From assembly GCA_958510825.1 (NCBI GenBank), contig OY294048.1:31399026-31463025 (forward strand): a stretch of 64,000 nt of DNA. Direction: 5' to 3'. The notes under the pieces were generated by a model. It had not been told where the DNA came from. It worked only from the letters and a program-made list of their open reading frames with translations, and searched no databases. The position numbers and the translations under genes are program-made. The number at the start of each line of letters is the position of its first letter. Positions within the stretch are counted from its first letter, which is position 1. This document shows positions 1 through 64,000 of the stretch, in pieces. This stretch comes from Brachypterus glaber. Its lineage: Eukaryota; Arthropoda; Insecta; Coleoptera; Kateretidae.

Positions 1-1608
1 ATCGTCCTCTCTTAAGATGCACCAGTGCACATTTGTCCATTCCAAATTCCAAACCGATCGCGTAAGTGTACTCCTGCACTACCCTTATGAGTTGTTTAAG
101 GTCTTTCTCTCCTAAGGCATATAGTTTTAGGTCATCCATATAGAATAGGTGGGTGACCTTATGCCTTCTATTTCCGGGAGTGCCGCAGATATAGCCCCGG
201 GTATTCCTAAGTACAATGGATAATGGGAGAAGTGAGATGCAGAATAAAAGAGCGTTAAGGGAGTCCCCTTGAAAGACGCCTCTTTTTAGTGTTACCAACT
301 CTGTTTGAACTTTGACATTACCTGCTGTTATAGTAAATCGGGTCTTCCAGAGCGGTAACAGTTGTTCTAAGCATCTCACTATGGGCTCGGGTACCGCAAG
401 ACATCTGAGCATGTGTATTATTAGCTCATGCGGTGTTGAATCAAATGCCTTGCGGTAGTCTATCCAGGCCATTGAGAGGTTACGTTTGTACTGCGTGGAG
501 TCCTGCATGATGCATCTATCTATCAGCAGGTTCTCCTTACAGCCCGCAACCCCTCTTTTTGACCCTCGTTGTTCATATAAAGCGAGGAATACCCGTTCAA
601 CTGCTTGGAGTACACCCAAGTATAAAATTCTGGTAAAAATTTTATAACATGCGTTTAAACACGTGATCGGTCTGTAATTTTCTGGAAGGGACAAATCTCC
701 TTTCTTTGGGATCAGCACTGTGCGACCCTCGACAAACCACTCGGGAATTTGCTGCTCCCCACTTAACCAAGAATCGTATATTCTGGCTAAGTGATGGTGT
801 GTGGAAGAAAATTTTTTCCACCAAAAGTTGTTTATCCCATCTGGGCCAGGAGCAGCTAAATTCTTTGAGCCTTTAAGAGCTTTCCGAATTTCTTCCACTG
901 TGATTTGCTGGCGTGGTGCATTTGGATCTGCATCTGGCTGAATTCTTCTACAGAACGTTTCAAACTCAGCCAGAGCTGGAGTATCTCGATTGAGAGTTTG
1001 CTTTTGTTCATAAAGCTGTTTCCAAAAGTTTTCGACTTGATCAACAGTCGGTGGATCATTGACAACATTTTGAGGCGGTTGGAACAAGCCCGAAGGTTTT
1101 TCACGAAAAGTTTTATTTTCCGTGAAGCTTCTTGCGCGCCTCATTAGTGACTTTTTGGCAGTCACTAGCATCCGTATCCTATCCAAGCAGTGTTTTTTAA
1201 TAGTCCTTAACACTGTTCTATTAAGTGTGTGGCTGCTATAAGGCCCACTTGAACCTGTTCTACCTGGAGAGGAGGTGCTCTGACATAACCTGTCCTACGT
1301 AGATTAGATACATAGTCCCTGAGATTTTGGTCGGTGACAGCGCTACACTCAGGGTGCATATTACACCAAAGAGTATGCATACGTGCCATGTATCCTCTAC
1401 GAGCAGGTTCACTCATCTCACGGCATAGCAGAAGGTCATCTCTTAAATCATCAGTCCACTCAAAGCGTCCTTGTACAATGCGGTCGTCATCGGGCAAATC
1501 TTCCTGTTGGGCCCCACCACCTTGCCTATGACCTCCATCCAGTTGAGGTCGATCGTGGGGGCCCTGTCTTCTAGGCCTAGGAACTAGAATATTGACCTTA
1601 TCGGGCAG
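1..1608 (-). pseudogene. Reverse transcriptase polyprotein, R4/Dong-like (one frame break, C-terminus outside window)
   Basis: Reverse transcriptase of a target-primed retrotransposon. Read on the minus strand, one frame stays open from about 1285 to base 1 and carries the family motifs in order: a PGPDGINNFWWKKF block (about 860-800), PENYRPITCLNA (about 690-650), AWIDYRKAFDS (about 470-440), the GVFQGDSL block (about 270) and the catalytic HLFYMDDLKLYA (about 155-120). The upstream frame (1608-1207) carries the N-terminal conserved block with ..GRFEWTDDLRDD.. and ..MHTLWCNMHPE... It is shifted by one base relative to the rest, with the break between about 1290 and 1257. That is the only disruption I see. 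No ATG opens the upstream frame after the in-frame TAA at 1609-1611, so the start is uncertain. Clade assignment rests on the motifs plus the TAA border. Confidence 0.85.
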
Positions 1609-1713
1609 TTAACCCATTGATAAGGCCACGGTGACAATGAGGAGTGTAGGAAACATACTCCTCCCTGGTAGGCTCTGGCTGTCATCCGATTTTGTACCCC
1701 ACCTCCTCCTATG
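1..1713 (-). mobile_element. R4/Dong-like non-LTR retrotransposon, 5' part, runs off the left edge
   Basis: On the minus strand this is the 5' two thirds of a non-LTR retrotransposon. Its 5' end abuts an (ATT)5 tract at 1714-1728, which reads (TAA)n in element orientation. TAA repeats are the known target of the R4/Dong clade. The coding region is nearly intact and continues past base 1, so the restriction-like endonuclease and 3' end lie outside the window. The second copy at 24966-26115 carries the complementary C-terminal part. Confidence 0.85.
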
Positions 1714-1728
1714 ATTATTATTATTATT
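1714..1728. repeat. (ATT)5 microsatellite at the 5' border of the Dong-like element
   Basis: Five ATT units, equal to (AAT)5 read in the orientation of the adjacent retrotransposon. This is interpreted as the TAA target. Confidence 0.9.
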
Positions 1729-1733
1729 CATAA

Positions 1734-2690
1734 AATTATGTTTATTACCACCTGGGTCAATCCATTTGAAGTAATCCAATACAACTGGCTTGGCCATTTT
1801 TAAATCGATTTATTTTTTAATGATAAGATAAGTCACAAACGAATTTAGGGTACTTTTCTGACAGGGTACATTTCGTAGAGGACGCCACTGATATACAAAT
1901 AAAATATAGGTTAATTTAAGAATTTATGTTTCAGTAACCATCTCAATATTATTTCTTGTTCAGAAGTTATATATCAAAAAAAAACTACGAATTTTCAATA
2001 TTAATGAGCTCTGGCAAAAAAAACTATTGTACTTAGAGTTTCGTGTCTATTAAGACTTTTGATCAGTAAGTTAAGAGCTATAACATATTTTAATTTTAGC
2101 GATTTTAACCGTTTCTAAAAAAAATAAATTGATTTTTTCAATTTTTTTTTACTATTTCCTTAAGAACTTCTTTGTGTATTAAAAAAAATGTATTAATAAA
2201 TCATTTCTAGATTGTTATCGAAGTATTGTACCTTGTATAAGTGAAAAAGACCCAAATCTATCTTTACTGTTTAAGCAGTAGCGTACGTAAAAAATGCAAC
2301 TTTTTAAATAAAATATAAACTTAGGATACCACTGGCCAAATGTTGTAAAGCAAATGTTCGCAACGTTGTTTACAACTTCAGAAAAGTCATTGGCGTTCAA
2401 GAAAATATATAAAAATTATATTAAAAAAAAAACCTTTTCGGACGGCACTGACCTTTAAAATAAAGAATGAAGTATTCTAAGTATTTTGGTGAAAGTCACA
2501 TCTCAATATCTTTTTTCGTTAATGAGTTATATCAAAAAATATATTCAATTATTGCCAAGTTTAGAGGCCTGGGGAGGCAAATCTATAAGACTTAAAGCTT
2601 TGTGCCCGTGAACACTATTTATCAGAAGGTTTAGTTCTATAACATATTAAAATTTTATCAAATTAACCTGGGGCCAGAACCCATAAGGTT
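1734..2690. repeat. AT-rich non-coding DNA with a diverged direct repeat
   Basis: No gene seen. A block near 1940-2100 (containing catctcaatattat and ..agagctataacatatttt) reappears diverged at about 2495-2660 in the same orientation (catctcaatatctt, ..agttctataacatattaaa), roughly 550 bp further on. Confidence 0.5.
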
Positions 2691-2695
2691 TGTGC

Positions 2696-2765
2696 GTGGG
2701 CCTTTGAAGTCGATATCTCAACTCGTTCAAGAGTTAAGAGGGGGTGTGACTTTTAGACCGCACTG
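2696..2765. mobile_element. Solitary right terminus of the 4.5-9.3 kb fold-back family
   Basis: The phrase gatatctcaactcgttcaag, then gttaagaggg and a terminal agaccgcactg followed by TA, matches the right end of the 4500-9297 element (9241-9297). No left partner was recognised upstream, so this is a fragment. Confidence 0.6.
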
Positions 2766-3086
2766 TATTTTGTTATTCGAATGGACCCTTAAACTTAAAT
2801 TATTTTAAAAAATATTTCACCGTACATTATTCATTTTATTTTTGAATATATACATTTTTGAAGAATATTATCATCTTATGTATGTAAAAAGCCAAAAAAA
2901 AAATTAAAACTAAGAAAAAAGAGAAAAAAATATATTAAACAACTTAATTTTAGGAAATAAGTAAAAGTTGTATCCAAAGTTTGATATAAAATTTAATAAA
3001 GTAACGATATTTAAATAATAATATTTTTTAATAGAGTAGACTTGGGGAGGTGGAGAGGTTGTGAAGAGAGCTATATTTACTGTGTA

Positions 3087-3975
3087 GGGGTGACCGGGGC
3101 TAATTGTCGCACTTTTCATTCAAAGTCAGTTTTTTCCTTTATTTTTGTTTTTTTTTTAATTGACCAAATGGTAATTTTAGCTGCATGTTTCAGTAATATT
3201 ATTATAGGATAAAACATGGAAAAATTTACAGGGTATTAGAGTTATGATTTTTTTTATGAAGTCTCGACAAATGCGACAACGTGCCCCGTCAAGGGGCATG
3301 TTGTCGCGGCTCTTAAAGTATATTTTTTTGAAGAAATATAAAGGTATTTAAAAAAAATATAAATAACTAATAAGACATGTGCCTTCCCATAAGCCGATTG
3401 TTATCTAACTTTTTACTCTTGTACCAAAATTGTCAACTTTATAATGAAATAATATTTATTCTATTTTTTTTTTTTATTTAATTTAATAAACGATTTTATT
3501 TGCTATCCTATTAAGTTTCACTTTTAAACACAGTTTTGAATAATAAAAATGCGAAAAAGGAAATGTTATACCATGAACATATCTCCAGATCATGCGACAA
3601 CTAGCCCCAGTGGTCAATTTTACCGTATGTATCAAGTACTGTCTAATTAACGAATAAACACTCCTAAATGACAATATCAACAAATAATATACACCTTAAA
3701 CTATTAATATACATATAATTTTCTTATCTTAATATTTTAAATCCCTCACAATAAGAAAAAATATTTACCACAAAAAAATTACTGGACCCTTTAATTTTGA
3801 CATTTTTTAGATTAAATTGCTGCTCTTTTAACTTATTGCTTTTAAGTTTACAAATGATAAATGTCACTTTTGTAACGCGGAGGTTAATCTCGGTTTGGTG
3901 CAGAAAGCAATTTAACTTTTTGAGATACAAGCACTTCGACAACTTACCCCTGCGACAACTATCCCCGGTCACCCC
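3087..3975. mobile_element. 889-bp element with GGGGTGACCGGGG termini and internal CGACAA repeats
   Basis: Flanked by TA on both sides. The left end reads ggggtgaccggggctaat and the right end ccccggtcacccc, so these are inverted termini. The motif tgcgacaa/ttgtcgca recurs near both ends and internally (about 3106, 3270, 3300, 3590, 3940, 3955). Non-coding, AT-rich inside. Confidence 0.8.
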
Positions 3976-3977
3976 TA

Positions 3978-4498
3978 CTGATAAGGTTTTAAACTAAAAT
4001 GTGTATTGATACATTTTTAAACCGCTTTAAAAATATTACTTTTATCAAATAACTCAGTATTTGGGCCTCCTCAATTTCTCAATGCTAACTAATTTTAAAA
4101 TTTTAAGATTTTTATAGATAAGAGCTCTATTTGTTAGCATTTCATAAAAAAAATCAGAAATGTATTTTGCATTAATGTGAAAATATAACTAAAACAAAAT
4201 GAGTTAAAATTCAAATAATGTTTTTTTTTTATTTGGGTATATTACTTGTGTATAATTAATATTACGTAAAAATATACTAAAATTAAGTTGTTTAATACAT
4301 TTTTTTCTCTTTTATGTTAGTTTTTATATATTTACATATATTTTGTGAATTTTGATTTTAAATTTCTTAGAAAAAAAATTTAAATAAAAACAAAGATATT
4401 CTACAAAATTGCTTAAAAAAATCTTTCGATATCCGTTCCGACGTACGTAGTACGTACTAAATGTTAAATATACACTTTAGAGAATACAATTTTTATAT
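3978..4498. other. AT-rich spacer, nothing recognised
   Basis: No ORF, RNA gene or obvious repeat beyond homopolymer tracts. A short tacgta-rich palindromic stretch lies at about 4440-4460. Confidence 0.5.
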
Positions 4499-4677
4499 AC
4501 AGAGCGGTCCAAAAGTCACCCCCCCCCCTCTTAACTTTTGAACCAGTTGAGATATCGACTTTCAAATTTGGAACTTTTAAATAAGACAACTTAAAGTATC
4601 TTTTAGCATATATTTAATAATAAAAATCTGGGAAATTTTGTATTTCAGTATATATTTAGTTTTAAGATAGTTGCCTA

Positions 4678-4787
4678 ACGCGTTTTCGAAAATTGCTTTT
4701 TCATCATCAGGGCGATTGGCTGAAAAATAAGAGCTATTTTTCAGTGCCAATCGCCCTGATGATGAAAAAGTCCAAACGAAAACGCGT
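4678..4787. mobile_element. 110-bp hairpin MITE nested in the left arm
   Basis: The segment runs from acgcgttttcg to cgaaaacgcgt, nearly perfectly self-complementary (..tcatcatcagggcgattggc / gccaatcgccctgatgatga..). It is flanked by TA on both sides and absent from the corresponding position of the right arm (about 8610), which acts as an empty site. Tc1/mariner-like by target duplication. Confidence 0.8.
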
Positions 4788-6103
4788 TAGGGGTATTTCT
4801 GTACGAATCCATACCACCTTGGTGATTAAATGTCACGGATTTTCGTTAAACGTTTTTTATATTATCACCACTCTAATACTAAAAGCCTTATGCAAAAAAA
4901 AAAATTAAAAAAAATTTTGGCTGAGATATGATTTTTTTAAAATTTTGTAATTTTTCAATTTTTGACGATAAAGAAAACAGCTTTATTTTCAATTTATTAC
5001 TATAAGTCTGACAATTTTAATCCAAATTTGATGAAATTTGGTGCACTAATGTAAACTTAGATGACAATCTTGAATTTGTTATAATTTTTTTTAATAGTGG
5101 GTTTCTGCTCTTCTTCTTCTTCTTCAAAAATATTTTTTTACGTTTTTTTATAACTATGTTTAACCCGATTTTTCGTAAAGTGCCCTCCCTACGATTTTTC
5201 TCAAATTTTGGTCATATGTACTTCTAAGTGTCCTTTTTTCAATGACGTAAAATTTATTCTGGGCAAATTAGGTTTACTATATATTTTAGCCATTTAAAAT
5301 TTTTACGACAATGAGAAATTGTGCTGGAAATAGCTGTTTTACAAAAAAAGGCACATATTATTTTTTATATGTTTTTAATAGTTTAGGTCAAATGCTTCAT
5401 TTTAAGACAAAAACAAAATAATTAACTGTTGGTTTTTTTCAAAAAAGGCGTAAGTCCATAATTTTATTACTTTTTTATTTCTATATATTTTGTAGGCGTT
5501 TTTTTTCTGGTGTAAAAGTTAGCTTACGTTAAATACTAAGTCTTCAACGTTAAATACTAAGTCATCAAAAACTATTTTTATTTTTTTTTAACATAATATG
5601 TTTTTTGGTTTTGTTTTTGATCTTAAAAATTCCTGAAAGTAAGAAACTTTTTTTTTGTTCTAAATCTTTTTTTAATTCGCAGCTCAGAGAAAAGTTTTCT
5701 ATGCCGGGGATAAATCCTTAATAAAAATTAATTTAAAAAATATTAATTTATTTAACATACTAATTCTTTATTTACAATTTATTTATGTCTTATCATTTAA
5801 CTTTAATTATTATACAAAGCTTATCAAAATCTTTTAAATTTTTGTGAAGCGCATCCATCGCTAAAATATAATGAATTATTTTTTTATTTGCTTGTATTCC
5901 AAAGTGAAATTGTTCGGTTAGAACTGTTTAGTTAAAAGTGACAATTTTGTTAACAGTTTGTCTTTTGTTTTACTTCGGCGTTCCCTTTTGGAAAATTGTA
6001 TAGCGGTTGTGCTTGAAAAAACAAAAACAAAATTTTGTTGGTCCCTTATGGAAAATTGTCAGATAACTGACAGAACCAAATTAAAACTAATTTTACCTAT
6101 TAC

Positions 6104-6720
6104 TTTTACCTTTTTGTGTTAAAATATGTTTAGAAGCGAAAAAAAAAATTGCGTATGATCCAAGGACGAGAAATAATGTTGCTCGGTCGCATGCAGAGAT
6201 TGAGATATATTCCTCGTACTTGGATCATACGCTATTTTTTTTTTCGCTTCTAAACATATTTTAACACAAAAAGGTAAAAGTAATAAGTAAAATTAGTTTG
6301 GACTTTTACTTTTACCTTTTTGTGTTAAAATATGTTTAGAAGCGAAAAAAAAAATTGCGTATGATCCAAGGACGAGAAATAATGTTGCTCGGTCGCATGC
6401 AGAGATTGAGATATATTCCTCGTCCTTGGATCATACGCTATTTTTTTTTTCGCTTCTAAACATATTTTAACACAAAAAGGTAAAAGTAATAGGTAAAATT
6501 AGTTTGGACTTTTACTTTTACCTTTTTGTGTTAAAATATGTTTAGAAGCGAAAAAAAAAATTGCGTATGATCCAAGGACGAGAAATAATGTTGCTCGGTC
6601 GCATGCAGAGATTGAGATATATTCCTCGTCCTTGGATCATACGCTATTTTTTTTTTTTCGCTTCTAAACATATTTTAACACAAAAAGGTAAAGTAATAAG
6701 TAAAATTAGTTTTAATTTGG
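6104..6720. repeat. Three tandem 206-bp hairpin units at the centre of the fold-back
   Basis: The phrase gcgtatgatccaaggacgag begins at 6151, 6357 and 6563, an exact 206-bp period. Each unit is itself a hairpin: the phrase is answered by ctcgtccttggatcatacgc about 75 bp later. Units are joined by ..agtttggacttttactttta.. Confidence 0.85.
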
Positions 6721-7874
6721 TTCTGTCAGTTATCTGACAATTTTCCATAAGGGACCAACAAAATTTTGTTTTTGTTTTTTCAAGCACAACCGCTATACAA
6801 TTTTCCAAAAGGGAACGCCGAAGTAAAACAAAAGACAAACTGTTAACAAAATTGTCACTTTTAACTTAACAGTTCTAACCGAACAATTTCACTTTGGAAT
6901 ACAAGCAAATAAAAAAATAATTCATTATATTTTAGCGATGGATGCGCTTCACAAAAATTTAAAAGATTTTGATAAGCTTTGTATAATAATTAAAGTTAAA
7001 TGATAAGACATAAATAAATTGTAAATAAAGAATTAGTATGTTAAATAAATTAATATTTTTTAAATTAATTTTTATTAAGGATTTATCCCCGGCATAGAAA
7101 ACTTTTCTCTGAGCTGCGAATTAAAAAAAGATTTATAACAAAAAAAAAGTTTCTTACTTTCAGACATTTTTAAGATCAAAAACAAAACCAAAAAACATAT
7201 TGTGTTAAAAAAAAACTAAAAATAGTTTTTGATGTTAAAGACTTAGTATTTAACGTAAGCTATTTTTTTTTTTCGCTTCTAAACATATTTTAACACAAAA
7301 AGGTAAAGTAATAGGTAAAATTAGTTTTAATTTGGTTCTGTCAGTTATCTGACAATTTTCCATAAGGGACCAACAAAATTTTGTTTTTGTTTTTTCAAGC
7401 ACAACCGCTATACAATTTTCCAAAAGGGAACGCCGAAGTAAAACAAAAGACAAACTGTTAACAAAATTGTCACTTTTAACTTAACAGTTCTAACCGAACA
7501 ATTTCACTTTGGAATACAAGCAAATAAAAAAATAATTCATTATATTTTAGCGATGGATGCGCTTCACAAAAATTTAAAAGATTTTGATAAGCTTTGTATA
7601 ATAATTAAAGTTAAATGATAAGACATAAATAAATTGTAAATAAAGAATTAGTATGTTAAATAAATTAATATTTTTTAAATTAATTTTTATTAAGGATTTA
7701 TCCCCGGCATAGAAAACTTTTCTCTGAGCTCCGAATTAAAAAAAGATTTATAACAAAAAAAAAGTTTCTTACTTTCAGACATTTTTAAGATCAAAAACAA
7801 AACCAAAAAACATATTGTGTTAAAAAAAAAATAAAAATAGTTTTTGCTGTTAAAGCCTTAGTATTTAACGTAAG
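6645..7874. repeat. Direct duplication of part of the right arm, 615-bp offset
   Basis: The stretch starting ttcgcttctaaacatatttt is present twice in the same orientation. It includes ctgttaacaaaattgtcac at 6840 and again at 7455, with very few differences. Only the second copy continues into the rest of the arm. Confidence 0.8.
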
Positions 7875-9514
7875 CTAACTTTTACACCAGAAAAAAAAAC
7901 GCCTACAAAATATATAGAAATAGAAAAGTAATAAAATTGTGGACTTACGCCTTTTTTGAAAAAAACCAACAGTTAATTATTTTGTTTTTGTCTTAAAATG
8001 AAGCATTTGACCTAAACTATTAAAAACATATAAAAAATAATATGTGCATTTTTTTGTAAAACAGCTATTTCCAGCACAATTCCTCATTGTCGTAAAAATT
8101 TAAAATGGCTAAAATGTATAGTAAACCTAATTTGCCCAGAATAAATTTTACGTCATTAAAAAAAGGACACTTAGAAGTACATTTGACCAAAATTTGAGAA
8201 AAATCGTAGGGGGGGCACTTTACGAAAAATCGGGTTAAACATAGTTATAAAAAAACGTAAAAAAATATTTTTGAAGAAGAAGAAGAAGAAGAGCAGAAAC
8301 CCACTATTAAAAAAAATTATAAAAAATTCAAGATTGTCATCTAAGTTTACATGGGTGCACCAAATTTCATCAAATTTGGATTAAAATTGTCAGACTTATA
8401 GTAATAAATTGAAAATAAAGCTGTTTTCTTTATCGTCAAAAATTGAAAAATTACAACATTTTAAAAAAATCATATCTCAGCCAAAATTTTTTTTTAAATT
8501 TTTTTTTGCATAAGGCTTTTAGTATTAGAGTGGTGATAATATAAAAAAAGTTTAACGAAAATCCGTGACATTCAATCACCAAGGTGGTATGGATTCGTAC
8601 AGAAATACCCTTAGGCAACTATCTTAAAACTAAATATATACTGAAATACAAAATTTCCCAGATTTTTATTATTTAAACACAGTATACAAGTCATTTTCTT
8701 CTACATATATTTAATACTTTCAGCTCTTAAAATGTGGGCAGGGGGGCATGGGGGCACATTTTTTTAATGGAAAGGGGGGTCGTGTAATACATCATTTTAA
8801 AGCTTATAAAATTCTCCATTTAACTGTATATTTTTTATTTTTTTTAAACATTTTTTTTTGGGTTTAAAATAGGGTTGAAAACGGGTATTTTTGTCAAAAT
8901 TTCTCTAAAAAATCCAAAAAATTTTTTAAAAATGCCTAATTTCATAATGAAAAAAAGTAAATTATACTTTTCAACTAATTTTAGTATTAACAAAAAAAAT
9001 TTTTTTTTTAGCACAAAAAACTAAAAAATTAAAACCTTAAAAAACATGTTTAAAAAATTTAAAAATATATGGTTATATAGAGAATTTTAAATGCTTTAAA
9101 ATGATGTATCACACGACCCCCCTTTCCATTTAAAAAAATTTCCCCCCATGCCCCCCTGCCCACATTTTAAAAGATAAAAGTATCAAATATATGCCTAAAG
9201 ATAGTTTAAATTGTCTTATTTAGGAGTTCTAAATTTGAAATCGATATCTCAACTCGTTCAAAAGTTAAGAGGAGGGGGTGACTTTTGGACCGCACTGTAT
9301 GTAGTATCCTGTACTGATAAGTGAAAATACCTCGTAAAAAAAACATCGTAGGGGGATGGTTTTTTTACCTCTCTTTTCTCTAATCTAAATTCATGCTTAT
9401 TGTTTGCTTTATAATTTATAAAATATAATTTATTTGTGGATTAATACTTTATAATTAAGAGGTATGTGTATTAAATATAAATTATATTCTCTCCCTAAAT
9501 AGAAATTCGTGATA

Positions 9515-9665
9515 CTAGGTTAGGTACCGGTGCTTTTTTTAAATTTTACTCATATTAATCCCAATTTTTGGAAAATGCAACTCCTGCTAAAGCAGCCGTT
9601 GCATTTTCGTTATTGGGATTAATATTCGTAAAATTTATGTAAAAAACCACCGATATCTAACCTAG
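9515..9665. mobile_element. 151-bp hairpin MITE upstream of peptide gene 1
   Basis: TA-flanked. The left end ctaggttaggtaccgg faces the right end ctaacctag. The inner arms attaatcccaatttttgg and cgttattgggattaat fold on each other. It lies about 320 bp upstream of the gene 1 TATA box. Confidence 0.7.
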
Positions 9666-9987
9666 TATTACTTATGACATTACACCTGAAAATATAAAAC
9701 AAACGAAAATCTAATTTTCTTAGAAATCACCTGAGGATTTTTTTCTTTTGCTCCTAAAATAATAAGGGGATACCCAAATCAATTTATACCAAAACAAACA
9801 GTGATTACATTGCCGATTAAAAGTTAGTTCAAGCTCGACGTGGCTATTGTATTATTATATAAAAATGGTTAATATTTATTTTTTACAGCAATTTAAATAA
9901 CTAAAAAATAATAATTATTATTGAAACGAAATATTAATTAATAAACAGCATAATACATATTTTTGTGCTATTCCAGATTAGTATAAC

Positions 9988-9995
9988 TATATATA
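9988..9995 (+). promoter_or_regulatory. TATA box of peptide gene 1
   Basis: TATATATA lies 56 bp before the ATG, within a block (aactatatataggtaaaatc..) that is almost identical upstream of the paralogous gene on the minus strand at the same distance. Conservation of sequence and spacing supports a core promoter. Confidence 0.75.
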
Positions 9996-10043
9996 GGTAA
10001 AATCGAGTAAATAATATTATAATTATTTATTCACCATTTAAAG

Positions 10044-10164
10044 ATGAAGTTAGCGTTATTAGTACTAGTTTTTTTGTTAGTTAATATTCTCTGCATTGAT
10101 CACATAGCAGGAAAAAGAAGAGGGAAAGGAAAGAGCTTGTTACATGCCATTAATGCGGGGGCAG
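10044..10164 (+). CDS. Small secreted cationic peptide, gene 1, exon 1
   Basis: I do not recognise a named family. The exon encodes 40 residues and ends in phase 1. Residues 1-18 form a signal peptide (MKLALLVLVFLL..) with a strongly hydrophobic core. Residues 24-30 are a basic cluster (KRRGKGK), followed by SLLHAINAGA. The donor is gcag/GTAATA at 10165. Joined to the exon at 20754-20809 it gives a 58-residue product, probably about 35 residues after signal removal: basic N-terminal half, hydrophobic Gly/Ile-rich C-terminal half. That layout resembles linear amphipathic antimicrobial peptides, but the role is inference. Unspliced, the frame ends at TAA 10185-10187 after a short tail GNTVCAK. 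Support comes from a paralogue with the same TATA spacing, signal peptide, intron phase and last-exon length. Confidence 0.75.
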
Positions 10165-10375
10165 GTAATACCGTGTGTGCCAAATAAGTCATATCACTTG
10201 TTTTTTGTCTCCGCTTTAAAATTAAAACCAGTCCATATAATATAGTTAAACACCAAAGTGTTTCTCACATAATTGTTCTATTTTGCCTTGCTAGTGTATT
10301 TTTTTAAATAAGTTACTTAAAATGTATTTTTAACGTTTTTTGCCATCATAATTAAGTATAATTCTAAGCTGGATA

Positions 10376-13300
10376 GGGGAGGTCGGGGTCAGATGTAACA
10401 ATTTTGCTTTAAAATTTATTCTTTGGATACCAAACTTGATGCATGAAAGGATTAAGTTATCCTCCTTCATTATACGCTGGTATTTTAATTAAATTTGTTT
10501 TAATAATAAACAAACAACTAGATTTTGCGGTGTCTGTTTGTTGTTACATCCGTCCCCGATGATGGGGCAATTGTAACAAGGGGTAGTTACAATTTTAACA
10601 ATTTTTATAGCAAAATGTTTATAAGAAATTAAATAAAATTTGTTTAACAGCTTTATTATTATTAAAGATATAAAATTTTAAATGCTTTATTATGTGTTAT
10701 ATTAAAAAAATAATCAAGAAAATAAAAAAACTTAAAATCGTAAATAAAACAAAAAATAATTAAAAGTTTGAATTAAGAACCAAGGGCTTATCCAGGATTT
10801 TTTTTCGGGGGGCAGGGGGGCACCACACTGTTTTTCTAAACATTAAAAATAATAAAAATTTACGCCCCAGGCAAAAATTTCTGCACATTTTTTTTAAACT
10901 CTGTTATTTTCTGACGGTTTTAAATGTAGTTAGACTTTTCAAGTTTTAAAAACATAAATGAAAAAAAAAATAAGAAAGAACTAGCGCCGTAGGCGAAAAA
11001 TTTTACAATTGCGGTTTATTTGAATTTGAAAACAGTCGTATAGATTTATCTTAACGTGGAAATATCAAAAAAATAAGCAATAAAAAGGAAAAAAACATGG
11101 TACTTACAGTAAGTTACGTTTCCTTCGTTAAAATACAACAATTAAGGATTGAAATATTAAATACATAATACATAATGGGTATTCGAAATACAATAAAATA
11201 AACAGTCTCCAGAATAGGAGAGGTATGAGTAGTTGTCTACATCTAGAAATAGATGGCGCACAAGTCTACATCAATCTAATGGCTATTTTCCTTTTGCGAG
11301 TGAAGTCTAAAAACGTTTTCTTAATCAGCGTGCAGAGTTGACTCTTGGTACTGAAGAGGGCCAGCAGCCCAAAACTGTCAGTCTACCAATATCACTCTGT
11401 ACGATGATTAGAAAATAGATTGATGGAATAATAAATTAATATTTTTATAATTTTGTTTAAAATTAAAAATTTCTGTCCTTACTAATTCTACGTCTAACCA
11501 CCCGTTAGTAGTACTATGTGCTTGAGACAAAAGTCTTCAACTTGCTACCATTCAAAGTCTCCAGAATAGGAGAGGTATGAGTAGTTGTCTACATCTAGAA
11601 GCACAAGTCTACATCAATCTAATGGCTATATTCCGTTTGCGAGTAAAGTCTAAAAACGTTTTCTTAATCAGCGTGCAGAGTTGACTCTTTCGGATTGTTG
11701 ACAGATACAGGTACGGGGGGGATTTTTTTTTGTGGTTTAAACTAAAAATTCGACTTGTAAAGAAAACAAAGCTAGTTATATATCCTATTAATATTTTTTT
11801 TTTAATGAAGAGTTTACTTTTTATTTTAGAAATAAGCGGAATATATGCTATATTTAAGTCTTCTATATCTGTCCTTTTATTTACACTATTATTAAAGATT
11901 TTAATACAAATCATTTCTTGAAAAATACGTTTTTTCTCGATTGACTGTCTACTTAAAATCTGTAAATTTTGAAAATTAAACTTATGGCGATTATTAAAAG
12001 AATGTTAAGTTAAAGCAGTTTTTTGGTGGTTTTCTCTAATTTTTAGGTAACATGTTTATTGTCGATTGACTGTCTACTTAAAATCTGTAAATTTTCAAAA
12101 TTAAACATGGCGATTATTAAAAGAATGTTGAGTTAAAGCAGTTTTTTGGTGGTTTTCTCTAATTTTTTTGCTGTCAAAAAAAAAAATTAGAGAAAACCCC
12201 CAAAAAACTGCTTTAACTCAACATTCTTTTATTAATCACCATAAGTTTAATTTTGAAAATGTACAGATTTTAAGTAGACAGTCAATCGAAAAAAAAACGT
12301 GTTTTTCAAGAAATGATTTGTATTAAAAAATTTAATAATAGTGTAAATAAAATGACAGTTATAGAAGACTTAAATATAGTATATTTTCGGCTTATTTCAA
12401 AAATAAAAAGTAAACTCTAGTTTTCATTAAAAAAAAATAATAGGATATATAATTTAGCTTTGGTTTCTTTAACTAAAACTAAAAAGTCAAATTTTTAGTT
12501 TAAACCACAAAAAATATCGCCCCCCGTACCTGTATCTGTCAACAATCCGAAATTTCCAGTATAGGTTTGTATAGCACTGGTACACGACTTTAAATTTCTT
12601 ATCTGGATATGTTTGTTTATTTTCTTGTATTTCGAATACCCATTATGTATTATATATTTATTATTTCAATCCTTATTTGTTATATTTTAATGAAGGAAAC
12701 GTAACTTACTGTAAGTACCATATTTTTTACCTTTTTATTGCTTATTCTTTTGATATTTCCACGTTAAGATAAATCTTTCTTCTTATACGAGGTGTTATTA
12801 AATTAAACCGTATTTTAAATGTTTCTATTTCTATGTTTAGATTATATTGCATAGTTTAATATAATTAATCAACGCCTTTTTTTGTCTGCAAAATAATTTT
12901 AAACATGTTTTTATTATATAAAAAATATATCATATTTATTATTTTATTAACTTAAACTTATATTGTTTTCTTTCTGGATCTTTGAATTGTTAAAAAGTTA
13001 AAACATAATTGTTACATTTCTTGTAGTGTGCCTTTTGAAGAAGTTGAAATAAAGCCAACGAAACGTCGGCAGTTTTTGTAAAAAAACGTTTTTTAGTATA
13101 AATAACCCTAATCCAGCCATCTACTATCTAATATTATTGTTGGGTTACCAAACCAAGCTTACATGATAACATTGTTACAATTGTACCTCTACGATTTGTT
13201 ACCATCTTCCCCGATCTGTATTGAGTTAAAAAATTAATTTTACCGCCATTCATTATAAACATAACCTTACAATAAATACACCCTAGTAATGCTCTGGCAA

Positions 13301-13499
13301 TATTATAGTAAAAATTAAGAATAATTTTGATGTATTTTGACTTTTTAGTAAGTTAGTGTTCACTTATTAAACTACACTGACATATGTTGCTGCGCAAGCT
13401 TCAAATCATGCACTAGTGGCAGATGATTTAAAAGTTGTTTAGCACAATTTTTTAGCCCTGTTACAATTGATTCGCGTTACAATTGACCCCGACCTCCCC
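10376..13499. mobile_element. 3.1-kb element with GGGGAGGTCGGGGTC termini in the gene 1 intron
   Basis: TA at 10374-10375 and 13500-13501. The left end ggggaggtcggggtc is the inverse of the right end gaccccgacctcccc. Motifs tgttacaa/ttgtaaca recur near both ends (about 10395, 10545, 10570, 13165, 13460, 13475). The gene 2 intron has the uninterrupted site (rc of about 42930-42955: aagctgggta then tagatgaata), confirming the TA duplication. The interior is a mosaic of further inverted and direct repeats. Confidence 0.8.
11030..12800. repeat. Nested inverted repeats inside the 3.1-kb element
   Basis: The arm 11030-11205 (..gtggaaatatc.., ..gtaagttacgtttcctt..) is inverted at about 12600-12790. 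Inside it a second inverted pair, 11693-11935 and about 12295-12550, carries ORF shadows such as 11609-11914. At 11939-12170 a block beginning cgattgactgtctactt is directly repeated. A segment starting agtctccagaataggagagg occurs at about 11206 and again at about 11556. Confidence 0.7.
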
Positions 13500-13501
13500 T
13501 A

Positions 13502-14359
13502 CCGATGAACACCATTTTTTTTAAGGCAAACAAGTCCCATAGATTATTTCAAGAATTATTAAAATAGCTACAATGAAGCTGCTACATGGATAGATATGTT
13601 GTTTAGTTTAGGGAGCGTGCACAAATTACGTAAGATTTTTGGGGGTTGTCAAAAACCTTACGATGTCTTACAAGAGGGGAAGGGAGCGAAAAAAATCTAT
13701 TTTTTCTTACTAAAACGGCCTGAAATCTATTTTTTAAATTAGGTTTTAACTGGAAATTAATAATAAAAAGTTGCATTTTTATTTAATACAATACAGTTTA
13801 CAAGGGTTTTATGCTCAACTTTATTTTAATGTTTTGTTACATATTTTTTGATGCTAAATCCAAATCCGTCAATAAAAAATTTTCGTTGGTTCAGTTTTCA
13901 AGATAATCAACCCTTAAGATTTTATAAGGGGACGTCTAGAGAAATCATATATTTTCGTTTAATATTTACAAAAATTGATATTTGGAGGTTTTGAGACTAA
14001 AAATTAATTTGATATTAAAAAAAAACTATCCTTATCTCTTAATGGGGTAGAACCATCCCTTTTATACATTTTTTTAAGTAATCTGATAAGAGCTGGTACC
14101 TGGGGTTTTTCGTTTGGACTTAAACCCAATTTTTTTTTTAATAAAAATAAATTTTATTATTTATAAATAAATACATTTTTTGAATATTATACCCTATTTG
14201 TATAAAGTAGGCTTTCGGAGAAATTTAAAAACATAGTAGGTAGGTATATATATTTTTTTTAACTTAGAAAAACATTGCACCTGATTAAAATCGTGTTGTG
14301 CTTCTAATTTGTCAAAGAATTATTATATGAGTATTAATGTTTTATTATTTATATTTATT
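13502..14359. other. Intronic DNA, partly shared with gene 2 intron
   Basis: 13502-13570 continues the homology with the gene 2 intron (aacaagtcccat.. / aaaacaagtcccat-type block). 13610-13710 holds an inverted phrase (ttacgtaagatttttggggg / aaaaaccttacg) typical of dispersed repeats. No gene seen. Confidence 0.5.
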
Positions 14360-15045
14360 TTTTTTATACATACATATTTTTTAAAGACCGTTCAAATCTT
14401 TAAAACATTTAAATTAGGGTTATACTTTCAGATAGAAGAAGGTAGAATTTTATTGCTCTGGCGCATATAGGAATAAATAGATATTTGTTTTTATAAAATC
14501 GGTAGTTTTTTTATAGAACAGTGCAGTGTTATTTTTTTTATTGATGAAGGAATTAGGTTGTATAATTTTGGACCTGTATAGGCAAGAGATTTTTTTATTA
14601 GTGTTTTAACAGGTTGAGGTAAGATTAAATTGTAATTCAGTTTTGATCTTGTTTCATGTAAATGTTGAATGTAACACAATAGATTCCTATTTTTTTGGAC
14701 AAATTTAACAGCGTTAATTATATAAAGCCCCTTTATATCTAGCATATTGGTCTGAGAAAATAACTCTGTTGAGGAAAATAATTTGTTTTTAAAGAAAATA
14801 ACTTTTAAGATATATTTTTGCGTGGTGTTTAAGTTTTCAAAATGTGTGTTATATGTATTTCCCCAAATGCAAATTCCATATGTTATAATTGATTGAACCA
14901 GTGAAATATAGATATTTCGTAGAATATATTCAGAAAATAGGTCTCTTATATTATAAAAAATATAAATAAATTTTCTAATCTTTGAAATGACATATGTGAC
15001 ATGTTGTTTCCATTTTAGGAATGGGTCAATACTTACACCCGTATT

Positions 15046-16072
15046 TTATTTGATCAGTTTTTTGTATTTTTTGTTATTATGTAATTTGATTGTTTGAAAG
15101 TTTGGCTGGTTTACTATTGATTCAGAGAAGGTCATAAAGTATGTTTTATTTTCATTTAATGATAGGAGATTATCATCTAACCACTCTTTTATTCTAGCCA
15201 TACCTAATTCTACCTCCCTAATAACGTCTTCCCATGAAAAACCTTCAAACACTAGCACTGTATCGTCCGCATAGGAAATGATATGTCCTTTAAGATTAAC
15301 GTCAAAAATGTCATTTAGATAGATAAGAAATAACTAAGGACCTAAAACTGTACCTTGTGGTTGCCACACTTCACCTCCGCAGACTCACTGTACTTATCAT
15401 CTATATTGACGTGCTGTTGACGTTGAAATAAGTAGCTTTAAATAAATCGTACACTACCCCCCTTATTTCGATGTCATTCAGTTTTTTTAATAATTTATTA
15501 TGAGGTAAGGTATCAAATGCTTCTTGTGGGTCAAGAAAGATTGCTAATAGTTTTTTGTTTTTATTTAATGCTTTGTACAGTGAGTCTGTGAGATGAAATA
15601 TGGCATCCTGAGTAGAAGTTTTTTTCTGAAAGCCAAATTGAAATTTAGATATAATTTTATTTCTTTTAAGGTGGGCACAAAGTCGTGTTTTTATACATTT
15701 TACGAATATTTTTGAGAAATTATTTAAAATTGATATCGATCGATAATTATTCATTTTACTTGTTTCCCCTCCTTTGTGTACAGGACGAATTACGGCAACT
15801 TTCAGCTTTTCAGGAAAAATCCCTTGTTCGAATGATGAATTTATAATATAGGTTAATGGCGCAGCAATCATGCTTTTGACAGGTTTTATAATTTTAACTG
15901 ATACTTTATCTATGCCGCTAGAACTATTATTTTTTAAAGAATCTATTTCTTTTAGTATTTCTAAATTACTTACAGGGGCCATAAACATTGAATATTGTAT
16001 ATTTTTATTTTTTTGTAGCCTTTTTGTTTTATTTTTGCGTATTTGAATGTTTTTTTTGTATGTTTCCACCAA
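15046..16072 (-). pseudogene. CR1-like reverse transcriptase remnant
   Basis: Two frames together make an RT domain. The first (16072-15401) has SSGIDKVSVKII, PVHKGG, NYRSISILNNFSKI, FGFQKKTSTQDA and the A-box region LDPQEAFDTLPH (the usual D-x-x-K/x-AFD, here DPQEAFD). After a frameshift near 15390 a degraded GVPQGTVLGP block follows, then SYADDTVLV (about 15280-15260) and LSLNENKTYFM. The catalytic YADD is present, but the protein is broken by the frameshift and a stop after TVLGP, so it is inactive as it stands. Confidence 0.85.
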
Positions 16073-16149
16073 CGTTTGTGAAATAAGAGTTAAATTGTTC
16101 AGCTACTTCTATGGGATTAGATACTTTTTTATTTTCGTTATGTAGAATA

Positions 16150-16882
16150 TCTTAGTGTTTTTTACCCCGGTTTTTTCTATTCGTTGATGTTTTTTTGGGA
16201 AGAGGGTTGAAATTAATAATACTCAAACTATTTCCTTAAATCGTAACGTTTCGAGGGTGGTTTCCCTCGTCCTCAGACCTTTAATATGAGAGAAAAAAAC
16301 AATATTAAAATTATATATGAACAAGTTTCTGTATAACCAAAATTTTGTTTTTGTTGGGTTAACCAAAAATGATTAACAACTACTTACACAAATTTAAACC
16401 CAGTTTGAATACACGTTAGACACATACATATATACACAATATAATAAATAAAACATTATTAAGGACTACACAATACTTTTACAGTTATTAATAATAATTT
16501 ATTACACAAAACGTATCAGCTGATTTAATTGTCTGTCAGCTGATACGTTTTGTGTAATAAATTATTATTAATAACTGTAAAAGTATTGTGTAGTCCTTAA
16601 TAATGTTTTATTTATTATATTGTGTAAATATGTATGTGTCTAACGTGTATTCAAACTGGGTTTAAATTTGTGTAAGTAGTTGTTAATGATTTTTGGTTAA
16701 CCCAACAAAAACAAAATTTTGGTTATACAGAAACTTGTTCATATATAATTTTAATATTGTTTTTTTCTCTCATATTAAAGGTCTGAGGACGAGGGAAACC
16801 ACTCTCGAAACGTTACGATTTAAGGAAATAGTTTGAGTATTATTAATTTCAACCCTCTTCCCAAAAAAACATCAACGAATAT
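16150..16882. mobile_element. Palindromic insertion with 13-bp target duplication and hammerhead-like motif (Penelope-like?)
   Basis: The target duplication gttatgtagaata lies at 16137-16149 and 16883-16895. The insert is an almost perfect palindrome (16179-16880, arms about 340 bp, loop about 16 bp near 16525) preceded by an unpaired 29-base extension. Each arm contains ctgaggacgaggga..cctcgaaacg (16783-16813 +; 16244-16276 -). This resembles a hammerhead core: CUGANGA, a stem-loop, then GAAAC. Penelope-like elements are known for inverted terminal repeats, a short extension, variable target duplications and hammerheads, but no RT is present here, so the assignment is inference. Confidence 0.6.
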
Positions 16883-17930
16883 GTTATGTAGAATAATATT
16901 TTCATTTTTTTCTTTTTTGTTATTTATTGCTGTTTTAATAGTTTTCCAAATTTTTTTAGCATCATTATTTGCTTTATGTAATAATTGTTCATAATATTGC
17001 TTATTTTCTATTTTAATTATATTTGTTACATGTTTTCTGTACCTCTTGTATTCATTCCAAAGGTTATTGTTGTTTTTATTTTTTAAACATTTTCTTTTTA
17101 AGTTTTCTCTTTTATTTTATTAGGGAAGGACTTATCCATGGTTTTAGTTTAGTAACCGTTTTTATTTGTTTATTTATTGTTGCATTATTTATATATTTTT
17201 GTATTAAATTTATAAAATTTTTATAGGCTAAATTTACATCATTAGAATTATATACAGTGTCCCAAGATTCGTCCCCTAATAACTCCGCAAGAAGTTCAAA
17301 ATTTGTATCTTTTTTAATTATTATTTCATTATTTTTTTGTGTTTAGTTTATTTTGTAATTTAGTTTTTATGTTTAAAATTGTGCTAAGATGATCTGTAAC
17401 ATTTTCCCCAATTATTCCCTGTAAAGTAAAATTTTTATTATTACATTTAACAAAATAATGGTCAATGCAGCTTTCCGAGTCTACAGTTATACGTGTATGT
17501 GAATTTATCTAACTTTTAAATCCCATAGAATTTAAGATATTTAGGTAAGTGGTAGAATGTGTGTTTAGTTTGTCCAAAATATGAATGTTTATGTCCCCTG
17601 TAAATATATTTATGTTACTATCAGAATGTTCTTCTAATATTAAACTTAAATCCTGGAGGGATAGTTCAATATTAGACCCATGGGGTCTGTATAAAGCAAT
17701 AATATTGTACGTAGTTAAATTTTACGACAGAAAAAGTTACCTCGTTAATTTTTTTGTGACTTGTTGTACATCATTTATATTTTTTAAAATATAATTACAC
17801 AGCCATCATTTTGGTTGAACTTAGTTTTATTATAATTTATCGAAAAATATTGGGGGCATTCAACATTCCACAGTGTAATATTTAGTGTTTTCATTATTTT
17901 CATATTTAAAAAATTCTGCCTTCTTCCCTT

Positions 17931-18207
17931 TAGGGAGTACAACCACCCCTATTTTTATAGCTTTATATTGCAGGGGCAGCAAGAAATTCCAACTTTTTTG
18001 TTTTGAACTACCCTAGTATACATGCCAAACCTCGTCGCTCTAGCCTTAAGGGTACCAATTAAAACTTTATTTTTAGTACAATTTTGAAGGGCTGTAGCTC
18101 CCCTAGGGTTCATTTCCGGACCAATCTTTATTGAAACTTTTTTTAAATTTTTTTGGATGTAGAATCACCTCTTAAATTTTGGCATGCCAGTTACTGATCA
18201 CCCTGTA
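17931..18207. mobile_element. One arm of a fold-back element of the stacked-module type
   Basis: Contains agggctgtagctcccctagg, then ggatgtagaatcacctctta and ends gatcaccctgta. This is the same module order as the right arms of the 1.2-kb palindromes at 20912, 27769 and 62198, but diverged. No opposite arm was found. Confidence 0.5.
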
Positions 18208-18289
18208 TTTTTCAAAAAGGAAAAATTCAATAAAATTTTTATTGTTTAAAATTATAAAATAATATTCAGTACTTTGTTTAAACATATGT

Positions 18290-18480
18290 TTTTTTTTGCA
18301 TTTACAACGTCCGTGGACAAGAAACATTGCAATGCATTGCCTTCAAACTGCAGTCGCACCAAATATAGTATAGTATAGTCTAGAACACGTATGGAATAGT
18401 CATTCTGGGCTCGAATGCCAAACTTTCAGCTCTATTCCATACCATTAATATACTATTCTTTACCATAGCATGACAATGAC
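18290..18480. repeat. Dispersed repeat shared with 61250-61440
   Basis: Both copies have tgcatttacaa..gtc, then cagtcg, tatagtcta, aacacgtatggaatagtcatt and a region of ccatacc / ctatac. The copy at 61.3 kb has a CpG-rich hairpin in place of the AT-rich centre here. Confidence 0.6.
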
Positions 18481-18539
18481 ATTCTTTTCTCGAAATTTTT
18501 TTTAACAATTTCTTTTTCTCATATTTATGGTCCGTAAAT

Positions 18540-20705
18540 ACACTGAGAAACCTCTCTATGGAGCTTTCTTCGTCAGATAAACATGGCGCCCGACCTTCAT
18601 CTCTTCGATTTTGCTCAAATTCGGCACATCCTCATCAAATAGGGTCTCGATCACTAGATCGAAAGGATTTTGCTAGAAAACGACTAGTTTTGGAGATATT
18701 AGATATTTTCAACCTTTTTTAAAATTCCAAAAACCTGATTTACATAACTCTAAATAGGGTAAAACCCCCAATCGTTGGCACTCCGCTAATTATTGGCACT
18801 GGAGTGATATTTTCGTTTATATAAAAAAAAATTCCATTGATACCTTAATTTAACTATTTTTTTTATGAAGTGGCAATATTGCTTAATATTATACTTTAAA
18901 TGCGAAAAACATATTTTTCCCCCCCCTGGGCAGTAGAGTCTTACTAGTTTCGTGTGAACTACGTAAGTGTGAATTTTTAAGGTTTGTGCTAAGGAAGTGC
19001 TTTAAGTAGAAGGTTAGTAAAAGACTTTTATTGACGGACTAACTATTTTTTCTCGATAATTTTAGTAAGCATATGCATTCTACTTATTAATTAGCCTTAA
19101 AAACTTTATTTTTCTTTACATTTTTATTTAATTTCGACGGTGCCAACAATTGGTATACAAAATTAAACTAAATTATAATTATTGGCACAGGTGCCAATAA
19201 TTAGCTTCTTTAGTAAAAATCCTATTCCAATTATTGTCAACCAGTTAAAGTTCTAAATTAATGGAATCAATAAAATAAAATTGAATAGATTTATTACTTG
19301 TACGGTTAAATACGTATTGCCACATCTGATATAAGACAAAACCAAAACCGTATTTTAAAGCGGGTGGGCTATTATACAAAAGATACAGTTTTAGCTAAAA
19401 ACCTATTTCAAATAAATGCGTTCTAAACAGCGTTTAATGAAAAACTTACAGTTTTTCCTCAATACATATCTACGTATATACATTTGACACTTAATTTTTC
19501 TCTATAAACTTAATTTTTCTTTAGAATTTAATTTTTTATCACGGTGCCCATAATAGGTGTCCAAATTATATTAAGCTCCTATTATTGGCACATGTTTATT
19601 GTATGCAAAACTTGTGCATCAAAATTAGTCTAAAAGCATAATAATTCTTTTAAATAAGTGTACCTAGGTAACTAGGTATTATTTTATAGATACAATTAGT
19701 ATTAAGTAATTAATATTTTAACTTTAATATAAAGATATGTAGAATTTTGTAGTTCAAAAATAAATTTGAGTTTTTGTTTACAGCCTTTAGTTAATATGTA
19801 TAGAACTGCAATATTCCAATTTAAATATTTTATTTTGATACTAAAATGTTTATTATTCAACAAAAAGTAGGTACTCAGTAATTTTTTTCCATTACTTTAA
19901 AGCAAAAATTAGGTGCCAATAATAGGAAAATTTGGATGCCAATTATTAGCAAAAAGGTGCCAATAATACGAAATTGTGTATTCTTGTAATTAATTAAAAA
20001 AATTCTTTAATATTACTAAGATATCAGTTTAAATTTTTTATAATATATAAAATAGAATAACTATCAAATCATGTAAAATAATTTATTCTTGATAACATGA
20101 AATATTTAATAAGTTATAATGAAATATATGTGAAAAATTTCTTAAAGTGCCAATAATTGGGGGTTTTACCCTATCAGGACTTGATTAAAAGATATCAAAA
20201 TCAGAAAATTATACCAGCAGGTAGATTATGTTCTTAAATAAAACTTTGCTTAAAGAAGCATATCTCTATCTCATCACACAAAAAAGATAAAGGTTCTGTA
20301 TTATTTAAAAAAATAACCCTGTTTATAAGTCAACTGATAAAAAAATAAAAAAAATAAAAAAAAATAAATTTAACGAGTTGCATCTGGTAGGCCGCCATAT
20401 TAAAATGAAATTGGTGGTAAAATTTTGTCTTGGTTAAGACTAAAATTTAATTTTCTTTCTATATCTGGCAAAATTATCTTTTTATCTTTTACACAAGTCC
20501 TGATATTTAGATTAATGTAAATCATGTTTGTACATTTTAAAAAACGTCAAAAATGAGGCACCCTAATATCTCCAAAACTAGTCGTTTTCTAGCAGAATCC
20601 TTTCGATCTAGTGATTTAGACCCTATTTGATGAGGATGTGCCAAATTTGAGCAAAATAGGGGAGATGAAGGTTGGGCATCTCCGCGGCAATTACTGAGAG
20701 TATTT
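18540..20705. mobile_element. Fold-back element split by a nested element
   Basis: Arms 18570-18720 and about 20545-20690 are inverse of each other (atcctcatcaaatagggtct; aacgactagttttggagata). The space between is mostly the nested element 18757-20171. Ends are approximate because the terminal bases do not pair well. Confidence 0.65.
18757..20171. mobile_element. 1.4-kb element with GGGTAAAACCCCC termini and internal TGCCAATAATT repeats
   Basis: TA at 18755-18756 and 20172-20173. Left gggtaaaacccccaat and right attgggggttttaccc are inverse. The core tgccaataatt/aattattggca appears about ten times inside, in both orientations (near 18775, 18790, 19140, 19180, 19193, 19575, 19915, 19937, 19955 and 20150). 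No ORF of note. Confidence 0.8.
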
Positions 20706-20753
20706 TGCTCCTTTTATGAATTGACTATTGACAATTGATATGTTTAATTTCAG

Positions 20754-20809
20754 ATTTATTATCAATTGGAGCAGATATAATGGGAATTATTAAACCAAAT
20801 GGGAAATAA
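20754..20809 (+). CDS. Small secreted cationic peptide, gene 1, exon 2
   Basis: The acceptor tttaatttCAG precedes the exon. With the leftover G from exon 1 the codons read D, then LLSIGADIMGIIKPNGK and TAA. It is 56 nt long, exactly as in gene 2, and hydrophobic with a short basic/polar tail. Identification rests on the matching exon at 40726-40781 (-), which has the same acceptor, phase and length, and on matching 3' UTRs (catccagttgc.., gaccaaaaaccaccatataa, cccatatcagtt). The exon is far from exon 1 only because of insertions in the intron. Confidence 0.7.
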
Positions 20810-20911
20810 ATTTTGAAGAAGCGCCATTTTCTTGCATCCAGTTGCTTGCAATAGACCAAAAACCACCATATAATAATATAAAAATATGGCCCATATCAGT
20901 TCCAAACTATA

Positions 20912-22109
20912 CACGGTGTATTTGAAATAGGGTCGGAAATTTTAACTGATGATTCTACATCATAAAATATGACAAAAAGTTCCTATAAACATATGTCTAA
21001 AAATGCGTCATAAGGGAGCTACGCCCCTTTGAAATTAGCTAAAAAAATCGGTTTTTATTTAATAACTCAGGAACCCTTTGAGATATATCAACGAGGTTTT
21101 GCACGTCAACTAATCCTACCAAGGCCCGTTTTTATGTGTTATTTTCATCTACTTATTTCAACCAGGGGTGTGCGAAACGGGGGGGGCTTATCAGTTTTTT
21201 GTCCCAAACTTTTTTCTGTGTAACTTTTTTGCAATTTTATTTTTGAAACTTGATTCCTCAGGTCAAAATACATAAAAAAGGTACTCTTGTTTTAATACTG
21301 TAGGATTAACCGCTTTCGAGAAAAATTCATTTGAAGGTGAAATTCCACGGTTCGAGAACGAAAAATTAAATACTAAAATGTTGAAAACCAAAATTTTAAT
21401 GATGCAATGTTATTCTACATCAAAAACTAAGAAAAAAAGTTTCCATACATGTAGGTCGAAAAAAGGATTTTAAAGCTACCATAGCGCTTTAAAAATGGTG
21501 CATATTTAGGAGACCATAGCTCCATTAGGATTGATTTTTGGAAGTACCTGTATATGAGGTTTTTTTCTTAGTTTTTAATGTAGATTTGCCCTGCATCAAT
21601 AAAATTTTGGTTTTCAACATTTTAGTATTTAATTTTTCGTCCTCGAACCGTAGAATTTCACCTTCAAATGAATTTTTCTCGAAAACGGTTAATCCTACAG
21701 TATTACAACAAGAGTACCTTTTTTATGTATTTTGACCTGAGAAATTATATTTCAAAAATAAAATTTCAAAAAAGTTACACAGAACAAAGTTTGGGACAAA
21801 AAACTGATAAGCCCTCCCCGTTTCGCACACCCCTGGTTGAAATTATTATTATTATTATTATTAAATAAGTACATGAAAATAACACATAAAAACGGGCCTT
21901 GGTAGGATTAGTTGACGTGCAAAACCTCTTTGATATATCTCAAAGGGTTCCTGAGTTATTAAATAAAAACCGATTTTTTTAGCCACTTTCAAAGCGGCGT
22001 AGCTCCCTTATGACGCATTTTTAGACATATGTTTATAGGAACTTTTTGTCATATTTTATGATGTAGAATCATCAGTTAAAATTTCCGACCCTATTTCAAA
22101 TACACCGTG
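20912..22109. mobile_element. 1.2-kb palindromic element, copy A, inserted in the gene 1 3' UTR
   Basis: TA at 20910-20911 and 22110-22111. Ends cacggtgtatttgaaatagg / ctatttcaaatacaccgtg. Arms about 500 bp, unpaired centre about 21410-21570. Arm modules in order: gattctacat, gggagctacgcccc, aactcaggaaccctttgag, ggtgtgcgaaacgggg, ttttttgtcccaaacttttt, aaaaggtactcttgt, and taggattaaccg. The ORFs inside are palindrome artefacts. The paralogous 3' UTR at about 40640 has no insertion. Confidence 0.9.
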
Positions 22110-22152
22110 TATAACGTACAAAAAAAATGTAATGTAAACATTTATGTATTTT

Positions 22153-22158
22153 AATAAA
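22153..22158 (+). terminator. Polyadenylation signal of peptide gene 1
   Basis: AATAAA in tatttTAATAAAAGaatttaagat, matched by tatttcAATAAAAGcatttaagat in gene 2. It lies beyond the fold-back insertion, so the full gene 1 3' UTR would contain the palindrome. Confidence 0.65.
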
Positions 22159-22265
22159 AGAATTTAAGATTATCATTTATTATGTTTTATTACACAACAC
22201 ATGAAGATGTGTAATGCTTCAGCAGACTAACATCTTTGCAATGTAAAAAAATTAATATGTAATTA

Positions 22266-23783
22266 CCAGTGATCGGACTTTGGATTTTTTAACAGGTCCG
22301 CATTAAGGAAAACAAAATAATTTCATAAAACGCAAGATCATTTAAATTGTATTTAAAGTAACAAAAATACATTATTATTATTATGTAATTCTTGTTTTGT
22401 TTAATTTTAATTTCATTTAATTTTGCTCTTTTGTCAAATAAAATAAAAAGTAAAACAAAAAACAGTGTGTACATAAATATGTTTTTTCCTTTTTTTAAGA
22501 TAAGCGAACAGATTTAAATATTCGGTGTGGTTCCTATATTGTTAAATATAAATTATAAATTAATCCACTTATTAAAATCAAATAAATTTACCTTTGACTA
22601 ATTTTTAACTATAACAACTGTTTATTTTTTCAGTATTAATTTCCTTGCGATTGTAAAAAAACAATAAAAAATTATCGTTTTTAATGTTTTATATCGAAAC
22701 GGGAAAACGGGAAATTTATGACTACCATAATTCTAGAACGCTTTAAACAAAGGACTTCTTTGAACCATAGGTTCATTATCCAAAGTTTTAGAATGATTGT
22801 ATTTGAGAAAAACCTGGATGGGGTAAAATGGAGTAAAACTATATTTTTTTTTTTTTCGTTTTTTGAAGAAATAGATGTCGCGAGTACTTGATGTGCCGGC
22901 ATGTGTCTTGTACGCAAGTTAGCATTGAGCCTATGGATGCGCCTAACTCTTACTATGCTGCAGATACGAATTAGAATTAGACCGAAATTACGCGAATCGC
23001 ACCCGAACTGATATAATCTACGTTTGCCATGCTCGAGCGCGCTCTCTCAAATTCTTTTCTCAGCAGCAGTTTTTTTTTATTACAGCAGGTTTTTTATTAT
23101 TTTGTACAACTAAAAAAGGAAAAAATATGATCAAAATTCAAAAATATTTTAGATAGAAATTATGGTTTGCAAATAGTTAAAGACATTTATAAAAAAAACG
23201 AACAAGGAAAAGAAGCGACTTGGGTTGAAAATATACCAATAAAGCATATTACGCACCGGGTACGCGAAACCTAGTTTTCAGTGCACGAGAGTGCTTTTTT
23301 TTACGAAATGGTTTGCGTATACTATTTTTCCTACGACCTAACACCCAAACACCCAAAAAAACTCAAAAATTATCTAAAATTAATTTGCCAGTTTGAGGTT
23401 GTGTTTGACGTTTACTAATTTTCTGACAGCAGATATGTAAAATCAGTTGATTGTCACTTTCCAACCGTTATCATGGGCAACGAGTGGAAAATAGGCACTA
23501 ACTACTCTTAGGAAAATACGTTTTTCTTTGCACCACTTATATCGGTAGACGTGGAAAGGTCATTTTGTTTACATAAATGGGTTTTAATACGAAAAGAAAT
23601 GCATTAGTTCAAAAAAAATTAGAAAATAAAATACTTAAATGACTTCTTACATAACGCTTTTATTTACTATAGTAATACCAAAAACAATATCTGTATACAA
23701 TACAAGTAATATTGTTAGTAAATACTATAAATCACATTTTCCTTAATTCGGACCTGTTAATATATCCAAAGTCCGATCACTGG
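22266..23783. mobile_element. 1.5-kb element with CCAGTGATCGGACTTTGGA termini
   Basis: TA at 22264-22265 and 23784-23785. Left ccagtgatcggactttgga, right tccaaagtccgatcactgg. The interior is mostly not palindromic, and 22860-23080 and 23240-23350 are noticeably GC-richer than the surroundings. ORF 22681-22917 (-) is not recognisable. Could be an internally decayed Tc1/pogo-type transposon. Confidence 0.75.
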
Positions 23784-23785
23784 TA

Positions 23786-24189
23786 ATTACCCATGATTCT
23801 GTATTAACAATAATGTGTTTCAATAAATAAAAAGATACATATAAAATTTACTAAATTTTACATGTAATTTTACAATTTTTTTTTTTGTCACGGCACCTGT
23901 CAATATTTTTTTATTTATATTTTTTATCAAAATTATTGTTTATAATGGAAAAAAAATAATGAAATTGTTTGGAAAGGATAACAAAGATGGAAAATCAGTG
24001 GAAATGGAGGCAAAATTAAAAAATTATTATGTCTACTCCAAAGTTATGAAATGGAGGCAGTCTTTTTGGATGTTTTTTGAGAAGATTAGCCATTAGAAGT
24101 AAAGAGTATCCATCAAAATTTATTGTGTTATAACTGTCTAATATAGTGTAAAATACCTATAAAAATAGGTCCTAGAACGACAATAAACC
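23786..24189 (+). mobile_element. Probable 3' UTR of a non-LTR retrotransposon
   Basis: No ORF. Ends ..aggtcctagaacgacaataaacc directly before a long (ATTACA)n tract, the arrangement of LINEs with hexamer tails. Family not identified. Confidence 0.4.
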
Positions 24190-24297
24190 ATTACAATTAC
24201 AATTACAATTACAATTACAATTACAATTACAATTACAATTACAATTACAATTACAATTACAATTACAATTACAATTACAATTACAATTACAATTACA
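24190..24297. repeat. (ATTACA)n, about 18 units
   Basis: Uninterrupted hexamer array. Probably the 3' tail of the preceding retrotransposon fragment. Confidence 0.95.
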
Positions 24298-24852
24298 TAC
24301 ATATACGGGTTTCAGGAATTTTTGATATTTGCGTTTAAAAAAAAATATTTCCCTAGATATTCCATCTCCTTGATTGCACGGAAATTATTAAACAAGGTTA
24401 GTAAAGAGAGTCTTGTATACTATAAAAAAGTGGTTCGCAATACCTAATTACCAACCGAAATACTTTAATTTCTCTGAAAATTATAGGTTTTCATGTGGTA
24501 GCTAAAGTTCTTTATTATTCTTCATTATTCGATAGAGACTTTCTGTTTAAGATTTGCTGACCTAAAATTTGACATTTACGTCAAAATGTCTTTCAAATAA
24601 TTTAATTTAATCTAATAAAAACGAAAAAATTGTCTTCGTTTCCATTTTATTCTGGACGAAAAATCGTAGTTTTCGTCCTTGTGTCATAACTGTTAATTTT
24701 ATTTTATTTTTCACCAAGATTTTTTTTATCACATATTTCTTTTGTTTTAAAATACTTCCTAGAGGGAAGTATAAAGTAATATTGCAAGTTTCGAATTTAT
24801 TTCCCTTCAATAATCACTAAATCAAAAAAATTAGCGGTGAGACCTAGCGGGG
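24298..24852. other. AT-rich spacer, nothing recognised
   Basis: No gene or repeat identified. ORF 24607-24810 (-) has no recognisable features. Confidence 0.5.
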
Positions 24853-24877
24853 TATAATAATAATAATAATAATAATA

Positions 24878-24965
<88 letters not shown>
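24853..24965. repeat. (TAA)n microsatellite, 5' side of Dong-like copy 2
   Basis: About 36 ATA/TAA units with one slip. Read with the tract at 26116-26154 it appears to be one repeat split by the retrotransposon. Confidence 0.95.
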
Positions 24966-24966
<1 letters not shown>

Positions 24967-26115
24967 TATGTAATATATGTGCTGCTATTAACTCCTGGGC
25001 TATTCCAGTACTTACTTATTCTTTTGGCATAATTAAATGGTTGAATACTGACCTTGAGGAATTAGATCGGCTTACTAGAAGGGAGCTTACAAAATTTCGA
25101 TGTCTGCATACAAATTCATCAGTTAACCGGCTATATATTTCTAGAAATAAAGGAGGAAGGGGCTTAATTAATATAAAAAACCTTTGTATAAACCAAGAAA
25201 AAAATATGAGAGAGAATATGTTAGCTTCAACTGAAGAACTTGTAACAATCATGAGACGAGAAGATGATAATTATACTCCTTTTAAACTTAATCACCCCAA
25301 CTATCAGCTTGACACTGTAACACCTCATGGTTTTATACAGGAGTGGCAAGGAAGAGCACTTCATGGTAGATACCCAAAATTGCTTGATTTCGAAAGTGTT
25401 GATAAGGATGCTTCTTTAATTTGGTTGAAAGAAAAGCAACTATATCCTGAAACTGAAGGATTTATAATGGCAATTCAGGATAGAGTTATGAAAACTAAAA
25501 ATTATGAAAAGCATTGCTTAAAATTGGATGTAGTGGACAAATGCCGGAAATGTGGAGTTATTGGAGAAACTATAGAGCATATTATAGGTAGTTGCTCTGA
25601 ACTCTCAGACTCGGTATATCTTGGTAGGCATAACCAGCTAGCCAAAATAATTTATCAGCAAATAGGAATTAAGCATAAGTTACTGAATATATCCACTCCT
25701 CCTTACTACAAATATTCGCCAAATGGTGTACTTGAAAATGCTGATTATGTACTCTATTGGGATAAGCCAATTATAACAGACCATAAAATTGATTTTAATA
25801 GACCAGATATTATTTTGATAAATAAAACGGACAGCACTGGAATAATTGTAGATATAGCAGTACCATTGCAATATCTGCAAAACAGAACGGGAGAAAATCG
25901 CTAAGTATGAAAATTTGGCATATGAATTAAAACATCTTTGGCAATTAAATAGGGTAAAAATCTATGCATTTCTACAAACTGCTCACATAGTTCGAAAGTT
26001 TCTTGGATAGATATAAAATATTGGAAAAGGATGAATTTCCTCTCCATTGCAATCCAATAATAAAATTGGATGAAACTTATCTGGCTGGTGCTTTGAATGT
26101 CAATTGATATACTGA
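24966..26115 (+). mobile_element. R4/Dong-like retrotransposon, 5'-truncated copy inserted in (TAA)n
   Basis: Coding sequence starts immediately after the (TAA)n tract and the 3' end runs straight into another (AAT)n tract. Both flanks have the TAA orientation seen at the 5' end of the copy at 1-1713. Carries the C-terminal third of the polyprotein and a short 3' region. Confidence 0.85.
24981..25904 (+). pseudogene. C-terminal part of R4/Dong-like polyprotein: zinc knuckle and restriction-like endonuclease
   Basis: An open frame starting inside the RT-adjacent region (..AINSWAIPVLTYSFGIIKW.., TTG-initiated reading only because of truncation). Visible features in order: LTRRELTKFRCLH.. and RNKGGRGLINI blocks; a CCHC knuckle C-R-K-C-(9)-H-(4)-C at about 25540-25590 (CRKCGVIGETIEHIIGSC); and the endonuclease signature RPD followed 14 residues later by D (about 25800-25855, ..IIVDIAVP). 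After 25890 a frameshift puts the usual terminal block (AKYENLAYELKHLW, AHIVRKFL) in another frame up to about 26010. This is the cleavage and RNA/DNA-binding end of the protein; the RT is missing. Confidence 0.85.
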
Positions 26116-26116
26116 A

Positions 26117-26154
<38 letters not shown>
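26116..26154. repeat. (TAA)n microsatellite, 3' side of Dong-like copy 2 and tail of a LINE on the minus strand
   Basis: About 13 units. On the minus strand it follows gaaaataaag, a LINE 3' end with polyadenylation signal and (TTA)n tail. Confidence 0.9.
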
Positions 26155-26155
<1 letters not shown>

Positions 26156-27170
26156 TTTATTTTCATATATAAAAACAGAATTATTTACATGTACGTGTAC
26201 AAAAAATATATCCACTTTGAAAATGAAAAACTTCACAAAGGAAAAGTATAAACATTAAATCTAAATATGAGTAAAAATTATTTAACATTTATATCTACAT
26301 ATAAGTAAAAATTAATAAACAACAATAAAAGTATATTTAAACTAAACATCTAAAATTATATAATTAAAATAAAAAACACATAATTAACTTGAATAAAATT
26401 CTGCTAATGTATATGGCTCTAGTTCTACCAACAATGTAAACACTAGATTTTTGTAAGTATTAAAATTTCTAGTCATCTTAATATTATCAGGCATCTTGTT
26501 GTATGCCGATATACAAGCGTAGAAGCATCCCTTTTCAGACTGGACTAATCTATGCCGTGGAAGCATGTATTTACATTTTTAACACTATTTCCACGCACAT
26601 TTGCAAAAAGCTGGTTGTTTTTAAAAATAATAATTAACAGCTTATAAAGATATACAGCCACAAGAGTCATTATATTGTTCTCTCTAAAGTGTCCTCTACA
26701 CGTCTCATTGTACTTTAGATTTAGCATTGTTCTAACGGTGCGTTTCTGAATTACAAATATGTCCTACACAAGTGTACTCTGTCCCCAGAAAATTATACCA
26801 AATTTTAGCAAAGACTGAAAATTAGAATGGTAGACTATTTTCATCGTTTCAACGTTGACGTAATTTTTTAGTAGGTACACGGAGAGAATACAGAGTTTTG
26901 CTCAGCTTCCCACCCAATTCTTCCAAGTGTAAGTTCCAACTAAGATTTTCGTCCAGAACCAAACCCAATAATTTGGTATTGGAAGAAGTTTGGACGATGG
27001 CATCATCAAATGGCACCTGACACGGAGAGGCGAAATTTGACCTTGCGTTTTTGAAAAATATTATGCTTGTTTTATCTTTGTTTAGAATTAATTTATTTTT
27101 AACAAACCACTTGAGTACTTCCTAAATACAAGCTTCAAGGTTTGGACTTTTGGGTAGGTTTTGATAGGGC
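26155..27170 (-). mobile_element. CR1-like LINE, 5'-truncated, 3' part only
   Basis: Minus strand. The piece enters at the RT thumb (..WFVKNKLILNKDKTSIIFF, about 27110-27055), then LLGLVLDENLSW (about 26960), a degraded connecting region, and the C-terminal block LPRHRLVQSEKGCFYACIS..YNKMP (26566-26384). It is followed by an AT-rich 3' UTR, AATAAA and the (TTA)n tail. Multiple frameshifts. Confidence 0.8.
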
Positions 27171-27308
27171 AATTAACCCTAGAAGGGTAACATGATTTTT
27201 TGTAACACCAATGGTAACATCAATGTGTGAGACCCACATTATTCAAAACTGTTTTACCATAGCACTCAATTACATAGGCTGAAGGACCATTTATAGGATT
27301 CGATTTAT

Positions 27309-27609
27309 AAGGAAAAATAATTTACGGGCGATCTGAGGTCGGGAAGTGGAAGGGAGTTTTTAAGGGTAAAAAACGATGTATGTCGTTTGGACTTTTTCGT
27401 GAAAAAAAAAATTTGTTTGCATAAGATAAAAAGTCCAAACCAAAAACTTGATTATTTGAATTTTTCACATAAATTTTGAGGTTATGTGAAAAAAGTGTAA
27501 TTACAAAAGTTGTAGGTCTCTTTATTACCTACAACTTTGTTATTTAATTTTTTTCCATAGGACTTTTTCCACTTCCAAACCTCAGATCGCCCGTAAATTA
27601 TTTTTCCTT
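27309..27609. repeat. 300-bp hairpin
   Basis: aaggaaaaataatttacggg / cccgtaaattatttttcctt at the ends, with inner pairs gatctgaggt / cctcagatc and acaacttttgta / tacctacaactttgt. Contains two inverted copies of the recurrent phrase aagtccaaac (27385-27394 and 27431-27440). Confidence 0.75.
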
Positions 27610-27768
27610 TCATTTTTGTTATATTCTCGTCCTTTTTTAACGGGTTTCATCCTACTATTATTTTTTTTGGTTTCAAAAATTATCGACCCTGGTCTATTAC
27701 CTATTCAAGACTCTGCTGGGATATTTTAAAATAAATTGAACCATTTATTACAAGTTCGTTTGACTATA

Positions 27769-28948
27769 CAGGGTGTATTTGAAATAGCGTAGGAAATTTT
27801 AACAGGTGATTCTACATGATAAAATATGACAAAAAGTTCCTATAAATATATGTCTAAAAATGCGCCATAAGGGAGCTACGCCCCTTTGAAAGTGGCTAAA
27901 AAAATCGGTTTTTATTTAATAACTCAGGAACCCTTTGAGATATATCAACGAGGTTTTGCACGTCAACTAATCCTACCAAAGCCCGTTTTTATGTGTTATT
28001 TTCATGTACTTATTTCAACCAGAGGTGTGCGAAACGGGGGGGGGGGGGCTTATCAGTTTTTTGTCCCAAACTTTTTTCTGTGTAACTTTTTTGCAATTTT
28101 ATTTTTGAAATATGATTCCTCAGGTCAAAATACATAAAAAAGGTACTCTTGTTGTATTACTGTAGGATTAACCGTTTTCGAGAAAAATTCATTTGAAGGT
28201 GAAATTCCACGGTTCGAGGACGAAAAATTAAATACTAAAATGTTGAAAACCAAAATTTTAATGATGCAGGGCGAATGTACATTAAAAACTAAGAAAAAAA
28301 CCTCATATACAGGTACTTCCAAAAATCAATCCTAATGGAGCTATGGTCTCCTAAATATGCACCATTTTTAAAGGGCTATGGTAGCTTTAAAAGCGTTTTT
28401 TCGACCTACATGTATCGAAACTTTTTTTCTTAGTTTTTGATGTAGAATAACACTTCATCATTAAAATTTTGGTTTTCGACATTTTAGTATTTAATTTTTC
28501 GTCCTCGAACCGTGAAATTTCACCTTCAAATGAACTTTTCTCGAAAACGGTTAATCCTACAGTATTACAACAAAAGTACCTTTTATATGTATTTTGACTT
28601 GAGGAATCATATTTCAAAAATAAAATTGCAAAAAAGTTACACAGAAAAAAGTTTGGGACAAAAAACTGATAAGGCCCCCCCGTTTCGCACACCCCTGGTT
28701 TAAATAAGTACGTGAAAATGATATACAAAGATGGGCCTTATTAGGATTAATTCACGTGCAAAACCTCGTTAATATATCACAAAGGGTTCCTGAGTTATTA
28801 AATAAAAACCGATTTTTTTAGCCATTTTCAAAGGGGCGTAGCTCCCTTATGACCCATTTTTAGACATATGTTTATAGGAACTTTTTTTCATATTTTATCA
28901 TGTAGAATCAACTGTTAAAATTTCCTACGCTATTTCAAATACACCCTG
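27769..28948. mobile_element. 1.2-kb palindromic element, copy B
   Basis: TA at 27767-27768 and 28949-28950. Ends cagggtgtatttgaaatagc / gctatttcaaatacaccctg. Same modules as copies A and C with high similarity. Loop near 28270-28440. ORFs such as 28387-28728 are reads through the palindrome. Confidence 0.9.
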
Positions 28949-29393
28949 TATTGATATTTTACTAGAAAATTGACTAATGAAGATATTATACACATACTTT
29001 TAATTTCGTTTGACCAATACATTTCAAGTAAAAGAAGTAAACACACAAAAAAAACAGTAGAATTATCTAAAGATGTTTAAAAGTTACCAATCAAATAAAA
29101 AAAAAGGTTAAGGGGGGTGAAATTTTTTTGGATAATCAAAAAATATTTTTTTTTAGTTTTCTGTTAGAAAATAAGAAATATAAATAAATTAATAGTATAA
29201 AAACATTTTTAAGAACAAGCTTTTATTTAAGTGTACTAAACAGAGGAAAATAAACTTTCAAGTAAATCAAACCCATCATTTTGTTACATTATACAATTTT
29301 ATATCATATAAAATTGCATAATGTAACAACATACAGCCTGTTCCAGAACTCGCGTACCGAAATTTGAGGGTATATTAAAAACCCTCTGGAAAA

Positions 29394-29567
29394 TATGAAA
29401 AAAATTTAAAAAAACTCCATCTTCAATACTATTTAAAAAGGAAGCTATTTAATCTGACCAATCCTGTTGCTGATGTTAAATATGAAAAAAATTTAAAAAA
29501 ACTCCATCTTCAATACTATTTAAAAAGGAAGCTATTTAATCTGACCAATCCTGTTGCTGATGTTAAA
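29394..29567. repeat. 87-bp direct duplication in the transposon left end
   Basis: tatgaaaaaaatttaaaaaa starts at 29394 and at 29481; the two units appear identical. Only one counterpart exists in the right terminus. Confidence 0.9.
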
Positions 29568-29997
29568 TTACCTAAAAATTAGTTTTTCCCTACTTATTAG
29601 TAACTATGGTTGCATTTTAATGGTTGACTCGTGCATTGTTTAAGACTTTCAACTTTAGAATCTTTTTAGGTACTATATTTTTACAAAACCGACAGAGGCT
29701 ATCAAATATTCTATTTTTATAGGGTCACTCCATCCGGCGGTGGTTTTATTATACCCGTCTTAGACGGCAGCAACAAACTGCCGCTGCAACTCCATTCAGC
29801 GCGCTGAATGTAGTGTTTTTTTTTATTAGAAACTCAGATCTTTTAATTGATTTACTGGCTATAAATTCTTAATACAAATTAATAAAATAAAAATACAATA
29901 ACTGAATTTTATTTATTTATTTCAAAGTAATGAACATAGGAAAAATTTTTATCGGTGTTCCGAAAAGAGAACATTCTAGCTAGAATGTAATTTTAAG

Positions 29998-30180
29998 ATT
30001 GGTGCAGAGGGCAAGGAATTTTGGAAGTTTAATAAAGAAGCTGTCATTTAGACTTTTGAAGAATAATCTGGAACAAGCATTAGTATCGTGGCAAGAAATC
30101 TTGATATGTCTGTCCTGTGTTTAATGAACTCTAAAAGATGAAGAAACGCATTATTTTTAGCAAACTCGCGTTCAATGTAT
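29998..30180 (+). pseudogene. Inverted, decayed fragment of the transposase N-terminal region
   Basis: On the plus strand, frames read LVQRARNFGSLI, then EAVI*TFEE and SISIVARNLDMS. These are close to LVQRARNSGNLT, EEAVIQAFEE and LSIVARNLDIS of the minus-strand gene in the same transposon. It faces the gene tail to tail. Several stops. Confidence 0.75.
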
Positions 30181-30188
30181 GAAGCATG

Positions 30189-31258
30189 CTAAAGAATATG
30201 TTCAAAATGACCTCCACCAACTTGAACACATAAAGCAGCTCTTTTTAACAGACTTCTCCTGGCATTAATAATCATAGTTTTTCTACAGTGTCTGGCATAT
30301 TTCTATACACTAAATTTTTTACATGGCCCCATAAAAAGAAGTCCATTGGAGTGAGATCAGGGGATCTAGGAGGCCACCTTCTGGGACCCCCACGGCCTAT
30401 CCAACTGTTTGGAAAACTGATGTCGAGTTGGCTTCTTGCCGTTTCTGAGAAATGCACTGGACAGCCATCATGTTGAAACCAGATGTTATCCACATTTGCC
30501 AACCTTTGAAGTGGGATGTCATTAATTAGATTTTCCACTTCATCCCTTAAGAAGTTAGTGTAGGTTTCGCCATTCAATCTGCCAGGAAACTAATGGGGTC
30601 CAACCTAAAAACAAATATTTTAAGCATTTTATAGTGGTTTATTTCTCAAAATAACGTACTATAGCATCTCCCAATATTCCGGCCCAAATATTCAAGGAAA
30701 ACCTTGCCTGAAGTCATGGGGATTTTCCTGTCCCCAAACATGAGAATTCCTTGAATTAAAAAAACCATCTATTTGAAACCCAGACTCATCCGTAAAAAGA
30801 ATGCTTTTTACAAAGTTTTCATTTTCTTGATGTTTCTGCAACAGCCATGTGCAAAATTCGACTCGTAAAGGATAGTCCTCCGGTGTCAAGCATTGTAGTC
30901 GAGTGTAATGAAAGGGATGCATTTTTTCATCTTTTAGAATTCGTTGAACAGAGGTCTTAGATATATCAAGATTTCTAGCCACGATACTAAGGCTTGTTTC
31001 AGGTTCTTCTTCAAAAGCCTGAATGACAGCTTCTTCATTATCAACAGTTCTTGCAGTTCGCAGAGCGCCTCCAATCTCTTTTGGAGTTAAATTTCCAGAA
31101 TTTCTTGCCCTTTGCACCAATCTTAAAATAACATTTCTGTTAGGATGTTCTCTATTGGGAAAACGAATAGAATATTCTACAGATGTAGCTGAAGCACTCC
31201 GGCCACACTCGCCATATAAAATTAGCATTTCGCAATACTCTTCTGAAGTAAACATCAT
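30189..31258 (-). pseudogene. Transposase (helix-turn-helix + DDE), with a 55-nt intron, decayed
   Basis: Start ATG at 31258 (MMFTSEEYCEMLILYGEC..), the N-terminal helix-turn-helix type seen in insect DUF4817 proteins, then a second DNA-binding block (SLSIVARNLDISKTSVQRIL). The catalytic core follows: FTDESGF (first D), FQHDGCPVHF (second D), PPRSPDLTPMDFFLWG (third D, 36 residues after the second). It ends with an RR..GGHFEHIL block in another frame, stop at 30189. A GT-AG intron at 30605-30659 restores the frame between ILGDAI and VGPH. Damage: a frameshift near 30699, a TAG just after VGPH and a frameshift near 30275. It cuts and pastes DNA at TA sites in this superfamily; this copy cannot. 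Confidence 0.85.
30605..30659 (-). other. 55-nt intron in the transposase gene
   Basis: Minus strand gtacgttatt...tttgtttttag. It has in-frame stops and a length not divisible by 3, yet removal joins ..AGILGDAI to VGPH.. in frame, matching the usual W-A-G-I..D..-GP-.. run of this transposase family. Confidence 0.75.
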
Positions 31259-31866
31259 GAAAGTTTTGATATTTTTTTATGACATTAATAAATATTTATG
31301 TCACATTAATAACCATGTCAACCTACAGAATATGTACCTGCAATAATTAAATTTGCTTCCATAGCTACAAATTCAACCTTTAATGGTAATTTATAATCAG
31401 CAACAGTATTGGTCCACTTAAAGCGTTCTTATTTTTGAATTGAACGAAGATGGATTTTTTTTGAAATTTTTTTCATATTTTCCAGAGGGTTTTTAATATA
31501 CCCTCAAATTTCGGTTCGCGAGTTCTGGAACAGGCTGTATATAAAATTTTATAATGTAACAAAATGATGGGTTTGATTTACTTGAAAGTTTATTTTCTTC
31601 TTTTTAGTGCACTTAAATAAAAGCTTGTTCTTAAAAATGTTTTTTTTACTATTAATTTATTTTTCTTTTTTTAGTTGTCAAAATTTTGTAGGATACAATT
31701 TTTTTTCAAATAGGACCGACAGAATCATAAGCTTGCTTCAGGGGGCCGAAATGCAGAGGCTGCCCTGTGTAGTATTCAATGCATGGTAATCCTTACATAT
31801 ATATTTGTTTATGATTGACTGAAGAAATTTTGATAAATAAAAAAAAGGTCTCACATTTAAAAAATT

Positions 31867-33555
31867 TTAATTTTAGCGGTGGGGAAGTTGGGGGTAAATT
31901 TTATATAAAATTGTATTGTCATCAGAGATGAGAATGTGTACCGAATTTCAGCTCTACGTTTATTTTAAGTGGCTGAAACACAGAGGGGGTGAAACACAGA
32001 GGGGGTAAACTTATACAAATGTAAAATTTATTTTAAAATTTGGATCTGGATGAGTATGTAACCTAATTTTAGTTTTAAATTATCTCATGTGGGTAAAGAA
32101 TGGATTTTTTTTTAATTTTAGGGGTGGGGGATTGGGGGAAAATTTTTATATAAAATTGTTTTGTCAGCCGAGTTAAGTATGTGTACCAAATTTTAGCTTT
32201 CTAAGTATATTCTAAGTGGGTGAAACAGAGAGGGGGGTTAACTTAGCCTTATACGCGTATGGGGGGTGATGGAGAGACTAGGGGGGGATGTAAAATTTAT
32301 TGTAAAATTTTATTATCACTAAATGAGTATGTAACCTAATTTTAGTTTTAAATTATCTCATGTGGGTAAAGAATGGATTTTTTTTTAATTTTAGGGGTGG
32401 GGGATTGGGGGAAAATTTTTATATAAAATTTTTTTGTCAGCCGAGTTAAGTATGTGTACCAAATTTAAGCTTTCTAAGTATATTCTAAGTGGGTGAAACA
32501 GAGAGGGGGTTAACTTAGCCTTATACGCGTATGGGGGGTGATGGAGAGACTAGGGGGGGATGTAAAATTTATTGTAAAATTTTATTATCACTAAATGAGT
32601 ATGTAACCTAATTTTAGTTTTAAATTATCTCAAGTGGGTAAAGAATGGATTTTTTTTAATTTTAGGGGTGGGGGATTGGGGGAAAATTTTTATATAAAAT
32701 TGTTTTGTCAGCCGAGTTAAGTATGTGTACCAAATTTTAGCTTTCTAAGTATATTCTAAGTATATTCTAAGTGGGTGAAACAGAGAGTGGGTTAACTTAG
32801 CCTTATACGCGTATGGGGGGTGATGGAGAGACGAGGGGGGATGTAAAATTTATTGTAAAATTTTATTATCACTAAATGAGTATGTAACCTAATGTTAGTT
32901 TTAAATTATCTCATGTGGGTAAAGAATGGATTTTTTTTTTAATTTTAGGGGTGGGGGATTGGGGGAAAATTTTTATATAAAATTTTTTTGTCAGCCGAGT
33001 TAAGTATGTGTACTAAATTTTAGCTTTCTAAGTATATTCTAAGTGGGTGAAACAGAGAGGGGGTTAACTTAGCCTTATACGCGTATGGGGGGTGATGGAG
33101 AGACTAGGGGGGGATGTAAAATTTATTGTAAAATTTTATTATCACTAAATGAGTATGTAACCTAATTTTAGTTTTAAATTATCTCAAGTGGGTAAAGAAT
33201 GGATTTTTTTTAATTTTAGGGGTGGGGGATTGGGGGAAAATTTTTATATAAAATTGTTTTGTCAGCCGAGTTAAGTATGTGTACCAAATTTTAGCTTTCT
33301 AAGTTTATTCTAAGTGGGTGAAACAGAGAGTGGGTTAACTTAGCCTTATACGCGTATGGGGGGTGATGGAGAGACGAGGGGGGATGTAAAATTTATTGTA
33401 AAATTTTATTATCACTAAATGAGTATGTAACCTAATTTTAGTTTTAAATTGTCTTGTGTGGGTAGAAAATGGATTTATTAAACGTTAAATTGTATAGTAG
33501 AGTTAAGCATGTGTACCAAATTTTAGCTTTCTAAGTATATTTTAAGTGGTCGAAA
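31867..33555. repeat. 273-bp tandem satellite, 5 full units plus partial ends
   Basis: Unit starts (gaatggattt) at 32098, 32371, 32643, 32924 and 33197, with a last partial unit at 33467 and a diverged unit before 32098. Lengths are 273, 272, 281, 273 and 270; the 281-bp unit carries an 11-bp internal duplication of tatattctaag. Each unit has G-rich stretches (ggggtgggggattgggggaa; ggggggtgatggagagac) and gccttatacgcgtatgg. Units 2 and 4, and 3 and 5, share diagnostic differences, so the higher-order period is a dimer. Confidence 0.9.
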
Positions 33556-33559
33556 ATGC

Positions 33560-34018
33560 CCTTGGAAGATTTTCCATAAACAAATAAATAAACAAGTAAG
33601 TTGTAAGTTAAATAAAAGTTTGTAAAAAGTTATTTGGATACATTTCAAGGTCGAGAACTGGTTTAAATAGAGTGAGACAGTTGCGGCTACGGCTTCTCAT
33701 GTAGACTGAGATATTTTTGTTTTTTTTTTTTTTTTGAAGAATTTCGGAGATAAAAGCTTTAAACGCGTTTTTCTCGAAACAGCAGTAGGTGATTTTAAAA
33801 ATCTACTAAAACCGATCTACTTCAAATTTTAACTGCTTACTCTTCGTACGTGTCCCAACCGCAGGAACTAGAGTTATAGTTATTTTTAAACAATTATAAA
33901 AGTTATAAACAATTAAAGTTAAAAAAAAGGTCGAAAAATTCTAAAGTCCGCCATTTTGTTTTTTTTTTTCGTAAAAAAATATAATTTTCGTTCCAGCGAT
34001 AACCAGTAACATAATTTA
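33560..34018. other. AT-rich spacer
   Basis: No gene seen. It has phrases of the fold-back type (cgtttttctcgaaac, 33770) but no matching arm. Confidence 0.5.
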
Positions 34019-34960
34019 TTTATTTATTTATTTACGGGACTTCCCCATTACGGATATAATTACATATTATTGTACTACTAATTATACCAAATATAATTAT
34101 TATAATAATTATATATACCTAAATTTCATAAAACATTTTTATTAATTATAAATTAGTACCTTGTATTGCATACAGATGTTTTGCACACCAAGCATTCATG
34201 TGTTATTGAACTTAAATAAACTAGGTTTGTTTGTAAAACATTTTTGTATAAATACGGTACGTAGAATTAGAATTGAAATTATTAGATTATCAGATTGAAT
34301 AGCGTAGAGTCGATAGTTGGGTAGTCCCCAAAGTGGGCAGTGCCCATTGGGCAAAGTAACTCTGACATCTCTGTCACCTAAAGTGGTAAGAACGTGTGTT
34401 ATAAAGAAGTGTTTCAATTACCCCAACCCGTATCCAGCAAAATTGAGAGGAAGACCATCATTCGTAACAAGAAAGAACCCCATCATTCGTGACAATATAT
34501 AGCAAAAGAAATACTAAGCTAAAAAATTCCTAAAAATAGACTTAAATATAATTGTACTATAAATTTAGTACTAAACTACTGCAATGTATCTAAAAGTAAA
34601 CTTTTAAAGTTTTGGAAATTAAATCTAAACAAATCAACATTACAGTTATTTATATAAAGCAAAGCTTTATTAAACGGCGTATTTAAAATATAGTTTGTAT
34701 GATAAATGTTTAACTGGAAAGTACGATTTCCCCGAATACCGGGTCTGGGAACAGAAAATTTTAACAAATTTAGTAAATCCGGACAATCGATTAATCCGTG
34801 TACTATTTTAAAAATAAAACAAATGTGGGAAAACGTTTGGACTTTTGGAATTAACAAGAATCCATTTTTTTTTGCATCCAGATTACCTGGAGTCGAGAAA
34901 TCACCTACGCCAGCAAAAAAAGTAATCGTGTTCACGCCGCCATTTTAAAAAAAGTTCTAA
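34019..34960 (-). mobile_element. Non-LTR retrotransposon 3' end with (TAAA)n tail
   Basis: Minus strand. ORF 34935-34576 contains ICFIFKIVHGLIDCPDLLNLL, the conserved C-terminal block of many insect LINE reverse transcriptases, followed by VPRPGIRGNRTF. The 3' UTR ends ..gggaagtcccg and (taaa)n at 34019-34034. The N-terminal portion and RT core are missing. Jockey/CR1 group, not resolved further. Confidence 0.75.
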
Positions 34961-37900
34961 TGAAAAAAAAAATTTGTAAACTTCAATTTATTTTATGTAT
35001 AAGAAAGCTCTACAATAAAATATATTTTTTTCTACGAAAAAAAAAATCTTTTAAAAAAAAGTTAATTTCATATAAATAAATATTTTTTTCTTTACCTCTA
35101 TGACACCCTTTGACACCCTCTGACGACGCTACTGATTGTAATTACATATCTATTTTTTACATTGCCAGAATGTTAAAGCGTTACACATCTTCATTAGGGT
35201 GGTCGCGAAAATTCAAATTGAATATACGAATGCTACCTACACAAAAATTTGTTGCCCTTTATGGTAATATGAATTATCCAAAATTTGAAGTCAATCAAAA
35301 TACGTTAAGGCTTGGTCCTAAAGTTTTTAAACTTATCCATTTTACGAGCTTCTTTAATTTTAAATTTATAAATTAGCAGATTTTAAAATCTTAAACTTTA
35401 ATCAACTAAAATTGTTGCCTAATTTGTGACTATTGCTTACGTACAATTTAAGGTGGATCACAAGTCGTTTAGAGTTGGCACAAGAACCTTAAACCTCAAA
35501 AAATCCATAATTTTACTAGCTTTTTTTAACCATTTTCTACCCTTGTATCCACATGGTGTAAAAATGTTAACGGGCCCTAGTCTGAAATTGTAGACCTATA
35601 CATGTATATTATATATGCAAAATTTTAGGAGAATCGGAAAAAGTTAGGAGGTTGCGCAAGAGCCGTAAATGTTTAAAAATGGACGATTTTTTTACTTTAA
35701 AATTAAAAAAATATATATGAGATTTTAAGATTTCAAATATTTTTATATTTTTTTTTGCTCTTATACTGGTTTTACTTTTTTTTAGTTTTTATTTAACTTG
35801 AATTTTTAGTTTGTTAGTTTTTTACTATGTTAGTTTGTTAGTTAGTTTGTTTGTTAAGCAGGACACCTTAGGTTAATGATAGAAAGCTGAAATTTGGTAT
35901 AGTTATTTATCTTCGAAGACAATACAATATAATAAAATAATTTCCCCCCCCCCTTGTTGGGGAGGTATACCTCTTTTTCAATTCTTACCAATATGCTTGT
36001 GTAAAATTTGTACTGATCGTTTTTGCACTCACTAGAGCTAAATATAATATTTAAAAAAATGACCCCCACCCCCTAGGGGCAATTTAAATATTTATAAAAA
36101 GTCGTTTAAAAATATATTCTATTTTTTTATACCTAAACTCGATTCTCGTTAAGCTCTTATATCACTTTTAGATTTCTAGTTTATATACATTAAAATGTAT
36201 AATGTATAATTATATACCGGCTAACACAAGAAGTATTGCCTACGAATTATCTCCATGACTATAAAAGATAACTTATTGAAATATATATGAACTGTAAATA
36301 CCCCCATTTCAGCATCGATATTATAAAAAATATCACTTCCAGTCTAAGTGGAAAATGGCGTTATTTTAAAGTTTTTTTTTTTAATTAATCAACTTTAACG
36401 CCAGTTTGTGCTAAATTTTTAAATAGAACGACCTATTTTTGATTTTGCTAAATTAAAAATGCAGGTATACTCTACAAGAAAAATGTACAAACACCCTAAT
36501 AGGTTTGGCCCTTTTCGGGGAAAATGGCCATATTCCGTTGGGAGCTATATTGAATCCCAACGGAATATGCCAATTTTCCCCGAAAAGGGCCAACCCTATT
36601 AGGGTGTTTGTACGTTTTTCTTGTAGAGTATACCTGAATTTTTAATTTAGCAAAATCAAAAATAAGTGGTTCCATTTAAAAATTTAGCACAAACTGGGGT
36701 TAAAGTTGATGAATTAAAAAAAAACTTTAAAATAACGCCATTTTCCGCTTAGACCGGAAGTGATATTTTTTATGACGATGCCAAAATGTGGGTATATGCG
36801 ATTCATATATATTTCTATAAGTTATCTTTTATAGTTACGGAGATAATTCGTAGGCAATACTTCTTGTGTTAGCCGGTATATAATTATACATTTTAATGTA
36901 TATAAACTAGAAATCTGAAAGTTATATAAGAGCTTAACGAGAATCCAGTTTAGGTATAAAAAATAGAATATATATTTAAACGACTTTTTATAAAAATTTA
37001 AATTGCCCCTAGGGGGTGGGGGTCATTATTTTAAATATTATATTTAGCTCTAGTGAGTGCAAAAACCGTCAGTACAAAATTTACACAAACATATTGGTAA
37101 GAATTGAAAAAGAGGTATACCCCTCCAACGAGGGGGGGGGTTGGGAAAATTATTTTATTTTATTATATAGTATTGTCTTCGAAGATAAATATCTATAAAA
37201 AATTTCAGCTTTCTATCATTACCCTAAGGTGTCCTGCTTAACAAACAAACTAACTAACAAACTAACATAGTAACAAACTAACAAACTAAAAATTCAAGTT
37301 AAACAAAAACTAAAAAAAAGTAAAACCAGTATAAGAGCAAAAAAAAAATAAAAATATTTGTAATCTTAAAATCTGATATATATTTTTTTAATTTTAAAGT
37401 AAAAAAAGAGTTAAAATCGTCCATTTTTAAATATTTACAGCTCTTGCCCGACCTCCTAACTTTTTCCGATTCTCCTAAAATATTGCATATACAGAGCGGT
37501 CCATCTAAGATAAATCAGATGATTTCTGGCGTTATCATAAGAGGTATCGATATAATTTTTTTTCTTGCATATTAGACCAATAAACCTATAACCTCATGAA
37601 AACAAAAGTCTTCCACTTCCTTTTGTTTTAGAGGTACAGCCATACAAAGACGAATTTACCAAATAAAGGTTAGTTAAAAACGCGAAAATTTAAAAGTCCA
37701 ATAATTTTACTTTATTGGTTGATATTTTTTTTTAATTCATAGCGTATAATTTTTAATTAAAAAATCGGGATTAAAAAATGGCAAATTTTAAAAATTTCTT
37801 AATGTGTATTTCAATAAAATAGTTTTAATCAAGTTCAACTTGCTGTAATTTTCCTATCGGCAATCTTTTATAAATGTCAGTTGTGTCAATTTAGGTGGCG

Positions 37901-38331
37901 TTTTTAGATAGTCTCTTAAAATAATTAAAATTTTGCTTCAAAACGAAGAAATAGCTTTCGTATAATTTCATAAAAAGTGGATAAGAAACGAAAAATATCT
38001 TTAAAATGTGCGAGGAATTAATGGTATAAAACATGGATCAAAGAATTCTGTTTGAGAAGAAAATGGTATAGTTTTAATAAGCAATAATAATTATTTGTAT
38101 TACTATTATTAATAGTCTAGTATGGATATAAACACCCTGGAATTCACAATTGATGTATTAGTTTTAAACCGAGTGGAAAAAACATAGAAATTCAGAAAAA
38201 AGTATACTGGAAAAACTCATGATTGGGATCTAAATTCTAATAAAAAAACTTAAATTATTTATAAGTAATAGGTACCTACATAAGTAATAATTTCTGTAAT
38301 AAAATTTAATAAAATAAGTTAATAATGATTA

Positions 38332-38591
38332 CACAGTTACACAAAAAAAAATGTCAAGCACTCTTTTGTAGACCATCGTATTTCTATTCTGGGGAGATCA
38401 GTCCGAATTTGAGGTTTAAATAGCACCTCATCTGATTAGTTTTGAAGATATCCTCAAAAAACGAATAACTCGAAAATAAGGTTATCTCGAAAACTAGTCG
38501 TATGAGGTGCTATTTTGAACACAATTCGAAATCATCACCTCAAAATACAAGGTGTCCAAAAGAGTACTTGACCTTTTTTTGTGTGGCTGTG
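38332..38591. mobile_element. 260-bp MITE nested in the transposon, TTA target duplication
   Basis: cacagttacacaaaaaaaaa faces ttttttgtgtggctgtg, with TTA on both sides (38329-38331, 38592-38594). Inner pairs aatagcacctcat / atgaggtgctatt and ctattttgaacacaattcg. A 3-bp TTA duplication would suit PIF/Harbinger-type MITEs; a TA reading is also possible. Confidence 0.65.
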
Positions 38592-38688
38592 TTATTTATT
38601 GAAATACAACCTTACATTAACATATTTTTTAAAAAAAAATTTAAACAAAACATAACAAAACATAAGAAATGAAAAGAAAATTAATGAA

Positions 38689-39673
38689 TTAAATGCTCAA
38701 AATTGTTAACATTTCAGGAGTTATTTCTGCAAAGGCTTGCCTTATACGGTCTTGCATATTTTCTGGAGTTGTTGGTATTTCCCTGAAAACTCTCTCCTTT
38801 ACAAAACCCCAGAGAAAAAAATCTAGCGGGGTTAGGTCGGGGGATCTTGCTGGCCATGGTATTGTACCTCCTCTGCCTATCCATATGTTGAAGTTATTAT
38901 CAAGATATTCCCTTATTTCCCAGCGTAATGAGGAGGAGCCCCGTCCTGCATGAACACCATATTTTGCCTCAAATTAACGGGAACATCATCTAAATAATGG
39001 TTTAAATGATTTTGTAAAAAATCTATGTACATGTATCTGTTTAAATGCCCTTTGAAAAAATGAGGTCCTATAACTTGTCCTCCTAGGATCCCACCCCACA
39101 CATTTAGGGACCACACCCTTTGATGATCCACCTGTCTTACCCAATGGGGGTTTCCAACAGCCCAATAGTGCATGTTGTGTCTGTTGACAACCCCCGAACT
39201 TTTAAATGTAGATTCATCACTATAAAGGATGATACTGTTAAAGTCCTCATTAATGTTTCTTCTTATCATCTCATTACAAAAGTTTACCCTATTATCATAG
39301 TCATTTCCATGCAACTCTTGTGTCAGGTTCAATTTGTATGGGTGGAATTTTTCTATTTTCAAAATTTTCTTTACAGAGGTACATGATACATTAGTTTCAT
39401 TAGCTATGGCTTTGGTACTAATTTGGGGACTTTCCAGTACGGAATTGCGAACTTGTTCAATGTTATCTGGATTGCCAGTAACAGGCCGTCTGCGCACACG
39501 CTTTCCATAATGTAAATTTCCGGTATCTTTAAAAAGTTGCACAACATGTCTGATTGAGGTAAAGCTGAAGGTACCGGGAAAGCGATTTTCCAAAAGCCTG
39601 GAGGTTTCTCGAAGTGATTTTCCAGTTTCTCCGTACGTATAAATAATTTTTTTTTATCTTCTAACGATAACAT
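38689..39673 (-). pseudogene. Transposase (helix-turn-helix + DDE), two frameshifts
   Basis: Start MLSLEDKKK at 39673. The continuation (IIYTYGETGKSLRETSRLLENRFPG) needs a one-base shift in the A run near 39652. Then ISTKAIANETNVSCTSVKKIL, the second DNA-binding helix block, and the catalytic core: LYSDESTF, FMQDGAPPHY, and after a frameshift near 38926 REYLDNNF..WIGRGG and PARSPDLTPLDFFLWGF; stop at 38689. About 327 codons, the normal size for this family. Second and third aspartates are about 35 residues apart. Only two single-base lesions separate it from an open frame, so the family was recently active. Distant relative of the gene at 30189-31258. Confidence 0.88.
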
Positions 39674-40591
39674 ATTTTTAAATAAATCATTTATTTATTA
39701 AAGACGTTTAGTGTCAATTCATAGATAAGATGTCAATTTAAGACGTTTAAAATTGCGGTGCATCGCATGCTTTATTTTTATTGTTGATTTTTGTTTATAA
39801 ACAGTAAAGAATACTTAAAATTTACAATTTTTTAAACCCGTTTTTTTTTAATCAAAAATATACGCTATGAATTAAAAAAATATTAATCAATAAATTAAAA
39901 TTAATAAACTTTTAAATTTTCGCGTTTTTAGCTAACCTTTATTTGGTAAATTCATCTTTGTATGGCTGTACCTCTAAAACAAAAGGAAGTGGAGGACTTT
40001 TGTTTTCATGCAGTTATAGGTTTATTGATCTAATATGCATGAAAAAAAAATTATATCGATACCTCTTATGATAACGCCAGAAATCATCTGATTTATCTTA
40101 GATGAACCTCCCTGTATAATATACATGTATAGGTCTACAATTTCAGACTAGGGCCCGTTAACATTTTTACACCATGTGGATACAAGGGTAGAAAATGGAT
40201 AAAAAAAGCTAGTAAAATTATGGATTTTTTGAGGTTTAAGGTTCTTGTACCAACTCTAAACGACTTGTGATCCACCTTAAATTTTATGTAAGCAATAGTC
40301 ACAAATTAGGCAACAATTTTAGTTGATAAAAGTTTAAGATTTCAAAATTTGCTAATTTATAAATTTAAAATTAAAGAAGCTCGTAAAATGGCTAAGTTTA
40401 AAAACTTTAGGACCACTGTGCTGTGCCTTAACGTATTTCGATTGACTTCAAATTTTGGATAATTCATATTACCATAAAGGGCAACAAATTTTTATGTAGG
40501 TAGCATTCGTATATTCAATTTGAATTTTCGCGACCACCCTAATCTTCATGTGTTATGTAATAAAACATAATAAATAATAATCTTAAATGCT

Positions 40592-40597
40592 TTTATT
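40592..40597 (-). terminator. Polyadenylation signal of peptide gene 2
   Basis: AATAAA on the minus strand about 130 bp after the gene 2 stop codon, in a context conserved with 22153-22158 of gene 1. Confidence 0.7.
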
Positions 40598-40725
40598 GAA
40601 ATACATAATTTTTGTATACATTATACGGTTTGAAACTGATATGGGCCATTTTATAAGATTATATGGTGGTTTTTGGTCTAGGTTTTTGGTCTACCGCAGG
40701 CAACTGGATAACGTTACTTTAAAAT

Positions 40726-40781
40726 TTAATTGCCTTTGTGAGGCATTAAATCTACTCCTACCATCATTGCTCCTCCTAAAA
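40726..40781 (-). CDS. Small secreted cationic peptide, gene 2, exon 2
   Basis: Minus strand, after acceptor tttaatttCAG. With the leftover G of exon 1 it reads V, then LGGAMMVGVDLMPHKGN and TAA. It is 56 nt, same length and phase as gene 1 exon 2. The sequence is a hydrophobic, Gly/Met/Val-rich stretch ending in a short basic/polar tail. The downstream UTR matches gene 1 through gaccaaaaaccaccatataa, cccatatcagtt and the AATAAA block. Confidence 0.72.
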
Positions 40782-41423
40782 CTGAAATTAAACATTACAT
40801 AAATTAGACAATAGTCAAGTCATTCACGGTGCAAACTACTTTCTGTGATTGCTATATATTCAATCCAGTTAAACAACAAAGGAGGCCGATATTAAGCCAT
40901 CACGTTGGTAGCATTTCTTCCACTTCTTATATTGGAAGCAATGATTAGCCACGGTTCACCTGGGCGATTTTAAATAAAAATTTCGTGGACCCCTACATTT
41001 TTTGGACTAAAACATAACTGATGACATTAGAAATCAATTCCCATTTGAAAGAAAATCGTAAAAGATACACTTAGTGCGTTTTATTTGTAGACTATTTCAA
41101 ATGTTGTTTCTGCACTAAGCGACTTTCTAAAAAGAGTTAATTTATAAAAATATGATTGCTTGAATCATTTATATGACACAATATCGCGTTATTTATTGTA
41201 CTGACAAACGCATTCAAATTTTGCTATGAAAGTTGATGGAATAGAGACAGAACAGATAAACAGAACTTTACCTGTAAAATGACAATGCTTTTTACGTGTA
41301 CTTTCGATATGTAATTTAATTTTCATTTGCATTGGTTTTTTTATTATCAGATAATATTTCAAAACTAAATTTGAAGCCTTCACACTAAGTTCAAAGTCTC
41401 GGTGCATTTCTGAGGGGTGTTTT

Positions 41424-42108
41424 CCGAACTTGCGGCAAACTTTAGTTTTTCTTTATATTCTTATTATTTATGTAATAACCAACGATTTAAGAGCAACATT
41501 AAAAAAATCTATCGGTTAGTTTTTTTTAATTTAGATTTTTTTTCATAAAAATCTGCACCTGTTTAATTATTTGTCTATATCTCAGCTATTTCTAATTATG
41601 TAATAAAAATATTATTAAAAATAAAATAAAGGCTGCTTAATTTTCTACAAAAAAAAAAGTAAATACCATTTTTTTTTAATCTTTTGCCCTTTTGTCACAA
41701 TACGCCATTCAAGTTTAAAGTAAAACAAAAAAGTATAAATTAATCTTTATATTTATAAAAAATTATCTAAGGAGGCTTATTATATTATTATTTTAATAAA
41801 TGTGAAGATGAACTTTTTTGTTTTACTTTAAACTTTAATCGAGTATTGTGAAAAAACGGCAAAAGAATTAAAAAAAATGGTATTTACTTTTTTGTAGAAA
41901 ATTAGGCAATCTTTGTTTTATTTATAATAATATTTTTATTATAATTAGAAATAGCCGAGATATAGACAAATAATTGAATAGGTGAAGATTTTTATAAAAA
42001 AATATAAATAAAAAAAACTAACTGATAGATTTTTTAAATTTTGCTCTTAAATCCTTGGTTACTCATAAATAACAAGAATATAAAAAAAAACTAAAGTTCG
42101 CGGCACTT
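41424..42108. mobile_element. Fold-back in the gene 2 intron
   Basis: ccgaacttgcggcaaacttt.. is inverted as ..aaagttcgcggca. Inner arms pair through ggttattacataaataat-type and attttctacaaaaaa-type blocks; centre near 41770. The phrase gctgttttccgaacttg is repeated just outside at 42127. Boundaries approximate. Confidence 0.65.
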
Positions 42109-42159
42109 CACGGTACAATTCTAAGGGCTGTTTTCCGAACTTGACTCGAACTTTAGTCA

Positions 42160-42263
42160 TTATAATGATTCGTTAAAATTATTGACTTTAGGAGATGCTT
42201 CTTTGCCGGCACAGCCGATGGCCTCTGAAAACTGTCTTAGGTCTGGCACTATAAGCAGTTTCA
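42160..42263 (-). other. Short GC-richer ORF in the gene 2 intron (unassigned)
   Basis: Minus-strand ATG at 42263 opens 34 codons (MKLLIVPDLRQFSEAIGCAG..) to TAA 42160-42162. GC content is clearly above the flanks, and a cttatAG acceptor-like site lies inside the first codons. From that site the frame is compatible with the phase of exon 1. It might be a cryptic or alternative exon, or a transposon scrap. No counterpart was found in gene 1. Confidence 0.25.
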
Positions 42264-43152
42264 TATAATTAATACTAATTAATTATTATTATTAATTTTG
42301 GAAACGTTCTTTAAACAATCAAAAAGTCCAAACCCTTCTTTTAAAAATCTAGTTTTTGAAAATTTATGTAAACATCTTGTTATAGTTATACTTTACGTTT
42401 AATTAATAGAAGGGTTTTAATTTTAAATAGTTGTTTTTTATATTATTTTATTGACTTAGTGCTCTTTACATGTAAGCCGACGTCCTGGGCCTACAAGTAA
42501 AAGGCACTAAGTCCAAAGCTTTTTTCAAATTTAGTTGAATTAAACTACTTCAATTTTTCTTTATTTACCTGCAAATGATACATTATTATGTCTAAACATG
42601 TCAAAACCATGTTTTTGGACTTAGTGCTCTTTACTTTACCCCTGAAAATATTTAAAAATTAAAAAAAAACGTATTTTTTATCTCTTATCATTTAAATTTG
42701 AAATACACAATAAAATAATTTTGGTCTCGTTTTTTTCGTTTGGTAGCATAGTGCGGTAGAGAAAAATCCAGACGTATAGGCTAAACTAGGTTCAGGTTCG
42801 GCTTTAGCGTGCGAAAATATGTACATATCCATGGCGTCGATCACTTTTGTTGTTTTGTGGGCCTGTTTAATTCTTAAAATATCCCATGGGACTTGTTCGG
42901 TCAACAGTGTTAGCCTAATTTTTTTTTTGTATTCATCTATACCCAGCTTATAATTACATATAATTTTAATGACAAAAAGGTGATAATTAAATTGTAATTT
43001 ATTTTAAAAAAATACACTAGCATGGCAAAATCGAACACTTATGTGAGAACACCCTTATATACACGTCGCTGTTTGACTATATGGACTGGTTTTAATTTTA
43101 AAGCAGAGCCAAAAAACATGTGATATGACTTATTTGGCACACACAGTATTAC

Positions 43153-43267
43153 CTGGCAACACTTTTCCCAAGGCACCTAATACCTTCCTCTTTCTTCCTC
43201 CTAACGCGGAATCAATGCATAGAATATTAATTAACAAAAAAACTAGTACTAATAATGCTAACTTCAT
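43153..43267 (-). CDS. Small secreted cationic peptide, gene 2, exon 1
   Basis: Minus strand ATG at 43267; 38 codons plus one base, donor CCAG/GTAATA. Signal peptide MKLALLVLVFLLIN.. differs from gene 1 by a single residue in the first 19. After it comes a basic cluster GGRKRK and VLGALGKVLP. Joined to 40726-40781 it gives 56 residues: basic head, then a long hydrophobic Gly-rich segment. This is compatible with a membrane-active host-defence peptide, but the family is not recognised and the role is inference. The region between signal and intron has diverged much more from gene 1 than the signal peptide, the DNA-level UTR or the promoter. Reading through the donor would add GNTVCAK, as in gene 1. 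Confidence 0.77.
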
Positions 43268-43315
43268 CTTTAAATGGTGAACACAAATTTATAATATTAT
43301 TTACTCGATTTTACC

Positions 43316-43323
43316 TATATATA
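43316..43323 (-). promoter_or_regulatory. TATA box of peptide gene 2
   Basis: TATATATA on the minus strand, 56 bp upstream of the ATG as in gene 1, in the conserved block aactatatataggtaaaatc. Just upstream is ccaagataagc, a GATA-type site (in gene 1 it is ccagattagt). Confidence 0.75.
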
Positions 43324-43597
43324 GTTATGCTTATCTTGGATAGCATAATAAATATGTATTAATTAATATTTCGTTTAAAAAATAATTAATATATTTTTGT
43401 TATTTTAAATTGCTGTAAAAAAAATAATATTATAAATACTGTTACAAGTAAACTTTACTTGTAGGAAATATAACGTAATGATGGTTGAGAGGCCGCAATT
43501 TGCAACTGGCGGTAATTTTAAATGCATCGTCTCATTCCTTCTGCGTCCTCTTCCTCCAGACTCTTCCCTACCTCACTTGTACAGTTGTAAATAACCA

Positions 43598-44911
43598 GTA
43601 CCCGGCATATTTCCAGTTGTAGTCCAGTCTTTAGGTCAATAAAAGAGGTTTTGCCTGGAAATAATTCAGGGAGTTTTGTTTTTTGGTTTGTTGGGTAGGG
43701 TTAATGGCCGCAAATAAAAAAACAATTTTGCGACTTTGAACTCGATTTGGAACTGTTGTTTTTTAACGTTTTTTTCACAAAAAAACGCATTTTTAAAATA
43801 TCTCTTAAACGTTACAGTATACGTTTTTAGATTATTTTTTTTTCGAAAAACCAAAATTGTTCTTTATCGTTGGTTAGGCATGCTCCTTAAAACATTTTGG
43901 GTGAAAATTAAAAAAAATCTATCTGGAACTTTTTTTTAAATTTAAGTAAAATTAATTTTTTTTTCAAAATTCAAACATTTGTGCCCCATTATCTCGAGTA
44001 AACCGATTTTCGATTGAATCACCTAAATATAAAAAAATATTAAAAAACAAAATACACATATATACTACTTTCTTACTTACTTACCTTCTATACAACTTAT
44101 TATTCAGCTTTATCTATCAACCCTTTTTTAAAACTATATTTTAAATTTTAATATTGTTCGTCTATGTTTCTGTTTGTCTCTTACCTACACAATATATTTA
44201 TTTTTAAATTTTTGTGTATATATCCTCCTTAAAACTGTTTGTTTTTATTTTATACTCTTTTAAATTAATTAATTTTTTGTGTTTTGATATGGTTTAACTG
44301 TTTCTTGATATCTAATAGGTTATATATATTAGACTTTAAGTTTTTCTAAATTTTAGATTGTAAGTTTTCTATTCCATAATGAATAGTATTATCTTAAAGG
44401 ATAGTATTATTTTGTATTTATATTATTATTATTTTGTATTTATAATGAACATACAAATGCACTAGTTGCGTTTAGGTGCTTATAGCATATTTATTGTATC
44501 TTTTTATTCAATAAATATTATTATTATTATTATTATCACCTTGTATTAAGCATAAAAAACCTTCCTAACCAAGTCATAAAGAAAAATCTAAAACCCTACA
44601 GTGTAACGTTTAAGGCGGTGCCGTGATTTAGCTATAAGTCGTACAAAAAAACACAAAAAATGTTGGAGATTTGGTCCTCTTTATTTTCATATCATACGTT
44701 TTTTGTCCTAGGATGCACCGATCTTAATCTTAAACGGTCCGTTTTTTGTGAAAAATACGTTAAAAAAATGACAGTTCCAAATCGAGTTCAATGTCGCAAA
44801 ATTGTTTATTTGCGGCCTTAAACCCTACCCAATAAACCAAAAATCTAAACTCCCTAAATTATTTCCAGGTAAAGCCTTTTTTATTAACTTACTGGAAATA
44901 CGCCGGGCACT
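43598..44911. mobile_element. Fold-back element with a LINE tail in its loop
   Basis: Left agtacccggcatatttccag and right ctggaaatacgccgggcact pair. Arms run to about 43950 and from about 44590 (caattttgcgac / gtcgcaaaattg; ccctacccaa). The loop contains an AT-rich insertion ending caataaat(att)n at about 44510-44537, the look of a LINE 3' end. Confidence 0.75.
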
Positions 44912-45500
44912 CTAAATACCTATTAAAATCTCATAAAGGCGTAATCCATTGAAAACCGTCCAATTTTGAATTATTTGGGCGCTCGACCAATATCAAATTA
45001 ATTAATTTTTTTGTGTTGTTAAACCTATATGGACCCTGCTACGCATTCGTGTGTCAAGCGCCACATACTAAGTTTTAAGAAAATAGACATTAAAGTTTTT
45101 CTGATTAAAATAGTTTTGATGAAACTTTGTGCAAACTTTTTTTTTGTATACGTAGCAAATAAATGAACTTGTTATAAATATTCATGAGTTATTATAAAAA
45201 TACCATGAATTTAAAGAAAAAATAATAAAACATGAAAATTATTTTTGCGAAATTTTGTAAGTAAACATTACACTCCTCTAGTTCATTGCAAGCGATAGGC
45301 TTTTGTCTGTTGCCAACCCAAAAGAAAAAAAAAGTAGAGCCTATATGGGCCTATAAAAACACTCTAAATGCGTGTGATTATGAGCTTATAAGAGTCGCAA
45401 AATAGAAAAAAAAAACTTGAGAAAAAGTGAAAAAGTAGAAAAAATAAAATAAAATATATGTGTATTTTAATACTTGTATATTTAAAATATAAAAATAATC
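44912..45500. other. AT-rich spacer
   Basis: No gene seen; poly-A-rich, with no recognisable ORF. Confidence 0.5.
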
Positions 45501-45720
45501 AAATAAAGAATAATTAATAGTTATTAAGCATGTACAAAACAAAGTAATATTATCAATTAAATTAAAAAATAAATAAAAAATTATTAATAGTAATTTAGCA
45601 TGTTCAAAATAGAGTAATAATTAAATAAAAATAATTAATAGTAATTTAGCATGTACAAAGTAAATTAAGTATTAATTATTAGTAATTTAGGATGTATAAT
45701 AGTATATTATTCAAAGAGCG
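45500..45720. repeat. Irregular short tandem repeat, attaatagtaatttagcatgt
   Basis: The phrase ttaatagtaatttagcatgt(a/t)caaa recurs about four times (near 45511, 45587, 45639 and 45680) with variable AT spacers. Confidence 0.6.
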
Positions 45721-45779
45721 TATAATAATTACTATTAATCAATGAGGGTGAAATTTCTGACACTATTATACGCGAGTAG

Positions 45780-46750
45780 AATACTATACTTTATCCACGA
45801 CCGTTTTAGGCTTTAAACGGTTTATTTTTACAGACTCGTGACAATAGACAAAATAAACAAATAAATTGATTTTTGACCGTCTGCGCATACTTCTGCGTCC
45901 CGACTAAATGCGTCCTCCATTTTGATCCAATTGTCCAACATAAAGTAAAAAAATATATATTTTATGTTGGTAACACTGTGTTGGGTTAGATAGGAATATT
46001 TTCTTTTTTAGAGATGTATCTTTTCATTTCACTTCAGTAGTCAGTAAAAGTTTCTTTTTGTCGTTGTTTTGTTGCAACAGTTTGTTATATATGTAAAAAC
46101 TAAATCAATATGTTATACTACAGAGATATTTATTTATTTTTACCAGTAATTTAAATATAAAAATATAATTCTTCGCACACACAGGTTAACATAACCTAAT
46201 TTATGTATGTTTTGAGTTTGTTTGCGAGGTTTTTCTGTTATTTTTTCTACGCGTTTGGTGTTTTGTGCTAGAAGGGTGAACATTTTATTTTATTATAGAC
46301 TATATAATAGCGTTTTTGAACTTTTAAAGTCTTTCTGTGTTTTTTGTATATTTTATAGTGCTTTTTTAAAGAACTAGTAAAGTCTTTGCAATGACGTGTT
46401 TTATAAAAAGTTGTAGAAACATAAAACGACTGCTACCTGCAGACAGCAGTATCATATTTTTTAGGTAAGTTAGTTTTTGTTTAATATAACATAAGAAACA
46501 AATAAAATTTTATAAACCTATTGCTTAATAAAAACAATTAACTGCCTGTGATACAGGATAAAATGTAGGTAATTTTTAAAAAGTAAGGTTATGTCGTTTA
46601 TTTATTTACATTTTACCCACTAATTTAAATTTCCCGGCTGATTTCTGACGTAACTTCCGATCAAAATGGAGGAATCGTAAATTTGTATATAACCTTGAGA
46701 TGACAGCTCATCTATGTTCTTTGTCTATGCTCGTGACTAATAGGCCTATT
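45780..46750. other. GC-richer, weakly inverted region around a possible first exon
   Basis: The phrases ttatccacgaccgt, gacaatagacaaa and cctccattttgatc at 45790-45935 have imperfect inverted partners at 46655-46770. The inner part is low in repeats. It may be a promoter/5' UTR region or an old fold-back. Confidence 0.4.
46391..46464 (+). CDS. Possible first coding exon of a THAP-type zinc finger protein
   Basis: ATG at 46391 opens 24 codons plus two bases up to a perfect donor (ttttag/GTAAGT). The peptide MTCFIKSCRNIKRLLPADSS followed by IIFF has a C-x4-C pair near the N-terminus and a hydrophobic SIIFF run, as at the start of THAP domains (C2CH zinc fingers that bind DNA). The rest of the domain (second Cys, His, AVPTIF) would be on later exons, which I could not find in the window. 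It could belong to a host gene or to a P-element-like transposon. The match is short, so this is a weak call. Confidence 0.3.
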
Positions 46751-47143
46751 AATCACGGCCGTGGATAAAATAAATTAAAATACTTATTCAGTGTTTTACG
46801 TATTTTGCATTCACATTGTAAAAGCTTAAAATTTCACGTGAAAATTGGTATATAGATGTTTTTAAGGACGTTGAAACTAATTTAATTTTTTTTATCTCCA
46901 CGGCAGAATCGGCGCTAGATAAACCTGAAGAAAAAATGATCTCGCAATACTCTCTTAATGATCATGGGAAGAATTAATTTTAATTTTTCAAAAGAGACTT
47001 GAAATTTGGCATACATGTTTGTTACCAAAGCAAGGTTCTTTGTTATTCCCTTTTAGTTCGACTCAGTTATCTTGTACAGTTTGTTTACTTATAATGTAAC
47101 TATCAATTTTAAACCAAATAATCTATCGGTGATATGTTTTTAC

Positions 47144-47466
47144 GCAGAAAAGGGTCACGTGACCTCCAATACTTTTTAATAAATACGTTAATTTAAACAA
47201 ACATTACATTTTCTTATTTATTAATTGCAAATAAAAGAGGAAGGTTTAATCTAAAAATATAAAAAAAAATAAAAAATTGAAAATATATTTTTTTAAATAT
47301 TTAATTTTTCATGATGTTTCGAAATTTATTTTAGTTTTTAAATTTGTAATTTTTTTATAATTTTATAATAAATTCTTTTGATTTTAATAAAAAAGTAATA
47401 AAATATACTTTTAGTTCAAATGGACCTATTTATTCAATAGTTATGAAGGTCACGTGACCCTTTTCT
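47144..47466. repeat. Inverted pair with GGGTCACGTGACC
   Basis: agaaaagggtcacgtgacc (from 47144) and ggtcacgtgacccttttct (to 47466) are inverse of each other. Each is itself centred on the palindrome ggtcacgtgacc. AT-rich DNA between them. Confidence 0.65.
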
Positions 47467-47544
47467 ATTCACTTCACTTCCATATACATATGTATATATA
47501 TATGTAGGTATATTTGTCCTTAAATTTGCTAAATGCTTTTTTTT

Positions 47545-47740
47545 CACCCACTTAGAATAGACTTAGAGAGCTGAAATTTGGTATACATTCTTACCTGCCC
47601 TAACAAAATAATTTAATATTAAATTTACCCCCCAGCCGCCCCACCCCTAAAATATCAAAAACCTTTTTTTATCCACGTGAGTTAATTTAAAATTAAAATT
47701 GGGTTACGTACTCATCCCGTAATAATAAAATTTTACAAAC
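47545..47740 (-). repeat. Diverged single unit of the 273-bp satellite, inverted
   Basis: cacccacttagaatagactt, then agctgaaatttggtatacat, ccccagccgccccacccct and gagttaatttaaaattaaaa. This is the reverse complement of the satellite landmarks at 31.9-33.5 kb, with heavy divergence. Confidence 0.6.
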
Positions 47741-47759
47741 AATGGAAAGACATACGATG

Positions 47760-50582
47760 ACAATAAAGAAAAATCTGAAGCCATTGCAAACCACTTCGAA
47801 AAGGCATTCCAACAGGACGCAGACGCCAACTATGACCAAGAACATTTTGACAATATAGAGGAGTGGTATGAAAACTTCTTTCAAGACAAGACGAACGATG
47901 TACAGCAACATATAGAGGAAGCAGAATACTTTGAAATAGTTAACAGTGGAAAAAATACTTCACCAGGAAAGGACAACGTCACCAAAAAAATTATAAAACA
48001 ATTGCACTATGACATACACAAATATATCATCCAAATCTACAAATACTGCCTCAATAACAGTTATTAACCTCCTGAATGGAAAGAGGGCATAATAGTGCAA
48101 ATTGCCAAACCAAACACAGATCACAGCCAGCCTAAAAACTACAGCCCAATAACTCTCCTTTCAGTGTTATCTAAGAACTTTGAGATCCTCATTAAGAAAC
48201 GACTCGAAAAAGTATGTAAATAATTGATTCCCAAATACCAGTTCGGGTTCCAGGAAAAACGCTCTACCATACATCCCATCACAATACTAACTTCTAACGT
48301 TCAAACATGAAAATTAAAAGGAATGAAATCCGCAGCGGTATGCCTTGACATAAATAAAGCCTTTGATAGTGTCTGGCACAAAGGTATCCTGTACAAGTTG
48401 TATAAGATGAAAATACCAACATACCTAGTTTTAATAATAAGAGAGTTTCTGCAAAACAGAAGACTACAAGTGCGAATACTCAACTGCTACTCACACAATT
48501 TTTCACCCCAACAAGGAGTACCCCAAGGAACTCCTTTATCTCCTCTGCTTTACAACTTGTACTGCTATGACTTATACCAAGACCACAACATATATCTATA
48601 TATTCTACAGTTCGCGGATGATACGGCCCTAATTTCTCACAATAAAACATTAAGAAAGACAATTGAAAATCTTCAAAGACTAATTGATATAATAACCACA
48701 TGGTTCAACAAATGGAGGCTTAGGCCCAACCCCACAAAAACAACATTTTTGATCTTCAACCACAAATGCACCGTAAACTCACCGACAATTAGAATATTAG
48801 GTCACACTTTAAACCATTCCAATAGTGTAAAATACTTGGGTATAAACATGGACAGTAAGGTCAATTTTAACTTGCACACTCAAACAGTAAAATCGAAATG
48901 CATAGCTAGAGGAAAACATTTTAGGAATTTAACATACAGTGCGTGCATTAAGTCTGGAATCACCCCAATAACTTTTTAGTTACAAGTAAAATACAAAAAT
49001 CCTCGGACAGGTCGATTTATATTTTTAATTCTGCAAATTCTGGTCTAAAAAAGTTATCAAAATTGGCACCCCCTTGCACCCTCACCCCCCAACTTTTTTT
49101 TTTCAAATAGCAACCTAGCTCTTGTGATACATCATTGGAAAGGTAATTTAATAAGCTTTCCAACAGTGTATGATAAAGCCTAATTTGTTAAAGGGGTCTA
49201 TGAAAAAACGCATGTTTTATTTAAACATTGTTTGTGTGAAATATTACGCATAATATGGTAATGGAGATTTCTCCCGTTAGATTAGACGGGGACAAAAGTT
49301 CTACCCAAAAAGGATAGAATACATACATACACTCCCACTTCCACCCAACCAAACAAATTCTGTATTTGTTCTTTGTTGAACAAATACAATATTTACTTGG
49401 CCGGGCGAAAAGTGTAACTATATTAAAGAAATTACTGGCGCCATCTAAATTTTAGTAGAATTATCTTATTCTACGGATTCACATTAGCTATGTTCGTTCG
49501 TGCAGCTCACTGCTACACTTTCCGGCCAACCAAATAAATACTGTATTTGTTGTATGAAAAACAAATACAGTATTTATTGGGTTGGCTGGAAAGTGTAGCA
49601 CAAATGAGATAGAGATAGGGTAGACGTCTTTTGTTTCATATTTCTAGTTGTAGAGATCTCCATTGTTGCCCTATTTCCTACTTGGCACCTTCTGAGAATC
49701 TAAATAAGGTTGTTTTAAACTTATTGTAATATTTTATACCCTGTTGAAAAATGCAATTTTTTTTGTTTTTATTGACCCATTTTATGTTTACTATTTAATC
49801 GATTTTAATCCCGTTTTTTTACTGTCCACTATCAAAGAGCTGAAGGACATCAATTTGAACATTTATAGTGAACTAAAGTTATACTTTACATGACTTTATA
49901 ATAAACAAAATTGTGCATTTTATCATTAGCCCTTTACCAAATTAGGCTTTATTATACACCGTTGGAAAGCCTATTAAATTACCTTTCCAACGAAGTGTCA
50001 CAAGGGGTAGGTTGCTATTTGAAAAAAAAAAGTTGGGGGGTGAGGGTGCAAGGGGGTGCAAATTTTAATAACTTTTATTACACCATAATTTGCAAAATTA
50101 AAAATAAAAATCGACCTATACGAGGGTTTTTGTGTTTTACTTGTAACTAAAAAGTTAATCGGGTGATTCCAGACTTAATGCACGCACTGTATAAAAATCA
50201 AGGGATCAACATACACACGGCTAGACACATCTATACAGCAATTTGCAGACCAATACTCGAATATTGCCACCCACTATACGTAAACACAAAAAGAACACCA
50301 ATAAAGAACTTGGAAGTAGCTGAAACCGCAACACTAAGAGCTATCACAAAAGTGAGACATCCACGAAATAGCTTATTCAACCCCAGTAACGAACTTCTGT
50401 ATGAGACCACTAAAGTACCCAGAATCACCACAAGACTTAAGAACTTAACACAAAAATTCAGCAACAATCAACACAATATTGAGATGATGGAACCACTGTG
50501 CATCTCTAGAAACAGGGAAGAACAGAAAACCAAATTTCCACTTAAAACGATTTGGGAAACTCTGTACGAAATGATAGACTGA
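47760..50582 (+). pseudogene. Jockey-like reverse transcriptase, split by a 1.25-kb insertion
   Basis: Upstream part 47760-48310: SGKNTSPGKDNVTKKIIKQL, PPEWKEGIIVQIAKP, NYSPITLLSVLSK and YQFGFQEKRSTIHP, broken by stops near 48066, 48222 and 48308. The open part 48323-48979 has CLDINKAFDSVWHKGI (A box), QQGVPQGTPLSPLLYN (B), and the catalytic FADDTALI at about 48615. Then NPTKTTFLIF and YLGI. The frame stops being RT at 48936, where a palindromic element lies. It resumes at 50190 with KNQGINIHTARHIYTA, RPILEYCHPLYVNT and ends at TGA 50580-50582. Removing the insert (one TA copy included) joins RNLT-Y-KNQG in frame. Nonfunctional. Confidence 0.88.
48937..50189. mobile_element. 1.25-kb palindromic element inside the Jockey RT
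   Basis: TA at 48935-48936 and 50190-50191. cagtgcgtgcattaagtctg faces the exact inverse at the right end. Arms pair for about 250 bp (aactttttagttacaagtaa; gggtgcaagg; aatttaataggctttcc). The centre has two imperfect hairpins built on ccaaccaaa..tactgtatttgtt (49345-49420 and 49515-49605). Confidence 0.9.
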
Positions 50583-50600
50583 TTTTTTTTTACACATACA

Positions 50601-50601
<1 letters not shown>

Positions 50602-50650
<49 letters not shown>
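50602..50650. repeat. (TA)n microsatellite
   Basis: About 24 dinucleotide units shortly after the Jockey RT stop codon. Confidence 0.95.
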
Positions 50651-50653
<3 letters not shown>

Positions 50654-50659
50654 TATTTT

Positions 50660-50940
50660 TTATTTTTTTTATAAAAAGTGTTCAAACATACACATGTTAT
50701 CAAAAAATTACAAGTACAAAAACTTTGTAAATTCTACTGGCAGAAGAACCTCGGTCAAGAGCCTAATAAACGTTTATTATTAAAATTTTACTATAAAAAA
50801 AAACTACCGTCAACCCCCCCCATCACCCCCCATGCGGCTAAGTTAACTCCTTTTATCCACTTAGACAGCTAAAGTTCGGTACATATGCTTATATCCGGTG
50901 ACAATATAATTTTACATAAAATCTCTGTTTCACTCCCGGG
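50660..50940. other. Jockey 3' region and a satellite-like scrap
   Basis: Contains gagcctaataaacg (possible polyadenylation signal, 50759-50775). Then ccccccatcaccccccatgc and ttaactccttttatccactt, reverse-complement landmarks of the 273-bp satellite. No gene. Confidence 0.45.
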
Positions 50941-50980
50941 TTGCTTCACACATTAATAAATTATAACTAAAAACTTGAAA

Positions 50981-51272
50981 ATAAAACTATATAAAAAACA
51001 AGTTTTTAAACTTAAAACCCTTCTATTGATTAGGTATTATGTATAACTAAAAAGTAGAAAACAAGATATACCAATTTACAAAAACGAATTTTTTAAAAGA
51101 AGGGTTTTGGAAATGTTGGCAAAAATAAAGAAATCACAAATTCCAAAACCTTTCTTTTAAAAAATTCGTTTTTGTAAATTGGTATATCTTGTTTTCTACT
51201 TTTTAGTTATACATAATACGTAATCAATAGAAGGGTTTTAAGTTTAAAAACTTGTTTTTTATATAGTTTTAT
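50981..51272. repeat. 290-bp near-perfect hairpin
   Basis: aaaactatataaaaaacaag.. returns as ..cttgttttttatatagtttt. Inner arms cccttctattgattaggtat and acaagatataccaatttaca pair; loop near 51115. One arm is related to 42324-42430. Confidence 0.85.
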
Positions 51273-51361
51273 TTGTGATTAAAACACGTTTCGCCCGATA
51301 GATTATTTATTTTTGGTTTTAAATCTAAATTTACATTATAAAAAGTCCAAACAAGATTACC

Positions 51362-51690
51362 GGCCTGTCAAAGTGATATTTTTTGAACGGGAGGTCGTAG
51401 AACTGAAATTTGGTTTGTAGGGGTACAATGACAAACAAAAATCGACAAAACCAAAAACAAGATGGCCGACATGTCAAAGTGACATTTTTTGAACGGGAGG
51501 TCATAGATACTTGAAATTTGGTATGTAGGGGTACAATGACAAACAAAAATCGACAAAACCAAAAACAAGATGGCCGACCTTTCAAAGTGACATTTTTTGA
51601 ACGGTCGTAGACACTTGAAAGTCGGTATATAGGGACAAACAACAAACAAACAAAAATCCACAAAACCAAAAACAGGAAGGCCGACCTATC
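51362..51690. repeat. 107-bp tandem repeat, three units
   Basis: tcaaagtgacattttttgaa starts near 51367, 51474 and 51581, with a fourth start at 51689. Each unit has gaaatttggtatgtaggggt, acaaacaaaaatcgac and caagatggccgac. The overlapping minus-strand ORFs at 51331-51669 are just this repeat. Confidence 0.85.
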
Positions 51691-52258
51691 AAAGTCACAT
51701 TTGTTTTTCTATTTTGCTGATTTTTATTGAACAACTACATACCGATTAAAAAAAGAGTTTTTATTTAATATGTCTTTTACCCTAAGTCCAAACCACAGTA
51801 ACGAATTTTTGCACATGCCTTAGCATTGATAAAGGCTATAATTTGATGTATTTTTTTTTTGGTTATTTTAACCATCGACGTGCAAAATGGGGGGGCTATG
51901 TCACTTTTTTGCCCCCAAACTTTTTTATCTGTATTTTTTTCGACATTTTTTCAAATATAATTCTTTAGTTAAAAATACATAAAAAAGGTACTAGTAGTTT
52001 AACACCATAAAACCAACCGTTTTCGAGAAAATTGCAGTTAAAGAGATTTAAAGAGATTTTTTCACGTTCTGAGCATCAAAAATAGGAACTAAAAACTGCG
52101 CTATTAAAAAATTTAATATTACAGGGCGATTCAACATTAAAAACTATATATGATAGTTTTATATAAAAAAAATCCTATTCACCTAGGTTCTAAATTCAGT
52201 TCTAAGAGTACTACCGGGTCTTAGAAAGTAACCCTTCCTAAATGGGCGTAGCTCCCTT

Positions 52259-52632
52259 AGTAGTAGTAGTAAATTTTTGGGTTGGCCAAAGCCGGACAAC
52301 TAGGCCATTTCTGGCCCTTTTTATCACCCCAGGCAATCCCAGCCATTTACTAATTTGAGTCCTCCTTGAACCTGCCCGTCCTTTCAATAAAGGTCAGGAT
52401 ATTGGCCCAGGGGAGATCTCTTAGTTCCTCTTGGTTGAGTCTTTGAGTTTCAAAGACTTGCAACCTGATCCTGTCGTATCTGACGCACTCGGCTAAGTAA
52501 TGAGAGGATGTTTCATCCTCTCCGCACTCTGGGCATAGCGGACTTTTTATCACCTCAGCCTGGAAGACAGTGGAAAAGCGGCCAAGTGGAAAACTCTTTT
52601 GCAAGTCCAGGTCCTCCACGAAGAGTCCTGCG
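52259..52632 (-). mobile_element. I-like LINE, 374-bp 5'-truncated copy with 9-bp target duplication
   Basis: Target duplication agctccctt at 52250-52258 and 52633-52641. Minus-strand ORF (52619-52350) reads QKSFPLGRFSTVFQ.. and a C-x2-C..H..C knuckle CPECGEDETSSHYLAECV, the end of ORF2 after RNase H in the I/R1/Loa group. It stops with KEDSN. The 3' tail is (CTA)n, not poly(A). Confidence 0.85.
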
Positions 52633-53028
52633 AGCTCCCTTAAAATCCATTTGTGATTATTTGTGTATGGGAACTTTTTTTTATAGTTTTTAATGTAGAA
52701 TCACCGTGCATTATTAAAATTATTGGCACGATTTTTAGTTCCTATTTTTTATGCTCAGAACGTGAAAAAATCTCTTTAACTGTAATTTTCTCGAAAATGA
52801 TTAGTTCTAAGGTGTTGTACTAAGTGTACCTTTTTATGTATTTTTAACTAAAAAATCATATTTTATTAAAAAAATGTAAAAAAATACAGAATATAAAGTT
52901 TGGGACAAAAAAGTGATATAGCCCCCCCATTTTGCACGTCCCTGATTAAAATTACCAAATAAACATTACATAAAATGATGGCCTTTATCAATGTTAAGGC
53001 ATGTGCAAAAATTTGTTACTGTGGTTAA

Positions 53029-53541
53029 CCTTTACCTGGTACAGGGGGTACATACGAACCCCATGCTGTTTCTCGTCGATTTTCGATATCTAAATCTTCG
53101 AAATCTAAACTCGTAACGACATCTATAGGTAGTCAAGGGGTACACTTTTATACCTATGCCACTAGGATAGCGCTGCGACGGTTCAGTTTGTCTGTGGAAG
53201 ACCCATGAAAACTAATATTTTTCCTTTATAGTGATATAATAGAAGAAGACATACCTAAAATTTTAGCCCTTTTTATCAAAAAACAAAAAAGTTATGAATT
53301 TTTTTGTAAAAAACGCTTTTTTTTTCGTTTTTCAAGTTTCCGAATTTTTTCTGAACGCTGATCTTGATTTTTCTAAACTCTGACTATTCCACCCTTTAAA
53401 GGGGTATCTGAAGATGATCTCTGATTTTTTCTAAAAAAAAATAATCAATATTTCAAGTTTTACAAGGATATTTGTCACTGGGGTTCGTACGAACCCCACA
53501 GTGCCAGGTATGTTACTCAGGGGAGGTGTGCCAGGTAAAGG
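53029..53541. mobile_element. 513-bp piggyBac-like MITE
   Basis: TTAA at 53025-53028 and 53542-53545. Left cctttacctgg and right ccaggtaaagg, plus inner ggttcgtacgaacccc-type pairs. TTAA duplication and a CCYTT start are typical of piggyBac. No transposase. Confidence 0.8.
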
Positions 53542-53889
53542 TTAATAGGGTAAAAGACATATTAAATAAAAACTCTTATTTAGGGGCACTTTTAGAAGGG
53601 CTGCAGCCTAAATAAAACTTTTTTATATATCATTACTATGGGATTTTGATGATTTCTTTAAAACATTGCATTTCTAAGACCAACCTATATCTTTTTCGCA
53701 CGTTGTACCTCACGATTAAATTGCAGCTCGGGACAATTTTGAATCCAAGATTCTACCGTAGTGTGTTGAGGAGGAGTACAAGCCATTTAAAAGATTTTAA
53801 AACTTATTTATATAAAATTACAAATATACCCAGTAAGTGTCACCCATGTCGGAATGTTCATAAAAAATTAAACTTTCGCGCGCCCTCGT

Positions 53890-54970
53890 AATCAATAGCA
53901 AATATCCTGATACTAATGATTATGCATAATTATATCTATATCTATTTTGCCTAAAATAATGCATAATTATACATAATTGTATGCAAAATTATGCATAATC
54001 ATACAAAAACTTTGTATGCGCCTTCGCCAAAATTTTAAATTTTATGCATGATCATACATAATTAGGCATAGGTCTATGCACACCCATACAAAATTATGCA
54101 TTAGGGTGAGCCGAAATATTGAAATCTGGAATTTAAAAACGCAATACCCCACAAAATATGCCTTCTTATATGCCTAATGTGTGTGCAAAAGCAGAATCAG
54201 ATTAAAGGTCACCTTGAGCCCTCTACAAAGCCTTTAATATTAATGAAAATATCGTATTTCTTCTTATTTGTAATGTATACACAGCGTGTCAAAAGTCCGC
54301 CTCCCCCCCTTTAACTTTTGAAAGGCTTAAGATATCAACTTGAAATTTGGAACACATAATTAACATAACCCATATATTTTTTGGTGTATATTTGGCATGC
54401 TTAGGGGGCACGATGGAGACAGGGGAAAAAGGGGGGTCGTATGATACATCATTTTAAAGCTTATAAAATTCTCTATTTGCCCACATATTTTTTTATTTTT
54501 TCGGAACAATTTTTGGGGTTATTCGCTTAAGAATTAAATCACTTGAAATTATGTCTCACTTCCATCACAAATCAGAATATAGAGTGGCTTAAAATATGGC
54601 CTATGTTGTTTGTAAATGTTATTTTCGGTTGTAAAACTTATTTATTTTTGCAATAAAACAGTTTTTGCATTTTGATTATTAAGTTTTCTTGTTTTTATTT
54701 TTTTTTTATTTTTCCTAAAAGTTACAAAATGTACCTTTGTAGAGGGCACAAAAATTTAAAAAATAAATAAAATAAAATATAGGTTTTTTTTTCTCTTTGC
54801 AAGACGCATCTTTCCACCCCCCCCCCCCATTGGATTTTCAAATTAAAAAAAAATAAAACACCTATATAGGAACGGCCCACCCTATTATGCATGATCATAC
54901 CGGGTCAAAATTCATACATGATCATGCATTACCATGTAAAATTCTACCTAATTTTAGGTAAAATTAGACA
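53890..54970. repeat. Cluster of short ATGCATAATTATGCAT-type palindromes, interrupted
   Basis: Many overlapping palindromic words (atgcataattat, catgatcatac, tatgcatgatcatac) at 53915-54100 and again at 54885-54935. The cluster is split by the insertion 54104-54882. Non-coding. Confidence 0.65.
54104..54882. mobile_element. 779-bp insertion with GGGTGAGCCG termini
   Basis: TA at 54102-54103 and 54883-54884; gggtgagccg / cggcccaccc. Inside is a left end of the 4.5-9.3 kb fold-back type (aaaagtccgcctcccccc, gatatcaacttgaaatttgg at about 54296-54350). Confidence 0.65.
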
Positions 54971-54974
54971 TAAT

Positions 54975-56470
54975 AATAAACAAGGTATACTAAACAATAA
55001 AATATTAATTAAAATGTAAAAGTTAAACTATAGGTACTCCATTTCATTTTATTATTAGTAACTATTGATTTTTATGATTGGTGCTAATATTAGTTGTTTT
55101 GACTAAGGTTGCAATCATGGTATCAATTTTAAAGTTTTTCAATATGATTTTTCTCTTGTCACTGTCAGAAATAAAATTTCTTTTTTTTTTTTAATGTGGT
55201 GGACTTTTAACAGCATATAAAGACTTCTAAAGTATTTTCCAAATTGGATTTTCCAATCACGCTTTAAAATAGTGTTCGTAATATTTGGCAGAACATACAT
55301 TTTATCATATTTTTATTAATAATTATAAAAAAATTGGAAAAGTTAATATTCTGTCTGAATGATATGCAATGCTCGGACTTTAGTTTAATTTGGTTTGGTA
55401 AGTTAGTTACTGAGTTATTTTATACCTAATGGAAATATAAAGATAGGTATAATAAAAATAGCCCTTGAATAGGTAAAATGCGCTTATTTTCAAATTTTAC
55501 CTATTTTCAGCTATTTTTCAAGGGCTCGTAGAGGGTTTAGATATCAAATAACCAGAACAAATTTTATATCGTCAATAAAGGTAGAGGAAAGGAAGCAAAT
55601 ATGGGCTACCAATTTTATTTTTTCTTGTAAAAAAATAAATAAAAGTTTAGTTCCAATACCAAACGTACCCAACGATAGCTATATTAATTAGTCACAACCT
55701 GTCATAAATTCATATTGATTAAAACAAATAATAAATTCATTATTTCGTAAATAGTGAGAAGGTGCACTTTTGTGTCGATTTGAAATTGGCCCTAAATATG
55801 GGCAATCAATCTTATTGGTCGCAATAAGTTAAAAGTATAATAGTTATATCTAAAATGAAATAATAAATCAAATAACTCCTAATATAGAACGTGGTATATT
55901 AAACATTTTTAAAGCTTTGAAGGTACCCATCTGGTACTGCCTCATCGCTATTATAGCGCGTTCCATATCGCCCTCGTTCCATTTTCTTCTATTCTTGGCT
56001 GTTGCTGATCTTTTCTTGGCCTCCTAGAAAAATTCTAGGCTTAAATACATAGTTCTATATAGCCCATAATAGAAACACAGGGATGGCCCATATTGCAAAA
56101 ATACTCGATGTATACAACAAAAGAGGTTATGTCTAAAACAGTAATTAGAAGAAAACTAATAAGCACACATCAAAGCCCGATTATGTGGCTTTAATTTGTT
56201 GCAGAAATGGTTTTGAAAACGTTGTTATCTATCAGGTAACGGAATTTATAAACTTACCTAAAAAAGTTCTGTGGCTTCCTGAAAAGGACGGAAAATAAAA
56301 ATAAATTCTCAAACGTCAACGAATGTATGAATTAATTAATGAATCTTTACTGTGGAAGTTTAACTTCGCTATTTACGATTTGCGATAGTCGGATGCAGAG
56401 AACTGCATCAGATAGCTGAGAAACCCACCTAGCCCATATTACAAGAAGTAGCCCACATTTGCTACCCTTC
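54975..56470. other. AT-rich DNA, no gene recognised
   Basis: Mostly unstructured. 55480-55560 (tcaagggctcgtagagggtttagat, then accagaacaaattttat) is a diverged copy of 57115-57175 in the same orientation, so the repeat block at 56475-57573 may once have extended here. Confidence 0.45.
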
Positions 56471-56474
56471 CTCT

Positions 56475-56595
56475 ATATTTGAGCTCTCGTTTGCCTTACA
56501 TGACATTTCAAAAAAATTAGGGGCCCCCTTTCAAAATTTGGATTGAAAGCGACTCTAAAAAGCGAGAAAATTTTATATTTAAAGAAGAAGAAGAA

Positions 56596-56626
<31 letters not shown>

Positions 56627-57298
56627 AAGAAGAAGAAGAAGAAGAAAAAGAAGAAGAAGAAGAATCCAAAATTCGAACAATTTTTTTTAAGGTTTCTTAC
56701 TTTACATTTGTTGTTACAATGCATTAGTGAACTTGTGTACAAATTTGAGAAAAATCGGTGAGATTGAAATGTGGAGGTGGTATAAATCAAAAAATTTGAC
56801 CCCTATATAGAAGGAATGTTTCGCCTAATCTAATGTTACAAAAAACGATAGCTTTGGTAGCAGTTCCATTATGCTAAATTCAAAATTGGATTGAATGCGA
56901 ACCTGAAAAGCGAGAAAAAATTATATTTAAAGAAGAAGAAAAAGAAGAGCAAAATTAAATTTGCGCATTTTCCTTTATAAAGCATTTTAGTATTAGTAAT
57001 ATCACCAATTTTAAGCAATTTTTAACAAAAAATAAACATTTTATAACAAAATATTAAAAGAATTGCATTGGATATTAACATAAAACCACAAATTTTATTA
57101 TTTTACCATTTTTAAACATTTTTAAGGGGCTCGTAAAGGTTTTAGATCTCAGAATACCAGAACAAATTTTATAAGGTATATTTGAGCTCTCGTTTGCCTT
57201 ACATGACATTTCAAAAAAACTAGAGGCCCCCTTTCAAAATTTGGATTGAAAGCGACTCTAAAAAGCGAGAAAATTTTATATTTAAAGAAGAAGAAGAA

Positions 57299-57329
<31 letters not shown>

Positions 57330-57573
57330 AAGAAGAAGAAGAAGAAAAAGAAGAAGAAGAAGAATCCAAAATTCGAACAATTTTTTTTAAGGTTTCTTAC
57401 TTTACATTTGTTGTTACAATGCATTAGTGAACTTGTGTACAAATTTGAGAAAAATCGGTGAGATTGAAATGTGGAGGTGGTATAAATCAAAAAATTTGAC
57501 CCCTATATAGAAGGAATGTTTCGCCTAATCTAATGTTACAAAAAACGATAGCTTTGGTAGCAGTTCCATTATG
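56475..57573. repeat. Direct repeat of about 395 bp (703-bp offset), each with a long (GAA)n tract
   Basis: gagctctcgtttgccttaca at 56481 and 57184; the copies are almost identical to cattatgcta at 56872 and 57575. (GAA)n at 56583-56663 and 57286-57363. A third diverged unit lies between (56878-56950, gattgaatgcgaacctgaaa..). Poly-Lys/poly-Phe ORFs here are artefacts. Confidence 0.9.
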
Positions 57574-57575
57574 CT

Positions 57576-58000
57576 ATGAGGTGGCATTAGTTGGGAGAAT
57601 CGCACGGAGCGTATTGAGGTGAATTTAAGAATGAATGCTGAGTGGTATATACGTAACATCCTTGGAGGGAACGGTCTACCTTCATTGTGTAAGATAACTT
57701 GATAATGCCTGTGTACATGCCGCAGGAACGGTGATCCAGTATATTAAGGCTGTTGGGATTGAGGCACTAGAGTGGCCACCAATGAATTCTGATCCAAATC
57801 CCTTAGAACATGTATTGTAAATTATAAAGCGACATATACGAGCACAAAGCCCAGCTCCTAACTCAATTGCAGAATTAAGAATTGCTGGACAGGAAGAATG
57901 GAATCGAACTCCGCAAGAAAGCATCAAATACCTTTTGATGAGCATGCCTAGGAGGATGCAGGCTATCGATAGAGCTCTACGAGCAAATACGAAGTTGTTG
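57576..58000 (+). pseudogene. Tc1-like transposase C-terminal part, copy 1
   Basis: Reads GGISWENRTERIEV, then YIRNILGG, DNACVHAAGTVIQYIKAV.., WPPMNSDPNPLEHVL, SIAELRIAGQEEWNRTPQ and LLMSMPRRMQAIDRAL. The second D and the final E are separated by 34 residues, the Tc1 DD34E spacing. It is broken by a frame change near 57690 and a stop after EHVL. The N-terminal half is missing. Confidence 0.85.
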
Positions 58001-58424
58001 TTTTTCGTTAGATACGTACATATTTTCGTGGTTAACAATGTGTAATTTTAAAATCAAATTTTAATGTACTTTTGTTCTATTTCAGGAAAATTAGTGGGCA
58101 TTTTTTTGCATAATTAAAAAGCGCGTGAAATGTTGATTTAAATAAGGCTTTCAACAGATCTGTAAGTTTTATCGTTGGTAAGCTATGAGCAACTAACTAC
58201 TCGCTCGCACATAGATATGTTTAAACTTTTAAGTGGAGTATCTCAGTAATTAAAATAGTTGAAGACTTAAAAACCATTGTAATGTGTGTTTTTATCACTA
58301 TAAATAAATTCTGAAAGTTACAACAAAATTAAAAATTGTCCGTAAGATTTCCGAGACTTCACTCAGAAAGTCCCATACGCAACTTCCTTGAAGAGCATGA
58401 TTTACCTTCATTGGGCATGTTAAC

Positions 58425-58735
58425 TTCGTGCTAATGCATGATAATGCCCTTGTACATGCAGCAAGAACAGTGATCCAGTATCTTTGGGCTGTTCGGATCG
58501 AGGCACTAAAGTGACCACCAATGAATTCTAATGCAAATCTCTTAGCATATGTATTGGACATTCTAAAGCTACATATATGTATACGAGCACAAAATCCAAC
58601 TCCTAACTTATTGGCAGAATAAACAATCAAATGGAATCGAACCCCGCAAGAAAGCATAAAATACCTTTTGATGATCATGCCTAGGAGGATGCAGGCTATC
58701 GCTAGAGCTCTAGGAGGAAATACGAAGTACTAAAT
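58425..58735 (+). pseudogene. Tc1-like transposase C-terminal part, copy 2
   Basis: Parallel to copy 1 about 740 bp earlier: DNALVHAARTVIQYL.., PPMNSNANLLAYVLDIL, EWNRTPQ-type block (WNRTPQESIKYLL) and MPRRMQAIARALGGN. The catalytic E of copy 1 is A here (LLAYV). Stops and deletions present. The two copies are a tandem pair. Confidence 0.8.
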
Positions 58736-58739
58736 TGTT

Positions 58740-60010
58740 ATGATGTTGCCTTGAAGAATCTGTTATATTGCCGTTATTGTCCCTCTTTCTCATTAAATGT
58801 TATAAACAAAATCGGGCCATTTTATTGATTCCTCTAAAAATGTATTGTAAGGCTTTAATATGTACATTATTTGACTATTAGTATACCTAAAACAGTCCAG
58901 CATAGGATACTTAGCAATAAGAAATACATAACGTTTCAAAGGAAAATAAATAAACCTAAAAAAAACTTAAAATAAAACTTACAATATTTTTGTCTGCGAG
59001 TATATTTACATTTATTAATTGAATATTTTTTGAAAAAAATAAAAATTTCGCACAAATACAAATGCTTAGTTTTATTATCTTTCTATCCGTGTCAAAATTA
59101 TGGTCGTGTAATAAAAAATAAAAAATACACTGCCCAGTAAAAGAGCTTTCCCATTTTTCACATCCGCGCGTAAAATGGATTTTTTATTATCAGATTCACT
59201 TTTAGCAACCTTAAAAATATACCAATTTTTACGGAAACATGGGGAAATATACATTTTTTTAGAAAAATTTGAAAATTGCTATATAGGGGTTAATTTTTTT
59301 ATGTTGTTTTTACAGAAAATAATGTACCTATATTAGGTTACTTAAAGAAAAAAATACCGGTAAAGTTCTTGTTTAAAATGTTCTATTTTTTTTTCTAAAA
59401 CATTTTAAAAACACACAATCTGATTTATATCGACACTTTTGCTTGCGATAGGTTGATATACTGTGTATTAAAAATGAGGCGGAAAATCCGAAGAATAACG
59501 TTAGAAATGCTATTGACCGAATGTAACCCATGACCGAACCATCCACCCTTTTCCCTATAGCAAACCATGTTTCAACATAATCAAAAAACATAATATATGA
59601 AGCAAGTGCCTATTCACAAGCTCGCATAAGAACATCAAACATAACAATACGATGCCTTGATTGGCTTGATGGGCCGCCATGTATCTTGTTAGCCAATCGC
59701 ATTCTTATTTTTTATGTTCTTATGCAAGCTTCTGGATATGCCTTAAATAATAAAAAAAATATTTGGATTTTCAAAAATAAAAATAAACAAAAAACACTTT
59801 TATATTTTTTATTTAAATTTTACAAATATCAAAAAGATATGGTATCTTTAATTTTAATAAAGGCACATTATAATATTTTATACATAAATTATAAAATTTA
59901 ATATGATTACAATTATTTGATAGTATGATTCTAATATTTCTATTTATTGCAACAAAGAAAAAATAAAAATAATATATGAAATGATTTGGCTGACATAAGA
60001 TTAACATAAT
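58740..60010. other. AT-rich DNA, no gene recognised
   Basis: 59110-59180 has tacactgcccagtaaaagag, a possible transposon end. 59615-59740 has an imperfect inverted pair around cgcataagaacat / atgttcttatgc. Nothing else supported. Confidence 0.5.
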
Positions 60011-60020
60011 AAACTCTTAG

Positions 60021-62096
60021 ATGATTCTACATCAAAAAAAATTTTTTTTTAGTTCCCAAGATATTTCCAGAAAAGGCAAGTAAGAGACATATGCCCCCTT
60101 AAAAGATACTCTAGAAATTCGGTTTTTATTTGATAACTTATGAACCTTTCTAGCTATAGTAGCGAGCTTTTCTAACCTTAATAAGTTTGTTTCCAGGGGT
60201 GTTCAAACAAGGGGGGCTTTATCAGTTTTTTGACACAAACTTTTTTTTGTTTAACTTTTTTGTCAAGTCGATTTTTTTGTAGTTTTGTTTTTTAGAATAT
60301 GATTTGTCAGGTAAAAATGCATAGAAAATGTAATTATGTTGTAAGAGAGTAGGATTAACCGTTTTCGAGAAAAATGCATTTTAAAGTAAAATTTCAGGTT
60401 TTAAGGTCCAAAAATTTAACACTAAAACGTTGAAGACCTAAATTTCAAGGATGAAGGATGATCCTACATCAAAAAACTAGAGTTAGTAGACCGTTGGAAC
60501 TACTAACCATGGGAGAAAAAAAGTAGTTCAAGAAGTTAGAAACAAACCCAACATATTTTCGATATTTTAATAATTTAAACTGGACTTTTAATATTAGGTT
60601 GTGTCATGCTTGACAGTAATTTTTACGCAAAGAAAAAGTAAGGCTATATTGTCTTAGATGTACAAAACATCTTAACGGTGAGTTGCTCAGTTGCCTATAT
60701 GACAGGGTATATTATTTGAGGTTATGTATAAGAACTGTCATTTATTGCCAACCGATGTTGCCTTTTGCAAAAACGAATAAAAATTGCTATTGACATCACT
60801 GCATACAGCTGATTTATTACTAGTAGAAGAAGAAATAAACGTATATTTACATCATTAGAAAGACCGCTGTACTACTTTTTTCTAGAATGTAAGCAAATAC
60901 ACACACTTTTCAATGAATCCATTCTAGCTCTAGATACGGTATGAGTATTCCATATCAAGTGTTAGAATGAGCACATGTAGTGCCATCTCTTGTTTATAAA
61001 AGTAAAGAAAACTGTAGCAAAATTAGCAAAGTATATATTTTACCATGAAATATTGAATAATTTAATGCAATTTAAAGTTTTGCGTTAAATTTGTTTTTCT
61101 TAATATTTGACCAGTTTTTTATTAATTTAGTTCAAAAAATTAAAACTGCTCCATCTATTGTTATATATTTAAACCTGATATCTGTCACAAAAATCTGACA
61201 TAACCTTCAATTTTTGCATTATAATAACATTAATTGCTTTATTTAAAAATATGTGTTTTGTTGCATTTACAATGTCGAGTCACAAAAGACATGGTTTTTA
61301 ACCTTGCAGTTTAAAGCCATACAGTTTTTCATATTTGCAGTCGAAGAAAAAGTATAGTCTACAACACGTATGGAATAGTCATTCCGCGCTCGCGGGACCG
61401 TCAAACTTTCCGCTCGCGCGGAATATTTTCTATTCTATACTAGTTATAGAATATATTTGGCAGTTATTATTCAGGAAAATGGACTAATTTCTGAACTTTT
61501 TAATTATACTTTTGTCTCCCTCTGTAGAACTTCTCTCTTTATCTTATCTAAATGTCAATGGTCATGACACTGACAAACAATTTTTGACAGGTGATTGTTT
61601 AAAATGCTAGTTACTAAATTTTGTTTTACTAAATCATGGCTACTACGTTTTTTCAACTTAGAAATTTTAAAAACGCTGTAACGTCTGAACATATGGACCT
61701 ATGTTTACATGAAATTTGATCTAATTTTCGTTGCCAAAGTTTGTAAACGGGCTAATAAATCACACTGTATATTTTTTTCTTAGTTTTTGATGTACAGTCA
61801 CCCTGCATCCTTAAAATTTTTATTTTTAATATTTAAGTGTTTAATTTTTGGACATTGAAACGTGAAATTTTACCTTTAATTGCAAAACGGTTAATCCTAT
61901 AGTATTGCAACAAAAGTACTCTCTTATGTATTTTTACCTGAGGAATTATATTTTTATAATAAAACTACAAAGTTAGGCAGAAAGAGTTCGGAGAAAAAAG
62001 TGTTAAAGTCTTATCGTTTAGCAAGTCCTTTTTAAAATAACTACCCCCGTTTACATAAACTTTTTTTACATTTTTTATGTAGAATCACCTCTTTAT
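60021..62096. mobile_element. Diverged stacked-module fold-back with an insert in its loop
   Basis: Left arm 60021-60480 (gattctacatc, aggggtgttcaaac, tatcagttttttg, aaccgttttcgagaaaa) is inverted at about 61765-62096 (tagtttttgatgta, aaaacggttaatccta, tatgtagaatcacctc). The loop 60480-61765 holds unrelated DNA, including the repeat shared with 18290-18480. Confidence 0.65.
61250..61440. repeat. Second copy of the 18290-18480 repeat, with CpG-rich hairpin
   Basis: Shares tgcatttacaa..gtc, cagtcg, tatagtcta and aacacgtatggaatagtcatt. At 61379-61426 it has attccgcgctcgcggg / ccgctcgcgcggaat, the most CpG-dense stretch seen in the window. Confidence 0.6.
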
Positions 62097-62197
62097 GACT
62101 AACCCTATATAGCCAAATGAATCTCAAATTATGCTTATTTGTTATATTTTTGTATCAGTTACGTACCCAGAGGGGAAAAGGAAATGAAAATAATATA

Positions 62198-63365
62198 CAG
62201 GGTGTATTTGAAATAGCGTAGGAAATTTTAACAGGTGATTCTACATGATAAAATATGACAAAAGGTTCCTATAAACATATGTCTAAAAATGCGTCATAAG
62301 TGAGCTACGCCCCTTTGAAATTGTCTAAAAAAAATCGGTTTTTATTTAATAACTCAGGAACCCTTTGAGATATATTAACGAGGTTTTGCAAGTGAATTAA
62401 TCTTAATAAGGCCCATCTTTGTATGTTATTTTCACATACTTATTTAAACCAGGGGTGTGCGAAACGGGGGGGCCTTATCAGTTTTTTGTCCAAAACTTTT
62501 TTCTGTGTAACTTTTTTGCAATTTTATTTTTGAAATATTCCTCAGGTCAAAATACATAAAAAAGGTACTCTTGTTGTAATACTGTAGGATTAACCGTTTT
62601 CGAGAAAAGTTCATTTGAAGGTGAAATTTCACGGTTCGAGGACGAAAAATTAAATACTAAAATGTCGAAAACCAAAATTTTAATGATGCAATGTTATTCT
62701 ACATCAAAAACTAAGAAAAAAAGTTTACATACATGTAGGTCGAAAAAACGCTTTTAAAGCTACCATAGCCCTTTAAAAATGGTGCCTATTTAGGAGACCA
62801 TAGCATAGGATTGATTTTTGGAAGTACCTGTATATGAGGTTTTTTCCTTAGTTTTTAATGTACATTCACCCTGCATCATTAAAATTTTGGTTTTCAACAT
62901 TTTAGTATTTAATTTTTAGTCCTCGAACCGTGGAATTTCACCTTCAAATGAATTTTTCTCGAAAGCGGTTAATCCTACAGTATTACAACAAGAGTACTTT
63001 TTTTATGTATTTTGACCTGAGGAATCATATTTCAAAAATAAAATTGCAAAAAAGTTACACAGAAAAAAGTTCGGGACAAAAAACTGATAAGCCCCCCCCG
63101 TTTCGCACACCCCTGGTTGAAATAAGTACATGAAAATAACAAATAAAAACGGGTTTGGTAGGATTAGTTGACGTGCAAAACCTCGTTGATATATCTCAAA
63201 GGGTTCCTGAGTTATTAAATAAAAACCGATTTTTTTAGCCACTTTCAAAGGGGCGTAGCTCCCTTATGACGCATTTTTAGACATATGTTTATAGGAACTT
63301 TTTGTCATATTTTATCATGTAGAATCACCTGTTAAAATTTCCTATGCTATTTCAAATACACCGTG
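62198..63365. mobile_element. 1.2-kb palindromic element, copy C
   Basis: TA at 62196-62197 and 63366-63367. Ends cagggtgtatttgaaatagc / gctatttcaaatacaccgtg. Same arms as copies A and B; loop about 62690-62860. ORFs inside are arm reads. Confidence 0.9.
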
Positions 63366-63367
63366 TA

Positions 63368-64000
63368 TAAATGAAAATCATAACCTAGTATACTATACTA
63401 GTATGATGAATATTTGTTGGCAAAAATTTTAAGGTTATTCTTCCGTTGAAAAATTTTTTTTTTGCTATGCTACTCTTTATGTATTATTCTTAAACAACTA
63501 TAATAATATATCTAAAAAATAATAGGAAATAATAATAATGAAATAAATTATTAGACACAAGTAGAACATGACTAGGTTTATAACACAAGCAAAAATAAAG
63601 ATTATAGTGGACCGAAACAGCCAATTTTCTGAAAAAATCACAATTAAATAAAAAAAAACAGGCCGTGGGAAGTTAAAGTTGTTGTTTTTTTAGAATGTTT
63701 GCTTTTATATTTTAGGTTTCTACAATTAAAAGAAATAAATTACACGTTTTTGTGTGACTACATGCGCACGGTTCGCTGCTATTTACTTGTGCCCTTTAGG
63801 GCGCAAAATGATTATTTCTTTAAATTTTTAACGACACTAATGAATAAAGAAGGTCCAATTAGCATCAAAAATACTTAAAAAATATATTTTATTCCTGGGG
63901 GGCAGCGGACTATGGCTAAAAAATATTGCTACAAATAATTTAGATAAGAGACTCGAAATTTTGATTAATTTTTTTTGCCACGTTGAAAATCGTTGGTCCA
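63368..64000. other. Unassigned DNA to the window edge
   Basis: No ORF or repeat recognised; somewhat GC-richer at 63745-63810. Confidence 0.5.

Follow-up and report, generated by a model that had tools for sequence, protein, structure and literature searches.

A probable host-defence gene cluster in the beetle Brachypterus glaber: fast-diversifying two-exon genes coding for small secreted cationic peptides

Two genes of the beetle Brachypterus glaber, lying in opposite orientation in the window (the whole stretch of 64,000 nt that was analysed), belong to what we consider, with reasonable probability, to be a cluster of duplicated, fast-diversifying two-exon genes that code for small secreted, membrane-directed cationic peptides, the role of which is probably host defence. 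The searches made found no relatives outside this beetle genome: no homologue was recovered from a set of 5.8 billion proteins (the listed sources of which include UniRef and nr), from Pfam or from PDB, and a literature search on the letters of the signal peptide gave no match. The family is thus new, while its kind is already known, namely that of the defence-peptide-like systems with a conserved signal and a variable payload.

Gene anatomy

The two genes, A and B, had been proposed in the first-pass annotation to be two-exon paralogues with a hidden last exon, and reading of the coding sequences confirms the paralogous anatomy coordinate by coordinate (Table 1). In both, TATATATA begins 56 nt upstream of the ATG, and the donor CAG/GTAATA, the acceptor TTTAATTTCAG, the phase-1 intron and the 56-nt last exon were all verified, as was the shared AATAAA block; in gene A this block is preceded by a 1.2-kb repeat, which sits in the 3'UTR from 98 nt past the stop codon onward and which the earlier description lacked. 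The spliced coding sequences amount to 58 aa in A and 56 aa in B. Residues 1–23 of the former would constitute the signal peptide, with cleavage predicted after residue 23 in A as in the further members B–E.

Table 1. Coordinates of genes A and B within the window
Feature	Gene	Position	Strand	Remarks
Position of conserved GATA-type site	A	9975..9981	+	reads AGATTAG here; promoter alignment of 7 members
TATA box	A	9988..9995	+	56 nt before ATG
Exon 1	A	10044..10164	+	signal peptide and basic N-terminal half of mature peptide
Intron	A	10165..20753	+	10,589 nt, phase 1
Exon 2	A	20754..20809	+	56 nt including stop; hydrophobic C-terminal half
3'UTR, first part	A	20810..20907	+	74/95 identical to B
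High-copy fold-back repeat inside 3'UTR	A	20908..22114	+	outside the peptide family
3'UTR, second part	A	22130..22208	+	AATAAA at ~22153-22158; 89% to B
GATA-type site AGATAAG	B	43330..43336	-	promoter alignment of 7 members
TATA box	B	43316..43323	-	56 nt before ATG
Exon 1	B	43153..43267	-	CDS reading
Intron	B	40782..43152	-	2,371 nt, phase 1
Exon 2	B	40726..40781	-	56 nt including stop
3'UTR	B	40542..40725	-	AATAAA at 40597-40592

BLAST recovers two matches between A and B, one of 524 columns (79%, E 1e-120) that spans the promoter, exon 1 and the start of the intron, and another (70%, E 1e-18) that spans the end of the intron, exon 2 and the 3'UTR; the two occur in the correct order and on the correct strand, and the resemblance is beyond chance. 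The gene A intron aligns with that of B over ~211 nt at its start and ~67 nt at its end; the remainder has no alignment with B, and a few inner stretches match two further members, D and F. C, D, E and F, too, have a readable second exon of that phase, bringing the readable members to six out of seven, and the predicted hidden last exon is therefore supported by sequence comparison. All six readable genes have a GT-AG intron of phase 1; modulo 3, the length of exon 1 is always 1 and that of exon 2 always 2. The constancy of exon 2 that had been claimed from A and B holds in part across the family: four members (A, B, D and E) have an exon 2 of 56 nt, whereas that of C measures 65 nt and that of F 38 nt, and the hydrophobic character of the C-terminal half extends through A–E, F being proline-rich. 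We rejected an unspliced reading with GNTVCAK (in C, GNTVYAK) as its last residues, the stop being lost in D and E and absent in F.

Copy number and genomic setting

By its sequence the genome is that of a beetle, probably cucujiform; a lepturine longhorn identity, suggested by the best COX1 hits, was dropped because a tree of the 120 hits listed fails to group the query with these longhorns (support of 0.37 for its position). A search at E<=10 found seven signal exons in the 648 Mb of the genome (7/7 first-look candidates, none with an internal stop); A and B are indeed paralogous, but they belong to a family of seven signal exons rather than two. C, D and E lie near A and B, such that five of the seven fall within ~102 kb of contig C11, a clustering of gene duplicates as in hypervariable secreted defence-peptide families, and the signal exons of F and G are on contig C797. 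D and E form a ~19-kb duplicate with 97.8-99.0% identity in four main blocks; a row of 8,000 bp at 100%, where the two query pieces overlap, is left out of this duplication. Across the genome the 3' AATAAA block occurs at genes A–F, plus one 51-bp piece on contig C2. The latter was considered as a possible eighth member and rejected, being AT-rich and having, in the 20 kb around it, neither a convincing signal exon nor a convincing intron edge.

A near-constant cassette around divergent mature exons

Over the stretches of A and B that can still be aligned, identity is 78-96% in the parts that surround the mature exons (promoter, signal, intron edges and UTR), with 52/56 identities from TATA to ATG, 54/57 in the signal, 23/24 in the 24 nt past the donor and 151/178 in the next stretch of the intron. 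The mature exons, in contrast, retain 27/58 identities in exon 1 and 23/56 in exon 2, which is the level of shuffled sequences (reached by 18/40 shuffles for exon 1 and 32/40 for exon 2). Among 14 pairs of members, the intron start is more identical than mature exon 1 in 11 (the exceptions being B/C, C/D and C/E), the intron end exceeds exon 2 in nine (with two ties, and three lower: A/C, B/F and C/F), and the 3'UTR exceeds exon 2 in all except A/F (13/14). The proposal that the signal and UTRs are far better conserved than the mature region is accordingly borne out, clearly for A/B and in most of the 14 pairs, with a mature region more divergent than even the noncoding DNA that flanks it. In the mature part, dN exceeds dS in four of 10 pairs (dS being undefined in one), both values being saturated, and the outcome for A/B shifts with the alignment used; owing to this saturation of the mature exons, the test of synonymous versus nonsynonymous change is uninformative.

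The net charge of mature exon 1 is +5 in A, B, C and F and +6 in D; among random open frames of 17 codons, 6.8% reach +5 or more. Given the common ancestry of B, C and D, these are not five independent cases. Exon 2 carries two Asp in A and one in B, which counts against the membrane-directed reading. The products of A and F end in Gly-Lys. The characterization of the products as short secreted cationic peptides with a far-downstream last exon is upheld, while their description as membrane-active and linear draws on composition. When the best 11-residue helical moment of ten segments was compared with 2000 shuffles, it stood out only for exon 1 of C (46/2000 shuffles reach the value), was weak for exon 1 of D (225/2000) and B (394/2000), and was not above shuffles for exon 1 of A (1093/2000) or F (1290/2000); none of the five exon 2 segments stood out (720 to 1694 of 2000).

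Alternative explanations

Repeats abound at the locus, and by eye many long frames nearby resemble transposon proteins, which favors the idea that a non-autonomous mobile element or another repeat has been taken for genes. However, the many dispersed copies of a mobile-element family are not seen here: the signal exons number seven with five of them clustered, and the 3' block is restricted to the family genes save the piece on C2, whereas a piece of the true repeat adjoining gene A returns 1786 first-look candidates, and scoring 40 of these yielded 86 matches spread over many contigs; among C15-C19, C16 measures 43.5 Mb and the others carry such matches at Mb-scale positions. Seven copies in 648 Mb are therefore not a transposon family, and we regard the probability of this explanation as close to nil. 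It is also very unlikely that the genes are decaying or recently dead duplicates with mature exons under neutral drift. The shuffle-level similarity of the A/B mature exons and the 1.2-kb repeat within the 3'UTR of gene A would be compatible with such decay, but these exons are far more diverged than the adjoining introns, a pattern that neutral drift does not produce. Moreover, all six models (which were picked at conserved intron edges) have open frames, length differences that keep the frame and GT-AG sites; of 38-codon stretches drawn at random from the window, 8.2% are open.

The basic N-terminal half, the Gly/Pro near the junction and the hydrophobic C-terminal half resemble the layout of cecropins, raising the question of whether these are divergent members of a known insect family of helical peptides, either the cecropins or the moricins, a linear cationic peptide family of Lepidoptera. 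Insect cecropins (PF00272) are likewise short, secreted and linear, with a basic N-terminal and a hydrophobic C-terminal part, and both they and the beetle family have one intron inside the mature region. Nevertheless, none of the six members matches the Pfam profiles of Cecropin (PF00272) or Moricin (PF06451) at E<=10. A search of the genome with PF00272 finds its own cecropin on contig C4 (31.9 bits versus the family cut-off of 25 bits) and a match below cut-off on contig C16, with none at the peptide cluster; the control searches of 14 genomes gave one match, below cut-off. In the C4 cecropin, read by eye, 10 mature residues precede an intron of phase 0, as opposed to 15-24 mature residues before a phase-1 intron in the peptide family (taking the signal to be 23 residues long, or 20 in F). 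Membership in the cecropins was rejected on profile, intron phase and intron position, and that in the moricins on the Pfam search, leaving this explanation very improbable. A rival that retains the same anatomy and assigns it another role in conflict or signaling, as seminal-fluid, salivary, defensive-gland or symbiont-control peptides, strikes us as unlikely without being far-fetched. A TATA box is present in 7/7 promoters and AGATAAG in 6/7 (the exception being gene A), and a kB-type motif (GGGRNNYYYY) within 800 bp occurs in none of the five C11 genes and once each in F and G; promoters with TATA and AGATAAG and without a kB motif would therefore suit constitutive tissue-specific expression. 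In their kB-type motifs, inducible insect antimicrobial genes are unlike the C11 genes, which counts against the host-defence reading. The combination of a conserved signal and a variable payload, too, is common to several classes of secreted peptides, including those just named. Against these other roles, all five distinct payloads keep a cationic first half, and cationic charge characterizes membrane-directed peptides more than it does receptor ligands.

Relation to known systems

Amphibian skin peptides parallel the beetle family in coupling a conserved signal to a hypervariable payload, but their precursors carry an acidic propeptide, none being seen in the beetle family. These skin-peptide families are described as an arsenal of secreted defence peptides (PMC3731216). 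Another parallel is provided by the myticalins of Mytilus, which are described as linear cationic peptides of a hypervariable multigene family with pseudogenes, sharing with the beetle genes the order of signal and mature region, the phase-1 intron and, as a further likeness, a composition rich in Pro and Arg (PMC5577615). They differ in being molluscan, in a three-exon structure whose second exon holds the entire mature peptide, and in an acidic C-terminal extension past a dibasic site (PMC5577615). In the beetle genes the mature region is divided by the intron, and no such extension was seen. The Manduca moricin promoter requires a GATA factor and also NF-kB factors for its activity (PMC5457402); the former requirement recalls the AGATAAG of the beetle promoters, while the latter contrasts with the C11 genes.

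Proposed mechanism and implications

Under the host-defence reading, a near-invariant cassette comprising the GATA/TATA promoter, a 19-residue signal core, the phase-1 intron and the 3'UTR would be transcribed and would secrete the payload. In sequence the payload appears almost free to vary; what it keeps is the frame, an N-terminal half that is basic, with a net charge of +5 or +6, and, in A–E, a C-terminal half that is short, hydrophobic and nearly without charge. Most probably the peptides serve host defence at a secretory surface, be it gut, gland or haemolymph, where the cationic half might bind to the anionic surfaces of microbes and the hydrophobic one might insert into or disturb the membrane; the proline-rich F may act differently.

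More tentatively, and with less than even confidence, we propose that this is a 'fixed launcher, free payload' locus, wherein diversifying selection, targeted hypermutation or exon replacement might confine change to the mature exons, such that one ancestral gene might have given rise to both helix-type peptides with a hydrophobic tail (A–E) and a proline-rich basic one (F) under a single promoter/signal cassette. The seven copies, in which the signal is almost unchanged while the payload varies, offer a clean system for distinguishing selection, local hypermutation and exon replacement in the divergence of mature exons. Short peptides split across a long intron are easily missed by gene annotation. 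The six short products of this family, of which D and E are one residue apart, are open to direct synthesis and assay.

A seven-copy peptide family

The first-pass annotation had read two loci in the window as genes for short secreted cationic peptides, and both two-exon models (A and B; see table) hold: each has a phase-1 intron with donor CAG/GTAATA and acceptor TTTAATTTCAG, and in each TATATATA starts 56 nt 5' of the ATG. The AATAAA-containing 3'UTR block that it described is indeed common to the two, but in A it is displaced by a fold-back repeat that interrupts the 3'UTR and whose copies align mutually in both orientations (87-96% identity).

A protein search of the whole 648-Mb assembly with exon 1 of A, which encodes the signal peptide and the basic first half of the mature peptide, gave seven first-look candidates, all matching at E<=10 and stop-free. 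A genome-wide search at the DNA level, using the region of exon 1, recovered 12 pieces, all at these seven loci. With the 3'UTR block of B, eight pieces came back: two at A, one each at B, C, D, E and F, and a 51-bp match on contig C2 with no other convincing family feature. By contrast, one piece of the high-copy repeat in the 3'UTR of A had 1786 first-look candidates; 40 of these were scored, and they produced 86 matches spread over many contigs. Set beside this, the count of seven signal-exon loci speaks against a transposon family. Of the long open frames within the 204 kb around the locus, many resemble, as judged by eye, mobile-element proteins or simple repeats. The mitochondrial COX1 of this genome shows 89-95% identity to the 120 hits listed, all beetles and mostly cucujiform, some of them rove beetles; a tree built from these hits leaves the family unfixed, and the source is taken to be a beetle that is probably cucujiform.

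Read from the landmarks of A and B, C encodes 61 aa, D and E 65 aa each and F 55 aa. D and E belong to a ~19-kb tandem duplication (97.8-99.0% identity over four main blocks) with one peptide gene per copy; there are two differences between their second exons, one of which changes an amino acid, and their products differ by one residue. All six models, which were picked at conserved intron edges, have a GT-AG, phase-1 intron, with a length of 1 mod 3 for exon 1 and 2 mod 3 for exon 2; within the introns, homology between members covers the edges and, further in, a few stretches. The seventh signal exon, G, carries a short payload of basic/Pro character; no second exon was found before its contig ends 1.8 kb after exon 1, and the family may therefore be incompletely assembled.

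Locations of the genes and other features (window coordinates unless a contig is named)
Feature	Location	Strand	Remarks
Gene A	10044-10164 and 20754-20809	+	58 aa
Gene B	43267-43153 and 40781-40726	-	56 aa
Signal exons of A, B, C, D, E	C11, 31,340,273 to 31,442,292		exon-1 protein search
D/E tandem duplication	C11:31351994-31389326
Signal exons of F, G	C797 (G at C797:20444)		exon-1 protein search
Cecropin gene	C4:46466797-46469868
Fold-back repeat	20908-22114, 27765-28951, 62194-63370		~1.2 kb
Tandem array	31865-33555		273-bp unit, 5.2 copies
Strong GC skew	32001-34000		0.44
Inverted repeat pair	4788-8613		~1.36 kb, 96% identity
Tandem array	6100-6712		206-bp unit

Divergence of the mature peptide

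Between A and B, identity is 52/56 from TATA to ATG, 54/57 in the signal codons, 23/24 directly after the donor, 151/178 in the following intron stretch, 50/64 at the intron end and 74/95 in the 3'UTR, as against 27/58 in the remainder of exon 1 and 23/56 in exon 2, in line with the earlier observation that signal and UTR are better conserved than the mature region. Pooled, the mature exons match at 50/114 sites versus 350/417 noncoding ones (Fisher p=1.8e-16, the sites being non-independent and the noncoding set comprising only stretches that align). Neutral decay fails to explain coding sequence that diverges faster than its own intron, as it does in A/B. Selection, local hypermutation or exon replacement are possible causes; the codon test is saturated (mature-region dN spans 0.60-1.41 and dS, where it is defined, 0.63-2.09; 4 of 10 pairs have dN above dS), and for A/B the sign of the difference depends on the alignment used.

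Pooled over the 14 pairs other than D/E, identity declines from the signal (0.94) through upstream (0.75), 3'UTR (0.73), intron start (0.62) and intron end (0.59) to mature exon 1 (0.51) and exon 2 (0.47). The excess of noncoding over mature identity is not universal among pairs: intron start exceeds mature exon 1 in 11/14 (exceptions B/C, C/D, C/E), intron end exceeds exon 2 in 9/14 (two ties; lower in A/C, B/F, C/F) and 3'UTR exceeds exon 2 in 13/14 (exception A/F). In four of the 15 member pairs, each compared with 40 shuffles, mature exon 1 is at shuffle level for A/B (18 reach) and A/F (21) and above it for B/C (0) and B/D (1), while exon 2 is at or near it throughout (A/B 32, B/C 10, B/D 22, A/F 7).

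Open frames are kept in the members; of random 38-codon stretches of the window, 8.2% are open. Net charge of mature exon 1 is +5 in A, B, C and F and +6 in D, and +5 or more occurs in 6.8% of random open 17-codon frames, a comparison limited by the shared ancestry of B, C and D; exon-2 charges are 0 (A, B, C), +1 (D) and +4 (F). In A-E residue 23 is Gly and position -3 is occupied by Ile, Ala, Thr or Ser, which by the usual rule suggests signal cleavage there. For the helical moment of the best 11 residues (2000 shuffles), exon 1 stands out in C (46 reach), less so in D (225) and B (394), and not in A (1093) or F (1290), nor do the five exon-2 segments (720 to 1694); F has seven prolines in 23 residues.

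The seven copies are a real beetle family, combining a near-fixed secretory cassette with a free cationic payload. We favor with moderate confidence the full reading, in which this family would most likely serve host defence via membrane-directed peptides; that the genes form a family is far more certain than the role proposed for them.

Relatives and promoters

The family is new, in that the searches made found no annotated relative, and of a known kind. Against 5.8 billion proteins, in a search requiring shared exact 5-residue words, which distant relatives can escape, A and B gave three candidates, none at E<=1, and the six members 81, none at E<=10. Nothing credible emerged from Pfam (a single member had one match, at E 0.24, which is put down to chance) or PDB (best E 0.046 and 0.094), and no description of the family was found among the best-ranked titles and abstracts in searches of open-licence papers. 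In profile and in gene structure the family is not a cecropin: the separate cecropin gene of this genome, above the Pfam family cut-off, has, as read by eye, two exons and an intron that lies in phase 0 behind 10 residues of the mature peptide. Among the systems compared, mussel myticalins are the nearest architectural analogue, although they differ in exon layout and in having an acidic extension (PMC5577615). A Nasonia survey shows that families of insect defence peptides whose genes are duplicated in tandem and keep their intron phases are a known kind (PMC2853521).

All seven promoters have a TATA box, with AGATAAG directly upstream in six and AGATTAG in A. Within 800 bp, the kB-type motif GGGRNNYYYY is absent from all five C11 genes and occurs a single time in F and a single time in G; the stricter GGGRWTYCH is absent from all seven. 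This pattern would be compatible with constitutive tissue expression. The Manduca moricin promoter is reported to require NF-kB and GATA-1 factors (PMC5457402).

Elsewhere in the window, the strong GC skew lies at the 273-bp array and the 206-bp array occurs with the inverted repeat pair. The telomere repeat typical of insects is TTAGG; contigs C1 and C10 begin (first 200 bases) with a satellite of the CCAAACGAAA / TTGACGAAACG type, unlike TTAGG.
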